Shown here: piece after piece, positions 1 to 64,000 of the stretch
How positions within the stretch are numbered: the stretch's first letter is position 1
How the letters are laid out: every line of letters begins with the position of its first letter
Assembly (NCBI RefSeq): GCF_037975245.1
Contig: NC_092578.1
Span: 19,413,821-19,477,820, forward strand
DNA: 64,000 nt
Origin: Apostichopus japonicus
Lineage: Eukaryota; Echinodermata; Holothuroidea; Aspidochirotida; Stichopodidae
Direction: 5' to 3'
Translations under genes and position numbers: made by a program
Notes under the pieces: generated by a model
Databases searched by the model: none
What the model was told of the DNA's origin: nothing
The model's input: only the letters and a program-made list of their open reading frames with translations

Positions 1-431
1 TGCTGCCATCGAGTGACAAAAGTCATTATGTGTTCTTTGAAAGAAGCTATCAAGTGAAGCAACAGCTTCAACACTTCAGTAAAGCCTGGATTGTCTGAAC
101 ACATTGGGATCAGAGGTTATCTGGATATGATAACATTCTGGATAATTAACTATCCTATACCTCAGCATAGCTTGTCAATTTATTGTCCATAACAAACACG
201 TGTTTTGTAATGTTAATGATTGTTTAAAGAAAAAAAAGAGTTGTATTTGGCGATGGAATTTCAATGAAATTTTGGCTCAGAGCAGATTGAGTAGACTTGA
301 TAATTTGCAAGAGTGGGTCACTGTTTCTGTCAGTGGTATAACTACCATTTAACATCTATAGAACTCTTGAAGCAGTGTGGAATACTCACTGTCACGTGCA
401 GAAAAAACAAGCATAAAGTAAGAACACTAAC

Positions 432-3400
432 CTTGTGTACATATGGTCGTACAAGATCATCTAGTTTGTACAGAATGCGATCGATAACTTTCACCAACAG
501 ATGGCGCTCTTGATCTTCCAATGTCGGAGACATCAGCAATGGGAGGATTTGGTTGAAGAGAGGACCGGCGCCAAACTCCCTGGCCTTGTCAGTGACTTGA
601 CGGAGGGCAGCTTTACGCATGGGTGGGGTCCCGTTTTTGATCTTTAGGAGCAATTTCATGATCCTTCTCTCCTTCTGCTCCTCAGGGCTCAGCGTGCTTT
701 CATCAACATCATTCTACATATGGAAATGAGAAACATTACTATAATAACAAAACACAATCACATTCCACTACACTTCATTTTGCTATTACCTAGCTTACGG
801 TCAACGAACAGAAAAAAACATTCCCCAAGTTACGACTTGGCCTAGGTGCACAGACTGTGGAAGTACTGCTGGACTAGACTAAGCTGAAATTAATAATTTT
901 ACATCTACAAAACTGCTTCATTTGGGAAAGCTAAATATCTTCTTTATCGCACTTTCCAAGTCTTTTAAAACTTCCTACTCCCAAGCCCACTCCTCCTGCT
1001 TCAACAAAGGACACAAAACATTTAACAAATAGATCAAATAATCCCAAACACATTTATTAAAGCAGTACTCACCAGAAGTTTGCCAAAGTACTGGGCATCA
1101 TCTGGCTTGAGCATGGGAAGGTTGCCAGCTGGTTGAGCTATGCCTGGATCTACCACAGTACCATCTTGCTGCATAAAGAAACCACTGGTCCCTCCCATCG
1201 GAGTCGGTGTCGATGTCAACTTACGGGCTGGGGTTCTGATTGGAACATAGCCAGCTGGTGGTTGTAGGACCTTAAAAAGGAGAAAAAATAAAAAAAAATG
1301 AAATTTCTGATTTTCAAATTGAAACAAGTATACCTCCTTTTTCACCAATGGAAAATGTTTTAGTGTCCTTGAAACTTGCATGAGTGCACCAAAACCCAAC
1401 ATCACATCTGAATGCTTTCATACATGTTGATTAACAATTTGAAACTTGATTTAACTGTTCCGATGCAAAGCGCTTTTGTACAGACTGTATGGCTAAGCTA
1501 ATTCCCTACCACTAATAGAAGATGGCTTACCTTGTATCCATCTGGAAACAAGGCATCCAGTTCTTCATCTGACCATGCCCTGTTTCTCTGGTCAATCTCT
1601 TTCTCCCATCTCCAAGCTTGTAGTTGTTCCGGGGTCATTCTGACCCCTGAAGGTGTAGGGGTACTTTCTGCCATGGCCTTTTGACCTACTGGGGTCACAC
1701 CAGCTCCCAGCATGGGTGTGCTTGGGGTACCAGGGGTCTTAGGTGTGCCAACAGCAGGTGTACGGGGAGTCCCTGGAGTCTGTGACCCTGCGGGTGTTTC
1801 GTCCCATCTGGATCTTCTCTTGGATGCTGGGGTAGGTGTGTCAGATGGATGATCCCCGCCTCTGTCTGTGCGAGGTGTCTCAGCCCACCCTCCACCGTGG
1901 CCAGGTGTTTCTACAAGATTGAACACAAAACACAGAATTATTAACACACAAGGGGGCATGAACACATTAAAGCTACACTTTCTTTTCAATTTTTCCAAAC
2001 ATCTGTTGATAATATACAGTGCTATTAATGAAAAGACCAAGCATCTTGGAAACATGTTTCTTTAGTCTATGTTATCTCACCAATTGAAGCAGACGGTTTT
2101 CAAAACGGTTTGTTGGACAACCATTTAAGTCAGGTTTGTTGGGCAACCATTTAAGTCAAGCTTGTTGGACAACCATTTCAGTCAAGCTTGTTGGACAACC
2201 ATTTAAGTCAAGCTTGTTGGGCAACCATTTAAGTCAAGCTTGTGGGGCAACCATTTAAGTCAAGCTTGTTGGGCAACCATTTAAGCCAGCTTATTTCAGT
2301 CTCACCATTGGAAGGTAAGAGACTCATTATGTACAGTAAACTAGGCATATTTCAGTCTCACCATTGGACAGTAAGAGACTAATGCTGTTAATACCATTGT
2401 CAAACTACTTCTTTTAACCAGTTCTCAGTTTTACCTCGCTCTGTTCTTGGGGTTTCATCCCATCTGTTACGACGTGAGCTCGGTGTTGCCGAGTGACCAG
2501 GGGTAGTATGTCCAGGGGTTGTGTGACCAGGTGTGGCATGCCCAGGGGTGACATGACCAGGGGTAACATGACCTGGGGTGGCATCCCAAATTCTTGTACT
2601 GGCTGTTGGGGTGGCCCCTGGTGTCTCTCCCCCCTTTGGCCGTCCTGGAGTCTCATCCCATCGACTGATAGAGGGAGTGGTGGCCTGCAAGGAAGAATAA
2701 AACATTGACACTGTAAACAGAGACAAAATTATGTTACATGTGATGTTCTCAGCAGGATAGCTTAGAAACAGGAAAGAAGAGAATAAATTTATATCGTCTC
2801 AATTAAGGGAGGAGAGGAGAACTGAAACATTCACAAACAATGAAATCAAGCTACAAGATGAAAGACTTGCAGAGATGACATCATACGTTTAATTTCAATC
2901 TGAATTTGTTTTGGACCTACAATATAGATTGCAATGTTCGTGCCTTTCAATCATAAGGTCCTCGGTTCGAGTCACTCCCAGATTAATGTTTGTCGTCCAG
3001 TTACAGAGTTTTTGACAATTGACAATTCATAATCATTGACGTTAAATATGAATGTAAGAGACTGACTTCGGTCAGCTTGCCGCTTTGATAAGCCAATGAG
3101 GCTTCTTCGCGAGTTCCTGCTGGCAGGAGGATCTAAAATACACACACACACATGTTCTCATTCTTGGCTCAGATAAAAAACATAATTGTTACCTCTTCCT
3201 GGTCCCAACCACTGGCTCTTTTTTTACTTGGAGTTGCTCCAGGTGTCTCATCACCAGCTCCAGACTGATCCCAACGACTGCGTTTAGCTAAAAGTAAAAT
3301 GATTTATGGAAGGTTTAACGATTCATGTAGTGCTAAATGTCTGTTTCTCTCTACTGTAAACCACTATGTTTTTGCCATTTTATCACCAACTTATTTCTGC

Positions 3401-6400
3401 AAACTTTAATAAAACTATAGCAGACTACTGAAGACAAGACAGCAATGAGGTGAGAACAGATACCCTCAAGAGACATTTTATCGAACAATTGGCGACTCTT
3501 ATTTCTGTTGCCCTGCCACTATTTCATATCAGCACTGTCCACACGCAAAATGATAATCGGAAATTATCAAACCTTTCAACTTCCATTTCATATTTTGTAA
3601 TTTAATTTTGGCTAGGAAAGCTAATGAACTGGTTCGTCTCCAGATTATAGTATCAAACATTACAAACACAAATCAACACACATTCACACACACCAAAATA
3701 TCCCTTCCGATTTCCAGTGTAAACAATCTTGAAAGCGTCATCAAGAGCAATTTCTTAGTTTTTTTTCCCCCTAAGAATTCGACACCAAAACCCTGGATAT
3801 AGTATGTCAGTAACGCTACAGTGCATGATGTAGTTTTGAGACTTACATGCTTGCTTCACAGGTGGCTGGGATTCCGGTTGTGCTTGGAGAGTACCATCCT
3901 TGGAACGTTCTTGCATCTGCTGTCGGTAGTCATTCTGAGGATAGATTAGAACAGCAGGGAATCAAAACACTGTACCTTTAATGGTTAGATCACATGATCT
4001 TTGCAGGTTTACAGATATCTTCTAACAAACTTGTGTCGTTAATAATGCTAACTTATTATATAATAAAGGAATGTAAGGGTAACATAGGAATTAGGAGGGG
4101 AGGGGGATGGGGGCCAGAGGGGTAGGCAGAAACTGAATCCTTCACTAACTTCTTGTTATATATCAGTTTTACTGTCCCACTCTATTTTCCATTTCCATTC
4201 AAAAGCACTCCCCCTGCCTCCCTTCTGCCCCTGCTTTCCACATGGATGTTGTTGACCACAACTGACCCAAAGATCACCCCGGCCCCCTCCCCCCGCCCCA
4301 CAACCCCATGCTGCTCTACATTTGTTTCCATGTACCACACGTATCCATATCTGGATGTAACAAAGTGATTCTTACCTGTTGTTTATCGATCATCTGTTGT
4401 CTACGAATATTAGCGTAAGTCCAGGCATTCTGATCTGGTGTTTTGGCTCCTGTTGAGACAAGAAGATGAAGATGGAGAGGAAGAGAGGAGAAAAGACCTC
4501 CCTGGTTAGTTGGGTGACAATCACAAGAGGATTCAATAAATGAATACAGCAAGCATGCAAACAACATCAAGATTATTTTCACCACAATGGATTTGTTTGG
4601 GTTGATATTTCCATGCAAAGAACCCAGGGGTGATTGGTCTACACATCGCCCTTAACTATCTGCCATGAATTTTACTGTGAGTTACTGAGATGCTATACAG
4701 ACTTGGATACTTTGCGCACAGCTATTCATATTTTCTTCTACCTATTAACTTTTTCTTTGTCAATGACAAAAATCTCATGTCTTTCGTTTTTAAGGGCTGC
4801 TCTATGCCACCCCAAGAAAAGATAACATACAAAGACATTTATACATTAACGACCCACTCCCTAAAACACCCCTCCCCCACCGACTCACTCCATAAATTAC
4901 GGACAGCCACGGGAATCAGCCACTGCACTTGAAGGGTTGTACTAATTGGACTTGGTAGGAGTCCATGTTGATTAACTGAGTGTGTGGACATGCAGGGAAT
5001 GTTTACTTTTAACATCTGAACAACAAGGTACGCTCCAATCACAAAGGTATTTAGTCTTTGTCCAGTATTGTTTACAAGGAGTCTAAAACTATTCATTATT
5101 GAAGGTAACATGGTAGTAGTCTGTAGCAGTAAGTAAGCTTCATACAGCCTAATACTACCTCTTTAAATGGTTTCTCTCACTTCTGACAAGTAATTTGGCC
5201 TAACTCAAAGTGTCTCCCTTTTCTTCTTCCTTTTTTTATCTTCTGAAAACCAATCATAACATTCTTTGAAACTCATTGTGGTGAAAATAATTTGAAGGAA
5301 AAAAAAAAAAAACATACCAAAAAAAACAAAGAGAAAATTATTTTACTATTACCAGTTTACAAGCATATATAAAAATTTGAAATTGAAGAAAGGACACCAT
5401 GTTGTTTTGACCGGCAGAGACCAAACCAGAGTTCCACACAAGACTCTGCCTTCGGGGTTATATTATATACGTACTGTTTGGCCATGGCCAGCCCTTGGCA
5501 ATCCAACCGTCACAGCTTAACCTGGAGAAGATGACAATGTGTCTAAAAAGACAAAGCTTTTCACTGTTAGTGCAGTGGTGTTTGCAGATTTGCAAAGAGA
5601 ATTGTTTGATTTGACTTAAAAAGATAACATATTCCTTCTGCTAGCTAAACTTTTCCTCCCTCCCTCCCAATCCTCCTCCCCAACCTCAAGCCTGTTATTC
5701 TCCTCCTTCCGTCAATCTGCGCTTGTATCAATTGAGGCTCGCTGTCTTACATTATAGACGCTGCTGCTGGCAAGAACTTCCAAGAGATTGTACGTACTGT
5801 AAGGATTATCCAGACTGGACACTTTTTAACGTGAGCAAATGGACAATTCCAAAAACAGTTCGAAGCGAGGACAAAACTTTGTCCAAACAGTATTCAAAAC
5901 CTCTCTAACAACTTCCTTTACATTGCTGAACAAAAGAAATGCATCCCTCGACTTGATTCTAACAGGACCTCCACATTGGGCCAAGAAACTACTTTCCTTC
6001 CCTTCTCTATCATTGGACCCATATTCTACTGAAAAGAGCCAATTGAGTTTGAAATAAAAACAAAGGCCGCATTTGCCATATTCTTGTACCACTGCTTCAG
6101 AATTTTGATCGGTACTTCATTTGAACATTCTCACAGCTTTTGACTAAATAAATAAATGTTAGAAAGTATTGAACTTTCAAAACCAGTGATTTTCAAAACA
6201 AATAAACTTGTCCTATTTTCAATACCATAAAGCAAAAGACAAAACAGTAAATATAGGAGCAAGAGGCAAAATTCTTTTGCAACTGTGCAATGTTTCCTTT
6301 CATACTCAATGAGCTCTATGACACAACACTAAAAACTCATGACCAAAGCTATTTGTCACAACAGAGACTATACTGCTGATATCCTACAACTACAATATTG

Positions 6401-9400
6401 CTCATTTTTAATATTAATATGACCAAACTTCTTTGATGTACCCTTGACCTAAGTCCCTACAAGACCTAATTGCCTTTTTATTTAATTGGCCAACGACGTC
6501 AGGAGCGATAATGGCACTGTTTGGGAAAGAATGAGAGATTTTAATTAGTCAGGAGTAGTGCAGGAAGGGGTAACTTAACGATTATCACATGAATGGTCAT
6601 GGATACATGGTAACCAACACATGACAACTCGATTCATAGGAAATTCTTCATTCGAGTACTACGCAAGTTTGCTTGCAGTATTGCCAGATGCAATAATCAT
6701 ATACCTTTCATGCTCCTTTGCAACACACAGGTTCTTTTGTTAGACACATATTAATTATGGTCATTCTATTCACAAATTCCTAACCCAAACTAAAACACTG
6801 ATTCCTTGGGTTGTTGCTAGATTTCCCATTCACAGACATGAAGAAATTGGTAAGTAATTTTATTGGAACCAAATCACATGACCCAGCACTTTTAGTTATC
6901 TCGTTTAACACCAGTTGTGATCCACTAAAAGTATCTCCTGAACTAAAAAAAACCTGCCGGGGTGGTTCATCTCTACAAACCTACCCGATCGCAAATGGTT
7001 AGCTATGATTTCAACTCATCTTGTTAGTATTGATGCCTTCATTTATACATTGAAGCTGTCACCTAGACACCTCTACAGGGTACTTTACTTCACCAGTATT
7101 AATCACTTGAAAACCATTCTTGACTTTTTCTCATCTTTTTATTATGGAAACCAATAAAGTAAAAGGCTTTAAATGAAAATTGTAAATACTAAGAAGAGTG
7201 AAAAATAGGAAGAAAGTAGAAAAGGGAAAAAAATTCACACACCGACTTCAAAAGGATTATGGCGTTCTGGTGAAATCACCATCTGCCGCCTTTTAGCTCT
7301 GTAGTCATCTTCTCTGTCAGCAATTGTGGGCCTCCTCGTCTCTGCAAACGGTTCAAAATCCTGTAAAACAAAAGAGAACGAAAAAAAGTCTTTAAACAAG
7401 ATCTCTGACTCTCCAATGAGAATTACAATTCCAAAACAGTTGAGAGTCACAAAGAACAGCCAATTGTCAAAAAAGATAGAAAAAGAAAATACACACACTC
7501 ACAAAGCTAGCTTTTCCTCAATTTAAATTGCAACAACTTTGCACAAACATACACAAAATAGCTGATTTAAAAGTTATTCACTTATCAACCCAATCTGAAT
7601 TTTACAGCCACAACTTACAAATGGTGCAAGAATTATCATTACAAAAAATTCTAGCAAGTGTCTTGTCAGCACTACATTGATTTTGTATGGATTGAGTCTT
7701 TACAAGTTCAAATTGCTTACCTTTGCTGCTTCTTGATTTTTACTGAACAGGGTGGATGGAGCAGTGTATGTGTTTTTACCCATCAGGGAGTTGGATGTGT
7801 CAACATCATCATCCTATAGTGAGTAATAAAAAGAGATAAGTCAAGATGAAAAGTCAATTATGATTGATAATGATGTACACAACAAGATAATCTGATTGCC
7901 AACTGCAATAAAATGAATGTTCCTCTTGCCTACATACCAGACATAAGGTGCAGAACATTTGACTAAATTTATACTGAATTCAAGTTCTTTGGTTCTAGAA
8001 TCTAAGAAAACTATGTCTCTTTATATGAAACTGACATTAAATATTTAGCAAGCTTACTGATCTTCCACGTTCAATGCCTTTGATTGCAGGTCTGACTTTA
8101 TACATGTTCTACAACATTAAGGCCATCATTCTTACTTAACAACATTTTTCATGGATATACCATATAACTTTTTTTTTCTTTTTTTTTCCTCCCTGCTTCT
8201 TCTTCTATTGGGGTGGGTGGGACTTATATACCTTAAACTTTAGTAATAAGTAAATCAATTAATTATAGAGGTTGGCCTGGAATTTATATATGCATTGCTT
8301 CTGCCAGGTCTCCCCTGCAGTGATAATTACATTGTAAATAAGATTGTTCTTGTGATGACTGTGTGTATACTTCAACATTTTGATGCTTCTGTACTATCTT
8401 CTATGTATTTTTTGTATTATCATCTTGCGGAAATAAAGAGAGAATAAACTGTCAGAATTGTGAGAACTACATGAGGTGTAATCAGCAAAGTAAACATCAA
8501 GATGGTCTTCATTTGACAAAGCAAGACTTGTAAGATGATTATGAAATCAAGATGGTATAACATTTACCTCATCTCCTTCATTAGCTGCAATAGATGTGTC
8601 ATATCCAAAAAATCTACTTCGTGGGGTCTTGGGTTCATAAATCTCTTGATCAAAGTGGCCAGCTTTGGCAAACTCAATTCTTTCTGCTTCTCTGGCTGCA
8701 CCATTGCTTTCTGCATTACTGGTATCTTTCAGGGCATTTGTCCGTGCTTGCAGTTCTTTAATTTGCTGCTCAATGGCTGGAATGAAAAGAAAGAAAGAAA
8801 GGAGAAATATAGTTATGTCATTGCTTGCACTGATTCTGAGGACAAACAAGCAGAACTAGTTTTAACTGATAATTATGATATCGAAATGTTGCAGTTGCAC
8901 CCTTTAATTCTACAGTTTGCACTGAATTTGTGATTTCTTTGTGGTACCATTCCAAACTGATTCTTTCCATTTCATGAACCTGTAAACTATGGCTAACCAG
9001 ATCGTGCAGAAATGAACTCACACAGCAGTGGTACTGGTAGACTACAACAATGTTAATTTGTTTGTGATTTGATTCGAGGAATAGGCTCAACGGAACATAT
9101 CTATTTTACCTGAAAATGGCATACCTAAAGTAATGTGAATATATTCCCTTAGGCCAACACACATGTGTTAGCCAACCTCAAAATAAAAACATTACTTGCA
9201 GTTGATCCTTGAAATCAGTATTTGTATCACGAATAATGGGTGCTGTTTTTGTTTCAAGGAAAACAAATGATGCTAACTTCCCATAGGCTACATAGGCCCA
9301 CAGACACTTGTAACATTAGGCTTTACCTACCAGTATATATAATACTAAGTATTATTTATAATGGACAGTGGTAGGTATAGCCTAATGTTACAAGTGCCTG

Positions 9401-9879
9401 TGCATAGGCTAAAAAAATGTATTTCACCAACTTTTGATTGTGACAAATATTACAATACAAAATAAAGCTCCCATGAACTAACAGTTCTTAACAAAGATGT
9501 CACCTGTGGATCGCTATGGCTAACTTGAAAATTTAAAATTGCATTACCCGTAACCTTAAAACAACCAAAAACACGAATGATTAGTCCTAGGCTCGATGTG
9601 TAGTTTCCATTACTAGGCCTACTATTACTAGCCTGTCACTTGTTTGGGCCTGTTAGTGTAGTGTTATTCCAAGCCTAGGCCTTACACAAGTTACAATCGT
9701 AACCTAGCCTAGGTTTTGTCCTTGTTCTATCCACCATCCACATACAAATAACATGAAGTGCAAATGAAGCGAAAGCATTGATGTCTGGACTACATGCTTG
9801 GTCATTTTATTCAATATTGAAGCTATTAAGAGTATAAATGAAATGATTAAGCACCTTCTCGCGAGGTCACGGCTGCCAT
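432..9879 (-). CDS. SF3B1: SF3B1, splicing factor 3B subunit 1 (5' part, 11 coding exons)
   Basis: This is the scaffold HEAT-repeat subunit of the U2 snRNP SF3b complex, which recognises the intron branch point in the nucleus. Coding exons read on the minus strand: 9879-9855, 8776-8568, 7813-7721, 7360-7243, 4449-4376, 3934-3847, 3287-3193, 2684-2435, 1910-1531, 1270-1073, 713-432. All junctions are GT-AG and phases add up to 604 codons. The protein starts [17 protein letters not shown]. It then carries the disordered TP-rich region with U2AF-ligand-type tryptophan motifs ([11 protein letters not shown], several RWDETP, RIWDAT), the conserved block [16 protein letters not shown] and [15 protein letters not shown], and the start of the HEAT domain ([34 protein letters not shown], ending RPYVHK). 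Animal SF3B1 is about 1,300 residues, so the remaining HEAT exons lie left of the window; bases 1-431 are intron. Exon 8 has an expanded series of TPGH repeats. Identification is very secure. Confidence 0.96.
2105..2290. repeat. 26-bp minisatellite, about 7 copies
   Basis: Tandem units of CTTGTTGGGCAACCATTTAA plus GTCAAG, with small variants, in SF3B1 intron 8. Directly after it a segment of about 40 bases (TTTCAGTCTCACCATTGGA) occurs twice, near 2293 and 2350. Confidence 0.9.
2925..3155 (+). mobile_element. 5'-truncated tRNA-derived SINE (probable)
   Basis: A tRNA 3'-half-like stretch (CCTCGGTTCGAGTCACTCC, B-box GGTTCGAGTCA) is followed by a non-tRNA body with hairpin-forming GACTGACTTCGGTCAG and CTGCTGGCAG, then a (CA)n tail at about 3140-3151. 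It lies in SF3B1 intron 7. The 5' tRNA half is missing. Confidence 0.5.
9297..9411. repeat. Foldback repeat in SF3B1 intron 1
   Basis: CACAGACACTTGTAACATTA followed by GGC and an ACCTACCA segment is mirrored by TGGTAGGT and TAATGTTACAAGTG-CCTGTG, with a spacer of about 40 bases. The arms are about 35 bases with few mismatches. Confidence 0.7.
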
Positions 9880-10364
9880 TTTGCTAGCGATAACTTTTGT
9901 GAGGCAAACGATTTGGTGCCGAGTGCATAATCACATAAGTTATAAATCAAATATCTGATTAATAAGGCAAAGTAGATTTCATTATAAAGAACTCTGTCAT
10001 TGAAAAGCTGTAAAATATTTTTTATTAATTTGATGATCGCTGCATCTAAGATCAATAAACTTGACGAAACCAGTTTTCGCACAGTGAACACAGAATTTAT
10101 GTGACACAGAATTTATGTGACAGTGACATGACATTGTTTGACCAATGACGTAACATACGCTATCGGCTTTAAGCAGATTTAGCTCTATAGCTAGCAGTTC
10201 TACCTTAAGTTTGGTTACCAAAACTAAATTAATCACGTAATTTTAGAAATTTACCGGCGAGTACGTGATTCCTGAGTTTGCCTGATGTTTGTTAATAGTA
10301 TCGTCTTCTAACCCAATTTTGTCAACTATTTTTTGTTGAAATAAACTATTTTAATGTAGATGTA
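9880..10364. promoter_or_regulatory. Shared upstream region between SF3B1 and COQ10 (candidate bidirectional promoter)
   Basis: The start codons of two divergent housekeeping-type genes are only 485 bases apart. The interval holds a CCAAT box directly followed by a CRE-like site (ACCAATGACGTAACA, 10140-10154) and a tandem 16-base repeat around 10089-10121 (CAGAATTTATGTGACA twice). I see no clear TATA box for either gene. Sites are read directly; the promoter role is inferred from the head-to-head layout. Confidence 0.6.
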
Positions 10365-13274
10365 ATGAATATGACGAATAAAGTTCTGACAGTTTTTTCA
10401 AGAAGATCGCTGCAATTACTTATTACAGAGACGAAACTGATCACAATTAGGTAAGGCCGGGGTAACTAAGACTAACCTTTATTACACTTAGGCTAGGCCT
10501 AAGTTAGATACAGAAACATTACGACCAACGTAAAATACTAAGAAATGTAAGACATTCACTGATTTATATCAGAAATGGCAGTATAGAATTGTCAACATGA
10601 AAAGAAGAAAATTTGAATTTCCAGCCAACAATAGAACTCTTTCCAAATACATTGCTCTGACTGCTGCAGTGTCTTTGCAAATTTGCCACATGTGTTCATT
10701 TTGGATTTGTGGAATTGGTACAGCTACTGTTGCTGTTGGTCAACTAAAATAATTGCTTTCATACAATGTTTTTAGGCACAATAACTTTCTTAGTCTCTGA
10801 AAGGTTGGTTTGTCTGTTTTATCCTCCAAGCAAGTATTTTGGAACATTAAATATGCTGTGTCTTCTTTATTGGCACAAAATTTCAGTCAATGTTCAATTT
10901 CATGTGTTGTTAATGAAGTTAGAAAATTGAATTTCCCACATGGTGGGCTCATAATTGCAGCACTTAAGGATTTGATGAACAATGTCTATATGAGCCTACG
11001 CAATGTACACTTGAGCAGAATTTGACCACAAAATGTCTGCTGTGTCAAGTTCTTTCGTACCCCTACATTGACACATTCGTCGATAAACTAACTGTAGTGT
11101 AGGACTATGAATACACTCATTGACTTTGGATGCTGTTTGCTATGCTCTGAGCCTCCAAGGTCAGGCAGGTCAGGTCCCAGAGGGTAGTGGTATTAAACTG
11201 AGGTAATTTTGGTTAGATTTAGGAAGTAAGATTTCCAAATTCCCAAAATATGTGCAAAACTGGGGGTAGGGTGTTAAAAGCTTGAAAAAAAAAAATTTGA
11301 CTCGCATATACCTGAAATGGATTTAAACTCATGAAATATGTAACTCTGCTTGACTGCAGAAAGTTTAGGTTGGCTGCTGTATCGTTGCTAGTAATATTTG
11401 AAGGTGCGTCAATTACGAAGCATTTACTATACACTTTGTATACAAGTTATTAAACCTTGAGTTAATTTCAAAGTAATTTTTAGGATAAAGGGAGAGTATC
11501 ATCAGAATGCAGTTGAAAAGCATTTCAATGTACTAACTATAATATTAACCATTAATTTATGGTGATTTTAAAATATATTTTCTCTTTCTTTCAGACCGAT
11601 ATGTTTCATGTGTGCTCGTGCTGTACATCACAAACTGTACAATGTCCATCCATGGAAAGTTAACCCTGTCTCAGTATCACACCGGAGTCTCTTTTCAATA
11701 CCAAACCCACTAAATAAAACAAAAGAATACTCAGAGAGAAAAGTTATTGGGTAAATTATATTTTTTTTCCCTTTCCATTATTAAATTAAGTATAACTAAC
11801 AGAATTTACTACTCCCCAGTGTTTCGCTATAAACAGTATCATGAGAAATAATACCTATTTTCCAACTATACTCGATTTGTATTTATATTTTTATTTACAG
11901 TCAGATATTTTACAGTCAGATATGGAATATTATAAGCAAAAAAAACTGAATTGTTCTTGTCAGAAAGTTAGTAGGATGGGATAGCAGCTGGGATGAGAGA
12001 TATAAATGCTGTATACACTTCTGTGAAGTTTTTCTTGGCAAACTTACTACATACACAACTTAGAGCAAAAGGCTCTCACTTGTGTTATTGCTAGCTTGTG
12101 TATATGGTTATGGTAATATATGTAAATTTCAATACCAGTGTTGGTAAGGGGATGCATCTAATTACTCCTAGAGCTACGATTTTTTTCTCTTTCAGGTACT
12201 CAATGCAGGACATGTATGAAGTAGTGTCAAATGTCGAAGACTACAAAGAATTTGTGCCTTGGTGCACACAGTCCAAGATAATACAAAGGAAGGCTGGACA
12301 CTTTAAAGCCCAGCTAGAAATAGGTTTTAATCCACTTGTAGAGAGATATACATCCACAGTGACATTAGCTAAACCACATCTTGTAAAGGTAAGTCACGTT
12401 AATAGTCATCAGTATTCCCTCTACATTATAATTGTTGGCTTCAACAAACCCAGGGCCACCCACCCCCCCCTTATTGGATCTGCCCTCTCCACTTTTCAGA
12501 CTTGACATATTTAGTTTGCATATGTATATATCCAAATGTCTGTTCAATAGATATAACCGTACTTTCTGCTAAGATCCATGTTTGCTTCCTTACATAATAC
12601 AGGCTGTCTGCACTGACGGCAGACTGTTTAATCATCTCATTACGATATGGAGGTTCTCTCCTGGAATCCGAGGCAAGCCAGACACGTGCACTGTAGATTT
12701 TGCTGTAAGTAGTTTCTTTATAAAGAAATTTATATTTTTGGTGATTGAAAGTGATTACCTCTATACTTCATACTGTGGTTATTAAGAAACAGACAATAAC
12801 CAGTTCAGATTTCTTGCAACAGCGTTGATTTTATTAATGAACGCGAGACACTTATGCACGTTTCTTTCAAACTTGTCGTTGGTAATGTCCTTCGTAGATA
12901 ACAACGGTGACACTAGGGCAGTGGGTCTTTTATAAGTATGGCGAGTGAGAGGTTGGATGTGAAGACGGAAGTGCCAGCAAACTGGAAGCGGGCCAGTGTT
13001 TGCAGTTAACCTTAACTTCTTGTCTCTTTATATCAACCCTGCTGCAGTCTGATCATTATTTCAAACCTATATCTACTTACCTCATTTTCTGGCCTTTGTT
13101 CAACAGGTTTCCTTTGAGTTTCGCTCTATCATCCACTCAAATTTATCTACTCTCTTCTTTGACGAAGTTGTGAAACAGATGGTGAAAGCCTTTGAAAAGC
13201 GAGCCGAGAAGCTCTATGGTCCCTCTGCGATGTTGAAAAGTAGCCCAGACTATTCTGTCATGAAGGACCTTTGA
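10365..13274 (+). CDS. COQ10: COQ10, mitochondrial coenzyme Q-binding START-domain protein
   Basis: COQ10 is a START/polyketide-cyclase-fold protein of the inner mitochondrial membrane that binds coenzyme Q and is needed for efficient respiration. Five coding exons: 10365-10450, 11595-11750, 12196-12388, 12603-12704, 13107-13274, all GT-AG, giving 234 residues, the normal size for animal COQ10A/B. The first two exons give a basic, Arg/Ser-rich N-terminus that fits a mitochondrial targeting peptide. Family-defining stretches follow: [72 protein letters not shown] and [18 protein letters not shown]. The stop is at 13272. The start ATG at 10365 was chosen because the exon is in phase with exon 2; the second ATG two codons on is equally possible. 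It is divergent from SF3B1 and probably shares its promoter. An AT-rich 3' flank with polyadenylation-like sequence lies near 13440. Confidence 0.95.
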
Positions 13275-13865
13275 CATTAAGATATATCTAGGGCTTACTT
13301 TTAATTTAAATACGGTTGCACTCTGTGTGCCAAATCATGCTAGTTCATGTAATAATAAGCCTGCGTTTTAAGCGGTCATGCTGATCAGACGAACTAAATA
13401 TGTGGTGTCTGTATATTTTCCTGTTTATTTTGTATAGATAAAATATATTAAAAGACTTTTATGAAGATAACGACTTTACATTTTATTAATTTCATATTTA
13501 TACAATATTAGTTATCTTTGAAGCAAATCACTATAGCTTGTTGCATCAGTGTGAGGTGATTACAAACAGATAATTTGATACTGACAAATTACTTTTAAAA
13601 GGTTTTTAAATTCAGGACTTGAAATACACCTGCTTACAGGAACAGCCAATTTTATTGTGGCATAACTGAAAGGATAACCATTCTTATTGCATTTTGAAAC
13701 CTTTGAAAGTGATATCAAATTAGCCTGTGTTAACCAATGTTACTAATGTAAAGCCTTCACAGAAAGACTGTTCATGTGATGATCCTCTATAACTAATAAT
13801 TTTGCTTCAATTGAGATATCGGTTTCAACCAACAAGTTGAACATGTACGTGGTGTAATTAATGAT

Positions 13866-14018
13866 CAATGATAGCATGTGATATGTGACTCGTGTATTAA
13901 AATTCAATGTTAGCAAGTGATATGTGTCTCATGTATTAAAATCCAATGATATTAAGTGACATGTGACATGTATTAAAATTCAATGATATTGAGTGATATG
14001 TGACGTGTAATCAAAATG
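13866..14018. repeat. 39-bp minisatellite, about 4 copies
   Basis: Units begin CAATGATA and contain GTGATATGTGAC and GTATTAAAAT. Starts at 13866, 13905, 13944 and 13981 give periods of 39, 39 and 37. Confidence 0.85.
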
Positions 14019-16274
14019 TATAATTACAGTACTTATCATGTATCTAACTATAGGACCTCAATTTTAGGATAAAATAAAAGTGCTGTGAGTTTCCAGAAGT
14101 ACTCTCTAAGAGGTTCTGATGCTTCAAGTAATTTTCCAGACACCGAGGAGTCTAAAATTTAGGTGAAGCAAATTAAACGTCTTAGTTAGGAAAATTGTGT
14201 TGAAAATCGCTGTAAACTGTTTGTTTTTGGTTTAAGCATGTGTGACCATTATTTGACTGTCTAGCAGATTTGTGGACTAATGATGAGCCAATATAGCCTA
14301 GCCTAATATAGCAAGGCAAGGGCCTAAGTTTAGTTTGACCAGTAATTTGTTTCACATTATGCAATCAAATGATTTAAAGTATTTGACTTAGAACATGAAT
14401 TTCTAAGAGCATGACCTTTCACTAAACATGACGTTTACGTTATGCTCCTATACTTCTGGTTCACAATAAAGCAAGTACTAACTTTATGCTGGTGTTCTTT
14501 CAGTTTTTGTTGGCTCCTGTTGAAAGTTACTTAAATGTCTGCTTTGTGGATCAACAGATAACTTAGTAACCAACTGTGCCCCCCCCACTCCCCCCAATCA
14601 ACTTCCTGGCTAGACTTAATGACGGTACCCAGAGCACTCATCACTTGATTTGTGGCAAGACAAGCTAGATGGACATCAGTGACCCTTCACTACAAACTTT
14701 CCAGAGTTACAAAAGTACCTGGTCAAGAAATATTTGAATTCTAAAATGTGTTAGCAAGTGATAGAAATTCCTTTGAAGGCAAGGGGGAGGGGGTGGGTGG
14801 GATTGGATTTATCCTTTATGACTTTCTTCACTGTGAAATCTTTCCAGGGTATTAGCTTTTCAACTGGAGTTGCTTTGCATTGAGAAACACTGAGATTTAT
14901 GATAGGAATGAAGGTAAATCCAATAAAATAATCTGACAATTCTATTCCCCAATACCAGTTACAGAGACAGACAAAATAAATTTGTAGTGACTACGACAAA
15001 GATGCATTTAATTCCGTATATATATTTGCTACATATCACTATTGCTACCTTCTTCAAGACAAAATCATAACAATTAATAGAAAGAATGAGTACATCCCAA
15101 TTATGAAATGTCACCTCATTACAAAAAACAAACAAAAAAGTATACAAATGGCACATAATATGAATTATTGGGATAAAAATCATTTACTGGTTTCCTTTAA
15201 AAAAAAAATTAGTATTTTGAATTTCTCTAAAAATTTGTAAATAACGAACAAGGTTTTATTTTAAAGTCAGGCAATATTCGGTCACTAATTAATGGTCAAC
15301 CCATGTTTCAGTACTTTTTCAAAAGGAGGTAGTAACCCATTGACCACAACCAAACAGCTTGCAAGTTGTCTGAGGAGCCTGGGTGGTCACTTTTGTTGAA
15401 CTTTCTCTTTCTTTGTGATGGTAACAGAGACTACCAATCTGTACTGAAACATACGATGCAGGATTTTTTCAGGATTGAATGCATCAACACGGCCGTAATA
15501 CTTGGAATACTGTATGCAATTGAACAATAACAACATTCACACTCTGGGGTAATGCTGGGAATGTATGCAAACTGTACAATGACAACATTGACAGAAGGAA
15601 ATAAAGCCTCTAGAATGACTGGTTAACAAGGTATTTATCGTAGATATCGGCAGGAAAGCTGTAAAATCTAGGACGTCATTATTCTAAGTTAAGGCAAGCA
15701 TAGCAGCTAGACAGAGTGACCGTGTTTAAACGGTAATTAATATGCTGATTAATAAGTATTTAATATGCAGAAATTAAAAGTCAGAGACAGCTTTATTGAA
15801 ATGTTTGGACCATGGATGAGGTTGGAGTGGCAGTCGATTTGATTTCTGTTTTATACCATTTTTATTCCAGTGTGTGGCATCATCCTTGGCGGGGCCAAGA
15901 TAGATAGCCTGAAATTCAATTGCATGACATACTGCCCTGGATCAATTAGCATCACTATAAAGTCTGCAGTTAGTTTCAATTAGACAAGAATATTGTTCTC
16001 CTTATGAAAGAACATACTCTTCTCTTTTTATTAATTAATAAAAGGAGTACACAGCTGTGGGATATCAATTATAAATTATGCAATTTAAGCGTCTACTTTT
16101 GCTGCATGCATTCAAATTTTCTTTTAGTGTTAAAGCAAGATTAAAATCTTTACAAACCAGGGAAGGTGCAAAAAAAATACGGACGGTGAGAAGCAAAGGG
16201 GATGGCAAAATCGAACAAAAACTGTTCTTACGAATGATACTAAATGAATTTAGAGTGGTCTTCTAAAAAATATT

Positions 16275-16315
16275 TAGCCTCTGAAGAAGATCCTGCTAGG
16301 ATCGAAACGTCAGGC
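16275..16315 (+). ncRNA. Hammerhead-ribozyme-like motif (Penelope-associated, candidate)
   Basis: GCCT-CTGAAGA-A-GATCC-TGCTA-GGATC-GAAAC-GTC-AGGC: the CTGANGA and GAAA core strands flank a 5-bp stem II, stem I pairs GCCT with AGGC, and stem III is a minimal AC/GT. One unpaired A after the core departs from the consensus. Penelope-like elements are known to carry hammerheads. Activity is not shown. Confidence 0.45.
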
Positions 16316-16542
16316 CAACTTACTTTTACACAAAAAATATTTACTTTAGAACAGCTCCTAAAGGAAAGTTTGTCTATTACTCAATGAATTATTTATCTTA
16401 AACATTTGTTTCTTTTTCACAGGTACTGTCAAGTAGAGAATTTGAAACCACAAAAAATTACGATACACAATGTTTTGAAAAGAGAATAAGAATATTTTTA
16501 AAATAAACATAAAATTAAACATTAATCACTTTTCAATGTGTT

Positions 16543-16953
16543 AATAATTTGTAAGAAAATTAATTTGCCTTGACCTGTTGCTTCCCATAATCAATTGATA
16601 CTTCCTTTTATTTTTGTTGAAAACTTGAAATGAATTTTAGTTTCTTTATATTTCAAGCAATACCATTAAAATAGCCAAGAGTGATTAATACAACATTATT
16701 GGTTTCTATCTAATTTGGGGCCAATGAAATTTCTCAACATCATCTTGTCTGTCTAAAAGGCTCAAATAGTCTTCACATGATAAAACATTTCATTTGTCTT
16801 TAATTAGCTTGATTATTCCCAATTTTGAATGTTAACTGATATATATACTCAATTTGTTAAATAATTTGTAATAAAGTTAATTTGCCTTAACCTGTTGCTT
16901 CCCAAAATCAATTGACACTTCCTTTTAGTTTTTTTGGGAAAACTTTAAATGAA
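16543..16953. repeat. Pair of ~100-bp direct repeats
   Basis: A segment with TTAATTTGCCTTGACCTGTT and TGCTTCCCATAATCAATTGA at 16543-16640 recurs with few changes at about 16860-16953. The offset is about 318 bases. Confidence 0.75.
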
Positions 16954-18195
16954 TTTATGTGAACTAATATATATTTAAAGACATGTGTTGTACATAATTT
17001 TACGATACATAAGAATATCCTTACGGCCACAGCCATGTTAAAATGTTTTATGGGCACCAAAAGGTGACTGCACAGCCGCCATCTTGGCAATATCCAAAGG
17101 AGGACAGCACAAAATAAAAATCATCCATAAAGGGAACACTTTTGAGCGGGTTTAACTTTTTTGGAAAACATGGAAAAATAGCCCACTTGACTGTCGGATT
17201 TGATAAAGTTTTTTTTTTCTGAATAAATTAGAGTAAAAAATGATAGAAATCTTCTGACTTGCTGTTTTGTCAAGCAGGATACACAAAGGTGTGCAAACAT
17301 ATCTTTTCTATTTTTCACAGTAAAACCTGGAAAACCAGGCAAATTGAAACCAGAATTTATCCGGATAGGTAAGAAAATAAGTCAGGAATTGAAGTTTCTT
17401 TGTCTTTAGTATCCTCTGCCATTTTATTGTCCCTAAATGGAATATTGTGGTAAGGGTGTGTGGTTTGTAGTGTGAATTCAGCACTTTGAACTAGCCACAG
17501 TAATAATACTTTGTAAGAAAAGTCATTCAATAAAGCTAGAGTCAAGGCACAAAGACCAAAACAACAAGATACACTCTCAACCCCAACCAACCCCCAGACC
17601 CCTCCTCCCCCACCCCCCTTACATGACAACTGTCATTATTTAATCATGACAAAGAAGTATCAAAAGTCCCTTTGAAAGGGAAACTATACTACAATGAAGA
17701 ACTTTGGAAAAACTCAATAAGAGTGGTTTTGTTGTTTGCAGTGGCAAACCATGTTGCCATTTGTAAGTACTGATTTGTTGTGTCATAAAATAAAATGAGT
17801 GCGGCGTGATGCAATGAAGAGTGGTGCAATTAATGGACCTGGATAATCTCGGTGTTGGGATAAAGAGGTCTGGTTAATCCAGGTTTAACTGCATTGCTGT
17901 CTACAAGTGACATTAATGATTATCAACTTCACTTTTTAATGTCAGTATCAATCATAATTAATTGCACTTCTAACATTTGGAACAATTGCTAAGGGAAAGG
18001 ACTACCAACTAAATACACAGAGGTTGTTACACATAAAGAAGCAAAACAACTAAACGAATACAACCAGTTGTTAATTCGAACAAGAACCCCAAAACCACGA
18101 TTTTACTTTTAAAGTCCCCCGGATACTGAGATGAACTGGAAGAGAAGAAACAAGAGAGAAAGTGCTCCGTTAGGATAAGATATCATCCGTCTCTT

Positions 18196-21100
18196 TCAAA
18201 CACCCATGGAAACTTGAATGAACTGCAACAAAAAAACAACATTAAAACAAAATGAGGTATGAGTGATGACAATAAATGGATGTTGAAAGGAGGCTTTCAT
18301 CTGCTACCATTATTTTGATCGTAAGAATAAATCCTTCTTATTCATGATCAAGGAGATACAAACCCAGCTATCATCACTGGATTATTTGATCCTGTGATCA
18401 AGGAGATACAAACCCAGCTATCATCACTGGATTATTTGATCCTGTGATCAAGGAGATACAAACCCAGCTATCATCACTGGATTATTTGATCCTGTGATCA
18501 AGGAGATACAAACCCAGCTATAATAACTGTATTATTTGATCCTGTGATCCTGGAGATACAAACCTAACTATCATCACTGGGTTATTTGATCCTGTGATCA
18601 AGGAGATACAAACCTAACTATCATCACTGGATTACTTGATCCTGTGATCCTGTGATCAAGGAGATATAAACCCCAGCTATCATCACTGGATTATTTGATC
18701 CTGTGATCCATGCAACGCCCACAAGAAGTGTGAAATGCCATAAACCATTCTTAACATCAACCTAGGCTGATGTATGCAGCAGATTTATTGACCATCTATT
18801 CAGTTTTGTCTCTTTTTGTTCTTTAAGAAGTCTTCTCCTGCATTTGAAGACAATCCTTAAAACTTAACCGAGAGAAAGTATTGAGAGATTGAGGTTTCAC
18901 AAAAGTCAGAACGGTTGATCTATTTGTTTGGGTTTGAAAGTCAGACCAGGTGAGGTCAAAACTACTGAGCATCCCTTAAGAGAGGAATACATCCATGCCC
19001 GCAAAAAACTCCTTCTCCCCTCTCCCCCTCCCTCCAACCTACCTGTGTCAGGTAATGAATGGTCATGAAATTCAATGAATATTTATATGGAATGTGATTA
19101 CATTAGTACACAAACATATGAATGTTTGAGCATGCTATTTGCTACATGAAATTAAGATATTTGAGATTGTACATGCTGACAAGATTTCACTGAGCAATGC
19201 CCGTTATGAAATGGACTACAAGATGATATTATTATTATGCTGTGTTTATAATTGGTCAGATTCTTCTGGTAAATTTCCCACAGTCAACACAAACAAACAA
19301 TCCTGGTAATTTTTAAGTTCCTAATTCCTCTGGATGACTAAACGTAAGGGACGATCACGTGTGACGTATTTTGTGCTTCATCATCTTTTGTCTGGAAGCA
19401 GTTTCTCTGTATCTCTTAATATTTCTGATTAATGAAGATATGTCCAAGGACCATTGTGAATGATGATGATCATCATAATAATAATAATCATAAGCAGTTA
19501 TTTTTACGACGCTTAGGCGGTCACAAATGTGGGAGAAACCCGCAAGGGCTTATGGATTACAACTTACACATCAGATGGCTTCCAATTCAACAGTTTAACT
19601 CATATTTGGAATCTTTTCAATTTTAGAAAGTCATATCTGATGGGAAACCATATATTGCTCTTGGATGAAAAACCCACCTTACTATAACCCGGCCGGGAAT
19701 TGAACCCCCGAACCTCCCGATTGCCAAGCCTCATTGCTTGAAATGCCACGGCCTTTATCCACTCGGCCACAGCACCTAACACTGTTATCTATCTTTCTGT
19801 GTTTTGGTCCATCTTTAAATTGTCATACTATCATTATAATACTTAGATCTATGAAAGTTGTCTACACTGCTAACCTCTCTTAGAATTTAAGAAGATAGTA
19901 TACAAATAATGAATGGTTATGAGTGCAATAGTGCAAATATTTCATGAGTTGAAAGATGGAATGTTCCATTCAACTCGGCTGCGCCTCGTTGAATGGAACA
20001 AATTACATCTTTCAACGAATGAAATATTTGCACTATTGCACGAATGGAAACCATTCATTATTTGTTTTATACAACACCTTCAAATTTGGATATAACTGGA
20101 TTTAAAATGCACTCATGCAACAGATTGTTTTGAACAGACAGGTTTCTCTGCTCTCTTACCATTGAAAAAAGTGCTATCAAAAAAGTATAACACATGGTTC
20201 TATTTCATAGAGTGCAATAGAGCGGATTTTGCATGCAATCGATGAGCAATTGACCAATCAAATGGCCGGAATATAATTAGGTGTTGTATAATGATAAATA
20301 CTCACATCATCATACTGAAAGAGTGCTGAGCCATTCTGCTGAGCATCCCTTCGTCTGAACTGATCTGTGAATCATAATAATAACAATAACCATGATGAAA
20401 ACAGCAACAATAAATAATAATAACCACCACAACCACATTAACAATGATTATTTGAACCAAAATAATGAAATATTGTTAGTTGTATCAGTGATATTTTAAA
20501 CACCCATTATAAAGTTACTTTAGGGGGATTTGCCTTACATCTCTGATAACAAACTGTGATTATCATACAACTGACCTATATTGGGTTAAAGCCTAAAGGT
20601 TATATCTCTTATTGTAAGTCTATCTGTGACACGTTTCCAAAACCATTTGAAAGAAGTTGATTCCCTACAACTCTACGGAACAAAAACACTGTCAGCTAAC
20701 CTTATCAGAATAAAAGAATTTGGACTTCAAAGAATTTTGAACACTTGTAAAAGATAACATTGATTGTCCTTTAAACTTCCTTTTGAAGTTTAATACAGTA
20801 ATTACTCTTCTCTATTTGTCTTGTACCTCTCCTTCCCAAATCTTAACCCATAACCTTTCACGGCAGAATTGTAAAATCTCTGACAAACCTGTCAGTGCCC
20901 TGAGTCGGACACAGAGGGCCACAAAGGCGTCGAAGGTGACCTTTCCATTAACTGAGTATCTACGAATCAGACAACCATATGCTTGTGGAGATAGGTTATA
21001 ACCTGATGAAGAAAAGGACACAACAACTGACTCCACACAATCTACACAGTTAATGGTTGCATTGAAAGGACACAACGACCGACTCCACACAATCTACACA

Positions 21101-24100
21101 GTTAATGGTTGCATTGAAAGGACACAACGACTGACTCCACATAGTAAATGGTTGCATTGAAAGGACACAACAACTGACTCCACACAATCTACACAGTTAA
21201 TGGTTGCATTGAAAGTTAAGCTAAAGGTATGTTATAATAATAATATAAACTTCTTATAAAGGGCTTTCCATGAAATCTCGGTGATGCCAATATCTGATCT
21301 TCACTATGTTGGTGAACTTTGCACATTTTTGGGAAGTTCCTGCGGTGTTCATCCGTAGCTTATTTGAAAAGAATTTGTCCTTTAACCATTTCACAAATAT
21401 TACTATGTAAGATAGTCCATTAGATAAAACAGGTGCAGGCCTAAGCTTATTTTGGCTGGTGAGAGAGTAATATATCCAAAGCATCATGGTGAAGTTTGCA
21501 TTCAATTTCTATGTATTGTTTTGGTATGACAACATCTGAAGTTGGCACGCTTTGCATCAAAAGTGAACTTGAAGCAAACAGGTGTAATGTCATAGATACA
21601 CACTGACCATTTTTTTCCCCCTGTTTTTCTTTAAAAAAATCTTGGAAATTGTGATGCATTAACGTAAACATATGTACAGCATGATATCTTTTTTTGGGGG
21701 CTTGCCCGATCAAATGAATGCAAATCTAGTCTACGAACCAAAGCTGGTTAAGGCTTGCTGAAGTTCACTTGGTTCGACTGTTCCAGACCTATCACGATCA
21801 AAATTCATAAAGGTTTGCTTCCACTGGTTCAGTGCTGTCCAGAGTTCTTTAAATTCGTTGAACCCCATCTGACCTGAATAATCTCTCTAAATATGTCAAC
21901 AACGTTAAAGGAAACATGAGGCATGGATTGAAATTGAGTGAATGGGCTTGGAGTAAAGCCAGCATATCAAAGGATAACTTAGCTATCCCCTTACACTTAA
22001 ATTCAGATATGCCTGCTGTAAATCGACAGAGCCATTGGCAAAGAAAAAATAACCTTGCAAAGACAAAAAAGAAATTATCTACCCTTCCCCTCCCTATCCT
22101 CCCTCCCTCCATCCAAAGCAGGTTGATATACATGGAGAGATGTGATTGAGGTTTTGATACTGATCTGTTACAACAGGATGAGGGGAACAGAGGGTTTTGT
22201 GGATCAATCACATAAGAAAAGGCAAAAAAAATACCCCCCAAAAAACTGATCATACTGCAAATCCCTTCAACTAGGTTGAATGAAACATACACTATGTCAG
22301 CTCGATGGTTACTGTACTAACCGAGCGACATGTTTTGTTCGAACATTCAAAGCAATGAGGGAACAGTAATAATGTTGTAATGCATCAAACTCATCACCAG
22401 AATGCAAAAATGCATTGTGGTTTCGATGATGTAACATGAGCAGGTTTCTTCATAAATCTGACGTAATGTATAGTGAGGGTGTACAATGGTTTCACGATTT
22501 GACCTCTGATGACCCCAAATGACATTTGACCTCCAACAAAAAACAATAGGCTTCTTTAACTCAATGTGGTACTTCTACACAGAAAATATGAGGTCGGCCC
22601 AAGCTTCCAGTATTGAGATATCGTGATTACAAGGTATTCACAATTTGACCCCTGGTGACCACAAATGACCTTTGCCCTCCACCAAAAAACAAATGGCTTC
22701 TTTTACAGAATGTGGTACTTCCACACACGAAATATAAAGTTGGTCTGCCCTATCCTTCTTGAGATATCGAGTTTACAAGCTGGGCGTCACAAACGCACGC
22801 ACACATACATGCACACATACGCCATCATGAATGCAAAGGTTACAATTATCATCGACACCAAAAATAGGGAAACCAGACAAAACAATGGATCAAACGGCTA
22901 AAAGAAAACGAAACCTTTGACTTGCCTCGGTGAAGAGACATCACGACGTGACTGTTTTTGTACGATTGTAACAAGTTCCTTAACTTTGAAGGAGGGAGGG
23001 GTCACACTTTGAAACTTCCTCCACTTTATGACCTTTACAGCGTGGTACTGCAAGCACTGAAGTTGACAGTTGATTCCATTGAATGTTAAATATCAAATAC
23101 TAAAAAATTACATTTCTTCTTTAGAAATACAAATATGGACGAGTGTATCAAGGCTGCACTTATCATATGTTTCGTGGCCAACTTTCTTTGAAATTTTCCT
23201 CTTTACTCTCAATAATAAATTACAAAATTTGAGTTTCATAATTTATCACTTTTCTTTTTCTGTGAGATGAAACTCTCCAACCCCATAGTGGAAGCGAAAC
23301 AACTGAGGGAAGACTGGAAAGTGAGGAAATAGTTGTACATCAACAAAGTAGAATTTGTTTTTCTTTTTCGAAATCAGCTTTTTAATCTTTAAGTAAAGGA
23401 TACATCCAGCATGTTGATCATCACAACACAGGTATCTCGACTAAAAGCTGCACAAAGACAAGAAAAGGAAAAAGAAAGAAAGAAACTGTAAGAAAAGTAA
23501 TTTAACAAATATCAATGGTCTCTTCTCTTTTTTTAAAAAAGTTCCCTTCTTTTCAGGATTTGACTGTCAATTACAAACAGATGATATTTTCAATGAGCAG
23601 AACAGGTTTATTCCAAGCTAAGCATCAACAAACTGTCCCAATCTGATCACCTCAGGAATTGTTGAAAGTCCATATGAGTATTCCATTATAGACAGAACTA
23701 CTTACGAACTTCCCAAATGTTTGTACCTCGGACACCCTTTTGATACAAGAATAACATTTATTCAAAGAGCAAATCAAAATATTACAATGTTCGCTCTTCA
23801 TCGTTCCAAATAATGTTATGGTATTTCAGAATGGTATGGTATAAAAAAAATCAAAACGCTGATTTAATACAGAAAGAACAAAAGGTAAAGACTTTTTTGG
23901 TTTAAATCTTACGTTGATAGGTTCCAGCAATGCCAGATGAAGTTAAACATCTTTGAAGCTCGTCTGCGTCAATTTGTCCATCCTGATGAGAAACATTTGA
24001 TATTTGTCAATGAATTAGGTGTCATAACAAAATTGTCTTAGTCTGCCCAAACTACTTGATCAATTAAAGCAGTGGTTCCCAACCTGGGGTTCAAGTATCC

Positions 24101-27100
24101 ACGCTTGCAAGGTGTGGGGGAGGGGGAGGGGGAGGAGGAGGAGTGGAAAGGAAGGTATTAGATCAATTTGTTGGGGATCATACATAGTTCACTGCTGCTG
24201 CTGACAGAACATTTATTGTGGAAACTGAAGGTAGATTCATTGCTTAAGGCCTGTGTGAAGCATTTTCCAATTGTGACTGGTTTTCGAAGATAGGACATAA
24301 GAGGTTATAGGAGAGGGACGAGAGGACACTTTGGCTAGTGGTTGCAATACGGTCGGAAACCATTTCTTGCAAGCATTTAATGACAACCTTAAAGCTTGTC
24401 ATACTCTCCATTTTGCTTACTGAACATGTGATCCAGACCTATGTTCTCTTCATAGAATCAACAGATAACAAATCCTGTCCCCAATTTGTATAAGCTGTAG
24501 TTACATTTGTATAAATGCTCTGGGTTAGGTCTAGGCTTCATATTTCATTTTGCAAAGCAGTAGAGTTTAAAAATTTAATATTAAATCTTGAATCAAGATG
24601 CTAAGTTACTAACCAATAATTTTGTCCTTAAAATTGGCCGAGTTAGTGGGAGACAATATTGGCCTAAACAGGGCCGTTACCCTGAAGCAAACCTAGACTA
24701 CAAAATTACAATGCAGTATTGATAGAAACCAGTTACGATATGAACTTGCCTATATTACATACATATCAAATTTTCAGTATGAGTAACAAGTAAAGAAACA
24801 AATTTCCTAAATGTTAATATTATGACTTCACATTGTTTAAATAAAATTCACAATGTAAATGCTTACCTGACCAGCTACTGCTTGAAAGTAACCAACTAAG
24901 GGATCCTGCTACAGAAAAAAAAAACAAAAAAAAAACTTGTAAGTGAAAAGACATTGCAACTACTTGTATTTTTCTACTAATTTTATTAAATGCACTCACA
25001 CAAAGCAAATAGAATTTAACGATGATTTATTCAACCAACTATTATGGCAGTATGTACCTATGGAGGAATGGCACCTGATCCCACACAAACCATGCTCAAT
25101 AATTTTGCTCTTTCTTTTTGCATTGAGAGTGTTTGAATAAACTTTGCATTCATACTGCAATAATTTCTTAGTTGCAAACCTACCTAATGAAAAAAACCAA
25201 TATTGCATAAATTATATTAATTTACTATATATACTGTAATGGGAATGGAGTTGGAACAAACTGGGGTGAACTGACTAGTCCCATCAATGAATAAATGAGG
25301 AAATTCCATTTTAAGAACAAAATTACACATGAAAGGGGGAATGTTGGCTTAAAACAGGAGATGAAAAAGATTTTGAGCTTGGAAACTGTACACCTATTGG
25401 ACAAGGGGTCTGGTCTTCTGCCATTCTGGTATATCCCAAGTTTCCAACACTACCATAGTATATTGGATAACCAGGCTGCGAATTTTTTTATCCCAAACAG
25501 GTTTGCAATTGCGTGGTTTTCCGCCAATCAGATTGCTCGTGACGTCAATATCAATAATGGGCATCGCTTCGAGTTACACACTGACACTTAATTAAGTCTA
25601 GTAACGGGGTTTCCATCAAACGCCCTAACTGTACTTTTAATGCTTGAATCACATGTTGACCTTACTTATGATACATACACTACATTCTATTGGGTTCGTG
25701 TTTACATTATTCAAGATTTGTGAGCCGTTCTTAACTTCTACTACAATCGGAATTCGTTTCGTGGAATGGGTAGGCCTACACTAAAATCAATCGAGTCTTG
25801 AATGAATATACGCAAACAGTTTAGTGTACAGTATGATATTTTCTGTCACTGCACTGTGTACACAGTTATAATACATATAGGCCACCAGCGCATGTGTGAT
25901 GTACCATGTACGAACATTTCACTGTGCGATGTTATAGATTAATGCCTGCACAGAAAACTTCGATCAAAGTGGATGATCATACCATACTAGTGTGCTCAAT
26001 ATGTCTAAACCAATTCCAAACACATCTACACATATTAAAGAAAAACTTCAGGTAATTTTGAACGCGCATATCTTGGTTGCAATGAATGGATGCAGACACT
26101 TTGGTTACCTGGAATTGAAGGTTTCTATCGTGATGACGTAACTTTTCCGACCAATCACGAGCGCCTATTTACACGCAATTGCAAACCTGTTTGGGAAAAA
26201 AAATTCGCTACCAGGCTATAGACTTAACAGGCTGCAACATGTATTGACTACAACTGCACGTCTTGTAACGAAAACTTATAAACATGAGCACATTACCCCT
26301 GCCATGATTTAGCTCGACTGGCTCCCGATTTATGCGTAAACCACAAACTACTTCTGATTGTGTTCAAATGTCTGCATAACAAGGGCCTAAAGTATCTCTC
26401 TTATTTGTTTCAATATCTGCTGATATCCACACGATCACTCCGTTCTAATTATAATTCATCACAGAAGTTTACTTATATGGCTCAAAATGTTCTCATATAA
26501 TGCTCCTTACTTGTGGAACTCACTTCCAGAACATGTGAAAATGTGCAAGACTGTGAATGGTTTCAAATCAGTTCTCAAGACATATCTTTTTACTAAAACG
26601 TACTGTATATGTTGTAACTATTGTTAAGCGCCACAAGAATTATTTCATAGTTTGTTTGGCGCATATAAATATGATATTTCGATATTATTATTATTACCTA
26701 AGATACTCAAATTTAATACCCTGGTTGAAAAGCACAGAATTTTTCTACAAGCATTTTCTGTAGACCTAGAAAATATGTTTTTTTTACATGGATTTCCGTC
26801 TGGCAGACAATTCATATCCTTTATTGATATACATTAGAGTATTGCCCTACTGTACAATAAATTTACTGCAGTATACATGTGTACATTAAATGATGTGCAG
26901 CTCTGTATGTTTAGTAACTTCATTACCTCGGTGATAATACATGCTTTCATGATCAGTTTGACAGTTGGTCTGCTGCTGTATCTTTGTTATAGCTTACAGC
27001 ATTAATTTTATTGCACATTATACCAAATATAATGCTAGTGTGCCTGGATGCCATTGTGTCAGTTGGGTGCAATATGTCTTTGCACTGAGTGCTCTAGTAT

Positions 27101-29160
27101 GACTATGAGAAATTTAAAACACCTTTACATTACGGATTGGAGACAAACCTTTGCGATGTTTTAAAGTGAAAATTCTTGTTAGTAACGCAAGTAGTACTAC
27201 AACTTCATCATAATGTTTGTTTATGTGTTGGTCCATCAGGCCTACTCTGGTTGAATTTGTGTCCTAGACTAGAGGCTAGAAAGTAGAAGTAGGATGGTGA
27301 CTTCGAAGTTCGGCCACTTAAGACTTAAAACACCCCAAAACTAAATCTTCTGGTATAAATCATTTGAAAATATACTTCATATGGTGGGAGAATTTTGTTA
27401 TAGTACGATACACGGCCAAACTTTCTTTCCTGCAAACTGTTTTCACGTTGTTTTCCAAGAAGATTCTTCGTGATTGTGGAACTGGTATTTCTTGCTAGAG
27501 TATTGCGAAGTTCGGACACGCAACCCACAGTGTGGCGCTGGTAAAAATTGGTGGCGCTGTTGCTCTTTCAGTAATTATAACAGACTTCATAGATCTTCGT
27601 CATTTTATTGACAAATATGTAAGTAATTTCTTGCACACGGGTCATTTTGGAGAGAAAATAACTGTAGCTTCGTACTTTTTGGTGAAATTTGGCTCTTCCT
27701 GTAGGTTTTCATGGTGAAAATCGTGTATTTCTTAGGGTGCCCGAACTTTGCAGTATGGCGAACTTCGCAATACTGACTATACTAAGTTGAAGTAGGCTAA
27801 ATCAATGCACAGTTTATGAATGAGACATGAAACCTACCTTAGCCATGGCCATGACTAGCCAATTTCCAACCCCATGAGTCTGACTGTGAGGCACTGTCTC
27901 GGCAGTAATGTTAGGGCTAGACCATGGTAAGGCTATTTTTCATCAAGGCCGCTCCAACAAATACAAGTTAGGCCTAGGCTAGGCACATAGGCTATAGCGT
28001 AGCGTGGGTATGACCTACTGTACAGTATTTGTTTGTTAGTCTAACTTCAATTTTAGGTACAGTAGTCAGACTAACAGTTAATTACAGTTACTTAGTCTCT
28101 ATGAACTCTTTATGCTTACCACTGGAGGTTGACCAGGATATCCTCCTGGTGCACCGTAACCTGGGTATGCCATCTGATATTAGAGGGAAAATCTCTGCCG
28201 AAGATAAGTTTAGACTGGACTTTTCCTCGAACAAGGGCGACTGACTGTATTAATAACACTAAACAGAACAGCAAGCTTAGGCACGCATGTCCTAATGTTA
28301 GGTATGTATTACTTCCGTAATCGATTTGTTGCCAGCGCCCACTATTTTAACGGTGAACTAGTGAATAATGTCTGGGTGTCCGATGAGGAAATATTTTACA
28401 AGATATTTTGGTCCGGGAGGGGTGTAGTCGAGTGGTCATTGAATCCGACTCCCATGTATATGGGGGGGGGGTCTGTGTGGCCTCCCTCATAATAAAATAT
28501 ACAACGAGCTACAACGAGCTTCATGTCGAAGATTAAAACATGGCGGCCTATACTGAAATATATCATGGACTGATCTCTGCATTTAACTTGGCCGGTGACG
28601 TACAACGAATTCAAATGAATTTCTTTTTACCAAAAGTCATCCTTTTAATCAGCGGTCCGCAAACTGTTTCAGGCCACGACCAGGGAGCTTCCAATTCCAC
28701 GAGGACTGTGCCACGCCCACCGGACCTTCAAAGGGTCGATGTTTACATGCACGGGAAGCTACTTAATTGGAACATGGGCTCGATGTTCAAGTTGTCTGTG
28801 ATGATACTGGTTGTTGATAAGTTTTGGAAATAAGTTATAATTTATAAAATCAAGTGATAAAATTCTGTTTTGTGATGATATTTCTTACTGATAAAAACAA
28901 CAGCTTAAAGGCCGTAAAAAAATCCCCGGCAATTTAAAAACCGTGGAAAGTACATCATTGAACTTTAATCAAAACGACCCACCGAAAACTTTCCGCGACC
29001 CACATTTTGTTCGCGCCCCATTTTCGGGCCGTCGCTTTTATTAAGGACATGCGTTACTCACCGTCCCGTCAGCATCGTCCCCAGCGGTGTAACCTGGAAT
29101 TGCCTGACCAAAGACGCTAACACAATGTGTTAGCAAGATGTAAACTAACAGAACAATCAT
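18196..29160 (-). CDS. SRI: Sorcin/grancalcin-type penta-EF-hand calcium-binding protein (9 coding exons)
   Basis: Sorcin-group proteins are calcium-dependent dimers that move to membranes and bind targets when Ca2+ rises. Coding exons on the minus strand: 29160-29062, 28173-28120, 24908-24867, 23982-23913, 23447-23404, 21886-21739, 21002-20889, 20364-20306, 18222-18196; the phases close to 218 residues. Exon 2 starts with the sorcin-like Gly/Pro head ([18 protein letters not shown]), then [16 protein letters not shown]1 is [15 protein letters not shown]2 [14 protein letters not shown]3 [12 protein letters not shown] (both canonical 12-residue loops), EF4 the degenerate [14 protein letters not shown], and EF5 ends [12 protein letters not shown]. 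Exon 1 adds 33 in-frame residues that look like a signal peptide; without it the protein is 185 residues, close to vertebrate sorcin (198). The intron between exons 5 and 6 has U12-type signals. Introns carry several minisatellites and transposons. Sorcin versus grancalcin cannot be separated from sequence alone. Confidence 0.92.
18347..18712. repeat. 50-bp minisatellite, about 7 copies
   Basis: Units contain GATCAAGGAGATACAAACCC, AGCTATCATCACTGGATTAT and TTGATCCTGT. The first three are almost identical and later ones drift. It lies 120 bases from the last coding exon of the sorcin-like gene, inside intron 8. Confidence 0.92.
19447..19776 (-). mobile_element. tRNA-derived SINE
   Basis: The minus strand begins GGTGCTGTGGCCGAGTGGAT with an A-box-like TGGCCGAGTGG and a B-box GGTTCAATTCC, as in type II (Leu/Ser) tRNAs. 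The 3' side of the acceptor stem does not pair, so it is not a working tRNA. A conserved-looking body (GCGGGTTTCTCCCACATTTG) and a CTTATGATTATTATTATT tail follow. It lies in intron 8 of the sorcin-like gene. Confidence 0.75.
19901..20066. mobile_element. Foldback element (near-perfect palindrome)
   Basis: Arms of about 75 bases: AATAATGAATGG, GCAATAGTGCAAATATTTCAT and AAAGATG on the left recur inverted on the right, around a GGCTGCGCC centre. It is probably a MITE-like unit. It is directly followed by a second unit with 13-bp ends TTATACAACACCT/AGGTGTTGTATAA (20068-20291). Confidence 0.75.
20068..20291. mobile_element. 224-bp unit with perfect 13-bp inverted ends
   Basis: TTATACAACACCT at 20068 and AGGTGTTGTATAA ending at 20291 are exact inverse copies. 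No target duplication is evident. It may be the right part of a composite element that includes the adjoining palindrome. It ends just before exon 8 of the sorcin-like gene. Confidence 0.5.
21016..21215. repeat. ~52-bp minisatellite, 4 copies
   Basis: Units contain GACACAACGACTGACTCCAC, ACAATCTACACAGTTAATGG and TTGCATTGAAAG; one copy has an internal deletion. It starts 14 bases from the acceptor of sorcin-like exon 7. Confidence 0.9.
22470..22890 (+). repeat. Dispersed repeat with TTTGACC...GAGATATCG units and CA-rich tail
   Basis: Two internal units of about 120 bases each carry TTTGACC, GGTGACC, AATGTGGTACTTC and TTGAGATATCG, followed by GGGCGTCACA and a CACACA tail, then ATGAATGCAAAGGTTAC. 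The same family recurs at 61010-61650. Confidence 0.8.
25478..26209. mobile_element. hAT-like nonautonomous element with ~80-bp inverted ends
   Basis: The ends read GCGAATTTTTTTATCCCAAA and, in reverse complement, AGCGAATTTTTTTTCCCAAA; both continue through ACAGGTTTGCAATTGCGTG. The flanks are an 8-bp duplication ACCAGGCT (25470-25477 and 26210-26217). It is 732 bp long with no transposase frame. An 8-bp duplication supports hAT (P-type elements also make 8 bp). It abuts a LINE 3' end. Confidence 0.8.
26216..26700 (+). mobile_element. LINE 3' end (CR1/L2-like group), truncated and mutated
   Basis: Conceptual translation with stops shows the C-terminal signature of CR1/L2-group reverse transcriptase proteins: [25 protein letters not shown] and later [12 protein letters not shown]-like and [10 protein letters not shown]-like segments. 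The 3' end has the usual GCGC...TATAAAT followed by an (ATT)n tail at about 26683-26697. It is 5'-truncated, as most LINE copies are. Confidence 0.8.
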
Positions 29161-31199
<2,039 letters not shown>

Positions 31200-32059
31200 T
31201 CAAACTCCGGTGAGGCAATCACAAGAGGTACCTCCGTTGCAGGAGAAAACACAATCAGGGCCCCATGTCAGGGATTCACACTCTGTTGAAGAAAATGTGA
31301 AGAAAAGAAGTACTAATTGAAGAACAGGTTTTTCTGTTAGGAACATTATTGCCTCATAATATCCAATTGTATACCATTATGCAACATATCCTAAATATGT
31401 CAGAAATGTCCTTCCTTAAATGGGGGAATGGTAGAGTCGGACTCCCCCCCCCCCTCGATCCACCTCCCGTCCCACCATTTTGCTTCATCCCATTCAAGAT
31501 AAATATATATTTACCTTCATCGCAGTTCATTCCTTTCCAGCCGGGAGCGCATGAGCACCCTGCATGGTGACTGCACATCAAGCTTCCCTTACAATCCGCG
31601 TCCAGACCTATACTGTCGCAAAGGGAATGTCTCCATCAATAACACCAAACTGTCCACGAGTTGCTATGGAAACACAACAGTTCAGAGTTGATATTTAGTT
31701 CCATCTGCAGGCATGAGACGAACTGAAGGAATGGGTAGGGGATGTTTTGTAATCATTTAACCATTATGTAGATTTATTGTTTTGAGACAGGCATGGGGGG
31801 GGGGGGGGGAGTTTGATCTGAGATGGATATGGATTGGGGTGGTCATTACTGCATGTGTTGGGGGGGGTAATTTTGTTTTGTTTAACAGCTTCATACCTTT
31901 AATGTTAAGAAGCAGTGTTATCTCACCAGTGTCACAATTTTCGCCAGAAAGGCCATTCCTGCACAAGCATTGTCCATCGTCACCACAATATCCAAGCACA
32001 CAAGTAACAGAGCAAGTACGGCTACAAGTAAGGAGGCCTGTGGAAACCATCTGGACATG
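31200..32059 (-). pseudogene. Inverted, frameshifted copy of the Tie-like EGF exons
   Basis: Three exon-like blocks on the minus strand (32059-31927, 31663-31515, 31282-31200) match, with flanking intron sequence, the three EGF exons at 49255-50031 on the plus strand. The splice sites are kept, but the first block has a 1-base insertion relative to the plus copy (in the segment after CPDGFH). The second has a net 2-base insertion near the GLDADCKG segment and a Cys-to-Phe change (IPCATV became IPFATV). These shifts break the frame, so it is called a pseudogene fragment. The Ig-like exon and everything upstream of it are missing. The shared TGA at the end of the third EGF is present in both copies. 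Confidence 0.8.
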
Positions 32060-34841
32060 CTGCAAACAGTTGACATTTCAGTGTTTCATCACAGCTGATT
32101 GCATTTCAAAACTAAATTTATATAGTTCAAACGAACTTCTCACAAGATATTACATTTGTTGTTTTTCAGATTTTATCCTATAAAACGCAACAAACCTCAA
32201 CTCCTAGCCCGTCAACTAAAATTAACGACACCAGTTCCTTATTAGCATCATCACTTAATGATGGTTATGAAAACCCTCTGCAGCCTCCAGTTGTTCAATG
32301 CACGTTTCCCTGTTGCCATGGCGATGATATGAAAGGCTAGTGTATTTGAACTTGATATTTTCATGAATTTCAAAAGGAGAAAAGGATACCGATTCCGTTA
32401 CATAATCTTGAAGGAAATGCTGTTCATTTCCATTCTACCTAACCTCCACCCCATAAACCTCCAACGCGCCCTCTCCCGTAGCAAGGAAATGTTTGCCAAA
32501 AATTGCCTCCCAGATTGCCGGAAATCAGTGGCGGCGGAACCGGGGGGCTTGGGGGGGGGGAGGTCGGGCTCAGCCCCCTCCAATGAAAAGGTTGAGGGGA
32601 CAAATGCATGATAAGCCCCCCCCCCAATGTTTACCAAGGCTCCCAAACGTGCATCTGCCCATTTTTAAAGCATACTTGCATACTTCCGGCCATCTGGGGG
32701 TTTGAAAACTCTATATTTTCTTGTACGCTCCACGCCAACCGATGGTGGCGCTCCGCTTAGATAGTCTCCACACATTAGCCCCCCCCCCCAATAATTTTTC
32801 CGTTCCGCCACGCCTGCCGGAAATGGCACTTCGGAGGCTTTGTAGTTGCATATAAACATTCTTTAGTTTGAGAAATTTACACTTCAAAACAATAAATAAT
32901 AATTAGATAATAAGTATTTGTAGTAAGTATTTGATAAATCACTGTGTCAAGAGAAGTAGAGGACGCTATGTAACTTTATAAATCTCTGCTTTCTTCATTC
33001 AATTAATTGTTAGGTTTGTGTTATCATAATTTGGTTTGCATGCCATAAGAGACCTACTGGGGGGGGGGGGAGTCTACTGGGTGGGCCGTGTAGGGGACTG
33101 TGCCTCATACTCAAAACATTGGGGCACTGATGTTGGGTAAGGCATGAAACCGATAGACCCTATATACAAAACACATAGACGTAATAACTATATTTATGAG
33201 CCGTATAGTTTCACATTAGACTTCTATACACTGATCACGCAGGTTAAATCTTAGAAGCTCTCTACGTGTATTGTTCTCCAAATTCTAACCAAACTCGTGA
33301 ACACCAATACAACGGTCATCGCATCCGCGATCATTCATATTTACGTGATAGGATGTTAAACTAAACTAAACATTGTGTTCTTTTGAACGCCATTAATACA
33401 TATACGTGCCTTGAATCTTGAGGTTGCACACTACTGACTAATGAAATGATGTGAACATTTCGCTAAAACTAACTGAAATAGCTTATACTATCCAGGCGTT
33501 CACATTATCTTAAGCCTTTTAGAAAGTGGAAATATCATTGGGGAAGTTGCCCCCGCCCCCTCAGGCTACGGCCCTCTACTTCCCTTCAGTTAACATAATC
33601 ACAAACAAAATATTCTGTAAACACATGTAGCCTACATAACTACTAAACTAGAACTTAGGTATAACGAATTAACATGGTTATAACAACAACATGACTAGCA
33701 GCTTATATGCACCCATGGCTTAGCACCAATTATGTATATATCTGTTTCAAGCTCCTATGAAATATAATTATCTCAAAACACTCAAAAGCTATATCATGCA
33801 CTGCTATACCAAACTGAATGCACAATATAGTGTTGTAGTGCTTGTATACGTGACTTGCAATGTACTATGAAATAAAAGTAAAATAATATGCTAGAAAGGA
33901 GATTAGCGAATGCTGAGATGCACGAGTCATTATATGAGCCTGATAGACAAAGCACCGGCTTACACGAGTTAGTCACTTAACCTGGAGGGGGGGGGGGCAT
34001 TTGATATTGTCCCCACCCTTCAGTAAGTGGGGGACGTGTCCCTCAGTTCCCTTCATGATTATCGCCCCTGGAGTCCGAACGTTTCGTCTCCTAGTGTGCT
34101 TTACGCTCCGATGATTCTAAATCACGTTGGGAAAGCAACTTTGGCATATGTTTCCTATAGGAACACCTCCTCTCCTCTCCACCCCACCCCACCCCCCCCC
34201 CCCCAAGTGCTTCAAAATTATGGCTTTAAAAAATTAACCAAAGTGCACTGAACTGCACTTTTGAAATGCTGAATCATCTGTTTACGCCCACGTTGTTCGT
34301 TTGAAGGTACCCGTAGGCAATATTGCACAAAAAAGGTTAGAGGCCCTAGAAACGCTTGAATGGTCGTAGTATAAAGCTATATACCACGTCTGTTGGTGTG
34401 TTTTGTTGAACGGTTAAGTGAAGTATTATCAGTCGACAAAATGCTTACACAAAGACATTTGTTTAGCTTTTATGGTTTACTGTTGCTTTTTTTAATTTTT
34501 TTTTTTATATATGTCTATGCGTTTACATGCGTAGGCACTCTTTATGCGGTAGCTGATATAGATCTGTGTGTGCTACAGATAGGCCTTTCATATTTTAACT
34601 TTAGGTTAATCTCAATTACAGTCTCAATAACAATTATGTTTAGTTCATTACTTCTACTGTTTGGTATATTCGTTATTTTCGTAGCGTCTTGACTGTCAAA
34701 AAAAAAAAAAAATACTGAATCGTTTTTAAAATATTACACAATTTTGCCCTGTCATATATAATTGAACATTAGCACGCAAAATCAAGAAAATAGTCAAGAA
34801 GCTCTGTCGCTTTGTCCATACGTTTACATCTAATTAGCTGG
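32060..34841. other. Intergenic stretch with a small hAT-like element
   Basis: Apart from the hAT-like element at 32526-32816 and long G or C runs (near 33060, 33990 and 34190), I see no gene. A 99-codon hydrophobic open frame at 34393-34692 is AT-driven and has no recognisable features. Confidence 0.55.
32526..32816. mobile_element. hAT-like nonautonomous element (CAGTGGCGG family)
   Basis: Starts CAGTGGCGGCGGAAC, ends GTTCCGCCACGCCTG, flanked by the 8-bp duplication CCGGAAAT (32518-32525 and 32817-32824). It shares an internal segment (GGTGGCGCTCCGCTTAGA) with the element at 52700-53074, so both belong to one family. Length 291 bp, no coding capacity. Confidence 0.87.
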
Positions 34842-35195
34842 TTATAAACTATATGATCGGTGAAAAAGCTGTGAAAATAAAAAAATAGGTAGGCTAAGCT
34901 TATCCGTGGGTTTGGAGTCTACAGGGGTTTCAATAGGTCCCTCTTGAAACATGACCATGCAGTACCGGTATGAATGATCCATAGTGAACTTAATGGAGTC
35001 ATGCAAAATATTAAAATAGTCAAAGAAAGTCATTAGAGAGTCCGCACCATGCTCCCATATCATAAAAATATAGTCAATATAACGAACATAGAAAAGGGGT
35101 ATACGGGGAAAGGCAGCAAGAAAATCCTGTTCTAAGAAATACATGGATATGTTAGCGTAAGATGGCGCCAATCTCGTTCCCACATAGCAGAACAT
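34842..35195 (-). mobile_element. Penelope-like reverse transcriptase fragment (degenerate)
   Basis: A 117-codon frame on the minus strand reads GTRLAPSYANISMYFLEQDF, then PLFYVRYIDYIFMIWEHGAD and later SKPTDKLSLP. The G-x-x-x-A-P-x-x-A-N block, the [RF]-Y-I-D-D-I-F-x-I-W core and the KPTD block are typical of Penelope-like element reverse transcriptases. The catalytic YIDD is YIDY here, so it is inactive. It sits just left of the duplicated paralogue unit. Family assignment is from motif recall. Confidence 0.75.
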
Positions 35196-35785
35196 GTAAT
35201 TATGTAGTGCGCATGCCTATGAAAATAGCTTATTTGCTATAAGCTATTATATTATTAAAGAGGGTGATTGTCTTGGTTTTTATTTTAACGGGTATTCGAA
35301 TATTATAAATTTACTCTTGAATGGTTTTATTTTTATTCACCACTGGTAACACCACTCTTCTATTATATGAATTGATTTTTTTTTTGATGTAAGAGTATAG
35401 TAATTTTTTTATTTGCATTTTATTATGGTGCAGTATATAGTTCTACACTATACCTATATATCTATTCTTCACTCTCACATGTCCATGGGTTCATTTGGTC
35501 TTTGAACACAGTCGGTAATTATGATTGGTTAATACGATTGTTGTTATGGTTGACAAGATACAGTTCATGGTAGTGACAATGTTTTGGTACCGTATGCAGT
35601 TATATCAATGACAAGGGCAAGGCCACTCTCGATAAAGGTTTACCTGCACTACTTAAACCAATCAGGTAAAGTTGAGAATCTACCCAGTTTTTCTTCTTTT
35701 ATAATCTTCGTACCATAACATTTATAATTTAATTCTAATGATATACGCCTATATCAACTCGTTTTATCCTTTATTTTTAGCACAG

Positions 35786-38700
35786 ATGTTGAGAATGAGT
35801 TCGTCGGTCTTTTTATTAGTTTGGATGTTTCTCCTGACTACACAAACTGATCGAATCAATGCCAGCCATTTTCGTGGAGCTCTGATATCATGGCGGCCGC
35901 TAAATCCTCAACCTGTTGAAGGGGAAACCGTGATGGTAAGGAACTGTTAACGGATGACTTTAATATTATTAGTAAAAGTGTTATATCTTTAAGTTAAATG
36001 TGTAAAAAAGTAAGTTGGCCTAACGTTTCCATCCTAGCTGGACCTTCTTCAGAGGCTAAATGACAAGTCACAGTAACAGAAGGTATAAAAACACGCACAG
36101 AATACAGACAGGTTAATGAGCATGCATGGTTAACACAAAGATATAGATGTAAGGGAAATATGAGTAGAAAGGGATGGAGAGAAGAAAGAAAGAAACCAAC
36201 AGGGGAAGAGGAGAGGTAGGAGATAAACAGTGAAGGGACAATTTATTTATTTTGGTCTTTAAATTGAATTTGTATTGGATCTGAGGAACTGTGTGTCATC
36301 AGCTCCAGAATTTACATGTAATAATTGACGTTTTTAGAAAACGATTGAAACGTAAACATTTAAGTTTATTCCTATATGTTGAACTGAAATGCTGATATTA
36401 TGTCTGTATATAGCTTATGCAAGGTCATATGCCTGTTTTGAAGCCCATTTTGAAGAGCGTTCAGTTTACATAGGATTTCCTTACCACTTAAACTCACACA
36501 AGTACAGCTCTATGTAAGGATTTCGTTTACTATACATGACTGTTGATATGATTTCACTTATTCTGTATTGACTGTTAAAATTACAAGTACAAGACCATCG
36601 GATAGTTGGAGTGATGTTGAAAAGAAAATTTATGTTATAGTAAAAAAATTGCAACAAATATTTGCCATGCATACTGCAAATTGGTGCTCTATAGTTTACC
36701 GCTAAAGGCATATTCCGCTGATCCTAGTTGACTGCCTCCCAAAAGTGTTAGAAGTTTCCTGCATTCCATCTTCACAACACTTTGCATCGCAAACATTTGA
36801 ATGGTCTAGAGTTTGGTAACATTTTGTTAATGTATCTGGCAACAGTCGAGCGAAAGATGTCATCACATGGTCAGCTGAAAGTGTTTATATTTTTTTTGTA
36901 ATACTTAACTCAATTATTCACATGGGGTGAATAATTTTTATACCAAAACGTTGCGTTTTGATAAAATTCTAAGAACAGAGAACATTGACAGCTAAGCAAA
37001 TTTTCCGAAATGTATCACATTTCAAGGAGAAAAGCTTTTGAAGAAGAACTACCATCATGACATCACCTATACTGTACCCCTGCAGAAGTATAGAGGGTGT
37101 AGTTCAGCCAACAAGGGCGTAGGAACCGGGGGGGGGGGCTGGGGGGCGCCAGCCCCCCCAGTGAAAAATGTGGAGGGGCGGAAGTATCATTCCGCCCCCA
37201 CTTCGCAAGTCAAAAAACCCCTTTTTCATTTCCAAATGAGAAAAAAAATCTCATTTGGAGCACCAACTTGCATCTAAGGCCAGGTGAAAATACAAAATTA
37301 AGTTTACAAAATGGAGTGGGTGTTGAAGTGTGCTATATTGCACCAAATTGCTGAGGCCACCTGGAAATGCAAAAAAATCCAAAGGGGAGGGGGACACCCC
37401 CTCCCCTTAGACCCCTCCCCCAGGCCGGCCATCAGTCTTCAGCCCCCCAACCAAAAGTAACTTCCTACGCCACTGTCAGCCAATCAAAATAGTTTACATT
37501 TAATCATCAATATATCGCATTACAGGGACAAGATATTGAGCTGGAAGGTTTGGTCTATTAATAGTGTATAGAACATTTATGATATGCGTTGCATTTTCTA
37601 CCACCGGAATACCCCTTTAACGATGAAATGGAAACAGATCTGCAATATGTGGGATCATACCGTGCAAGTTATTTGTGGGTGTAACGTGTGTAACTACAGC
37701 AATCTCTTAAAGTATAATCAATGACTTTGTATGCAAAGTGTAATTTTTGGAATGTTAAAGGTGCAAGATAGAAAAATAATTATTAATTAATTAATTATAA
37801 GGCAAAGTGGAAACTCCTTTCCAATCCAAGGTTAAGAAGATACAATGATAGGACAGACTGAAAGACGGAGTTATAGTTACTTTTTTATAGCCGTTCATAG
37901 CTGTTGTTTTTAATGGTTTGTTTTTATTGGGTTTTTTTCAGATTGAATTTTCGTGGAGGGTGTCTTGGCAAAGATCGTTACGGCGTTGCACTGATTTTAA
38001 CATCATGAATCAAACCATACTGTTTGGTGAAGGAGCGCTTGTATGTAGGACCTGTTCAGATTTTGACAGTATAGCCTTGTATTTTATTTGTACAGGCTAC
38101 AGCGACTCAGAAGGCTGGACGTCAGGAATAAATAGAGCAATGTATAATGCTAGTGAAACCATGTTTACTGTAGGGTTAGTTACATCTACATATAAATCAT
38201 AGGACAAATAATTGTATAAATGTCACTGCAATTATTATAAAGTGTTTCATTTCTCCCTTACGTGTCTGTTATACGTACCTTCTCCGATCTAACTATCTTA
38301 CATCAATCAGTCATACTATTTTCACTTCACCTCAGCCACTAACCCATTCCGAAGTTTATATTTCTCCCTTCCCTATCTCCTATACAATACATCCATTTTC
38401 AAACAGACAATTAAATATTAACAAAACCTTGAGGGTAAACGAACGAGCAATATTCTCTTAATGGAATATTTACAAACTAAGAGAAAAGCTTAAGTTCTGG
38501 GAGGCTGATCCAGACCTGGCAACCCCACCCCCCCCCGGAGGAGAAGTATGCTAGAAAAAAAATCAATTGTTCATGACGGGCCGGCGTTTGCAAGGAGATC
38601 TACTCAACTCGCTTGAATCATATGTTTATATAGATAGTTGTTCATTCATTGATCCATCCATCCATTGATCTATTTATTCATTCGTTCATTCATTCATTCA

Positions 38701-41700
38701 TTTAGATAGATAGAAGTCATTCATTAATTCATTTATTTATTTATTTATATAATTAATTAATTAATTAATTAATTTTATTAAATAAGCAATTCTTCTTCTC
38801 CAAGAAGGATATCCTACTCGGTTTCGGTGTCAATGTAGCTCACCCATACAATTTTATATGAAGCATTTCATCTTTTAATTTAAATTGACTAAATGTATTC
38901 CTGTTGTAGAGGATTTTTTCTATAAGTTTACAATAAGTGTAAAAAAGTACACACAACATCGATATCCTAGTAAAAGTTAACTTCATGCAGCTTAAACAAG
39001 CCTTCGGGACATACGATTCTCTTTTCCATTAATCTCGTTCGATCAATTGGGCTGTTTTTCTTTGAACAACTGTTATTGTGTTATGACGTTTATATAATTT
39101 GAAGCATCTTTTTTTCCCTTCTCCCCCCTCCCCGTTTATTTCAACTATACATTAATATACAAATAACGTATCCATTCAAAATAGCAAAAATTAAATAACA
39201 ATGAAGTTGAGCATTACCATGCAGTATAATAACGACCAACGTGGCGGATAGAAAACAAATAAATATAATAAGAACATTTAGAAAAAGTACTACAATTTAT
39301 AGAAACACTACAGGAATCCCAGACATACTACAAAAATATTACAACCAATAACAGCAAAATATAAGAATTGAGGATGCGGAAATTGAGAAATATTAAATAT
39401 TTGAGATATTTATTAATGAGGAAAAAGCATCCTTGAGAAATTAATTTTATTCTGATTATTCTTTTTGCTATGTCGAAAAATAGATTTCTCCACTTTTAAT
39501 GCAAACGTGAACTTATGAATCAATTCATTACAACTTAAGATCTTGTTTTTGACGCTTGGTACTGAAAATATAGAACTTAAAATGAAGAATGAGAAAATGA
39601 TATAGGGTGACGTTTCTTTAATAAAAACCCAAAGAAAGAATCCTCTTTTGTGAATTGAATATTTAATTTGAAGCATCTAGTATGAACATGAACATGAAAT
39701 AATACTATACTAGCATCTAGTATGAAGTTTGTTCATTTGACTCAAGTTATCAATAAATGGAGGGAATTTGTTTTATATTGATATATTGATTGATTTATTT
39801 ATACAGATATTTTGGGAAAGATTGGCTCAATTTGATAAATGGCCGTGGTAATTGGGAGTTTCATTCTATTGTTGACCTGACAGTACGCGATGATACCGGC
39901 ATGATCAACAGTGCACCGGTGACTGATATACTCACTGTGGTTCCGTTCAAGAATGGCTGCACCAACACCCTTACAATACCCGGTAAGAGATAAAGACAGA
40001 TGAGACTACATGAGAAAATATTTGCTGCTGTTTCTAAATATGACAGCACAATATGGTTGGTAATTTAGTCAAAACAGATTATAATATTTTGCAGAGCAAG
40101 AAGAGAAAGTGAATGACCAGTAGTCCCGTCACATGAGAGCACTTTAAATTTGTGAAACGTTTAAAACCAGAATGCAAATTCATTGAGGTTTCGATGACTT
40201 CAATGCACTATAGCTTCTGTTTTTATAGTATAACCAGAACTAGCTGTTACAATAACACTATGGCATGATGAACACAGGTCAGTCTACTGTACGTGGCTAT
40301 ACACACCTCCACCAAAAACTATATATATTACTATATATTACTCTATATACTATATATATTGTACTCAATTTTATGAATCCACACACCAAGTTTTAGAGGT
40401 ATCCACGATTTCCATCGTTAGATATCATATAAAAGGTTTTTCAGAGTTTGACCTTTGGTGACCTATATTTGAGATTTGACCTCACAAGCAATAGGATTCT
40501 TGTACTTAATATGGCAAATCCATATACCATGTATGAAAAGTATCCATGATTGCATAAGAAATTATGTTTATGAAGGTTTTCAGGCCTCGACAATATTTTT
40601 AGTGCTCGTACTCGCTATTTGGCGACCGTGACTAAAAATCTACTCGCCAAATTTAACTCGCCAGTATAGGCCTATTATTATGTTGTCTAGCTACATGGTG
40701 AAGAACCTCTCAAGTCTTTCTTTGAACATGTAATTCCCAAACTGGATAAATAATGAATCTATTTGTACAAGAGCGAAACACGAGAATATATGTTGCTGCT
40801 TCTAAATATGAGAGTCAAACAAATAGATTCTCGTATTTATATAGAACAACACGCTGAAAGAGAGACATGTATCATGTGATTATAAAGATCTCCACAATTT
40901 CCCAATTTCCTTGTTCTTGTGGTGTTGTAATAGTAACGCATTTTACAACACGAACCTTTTAATCAAGTTAATTAATGATAGAAGATGGTTCATCTTTTTA
41001 GTTCGCGATGTTGACGGCGATGACATCAGATGTTTTTGGGCGACTACTTGCGGAAGTATCTGTGGTCCAGTACCGGGATTTACACTAGACTCAGTAAGTC
41101 GGAAAGATTTCTCATGCATATTTAATAGTTTCGTAAATATCTCCCTGATCGTTGTTGTAAAAAAAAAAAAAAAAATGTATCACATTGCATTATTTTCAAA
41201 ATATTTATAATTATTTGAAATAATTACTTGAAATTGTACGAAAGCAATGGTCCGTTTATGGTATAACATATTATTGTGCATCGTAACCTCCACTAAAAGG
41301 AAGAAAACCTGAATGAGTTCGGAAGTGTGTTTCTTTATATAATTCTTAAAATTCACGTTGTGGGTAAAAATTTCTTTATTTACTCTCTGTATAGGACAAT
41401 TGTGAGTTAGTGCTCCTGGACACATCAACCGTATTGTCAGGTCTTTACGGTATAGCGCTCGAGATTCGTGATTTTGCAAACGAAGCATCAACAACGCCCC
41501 TTAGTCAGACTCCCGTGCAGTTTATTTTGGACGTTAAATCGACCCCTGAAACGTGCAGCCAAATACCGATGTTCATTGCTCCAACTCCAGAATGTTATGG
41601 AACGCCAAAAGGACCACAGTGACATGTACTACTACTAATTTGACATGTACTACTACTAATTCGAAGTGTAATACATGTAAAATGTCGCGTACTACTACTA

Positions 41701-41983
41701 ATTCGAAGTGTACTACATCTAAAATGTCGCGTACTACTACTAATTCGAAGTGTACTACATCTAAAATGTCGCGTACTACTACTAATTCGAAGTGTACTAC
41801 ATCTAAAAAGTCACGTACTACTACTAAATTGGAGAGATGGCGCTATTCACAATCTTTCCGATACCATGTCATCGAGTTGCGCATCTGCATTAAAATAATG
41901 ATGAAGAAAACATTTTCTTTAATAATCTGTTATAATAATAATAATAATAGTATATCAATTTCAAGAGTTAAAACTGGTGTATT

Positions 41984-42046
<63 letters not shown>

Positions 42047-43540
42047 AAAGAGGTGCTACTGTTAATGAGCTAAAGTTAGGCTTCCTAGCCTTTTTCTATA
42101 TGCTAGGCCAGGCTGCGGCTAGGATATAGTGTCTAATTTAAATGATATTCCAAAACTGCTACTTGTTTAAATTATATACATGTCTAGTACCGTATGCATT
42201 TTAGGTGTTCTACAAAGGACCTGAATATAGGCCTACTATAGTACTAGGTCATGGATTAATTCCGAGCATAACTTAAGAGCCCAAATATACGTTACCGTTT
42301 AAATTTAGATTTTGGCACAGTAATGTGTGTATATGCAGAGCTTAGTATGCGTAGGATTAGGAGTATATGTGTACGTGTCAGTTATACTATTATTATTATT
42401 CTATTATTATCACTATTATTCACAAGCAGCAATTTTCCCGTCATTGAAATGTCAAGAATGCTTTTGATTCCCCAGCTGTGCCTAACTATATGCTATTTTC
42501 TATATTTGCCACAGACCTTAAAGGTATAAACTGTAAAATAGACATTTGAATCAACAGAGTATTAAAGAAAATGTTTTCTTCATCATTATTTTAATGTAGA
42601 TGCGCAACTCGATGACATGGTATCGGAAAGATTGTGAATAGCGCCATCTCTCCAATTTAGTAGTAGTACGTGACTTTTTAGATGTAGTACACTTCGAATT
42701 AGTAGTAGTACGCGACATTTTAGATGTAGTACACTTCGAATTAGTAGTAGTACGCGACATTTTACATGTATTACACTTCGAATTAGTAGTAGTACATGTC
42801 AAATTAGTAGTAGTACATGTCACTGTGGTCCTTTTGGCGTTCCATAGAATGTGGCTCGTGTGTGTCAGCAGCGGGTACCATATACATTGGACAACTCGTG
42901 GCAAGATCATCAGGCCCAACAGTCTCGTTTGTATCTCACCATGTTGTTGTAACAGAATAATAGTTATGTCCTTGAATATGCCATCTTTGGTACTATTAAC
43001 TCCTGCTTTTACCAGTTGTGCGAAAAATGTCCATTTTATTCTTCTTGAGGCAATGCAATGAAAAGTTCTCCATGCATCTTCACAACTGTTACGTCTTCGA
43101 GAAAATTATTAACATAAGAATCAGCCCACAAATTAATAAAAGAGAAAAGAATTAACCATTTAATCTGGCGAGTGGTTACTGAAATGAATGAAGAAGAAAA
43201 ATAATATATTACCTTCCGGGATATTCTGTGGTGTAATAAGATTTTTTGGGAGAGAACGCATCAACACCTCACCGAAAGCTACGCACAGTTATGCGAATAC
43301 TAAGTTATATAATTTAGCTTTGATTGCTTCCGAAGTAAATGGAACAATCTGCTTTTTCTCTCTTTCAGTATTACCAGTATAGAAACAGTTTCACCAGCTG
43401 GCCTGTTTACATCTGACATCATGCCGTACCCAGGAGGACAGCCCACAGATTACCTCATTGAAGTAGAATGGGAACCTACCGAAGTTCAATCATTTCTCTG
43501 CTTCCTAGCTCGTGACAGTGTTGGGTAGGTACATAACATC

Positions 43541-43587
<47 letters not shown>

Positions 43588-43688
43588 AAATAAATATATA
43601 TATATAGTTATGTATATAGTTTATATAGTTTGTTTATATATATATATATAGTTTCATATAAATATCAATATATATATACATAAATATT

Positions 43689-43740
<52 letters not shown>

Positions 43741-46700
43741 ATATAATTTTGCACGTTTTTTTCCTTCAGGAACTGCAGTCCATTATGCTGTGTGACGTTG
43801 AGTTCTATCGGTGAGTTTGGCTATTGTGGGGCATACATTGTACAGAGTCTTAACGTAAAGGTCAAATATGTACCAGCAAGTAAATCCTCCATCTCCCCCC
43901 CCCCCTCCCAGTCAAGCAGGGTATCGTATTGATAAAGATTGACATTGTCTTTGTTTAACTTTACCCTTCTTTCCATTCCATCCGACAGTAAAGCTTATAG
44001 CGTTCAATACACAGTGCGGGGAGAAGAATGATACGACACACACATGCGTATATACATTTATATTTAAATTGCAACTTTCGTTTTATAACAATAAATTCCA
44101 TACCTATACTAAACGTATTGAGATTGTAATTATCTCTATTTATGACCGGGAATCGGACGGATATTGTACACTCATCGACCATTTGAGCAAATATTGTACT
44201 AGAATTGCTGACCAACTCACGCCCCTTGAGGCATTGAACCATATCGCCTATTGGCTTCAAAGTTGATTGGTGGTATGTACTCGATTAAAGGACGTAGATG
44301 TGACTTCATGGATTGCCTCTAGTTGTTATAGGACTGGGCCCCATCCACCTCCTTTTTGAAGACTTCAAAAAGGAGACACGGTGATGTAATTTCCCCCGTA
44401 CCCGACCTGTATCTCAAAGCTCCTGGCAAATGGCTGCTACAAAACACTGTGATTCATTGGTGTTACTCCTTTTTTTTAAATATTTTGTGTAACTTTGTAG
44501 TGGTTTCCATTATTTTGTTAGGTCTGAGATTTGAGTCGTTACGTAAATCCATCGAAAGTTAAACTACGCAAGTTCAAGAGGAAATCCCTTGATTTTCTTT
44601 ACCAACAGATTCTCCTCCCGAGGTGCTGTCTAACTCACTGACTCCAGCAAGTGGATCCACTCTCGTGGGAGTCGTGGCAGGAATATTAAACATGCAATTA
44701 CAATTTAATGAGGGGGTAAGGAGAGAAATATCAACCATACGGGGTGGAGCCAACTTGTACAAGGGCGCAGGAACGGGGGGTGGGATTGGGGGGGGGGGGT
44801 TCAGGTGATGCGATTTGTCTCTATATAGACCAAAACTGATTTTTGAGTTTTTGTCTTTCTGTAAGTAAAGTTTAAGAGGGAATATAATGAATAACGGAAT
44901 TGTTATGACAGCAGAACTTGCACTATGGATTTTATTTCCCAATGTAGTTGAATGTACTATATGACAGGTCGAAGCTAAAATCCTATATAAAGTCAACCTG
45001 TAATTCATTCTTTGTATTGGTCGGGGGGCTTCTATCGTTAAAGTTCACTGTTAGAGAGACGTACCTGGCATTAGACATCACATGGTATGGAAAAATTACT
45101 CGAAGGATTCAGAGGCAGGTTGTCACCCCCTCTCCCCCCCCCCCGGCATCTTGGCAACGATACTGATATATCAGTAACAAATTTTGAACTCTTACACACA
45201 GATAAGTCGTCCGACGGTATCTGCTTTTATATCAGTTTTTGACGAAACCGACACAATGGTATTTCAAGTTGATGCAAGTGATGACACCCAAGTGGATTTC
45301 CTCGAGAATGACGTCATTGCCTTCGTCATCCCTGCAGAGGACTTCATGGGATCATATTACGTAACCATAGATGCAGCTGTTACCCTTTTGAGGTCCTCAT
45401 GTGCCATTAAATCTGTTGCTGTTGCAGATACGTCATTTTGGACCTTCACAATATGTAAGTTCATCAGAAATCACATCAGAAGTACTTTTCAAGTAGTTGA
45501 ATGCGGTGGCATGTTAACGTCTGTAGTCAGGCAAATACCTGGGTACAAGATATGTTCTTTTTTAGCGTGTTGCAATACTGTAAAACAGGTGCCGAGAAAG
45601 GTCCGGAGTGCACGTCGATGATCAGATCGCGAACTGATTACCAGCTTACATTTAGACCGTAATTATCGGCTCTGAATTCTACAGCTATAGCGGGCACATA
45701 CTACAGTATAACAAGCACATAGCCTATATTAGGCTGTTTGATTTCTTTACCATGGCTATATGTGACCAAGGAATAACATATTTGCAGATACTTTTTTATT
45801 CATTACACTTTTTTATTCATCAATATGTTGCTTTATATATTATATATTTATTCATAAATATTTCATATACCATATTAGTCTCCCTCCCCGCAGTCGTTAC
45901 AGATTTTTATTAATTTTACTTTGTTTGCTGAAAAGTGGCACCCTGGGATTTTCATTGTTTCGTGACCCCTCCCGTTCATAATCTTCAGTCGATGAAACCA
46001 GTTGAACTATTGGCTGTTGCCGGGGGAGGTCCCGATGCGTTCACTACGACGTTCAGAGGACGGGACCACGGAGAGTTTTACAGTAATGGGATGTTCGTTA
46101 GTTACGAAGCGATACTGGTAAGCTATATTCCCTTAATATGAAAAAGATGTTATTTTGATATCAAATTTAAAGCAACTAGTTGTGATTGCAGCGTCTCCCA
46201 TCAGGGGAATACATCGGCTTACCTATATAATAGACCTATACTGTTCCTGACAATTGCGTCAGATAATAAAAGCGGAAATGGGATTAAAGATGAATACCAA
46301 TTGATTAATTAATCTTCTGTCTACGCCAAAATTTTACTGAAATTTATGCGGGTTCATTGCGGTATCTCTCTGTGTGGAAAGAAACTAGTGCTGAAAATTT
46401 TCCAAAGTTGAATATTGCCTCGATATCAGAGCAATCATCCCCCCCCCCCAAACAAAAGTAATGGGTAAGTTCCATTTTCTTTTACAGTTTGCATAGAGCG
46501 CATTATTATTCTAGATTATATGTAATTACATGTCATGCAACCGGTAAACTAATAGCTTTACCGATTTTACAATTAGGGGGCAACATCAACAGATGGGGAC
46601 ATGCTCCGAATATACAAATCAACTTTACTACAACCAGAGCAGGAATGCAGCAAGGCTAAACGCTTTGGAGTACACTTTTGCGATTATTTTTCTACGTTGC

Positions 46701-49700
46701 AACGATTCAGCGCTCAAGTTTTAATACACAACCAAGAAGGTATGTTTTGTTAAAAGTACAGAGAAATAATCACATCTCAAACGCGTTGAGGTTAAAAATG
46801 TACTTGTGCATGGTGTTACCAAAACTTTAAAAACTTACGATGCACAACTTAGGGGACTTTTCGTTAGTTTTCGGTCTATGTTGTAGCCAGGGTTGGGTTG
46901 GTATTAGGCCTCATCCCTACCCGAAATGCTATGGACTAACATCGCCGAAGAAGTTGGTTCATTTGGTGATATGTATACAACACGACCTTCCAAAATAACA
47001 CCCCCCCCCCCAAAAAAAATTCTCCATCGACTCAACCCATACAACGGAACCTCCCCCCCCTCATAAGCTTTCGGAGCTACCACCCCCACCCCCCCATTAA
47101 TCGTGACTTTTCTTGTCAACATATGAAAAATTCATATAAAAGTACAATGGTTAATCTTCACCTTTTAAATGATGATTTTATAAATGACAACATTCTTACC
47201 TCCGATTAAGAAAGAGAGTGTATTTTAAGAATCTACTCTTTTCAGCTGCGTCACTTCTTTCTTTTGAGATGCGTCACTTCCGGTTAGACCGAAGGAGAGG
47301 CAAATCCATCATGCTAGGGCAGACCGTGGGATATCTATGGATGGTGTGAAGGCGGCGGTAGTTGGGGGACGAGCGTGGGGACGGGTAGGGGGGGAGTCTA
47401 AAACGTGTCATTGAAAGTGGTATATTGGTAAAGGTATCCTTATTTACTTCTGAAAACATAAGGATGTTAAGTTTACCCTACACTAGCAATTCATATCGTC
47501 ATTGCAACAACATATAAAATAGAACTGGCGAGTTCAGAGGATGTGGTCATTTATAGCAATGTTGACGCCATACGGGGTGTTTTAATCTTTAATGGATTTC
47601 TTTCTTGATGTATTTCTTGATCCTTCTCTAAATTATGACGTATGTCTGCCTGATTTGTATATCTTCTAGTTCTAATTCCAAGGGACGCCATACGAACTGT
47701 AGTGGTTTCTACTGGTGAAACTCTTACATTGTGCATTAATCCAAATATTCCAAAGGCTTGGAAAGGACCCATTGCATGGAGTTTTAATGGACGTGACCCA
47801 CTTTGGTTACGTCGTTGGACCGGTTCTAGTTGCGTCCATGTTAAACACGTTCAAACGTGTCAGGCAGGTGTGTACGAAGCTTATCGACGTATCTGTGGAA
47901 GGAAGGAAAAACAACATGCTTACTTTGATGTCCGTGTACGGGGTATGAAAGTTATTTTCGTCAAAATGAACTTGATCAGTGCGTTTGTAACGTAACACGT
48001 TTTTTTTCACAGGCGAATGAATACACCTGTAATTTGCATTGCGTTCCGCAATAGTCGTCTGCTATTATATTGCGCACTTAATTTGTATTTACACTATGCA
48101 AGCACGGCATGGCCTGAATAACGTAAAAAATGACTAGTGACAAATTGATCGTCACGATTAGCTTGGAGTTCTTTGTTCTGTGGCTTAAAATTGTCAACAA
48201 AATATCAAGTGAGGTTTTTTCATAGGCTTTATAGAAGTTTACTTCCAGAAACGAAAGATTTTAAGTGCAATTTTGACAATGAAATTAAATATAGGTCTAC
48301 GTATTATTTGTCTAGTTTCGTTTAGCCGAAAGTGCAAAGGTGCCTAGAGATTACGTCTGATCAAGTACCTTTTATTTTAAAGCAATGACACTACAAAAGT
48401 AAACGCTTCAATTCGGACTGAACTTGGAATTGTTTACATAGCCTTCATGTTAAACTTGAAAGACTCAACTTCTAGCAATAACTAGGCTAGTACAGTATAG
48501 TAAAGTTAGTCCGTATGTGTGTGAAACACACTTCATCGACCATTATGTCAATGCATTGTTCATGTTGCTATGACAACTGACATTTATTGCAGGTGCCGAA
48601 TGCTTCAGATCCTTATAGGCATGGCTTCAAAGTATATTGTGTTCAATGTATGTAGTGTTGTTGATATATAACCTATCATGGTTATCCGTGTTATGGTATA
48701 TTTGCTTTTTTACGTTGTTTTGAGACTGTTAACTATAATTAAGTAACAACCAACTACAGGGTACCATTACGATACATTTGTTGGTTATTCTACCTGCATA
48801 ATCTTGCGATAATGACACGGTAAACCGGTCATAAACTTATAATGATTGTAACATTCGTTTTATAGAATAACAGGAAATAAACTGTCTTTGAAAGATCACA
48901 CGATCCTTCGAGAGGTGGCATGTGTCTGTCACACTCTCAGAAGCACCTGAAGATGCAGCCAGGCCTCGCGAGAGGATGGCGTCAAGGGAGCTGCAGCCCG
49001 CGATAAAATGGGATGCTCTGGAAAAGTGGGATAAAGAATAATGCGTTGCACTTTTCGGAATATATATACTTAAAAGCAAGAACCGGAGACTTCAAAATGG
49101 GGGACCGGTGACGTAGTTGTCACTTGAGCCCGTCGCGGCCTTCACTAGTTTGTATAGATATTATAGTAGAGGAGATATTAGAGAATGTCCATTCAATGTT
49201 ACATTTTCGTTCGTACAAATTCTATATTTTCTTTTCCACTTTCAATTTTGGCAGCATGTCCAGATGGTTTCCACACCCCTCCGGCTTGTAGCAGTACTTG
49301 CTCTGTTACTTGTGTGCTTGGATACTGTGGTGACGATGGACAATGCTTGTGCAGGAATGGCCTTACTGGCGAAAATTGTGACACAGGTGAGATAACACTG
49401 CGTATAAGGTTAAAAAAAAAATCAAATCACCCTCCCCCAGCACATGCAGAAATGACAACCTAAATCCAAATTTCATCACAGATCGAACATCCCTAACCCG
49501 TGTTAAACAAAAATCAACACAATAGTTCAAGTTTCATTACAAAATATCCCCAACCCCTTCCTTCAGTTAGTCTCATGCATGCAGGTGCCATGAAACTAAA
49601 TATCAACTCAAAACTGTTGTGTTTCCATAGCAACTCGTGGACAGTTTGGTGTGATTGATGGCGACATTCCCTGTGCGACAGTCGGTCTGGACGCGGATTG

Positions 49701-50031
49701 TAAGGGTAGCTTGATGTGCAGTCAACATGCAGGGTGCTCATGTGCTCCCGGCTGGAAAGGAATTAACTGCGATGAAGGTAAATATATTTATCTTGAAAGG
49801 GATGGAGAAAGAATGGGGGAGGATGTTGGTGGGAGGGGGTCCGGCCCTACACCATTCTTCAGGTCAGGAAAGACATTTCTGACATATTTCTTCATTTTTT
49901 GTTTTTCAGTTAATCCTTCAGATCTTTTCTTCACATTTTCTTCAACAGAGTGTGAATCCCTGACATGGGGCCCTGATTGTGTTTTCTCCTGCAACGGAGG
50001 TACCTCTTGTGACCGCTTCACCGGAGTGTGA
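35786..50031 (+). CDS. Copy A: secreted ectodomain protein, SHFRG/ISWRP-type module + Ig-like + three Tie-like EGF modules; exon 5 split by a transposon
   Basis: Fifteen exons chain in phase to 820 residues if the transposon in exon 5 is ignored: 35786-35935, 37942-38174, 39807-39982, 41002-41093, 41395-41595 plus 42853-42926, 43369-43524, 43770-43810, 44609-44715, 45202-45454, 45936-46117 (acceptor uncertain; 45989 has a better polypyrimidine tract but breaks phase), 46577-46739, 47670-47942, 49255-49386, 49631-49777, 49949-50031. Exon 1 encodes a signal peptide, then ASHFRGALISWRP. Exons 2-9 form a large ectodomain (SWRVSWQRS, VDLTVRDDTGMINSAPVTD, DVDGDDIRCFW, PTDYLIEVEWEPTEVQSFLC, SYYVTID, FWTF) that I recognise only from uncharacterised invertebrate proteins. 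The 47670 exon is Ig-like (GETLTLCI, YEAYRR). The last three are EGF-like, closest to Tie receptors (SCAPGWKGINCDE, SCDRFTGV). No transmembrane segment or kinase precedes the TGA. Exons 1-9 and 10-15 could be separate genes. Confidence 0.75.
36016..36058 (-). ncRNA. Hammerhead-like motif, copy A intron 1 (degenerate)
   Basis: Minus strand: AGCCTCTGAAGAAGGTCC, AGCTA, GGATGGAAACGTTAGGC. The core strands are kept but stem II is weakened (GGTCC against GGATG). It is orthologous in position to the motif at 55250-55294. Confidence 0.35.
37112..37475. mobile_element. hAT-like nonautonomous element in copy A intron 1
   Basis: Ends CAAGGGCGTAGGAA and TTCCTACGCCACTG form imperfect terminal inverted repeats, flanked by the 8-bp duplication TCAGCCAA (37104-37111 and 37476-37483). 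The 364-bp interior has G and C runs and no coding capacity. Copy B has no insertion at the equivalent site near 56380, so it arrived in copy A after the duplication or was lost from B. Confidence 0.85.
38636..38790. repeat. Tetranucleotide-rich tract (CATT/ATTA), copy A intron 2
   Basis: Runs of CATT, GATC/CATC and ATTA units; the copy B counterpart at about 57375-57510 is shorter and differs in unit number. Confidence 0.85.
40430..40565 (+). repeat. Diverged unit of the TTTGACC repeat family, copy A intron 3
   Basis: Contains GAGTTTGACCTTTGGTGACC and GATTTGACCTC with CAATAGGATTCTTGTACT; its orthologue is at 59465-59625. Confidence 0.65.
41596..42846. mobile_element. 1,251-bp DNA transposon with ~330-bp terminal inverted repeats, inserted in copy A exon 5
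   Basis: The element starts TATGGAACGCC and ends GGCGTTCCATA and is flanked by a perfect 6-bp duplication GAATGT (41590-41595 and 42847-42852). Copy B has the uninterrupted exon at the same point. Each arm of roughly 300 bp holds a 42-bp minisatellite (built on GTACTACTACTAATTCGAAG), about four units on the left and one fewer on the right; the arms end near 41925 and 42565. The middle is AT-rich with a (TA)n tract and no transposase. A 6-bp duplication with 5'-TAY...RTA-3' ends fits what I recall for IS3EU-type elements; that class is tentative. Confidence 0.9.
43548..43740. repeat. (CA)n/(TA)n microsatellite cluster, copy A intron 6
   Basis: A CACACA run passes into several long TA stretches broken by GTTTATATAG-like spacers, ending just before exon 7. 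Confidence 0.95.
44760..44808. repeat. Possible fragment of a hAT-like element end
   Basis: CAAGGGCGCAGGAACGGGGG resembles the left end of the element at 37112, followed by a G run; no right end or duplication was found. Confidence 0.35.
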
Positions 50032-50699
50032 TATGGATGTCAACCTCCTTATGTATATAGCTGGACAAGCAACCAGCGAGAGAGACGCTGTACTTTCATG
50101 CTTTCAAATTGATACATAGATGGATTAGCTTACTTCACATGAAGACATTTTTACAATTTTAAATTCTTTATCCAGCAAGTCAAACCTATAAGAAGTCAAA
50201 TTTCTCTTAGTCTATACTATACTATTTCGACGTTTCAACATTGTATCATTATTATTATTATGATAATTCGCATATAACAATCGTCACAGAGTTGTTAAAT
50301 TTATTTAATTCTAATTCTAATTCACTTTTAGTGAATTCAGGGTCGGACGGAGCCAAAAATTGTTACCGGCGCTGGGCTTTATCTCTTGTTTTTTGTTTCT
50401 TTCGATGGGAGTTCAAGTCAGTACCAATGGTGTGTAAGATGAAGGTTAACAGGGTTTTTTTCGATGAAAATTCTTCGTCATATTTTTAGTGATATGTTTC
50501 CGGGGAAACAAAGTTTAAGACATTGAAGAACAATTAAAGAATATAAATGTAATTTATCATTTATAAGCTGCGACTAGTTATTTATTCCTTTATATTCACT
50601 TATCATTATGTATAGGCTACATAAAAAGCTATTAAGGTTTTTATAAAAAAGGAAACAACTACTAGGAAAAAAATAAACAAAGAGAGAAAACAAGAGTGC
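50032..50699. other. 3' flank of copy A
   Basis: The first 90 bases after the TGA match the inverted pseudogene flank and encode, in frame, an EGF-like cysteine pattern past the stop (YGCQPPYVYS). The rest is AT-rich and shows no gene. Confidence 0.5.
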
Positions 50700-51959
50700 A
50701 ATCCACGGAGTTACTTTTTAAGAAAAAGTCGCCCAGGAAAGAACCTGGGCACGAAAACCAAACTTGTTATTGCCCTTTTCCATTTGTTATGGTTAATTGG
50801 TTTGGTAAGGGGGTTTTGGTCATATAAAGTACCATTGAGGCATGGAAGAAGTTTATTGGCATTTCTTTGGACAATTTTGTCTATTTCTTCTTTGAGGAGG
50901 TTATTGAAATTAGGGTGAGTCGGAACAGTAAAGACATTTTTAAAGGTAGTTGCGAAGAGTTCAATTTGTTCTTTGGGGGTTTTGAATTTTTTCCCTTTTT
51001 TATCAATTAAATAATTGGTGCTGATTCTTAGGTTTTGAGTTTTCTGTTGGTTTAAAGATGGCATTAATTTTTTCCAAAACTTTTTGGGGGTCTTATTCTT
51101 TTGATATGTGATTATACTCTTTTTCAGTGCGCAACTCCCTTTGGATTTTAATTTTGTTGTTGATTTCCTATTTGATTCTGTTTATTTTAGTGTTAAGTAA
51201 AAATAATCTAGTTTGTTGGGATCCCTTCTCAGTTTCTCCTGGCCTTGATTAATTCAGGGTTTCATTTGTAGTCAGGTGGCTTAGCAACAATTTTTAGGAT
51301 TAATGTTAGCGCCCGGACAAAAGTACCAAATTTGGCATGGAGTTTGTTTTCGACCTATCTATTGACTTTATCCGTGGAACCCACTTGAACGGCTCCGATT
51401 TTCCAAGATGGCGGCCAAAATCCAAGATGGCCGCCAGAAAAAAGGAAATGTCATATATCTGGCTGTAAAAATCGGAGATGAACAAGTGAGGGGTCAATTC
51501 AGGTGTTTCCGGGGACCAATGAAACAGATGATGGTCATGGCATGTTGCTTGGGCAACCCATTTCCAAGATGGCGGCCAGAATCTAAGATGGCCGCCTGGA
51601 AAAAAAGGAAATTTCATATATATTCATTCCCCAGACCCCCTGTGCCCTTTACTGATCGGGACCATCAAACCTTCCGTCCGCAAACGTGTAAATGAAACCG
51701 GGCTAGCACCCTGACTATATGTTATGGCTGGTATTCTAATTGTGTCACTTTGGCTCAGGAAGCCACTTAGGACTTATTTGAGAACTTTGAGGTGTGATCG
51801 ACCAGGGGTAGACACTGTCGCAAAGCCCGTTATTATATGGGAGTTGCGAGTGTCATGTAAGACTGATTACATTGAATCAACTATATAATAGGGTAACTTG
51901 AGGGAAAACCGACAAGATGTGAATACCGACTCATTGGGAGATTTTGTATGATTGTCCAC

Positions 51960-53104
51960 CCTTCATAAACACAACGTCAATTCTGCGAATTACACACGCT
52001 AAGTCAGGTCACTAGTCATCTGAGGTATTTAGGTCGTTCTTTTCGAACCTGTACTCCAGGGCTGCTGTTAGCGAGGATCTCCAGGAAGACTTGCTGTCTG
52101 GTATAGACAAGGCCCACCCCCCCCCCCTCAGAGTAAAAACGATAGCTTGGGTTCGAATCTCTCCGTTGGTGAACTCTGGACAGCGGTAGCAGCGATGAAG
52201 AAGGGAAAGTCCCCCGGTCCCGATGGCCTTCCTGCTGAGTTCTATAGGACCTTCTGGGAGGTTCTCGGTGGGGACTTGAGAGACGTGTTCGCTACCTCTT
52301 TCCAGTTGAATTACATAAGTCCAAACACAGCGGGTTGGAAATATTGTTCTCCTCCAAAAGTCGGGAGACCCTTTGGACCCGAATAGGCGTCCAATAACGC
52401 TGTCAACTGTGGACTACAAAATCCTGGCCAAAGCATTAGGAAATCGCTTAGCGGATGTGATGCCGGACATTGTAGGTCCTCTCCAGACTCGTGCTGTGCG
52501 AGGCAAGTGTATTCAACATAACCTCTGGTTGATGAGAGACTTGATCGAGTTTGTTAAAGTTTGTGATTTGCCATGTGCACTGGTCTCCTTGGACCAGGAG
52601 GAGGCCTTTGACATGGTAGATCACGACTTTCTGTTCAGAACCTTAGAGTCCTTCGGATTGAACTCAGTGTTTATTCGTTGGGTCTCGTTACTATATAAGC
52701 AGTGGCGGAGCGTCCATACAGTCAGGGGGGCGGATGCCCCCCATGCCCCCCTGACGGACTCAAATGGACTGCTGACGCCCTTTTCAGCTGTTTACCACTT
52801 TTGACTTATTCGCGATTATTTCGTTTTTTTATTGTGCTCTCATCTACCTATTGACATTTGTCACATTTTTGACACCTATTTATACTTCGTTTTCTGCAAA
52901 TTAACCAGGAAAGGCCAGGAAAGGGTGATTTCCGGCGATCTAGGAAGTATCTGTACTCAAAAAATTTCTGTACGCTCCGCGCCAACGTGTGGTGGCGCTC
53001 CGCTTAGACAGTGTCAAAAGCACCCCTACAGACCATCCTTGCCCCCTTGACCAATACCCCTAGCTCCGCCACTGTATATAAGGACGTCTCGAGTATGTAC
53101 TTAA
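51960..53104 (+). mobile_element. LINE B reverse transcriptase fragment (L1/Tx1-like), frameshifted
   Basis: Shows the fingers region GKSPGPDGLPAEFYRTFW and the block RPITLSTVDYKILAKALGNR, QHNLWLMRDL, then LDQEEAFDMVDHDFLF and RWVSLLYKDVSSMYL. The KSPGPDG...EFY and LDQ-x-AFD signatures are characteristic of L1/Tx1-type ORF2 proteins. A frameshift lies near 52375, and a hAT element splits the frame after SLLYK. It ends where the TTAA element begins. Confidence 0.82.
52700..53074. mobile_element. hAT-like nonautonomous element inserted in LINE B
   Basis: Perfect 12-bp ends CAGTGGCGGAGC and GCTCCGCCACTG, with the 8-bp duplication TATATAAG (52692-52699 and 53075-53082). Removing it rejoins the LINE reading frame (LLYK then DVSS), which confirms the boundaries. 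It is the same family as 32526-32816. Confidence 0.92.
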
Positions 53105-53654
53105 AGGTCAGTGGAAGTGTAAACTTACATTTTTGTAGGTCACTTTCAGTGCAGCAGATTGATTTGAAACTTACGTAGATGAAAAGAGTGTATTTCATAA
53201 CCCCAAATATCGAATTTTGAGTTTCAAACTCATTTCGTTCTTGTGTTACCTAAATTAAATATCCGGGTCCGTTGACGTCAAGAGGGGAACGAAATGAATG
53301 TCGCTATTGATTTTACACAGTAATTGCTGATTTTTCTTCCTCCATAGGTGAAAAGTTCAAGTTAATGTTTTCTTCAAAGTCAATAAATGCTTGCATCTAT
53401 ATATTCTTCAAAATTCTGTAACTTTTCATTCAAATCAGATTCGCCGTTCTTAAGTGGCAGAGTTTTGAAAATGTAAATTTTGCATTATCCTTTGCTTCCC
53501 CCCTCGACGTCACAAAAACATTACGTAATAGTAAATCTGTCTAATTTTCACACTGCATCGACTAAAAGTCAGTCTGGTGGTTGGTGGTTGGATTTTCAAT
53601 ACTAATCAGAAGGAATCAGAATCTTCAAAGTCAAGTCTACACTTCCACTGACCT
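53105..53654. mobile_element. TTAA-target DNA element (Kolobok or piggyBac type)
   Basis: Inverted ends AGGTCAGTGGAAGTGTA and TACACTTCCACTGACCT lie directly inside TTAA duplications (53101-53104 and 53655-53658). It is 550 bp with no transposase. It interrupts LINE B, and fewer than 30 bases separate it from the hAT element. The ends do not begin CCC/CCY, which favours Kolobok over piggyBac. Confidence 0.8.
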
Positions 53655-55017
53655 TTAACAGTGACAACAAGTGCATTTTCTGTTATATTGGCCGCCATCT
53701 TGGAAATGGGTGACCCAAGCAACGTGTAATGATCATCATCTGTTTCAGTGACCCCGGAAACACCTGAATTGACCCCTCATTTGCTCATTTCTGATTTTTA
53801 CAGCCAGATATATGACATTTCCTTTTTTTCTGGCGGCCATCTTAGATTTTTGCCGCCATCTTGGAAATGGGTCGCCCAAGCAACATGCCATGACCATCAT
53901 CTGTTCCAGTGAACCTAGGAAACACCTGAATTGACCCCTCATTTGTTCATTTCTGATTTTTACAGCCAGATATATGACATTTCCTTTTTTTCTGGCGGCC
54001 ATCTTGGATTTTGGCCGCCATCTTGAAAAATCGGAGCCGTCAGGGTTCCACGGATAAAATCAATAGACAGGTCGAAAAGAAACTCCATGCCAAATTTGGT
54101 ACTTTTGTCCGGCCGGTAACGTTAAAGTTGCTAAGCCACCTGACTATTGTAAGGGACCAGTTATTATTAACGCTTACTTTTAGGGGGCAATTTTTATTAT
54201 AGTTATCCAATATAATTTTTCAGAGGAATTGGGATATTGTATCAATTTGTTCAAATGATGTACTTGAAAGTTGTTTATTTGGAGGTCATTAACATTTTTT
54301 CTACATCTTTTGTAAACTTAACCCAATTAGTGTTTTTGGGAGAACGGAAGTAGTTTCTTGTGTTACTAGGGGTGGATAAGTTCAATTTGCATAAGAGTAT
54401 ATGGTGATCACTATAAGTTTATGTTGTCAATTATTTGAAGGTTACGAAGGTTTTTATGACTTCTATTATTGGTAATTATTAAATCAAGTATTTCTTATTT
54501 GCCACTAAAAGGGTCAGTTCAGGTTTTTGTTCCCACATTAAAAATATAAAGGTTATTGTTCTCAATTAAGTTGAGGGAATTACGACCATTGTCAGTGGTT
54601 TTGTTGCAGCCAATATTAGTGTGGTGGATATTTAGGTCACCTAAGAGTATAGTATTTTTTATTTGCATTTTAGTATGGTGCAGTATAGTTCTACATATAT
54701 ATATTCTTCACGGTCACCAGGCTGGGTCAATTTGGTCTTTGAACACAGTCGGTAATTATGATTGGTTAATACGATTGTTGGTATGGTTGACAAGATATAG
54801 TTTATGGTAGTGACAATGGTTTGGTATATGCAGTTATATCAATGACGAGGGCAAGGCCACTCTCGATAAAGGGTTCCTGCACTACTTAAATCAATCAGGT
54901 AAAGTTTAGAATCTACCCTGTTTTTCTTCTTTTATAATCTTTGTACCATAACATTTGTAATTTAATTCTAATGATATACGCCTATATCAACTCGTTTATC
55001 CTGTATTTTTAGCACAG

Positions 55018-58000
55018 ATGTCGAGAATGAGTTCGTCGGTCTTTTTATTAGTTTGGATGTTTCTCCTGACTACACAAACTGATCAAATCGTTGCCAGCCA
55101 TTTTCGTGGAGGTCTGATATCATGGCGGCCGCTAAATCCTCAACTTGATGAAGGAGAAACTGTGACGGTAAGGAACTGTTAACGGATGACTTTAATATTA
55201 TTAGTAAAAGTGTTATGTCTTTACATTAAATGTGTAAAAAAAGTATAAGTTGGCCTGACGTTTCCATCCTAGCAGGATCTTCTTCAGAGGCTAAATGACA
55301 AGTAACAGTAACAGAAGGTATAAAAACACGCACAGAATACAGACAGGTTAATGAGCATGGTTAACACAAAGAGATAGATGTATGGGGATTAGTAGAAAAG
55401 GGATTGTGAGAAGAACGAAAGAAACCAACAGGGGAAGAGGAGAGGTAGGAGATAAACAGTGGAGGGACAATTTATTTATTTTGGTCTTTAAATTGAATTT
55501 GTATTGGATCTGAGGAACTGTGTGTCATCAGCTTCAGAATTTACATATAGTTATTGACGTGTAGAAAACGACTGAAACGTAAACATTTAAGTTTATTCCT
55601 ATATGTTGACCTGAAATGCTGATATTATGTCTGTATATAGCTTATGCAAGATTATAATGCCTGTTTCATTAATACTGTTTGTACATTTTGAAGAGCGTTC
55701 AGTTTATGTATAGGATTTCCTTACCTGCACTTAAACAACTCACACAAGTACAGCTCTTTGTAAGGATTTCGTTTACTATACATGACTGTTAATATGATTT
55801 CACTTATTCTTTATTGACTGTTAAAATTACGAGAACAAGACCATCGGATAGTTGGAGTGATGTTGAAAAGAAAAGTTATGTTATAGTTAACAAATAGCAA
55901 CAAATATTTGACATGCATACTGCAAATTGGTGCTCTATAGTTTACCGCTAAAGGCATATTCCGCTGATCCTAGTTGACTGCCTCCCAAAAGTGTTAGAAG
56001 TCTCCTGCATTACATCTTCACAACACTTTGCATCGCAAACATTTGAATGGTCTAGACTAGAGTTTGGTAACATTTTGTTAATGTATCTGGCAACAGTCGA
56101 GCGAAAGATGTCATCACACGGACAGCTGAAATTGTTCATATTTTCTTTGTAATACTTAACTCAATCATTCACATGGGGTGAATAATTTTGATACCAAAAC
56201 GTTGCGTTTTGATAAAATTCTAAAAACAGAGAACATTGACAGCTAAGCAAATTTTCCGAAATGTATCACATTTCAAGGAGAAAAGCTTTTGAAGAAGAAC
56301 TACCATGATGACATCACCTATAGGCCCTGTGATCCACTCCTATCCCTGCAGAAGGGTCGAGGGCTGTACAGTAGTAGTGCAGCCTGCAATCAATACAGTT
56401 TACATTCAATCATCAATAAATCGCATTATAGGGCTGGAAGGTTTGGTCTAGTAATAGTATAGAACATTTATGATATGCGCTGCTTTTTCTGCCACCGGAA
56501 TACCCCTTTAACGATGAAATGGAAACAGATCTGCATTATGTGGGATCTCAGACCGTGCAAGTTATTTGTGGGTGTAACGTGTGTAACTACAAAAATCTCT
56601 TAAAGTATAATCGATGACTATGTATGCAAAGTTTAGTTTTTGGTATGTCAAAGGTGCAAGATTGAAAAATAATTAAAAATTAATTAATTATAAGGCAAAG
56701 TGGAAACTCCTTTCCAATCCAAGGTTAAGAAGATAAAATGATAGGACAGACTGAAAGGCGGAGTTATTTAGTTACTTTTTATAGCCTTTCATAGCTGTTT
56801 TTTTATGGTTTGTTTTTTATTGTTTTTTTTCAGATTGAAATATCGTGGAGGGTGTCTTGGCGAAGATCGGCACAACTTTGCACTGATGCTGACATCATGA
56901 GTCTAACCATACTTCCGGGTGAAGGAGCGCTTGCATGTACCTGTTCAGATTTTGATATATCATTGTCATATATTTGTACAGGCTACAGCGCCTCAGAAGA
57001 CTGGACGACAGGAATAAATACAGCAACGTATACTGCTAGTGAAAACATGTTTACTGTAGGGTTAGTTACATCTACATATAAGTTATAGGACAAATAATTG
57101 TATAAATGTCACTGCAATTATTATAAAGTGTTTCATTTCTCCCTTACGTGTCTGTTATACGTACCTTCTCCGATCTAACTATCTTACATCAATCAGTCAT
57201 ACTATTTTCACTTCACCTCAGCCACTAACCCATTCCGAAGTTTATATTTCTCCCTTCCCTATCTTCCTATACACCCATTTTCAAAACAGACAATTAAATA
57301 TTAACACAACCTTGAGGGTAAACGTACAAGCAATATTCTCACAATGGAATATTTATCCATTGGATACATGATCATGGAACATTGATCCATCCATCCATTG
57401 ATCCATTTATTCATTCGTTCGTTCATTCATTCATTTAGATAGATAGAAGTCATTCAGTCATTTATTTATATAATTTATTAATTAACTAATTAATTAATTT
57501 TATTAAATAAGCAATTCTTCTTCTCCAAGAAGGATATCCTACTGGGTTTCGGTGTCGATGTAGCTCACCCATACATTTTTATATGAAGCATTTCATTTTT
57601 CAATTTAAAATGAATAAATGTATTCCTGTTGTAGCGGATTTTTTCTATAAGTTTAAAATAAGTGTAAAAAAAGTACACACAACATCGATATCCTAGTAAA
57701 AGTTAACTTCATGCAGCTAAAACAAGCCTTCGGGACATACGATTCTCTTTTCCATTAATCTCGTTCGATCAATTGGGCTGTTTTTCTTTGAACAACTGTT
57801 ATTGTGTTATGACGTTTATATAATTTGAAGCATCTTTTTTCCCTTCTTTTTCCCCCTCCGTTTATTTCAACTATACATTAATATGCAAATAACGTATCCA
57901 TTCAAAATAGCAAAAAAATAAATAGAAATGAAGTTGAGCATTACCATGCAGTATAATAACGACCAACATGGCGGATAGAAAACAAATAAATATAATAAGA

Positions 58001-61000
58001 ATATTTAGAAGAAGTACTACAATTTATAGAAACACTACAAGAATCCCTGACTTACTACAAAAATATTACAACCAATAGCAGCAAAATATAAGAATTGAGG
58101 ATGGGGAAATTGAGAAATATTACATATTTGAGATATTTATTAATGAGGAGAAAGCATCCTTGAGTTCCTCGAAATTAATTTTAATTCTCATTATTCTTTT
58201 CGTTATGTCGAAAAATAGATTTCTCCACTTTTAATGCAAACGTGAATTTATGAATCTATTCATTACAAATTAAGATCTTGTTTTTGACGCTTGGTACTGA
58301 AAATATAGAACTTAAAATGAAGAATGAGAAAATGATAAGGGTGACGTTTCTTTAATAAAAACCCAAAAAAAGAATCCTCTTTTGTGAATTGAATATTTAA
58401 TTTGAAGCATCTAGAATGAAGTTTGTTCATTTGACTCAAGTTATCAATAAATGGAGGGAATTCTTTTATATTTTTTGTTTGCCGCTAATGTCAAAAGATT
58501 GTAACATTGAATGTATTCTCTGAAGGTTTTATGCTACTGGGTTGTGGCTGAACTTCTATCATCTTACCTTCCTGTACGCACATGATGTTCGACAAGCAAA
58601 TCACACACCTCTGTGTACCTAAACCTCGTGTGAAGGCTTACTGATTCAGAAGTTTTACTGTACTCTGCCGCAAGTCTTTGGAATCAGTTACCAGACCATC
58701 TTCAAACTTGTTCTATATCTAACCGCTTTTAAGAGTTTACTGAAAACTCATTTTCTGTTGTGCATTTCAGTGTTGATGCTTTCCACTTTGTGAAGCGCCA
58801 TGGGCAGTTACTCGTTTCCTGAAGTGGCGCTATATAAATCTACATTATTATTATTATTATATATTGATTTATTTATTTATACAGATTTAGTGGGAGTGCT
58901 TGGCTCACTTTGATGAATGGCGCTGGTAGCTGGGATTTACTCACTATTGTTGATCTGACAGTGCGCGCTGATACCGGCAGGATCAACAGTGCACCGGTGA
59001 CTGATATACTCCCTGTGGTTCCGTTCAAGAATGGCTGCACCAACACCCTTACAATACCCGGTAAGAGATTAAGACAGAGACATGAGAAAATATTTGCTGC
59101 TGTTTCTAAATATGACAGCACAATATGGTTGGTAATTTAGTCAAAACAGATTATAATATTTTGTAGAGCAAGTAGAGAAAGTGAATGACCAGTAGTCCCG
59201 TCACATGAGAGCATTTTAAATTTGTGAAACGTTTAAAACCAGAATGCAAATGCATTGAGGTTTCGATGACTTCAATGCACTTGACTTCTGCTTTTTAGTA
59301 TAACCAGAACTAGCTGTTATACAATAACACTATGGCATGATGAACACAGGTCAGTCTACTCTACGTGGCTATACACACTTCCACCAAAAACTATAGGGGT
59401 ATTGTACTCAATGTTATGAATCCACACACCAAGTTTTAGAGGTATCCACGATTTCCATCGTTAGATATCATGTAAAAGGTTTTTCAGAGTTTGACCTTTG
59501 GTGACCTATAGGAGATTTGACCTCACAAGCAATAGGATTCTTGTACTCAATATGGCAAGTCCATATACCATGTATGAAAAGTATCCATGATTGCATAAGA
59601 AATTATGTTTATGAAGGTTTTCAGGCCTCGACAATATTTTTAAAAGTACTCGCTATTTGGCGACCGTGACTAAAAATTTACTCGCCAAATTTAACTCGCC
59701 AGTAGGCCTATGATTGTTATTCAAGTCTCCAAAGTACAGATCTGCAACATCAATACTTTCTATGGACAAAGGTCAGGCAGTTAAGCAGATACACGGTGCT
59801 ACGTAATTGCGCATTGAAAAGTCATATTTCTTTGCAGTATGAAATTTAAACTTTTTCCACCAAAAGTAAGTGTTGATATTGAACAAAGTAAAACATGTCG
59901 CAGAATCATAGATAAGCAGGCCTACTGCAATGTCTTAAACAAATAAGAGTAAAACACATACGAAGATAGCTTGGCTTCTGTTACATTATGGCTCCTATAT
60001 TACTAGGCATATACTATATACAGTAGCTAGGTGTGCACGAGTCCTAAGCCTGTACAGTGTATACCTTACAGCTACTTTGAACCGCTACCGTACTCGATTA
60101 GCGCGACTTCGTACATTTGCCCCGTGATTTATCTTGTCTTTTAGCTGCAGATTGATGCGCGAATAAAATATCGCTATTACTCTTTTACACTATACCTAAA
60201 TCAAAGCGATCTCTTACGCAATGAAAATCTTAGATTGTAAGAGCATATTACTTCCAAAAATCCTAGCAGCAACAACAGCAAACTTGTTTCAAAACTCCTT
60301 AAATTGTTCTTTACTTGCGAATTATTACTGATAGCCAGTAGGAAAATGCCTTAAGAAATAATTAAGGAGATGTTTTGTTATCTTAAGTGTATTGTTATTT
60401 TGACTGGAATTCTTCACGTTGTTGTGTTAACGAACACTGTTCTACCCAACCGTTGCTGCAGGCCTAGACAACATAAAAATGCTCACAGGCCTAGCCAGGT
60501 TTGTTCAAGTTGTCCCATAATCATGAACGTGACGAAAGTCGAACGTTACTTTTAAGGCCTAGCTATGCTGGAACTGGTGGACGAGACTACACAAATTGAG
60601 ATCAACAGCCGATCCAGACAAAAGCTCGTGAACTCACTGCCAAACTAAGACCGTTTAGGCCTGCACAATTGTTTCGCATTGAGATTGGTCATAGAAAAAT
60701 CTAACTAGACGAACTGTTAAGTTTCACAAACGCTGCCGTGTCACAACGAAACTACATCCAACCTGAACTTAAATACGACGGAAAACGTCCAGTAGAACCA
60801 CTGTACTACAAAGAGTACACCTTTTTTTTGCACGCAGGTAAGGCTTCCGAGCGGCACGTTAAAGCCAATGCAAATATGTTCGAGTTTTCAGTTTTAGATT
60901 CTACTGATGTCCATAAGCTCATTTCCAATAGCCTCCTATCCGTATGAGGCGTAACGCACATGTTATCTGGTAGGCTGGTAGGTGGGAGATACCGGTAGCT

Positions 61001-63685
61001 TATAAAACATGGTTTCCACAATTTGGCGTCTGGTGACTCCAACTGACCTTCGACCTCAATCAAATCTTGTACTGAGCGTGTTCAAACTTATACTAAATAT
61101 GAGATTCGTCCAACCTTCTCTTCTTGAGTTTCGTGTTTACAAGGTTTTCAAAATTTGACCTCTAGTGACCCCAAATGGACTTGGATCTCCACCAAACACA
61201 ATAGGGATCTTGAACTCAATGTGGTTCTCCTTAACAAGATATACGAGATTGATACAAGCTCTCCTTCTTGAGATATTGTGTTTACAAGGTTTACTCATTT
61301 TGCTCCTTAATGTGGTCCTCCTACTCACGAAATATGAAGTTGGTCCAAGCTTCCCTTTTTGAGATATCGCGTTTACAAGCGAGGCGTCACACACACACAC
61401 ACACACATGTTTGTTTTACATTCAGACCGAGGACCCCATTGTATTTTCCATTGTTCAAATCCACGTACCCTAACCTTAACAATACCCCATACAATAGAAT
61501 TCTTCCGAGGACGTGGCGATTCTTTAGAAATCACAACCGAGGACCTGGAATTCTTTTGTTCAAGTCCTCGGTCAGAATACAAAACAAACGCACACACGCA
61601 CACACACACACTCCCCGCCTGCATAAATGCAAAGGTTACGATTATTATCGAAACCAATAAGTACTCTTCCAGAGTTTCTGACCCGTCCTAGATACTTAAA
61701 TATCTCAATTTCAGAGTGTGAAATGCTCTGAGATTGAACCCTATGGGATTTTGTGAAGAACTGGGAACAACGCCTGCTTCAAAAAGCGGCAAAATAGCGC
61801 AACTATATATACATACTCCCCAAAATGTGTTACGTAAAGAATACAGCCAACGATAAGAGAAACACAAATTATGAAGTTTTAACTACTTGTACACCAGGGT
61901 TGTCCAACCTTTTGCAGAGGAGGGCCACATGGAATGAGTATGATGAAGGAGGGGCCTCATGAATCCTACGCTCGATTTTTCGATATTTTGTCCGAAGCCC
62001 AAGGCAACAAAATGTGAGCACTGCGCGCGGAGCTCACTGATTTATTTTCCTTCCTGATAAAACAGATGAATAAAGTCCAGCCGCCCCCCCCCCTCCCTCC
62101 GCTGAGAGTGTCACACAAACTGACCTGTATGCAGTTTTTTTGACCCAGAAGGTTCGAATGATTGATTATATAGCTTCAAATTGTTATCAATAAATCTGTT
62201 CACTAAAATTTCGCACCGTGGAGCATCTCTGGCGGGCCGGACGCAACCCTGCGGCGGGCCGGACTGTGGCCCGCGGGCCGTAGGTTGGACATCCCTGTTG
62301 TACACTGACAGCCTATACGTACTGGTGAAAAATGTACAAGCAAGCAATAAATAGGTTGTGGTAAGACATTTCACCTGTAATTGAGATCATTAGTTCCGTA
62401 CACCAGAGTTTTGTAAGCTCTGAGCTGTCCGCTTTAATCATCACAACCATATTCAGACACTGTATCTACGTGTATAACTTGCAGTATACCGTAGGATGTT
62501 ATTGCTCTATTCCAGTAATAATGGTAAATATGATCTCCAATCAAAGGTACAGCTATATATTGGCATTAAAATGACACCATTTTACGCCGACATATTTATG
62601 CACAAATTGGAACAGGAAATGCTTTCCACTTCTTCACTTAAGCCGCAGCAATATTATAGATACATTGACGATATATTATTTTGTCTAGCTACTGTACATG
62701 GTGAAGAACCTCTCAAGTCTTTCTTTGAACATGTAATTCCCAAACTGGATAAATAATGAACGTTGGTCAATTTTACAAATCTATTTGAACAAGAGAGAAA
62801 CAAGAGACTATATGTTGTTACTTCTAAATATGAGAGTCAAACAAATAGATTCTCGTATTTATAGAACAACACGCTGAAAGAGAGACATGTATCATGCGAT
62901 TATAGGGATCTCCACAATTTCCCAATTTCTTTGTTCTGGTGGTGTTGTAATAGTAACGTATTTTACAACACGAACCTTTTAATCAAGTTAATAAATGATA
63001 GAAGATGGTTCATCTTTTTAGTTCGCGATGTTGACGGCGATGACGTCAGATGTTTTTGGGCGACTAATTGCGGAGGTATTTGTGGTCCGGTGCCGGGATT
63101 TACGCTAGATTCAGTAAGTCGGAAAGATTTCTCATGCATATTCAATAGTTTCGTAAATATCTCCCTGATCGTTGTTGTAAAAGAAAGAAATGTATTACAT
63201 TGCGTTATTTTCAAAATATATATAATTAATTGAAATAATAACTTGAAATTGTACGAAAGCAATGGTCCGTTTATGATATTACATATTAATGTGCAACGTA
63301 ACCTCCACTAAAAGGAAGAAAACCTGAATGAGTTCGGAAATGTGTTTCTTTATATAATTCTTAAAATTCACGTTGTGGGTTAAATTTTCTTTATTCATTC
63401 TCTGTAGGACAATTGTGAGTTAGTGCTCCCGGACACATCAACTGTTTCATCAGGTCTTTACGGCATAGCGCTCGAGATTCGTGATTTTGCAAACGAAGCA
63501 TCAACAACGGCCCTCAGTCAGACGCCCGTGCAGTTTCTTTTGGACATTAAATCGACCCCTGAAACGTGCAGCCAAATACCGATGTTCATTGATCCAACTC
63601 CAGAATGTGGATCGTGTGTGTCAGTAACAGCGGGTACCACATACAATGGACAACTCGTGGCAAGATCATCAGGCCCAACAGTCTC
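55018..63685 (+). CDS. Copy B: paralogous secreted ectodomain protein, exons 1-5 (continues past the window)
   Basis: Exons 55018-55167, 56834-57060, 58885-59060, 63022-63113 and 63408-63685 use the same splice sites and phases as copy A. Exon 1 gives a signal peptide (MSRMSSSVFLLVWMFLL) and ASHFRGGLISWRP. Exon 2 begins IEISWRVSWRRS and keeps paired cysteines (CTCSDFD, ICTGYS). Exon 3 has VDLTVRADTGRINSAPVTD, exon 4 DVDGDDVRCFW and GGICGPVPGF, and exon 5 DNCELVLPD, TPVQFLLDI and ECGSCVSVTAGTTYNGQ. Exon 5 is intact, unlike copy A. I place its 3' end at the GTTTGT donor after 63685, because that phase fits copy A exon 6 and reading on meets a stop. A 5' UTR intron is likely (TTTTTAG at 55013). 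The function is unknown; it is secreted, or membrane-bound if the missing 3' exons add a membrane segment. Confidence 0.82.
55250..55294 (-). ncRNA. Hammerhead-like motif, copy B intron 1
   Basis: Minus strand: AGCCTCTGAAGAAGATCC, TGCTA, GGATGGAAACGTCAGGC. Stem II has one changed pair compared with the 16275 copy; stem I and the core are kept. Ribozyme identity is an inference from layout. Confidence 0.38.
58520..58862 (+). mobile_element. LINE 3' end (CR1/L2-like) in copy B intron 2
   Basis: Degraded translation shows FWNQLPDHLQTCS and FKSLLKTHFLL, the usual C-terminal end of CR1/L2-type proteins, followed by GTGGCGCTATATAAAT and an (ATT)n tail. The equivalent copy A intron (about 39765) lacks it. 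Confidence 0.82.
59465..59625 (+). repeat. Diverged unit of the TTTGACC repeat family, copy B intron 3
   Basis: Same sequence and position as 40430-40565 in the paralogous intron, so it predates the duplication. Confidence 0.65.
61010..61650 (+). repeat. Dispersed repeat, same family as 22470-22890, with CA tails
   Basis: Repeated units with AATTTGACCTC, CTCAATGTGGT and GAGATATCGCGTTTACAAG, then GGCGTCACACACACACAC and, after a spacer, TGCAAAGGTTACGATTATTA. It lies in the B-only part of intron 3. Confidence 0.8.
61895..62297. mobile_element. hAT-like nonautonomous element (CAGGGTTGTCCAACCT)
   Basis: Ends CAGGGTTGTCCAACCT and AGGTTGGACATCCCTG, with the 8-bp duplication TTGTACAC (61887-61894 and 62298-62305). 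The subterminal sequence is rich in GGGCCGG/CGGGCCG. The end sequence is typical of Charlie-like hAT elements. Length 403 bp, no coding capacity. Confidence 0.9.
62496..62756 (+). mobile_element. Penelope-like reverse transcriptase fragment in copy B intron 3
   Basis: An 86-codon frame includes GIKMTPFYADIFMHKLEQEM and YYRYIDDILFCL; the YIDD catalytic core is intact. The tail (EEPLKSFFEHVIPKLDK) is also present in copy A at about 40690-40750, but the upstream part is missing there. This shows a shared insertion with later loss in A, or a separate gain in B. Confidence 0.8.
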
Positions 63686-64000
63686 GTTTGTATCTCACCA
63701 TATTGTTGTTACAGAATAATAGTTATGTCCTTGAATATGCCATCTTTGGTATTAACTCCTGCTTTTACCAGTTGTGCGAAAATCCTCCATTTTATTCTTC
63801 TTGAAGCAGTGCAATGAAAAGTTCTCCATCTTCACAACTGTTATGTCTTCGAGAAAATTATAAACATAAGAATCAGCCCAAAAATTAATAAAAGAGAAAG
63901 AATTAGCCATTAAATCTGGCAAGTATTAACTGAAATGAATGAAGAAGAAAAATAAATAACCTTCCGGGATATTCTGTGGTGTAATAACATTTTTGGGAGA

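Follow-up and report, generated by a model that had tools for sequence, protein, structure and literature searches.

In abalone sperm lysin, as in other gamete or venom genes, exons evolve faster than introns. Further cases come from duplicated DNA. In the primate red and green opsin genes, selection maintains a divergence peak at exon 5 in the face of gene conversion (Teshima and Innan, via PMC3924837), and primate segmental duplications contain accelerated exons that evolve faster than the introns flanking them (PMC3906575). Viperid three-finger toxin genes undergo exon segment switching, termed ASSET (PMC2474615), and in the copepod Tigriopus, islands of divergence persist between GOT1 paralogues despite gene conversion (PMC3728101). 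Below we describe an exon-over-intron pattern in a tandem gene pair of the sea cucumber Apostichopus japonicus; the pattern is real, but other duplicated genes already provide examples of its kind.

Two tandem gene copies and their relatives

The window, the whole 64-kb stretch of DNA that was analyzed, holds two tandem gene copies, A and B. Each encodes a protein of ~820 amino acids, which we infer is probably secreted, with an N-terminal "SHFRGG" module followed by Ig-like parts and EGF repeats. P0010 is the annotated protein of copy A and P0011 the full protein of copy B. Two further copies, D and E, both lie on another chromosome; exon 1 is homologous across all four copies, and the C-terminus is common to them. 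A near-identical pair, G1 and G2 (99.9%), was uninformative for comparison. The exons, in window coordinates, are as follows.

35786 to 35935, forward strand: copy A exon 1, with the ATG and signal peptide, the beginning of the SHFRGG module and a GT donor; identical to P0010
37942 to 38174, forward strand: copy A exon 2, hyperdivergent from B (30/227 mismatches, two codon indels)
39807 to 39982, forward strand: copy A exon 3, hyperdivergent over its first 110 bp (21/110) and conserved over the final 66 bp (1/66)
41002 to 41093, forward strand: copy A exon 4, with silent sites common to A and E against B and D
41395 to 41595, forward strand: copy A exon 5 before the insert, with 4 sites grouping AE|BD and 5 grouping AB|DE
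41596 to 42845, no strand assigned: 1.25-kb foldback element with inverted arms, within copy A exon 5
42846 to 42925, forward strand: copy A exon 5, remainder downstream of the insert, with homology to B exon 5
43369 to 43524, forward strand: copy A exon 6
43770 to 43812, forward strand: copy A exon 7 per the annotated protein (our own gene model took an alternative donor at 43879)
44609 to 44715, forward strand: copy A exon 8
45202 to 45454, forward strand: copy A exon 9
46002 to 46117, forward strand: copy A exon 10 core (the exon starts farther upstream in the annotated protein)
46577 to 46739, forward strand: copy A exon 11
47670 to 47942, forward strand: copy A exon 12, judged Ig-like by eye, with no match in Pfam
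49255 to 49386, forward strand: copy A exon 13, EGF-like repeat
49631 to 49777, forward strand: copy A exon 14, EGF-like repeat with weak, subthreshold EGF matches
49949 to 50030, forward strand: copy A exon 15, truncated EGF-like repeat and stop codon
55018 to 55167, forward strand: copy B exon 1
56834 to 57060, forward strand: copy B exon 2
58885 to 59060, forward strand: copy B exon 3
63022 to 63113, forward strand: copy B exon 4
63408 to 63675, forward strand: copy B exon 5; the gene continues beyond the window end

Much of the SHFRGG module's first beta-rich domain is encoded by exon 2 together with the initial two thirds of exon 3 (here exon 3a). A profile search placed the module in other animals, with matches to P0018 (38% over 57% of the query) and P0020 (32% over 46% of the query). 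Some proteins with this module carry the annotation integrin beta-like protein C or D; a Pfam search at E values up to 1 found no integrin beta or VWA domain in P0010, P0011 or P0012, and no Pfam domain in the N-terminal module. Sequence searches of solved structures gave nothing useful (no match in one, two weak matches in the other, best E 0.008). No title listed in a literature search names this gene family, which may nonetheless have been described.

Divergence of exons 2 and 3

The original prediction, made by eye, was that exons 1 to 3 of A and B differ by about 44 amino-acid-changing and about 6 silent-only codons plus two indels, concentrated in exon 2 and exon 3a, while the intron after exon 2 is nearly unchanged. 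Codon alignment bore this out, with 43 amino-acid-changing codons, 6 silent-only codons and 2 codon indels, both in exon 2. Exon 2 has mismatches at 30 of 227 sites; in exon 3, the first 110 bp have 21 and the last 66 bp have 1. In both copies the frames of exons 1 to 3 are open and their borders are AG/GT. In the intron that follows exon 2 (A, 38187 to 38380; B, 57073 to 57266), 3 of 194 sites are mismatched; the B coordinates first given for this intron were 14 bp too high.

Exon divergence exceeds that of the introns. Across clean noncoding DNA (introns 1 to 4 plus ~400 bp upstream), A and B differ at 215 of 4,432 sites (4.9%), and no noncoding window equal in length to exon 2 (227 sites) or exon 3a (110 sites) has more than 19 or 13 mismatches. 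Exons 2 and 3a combined differ from noncoding DNA at a Fisher P of 4e-11, a value computed with 50/337 where the measured count is 51/337. The noncoding set leaves out three blocks of introns 1 and 2 that were judged nonhomologous between A and B (A, 37081 to 37520, 38476 to 38640 and 39691 to 39772), with wider margins. Even with these blocks restored, which raises introns 1 to 4 to 8.3, 6.0, 4.0 and 5.8%, exons 2 and 3 (13.2 and 12.5%) exceed them. Protein divergence between A and B falls from 28 to 36% in exons 2 and 3a to 0.8% in the EGF part, and their intron divergence is 2.8% among the six 3' exons (exons 10 to 15) versus 5.3% in introns 1 to 4. Exons 4 and 5 had been described as far more alike, and so they are in protein (9 replacement differences over 224 sites); their silent sites are not (11/70), with a dS of 0.178 that is higher than intron divergence.

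Replacement changes in exons 2 and 3 are 2.57 times the neutral expectation (42.7 versus 16.6; P = 1.3e-7), the expectation being calibrated on the introns and CpG aware. Silent sites in these exons lean high (10.3 versus 5.6; P = 0.058). Only 4 codons there are silent-only, and the silent counts come partly from codons that also change the amino acid.

The contrast could instead be mutational, with exons 2 and 3 hypermutable or the introns constrained, an account we consider quite improbable. It would fit the silent changes of exons 1 to 5, which exceed the intron expectation despite CpG correction (23.3 versus 12.7; P = 0.006), and the overdispersion of A-B intron mismatches (P = 5e-6). However, the silent excess in exons 4 and 5 fits exchange with D and E, and copy D falls short of the intron rate across exons 2 and 3. 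A cluster of three relatives, H1 to H3, related to a ZP-domain protein, also argues against it: across its three pairs, exons 2 and 3 differ at 1.6 to 2.4% of replacement sites and 4.0 to 7.4% of silent sites, with introns at 3.8 to 7.1%, so that replacement sites evolve more slowly than introns and silent rates scatter around them. For exons 4 and 5, the H1 rows (two of the three pairs) were left out of this control. CpG hypermutability as a separate candidate was modeled, and the excess persists.

Selection, lineage-specific change and exchange

Diversifying selection had been proposed on the strength of the exon-intron contrast. Since nonallelic exchange is indicated in this gene (see below), exon divergence above that of introns does not by itself prove such selection. 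A mean dN/dS at or below 1 in exons 1 to 3 was to count against the proposal, and the means come close to this: 1.23 between A and B (P = 0.28) and, for the four copies together, 0.93 (tested against 1, P = 0.71). The proposal is partly supported: the replacement excess over introns, a class of sites and the H1 to H3 control favor it, and the mean dN/dS does not. In site models of exons 1 to 3, which rest on four sequences only and custom-written code, M2a was favored over M1a (2dl = 18.3, P = 1e-4; parametric bootstrap, 0/100), with 8% of codons at an omega of 8 (p2 = 0.08, w2 = 8.0). Under these models, a subset of codons thus has omega above 1. The test was significant for exon 2 alone (P = 0.002) and exon 3 alone (P = 0.005), remained so when B, D or E was left out, and gave a P of 0.06 without A. 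A control set, the six 3' exons, returned 2dl = 7.8 (nominal P of ~0.02), and a branch model detected no difference in omega among lineages (P = 0.41). Predicted loops showed no enrichment of variable sites (26/60 loop, 35/68 strand); of the best 12 sites, 8 were in predicted loops.

Much of the change lies on the A lineage. Copy A has unique changes at 21 of 228 sites in exon 2 versus 59 of 3,533 intron sites, and in exons 2 and 3 together its unique changes run at about four times the intron rate at silent and replacement sites alike. Because silent changes are also raised (7.8 versus 1.7 expected; P = 0.0004), the burst in A is not replacement biased (19.2:7.8, against a neutral ratio of ~3:1). 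With D as the reference, 38 amino acid changes are A-only and 19 B-only (P = 0.016), and the A-unique residues fall at positions kept by B, D and E. The B lineage has 9 replacement changes and 1 silent change in exons 2 and 3 where 2.6 and 0.9 are expected, a replacement excess with a P of 0.0013. In D and E, replacement changes are not in excess of the intron rate.

A decaying copy A whose exons drift under relaxed constraint would alter residues common to B and D, as observed, and its six 3' exons are near neutral (11 changes versus 15.2 expected), where B has 0 versus 7.8. The 1.25-kb insert points the same way, as the genomic reading of exon 5 runs into an in-frame stop that ends the protein at ...ECYGTPKGPQ*. 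The insert is flanked on both sides by GAATGT and has many related places in the genome. Against decay, it looks recent (three other places are 98 to 100% identical over at least 796 bases), it is absent from P0010, and the exons downstream of it are open. We give relaxed constraint little credence and set it aside as the full explanation for A, since drift is not expected to produce exon rates above the intron rate, let alone four times it.

Exons 2 and 3 of A might also have been imported, without selection for new amino acids, from a paralogue or allele that is more diverged and absent from the assembly, through conversion limited to the exons; these exons would then have an older common ancestor than the introns. 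We regard this as rather unlikely, although several results fit it: the equal rise of silent and replacement changes in A, and a silent divergence of exon 2 that is higher for A-D and A-E (0.32 and 0.42) than for B-D and B-E (0.17 and 0.22). Exon segment switching in three-finger toxin genes offers a precedent (PMC2474615). On the other hand, no donor was seen: a genome-wide DNA search with A exon 2 returned two matches, itself and B, in a search insensitive enough to miss D and E. The retention in B, D and E of the residues that A has changed, and the 9:1 bias of the B-lineage excess toward replacement, also speak against an import.

The gene conversion check called for in the original prediction turned up a tree conflict confined to exons 4 and 5 among paralogues on two chromosomes; this confinement would suit an import as well. 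Pooled, these exons have 8 sites grouping A with E and B with D (AE|BD) and 5 grouping AB|DE, the latter breaking up the AE|BD tract; exon 4 has 4 AE|BD sites, 0 AB|DE and 1 AD|BE. In eight introns or intron ends pooled, the counts are 3 AE|BD versus 429 AB|DE (P = 6e-12 for the contrast with exons 4 and 5), and in intron 4, between the two exons, A groups with B at 26:0 informative sites. The conflict suggests gene conversion, and A and B may have been homogenized with each other by the same process. D and E have unique changes at 3 of 242 sites where intron 2 begins versus 35 of 283 in intron 4, and the former looks like a homogenized stretch. Exon sequence could conceivably move between chromosomes without its introns on a spliced-RNA template, A exons 2 and 3 being one such import, but we think this improbable; short DNA tracts stopped by intron divergence account for the same data more simply. 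RNA-templated copying, if it did occur, would shuffle the recognition-like module one exon at a time, and an import of this kind would be a transcript-templated route of diversification in an echinoderm.

With moderate confidence, we favor selection combined with gene conversion as the source of the exon divergence peak between A and B. At a subset of sites in exons 2 and 3a, chiefly in the A lineage, different amino acids would be favored or preserved by selection, while conversion among paralogues and recent duplication would keep the introns and 3' exons alike, leaving a peak that ends at or near exon borders. The first beta-rich domain may bind a variable partner, such as a microbe or a self/non-self or gamete ligand.

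Comparison with known systems

This echinoderm case offers a way to study selection and nonallelic gene conversion one exon at a time, and it comes with an internal control: a group of clustered related genes in which the same exons are conserved. Should the selected sites turn out to be polymorphic, the SHFRGG module would be a candidate recognition domain in a commercially farmed animal.

Like abalone sperm lysin, A and B have replacement-rich exons adjoining slow introns, which does not imply a gamete or venom role. As in the opsins, nearby duplicates carry diverged functional exon sequence between little-diverged introns; unlike the single opsin exon, the A/B peak spans two exons and is accompanied by exchange indicated between chromosomes and in other exons. 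As with primate accelerated exons, coding exons outpace their flanking introns inside duplicated DNA; our case differs in being a single echinoderm locus, for which we used four paralogues, a site model and an expectation calibrated on introns (PMC3906575). ASSET shares the combination of similar introns and distinctly different exon segments among family members, whereas our insensitive search found no donor segment for A exon 2, and none of our searches links the protein to toxins (PMC2474615). Finally, Tigriopus GOT1 shares the islands of divergence that persist under conversion; for one gene pair there the islands are intronic, and here they are coding (PMC3728101).

Genes A and B and their relatives

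The window lies at C18:19413821-19477820 (C18 being NC_092578.1) in an assembly totaling 671.6 Mb. The annotated proteins of its two tandem gene copies, P0010 (copy A, 820 residues) and P0011 (copy B, 817 residues), are both placed on one 20.4-Mb record, and their exons 1-5 are identical to the window, letter for letter. Our list of relatives (close copies D and E, relative F, the near-identical pair G1/G2 and three C3 genes) consists of the best candidates of a whole-genome protein search and is a lower bound; A, B, D, E and F are placed as follows.

35786-50030: copy A gene, 15 exons by our exon model
55018 to beyond the window end: copy B gene
C11 (another chromosome), about 4.41-4.44 Mb: copy D, exons 1-5 of which translate to annotated protein P0012
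C11, 23.12-23.13 Mb: copy E, from the whole-genome protein search
Relative F: located near B, containing ZP parts

In the A and B proteins, the signal peptide is followed by a module that starts with ASHFRGG (the SHFRGG module); additional Ig-like parts, one Ig-like exon and three repeats of the EGF type make up the rest. Given the signal peptide, and with no membrane segment seen by eye, they are probably secreted. Pfam gave no match to the N-terminal module and only weak EGF and bacterial-Ig matches on the proteins, all under the cut-off. Protein searches found the SHFRGG module in Antedon, oysters, a clam, rotifers and one A. japonicus ZP-domain protein, some of the matches carrying the annotation integrin beta-like protein C or D. 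AlphaFold2 predicted a beta-rich structure both for copy B, fairly confidently at approximately residues 29-490 and with low confidence further on, and for a relative's SHFRGG module (mean pLDDT, 89.8). Two further SHFRGG-module gene copies on C18 (G1 and G2; L016-L019), about 75 kb apart and 99.9% identical across 11.5 kb, represent either a very recent duplication or an assembly duplicate. The Ig exon alone of the A/B family was matched at five places (50-61% identity; G000:C1, 18.65-19.08 Mb and 1.37 Mb), perhaps Ig-EGF genes resembling P0013.

Divergence of exons 2 and 3

The original prediction that exons diverge beyond introns between A and B was borne out, above chance, with a peak in exon 2 and roughly the initial 110 bp of exon 3 (exon 3a). 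Differences in exon 1 (10/150), exon 4 (8/92) and exon 5 (12/201) were closer to those in introns. At the protein level, A and B differed most in exons 2 (27.6%) and 3a (35.9%); further along, differences rose a second time at the exon 6-7 part (18.8%) and were down to 0.8% in the EGF part.

As a neutral yardstick, we used the mutation spectrum of 4078 A-B intron sites, split by CpG. Replacement changes numbered 42.7 versus 16.6 expected in exons 2-3 (p=1.3e-7), 9 versus 12.6 in exons 4-5 and 8 versus 6.4 in exon 1, indicating that within exons 1-5 the replacement excess over neutrality is limited to exons 2-3. Silent changes leaned high in exons 2-3 (10.3 versus 5.6 expected, p=0.058) and exons 4-5 (11 versus 4.9, p=0.012) but not in exon 1 (2 versus 2.3). 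Changes unique to each lineage were counted with D and E as the outgroup polarizing A and B, and with each copy's own intron rate as the expectation.

Lineage-unique changes in exons 2-3, observed versus expected
Copy A: replacement 19.2 versus 5.0; silent 7.8 versus 1.7
Copy B: replacement 9.0 versus 2.6; silent 1.0 versus 0.9
Copy D: replacement 6.0 versus 12.0; silent 1.0 versus 4.0
Copy E: replacement 10.0 versus 11.5; silent 8.0 versus 3.9

The replacement excess is thus confined to the A/B pair, A foremost. The excess is almost replacement-only in B and both replacement and silent in A, whose silent count is made up in part of changes in codons with an amino-acid difference as well.

The control family, H1-H3 (L022-L024), consists of three C3 genes clustered within 0.2 Mb that share the N-terminal SHFRGG module; H1 matches the ZP-domain protein P0017, and the stretches were read without the ZP part. 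These genes are conserved at the exons where A and B diverge: their pairs differ by 7.1, 6.5 and 3.8% in introns 1-4, and in exons 2-3 replacement rates (2.4, 1.7 and 1.6%) fall below the intron rate while silent rates (7.4, 4.0 and 5.6%) scatter about it.

Diversifying selection, also predicted, was upheld in part: the replacement excess in exons 2-3 and a site class under model M2a favor it, but the overall dN/dS (omega) of exons 1-3 under model M0 was 0.93, not above 1 and with no departure from it (p=0.71). These values come from standard codon models, in our own implementation, applied to A, B, D and E, among which omega in exons 1-3 showed no difference between branches (p=0.41). M2a was preferred over M1a in exons 1-3 (2dl 18.3, p=1e-4; 8% of codons with omega 8), in a kind of test that recombination, indicated in these copies, can inflate; in 100 simulations under M1a the largest value was 12.1, short of 18.3. 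Exon 2 alone gave p=0.002 and exon 3 alone p=0.005, and removal of A, B, D or E gave p=0.06, 0.002, 1e-4 or 8e-4, respectively. Among the controls, exons 4-5 gave 2dl 2.5, and the six 3' exons (exons 10-15) gave 7.8 (nominal p about 0.02), so the site test is imperfectly clean.

Exchange among copies and the insert in copy A

Tree-informative sites from eight introns or intron ends well aligned in all four copies numbered 429 for the grouping AB|DE, 3 for AE|BD and 2 for AD|BE. The corresponding counts were 5, 8 and 1 in exons 4-5 (Fisher versus introns, 6e-12) and 26, 0 and 0 in intron 4, which lies between them. Convergent selection on the protein is an unlikely cause of the AE|BD sites in exons 4-5, because 6/8 are at third codon positions. 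The simplest reading of the alignment is that exon 4-5 sequence was exchanged between the C18 and C11 genes, intron 4 not included. Since AB|DE sites interrupt the AE|BD tract, such exchange would need several short events; it would also explain why silent changes are in excess in exons 4-5. No single simple tree relates the four copies.

Copy A also carries an insert.

41596-42845: 1.25-kb foldback element within copy A exon 5; its inverted arms are long, and it contains internal repeats of 42 bp

The element is flanked by copies of GAATGT, and the frame of copy A, read unchanged, meets a stop after eight codons of the element. It has many genomic relatives, three other places being 98-100% identical across at least 796 bases, so the insertion looks recent. 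P0010 is annotated without it; either an insert-free allele exists or the gene model skipped the insert. In the six 3' exons, A has 11 changes versus a neutral expectation of 15.2 and B has 0 versus 7.8; with A near the neutral rate and B at none, constraint on A may be weaker there. The window also contains the following features.

1498-2061, minus strand: SF3b1 domain, gene for splicing factor 3B subunit 1
12095-12505, plus strand: polyketide cyclase / lipid transport domain, presumably COQ10-like
18345-18709: tandem array, ~50-bp period (self-match)
31127-32073, minus strand: inverted remnant of three EGF exons of the copy A gene (82-87% to 49242-50108), a 2-bp difference shifting the frame of the second EGF exon (by eye)
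52319-52804, plus strand: reverse-transcriptase fragment
62478-62756, plus strand: reverse-transcriptase fragment, under the Pfam cut-off, its start within a ~3-kb part of B intron 3 absent from A

Joint reading and known parallels

On balance, we lean slightly toward a joint action, in which selection would favor or preserve differing residues within one domain of the A and B proteins and gene conversion would shape the remainder of the genes. The divergent domain is a plausible candidate recognition domain; enrichment of variable sites in predicted loops, which would support such a role, was not found. Exons outpacing introns are known in primate duplications (PMC3906575) and venom genes (PMC2474615). 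The combination of selection and gene conversion, as read here for A and B, is already known in opsins (PMC3924837).
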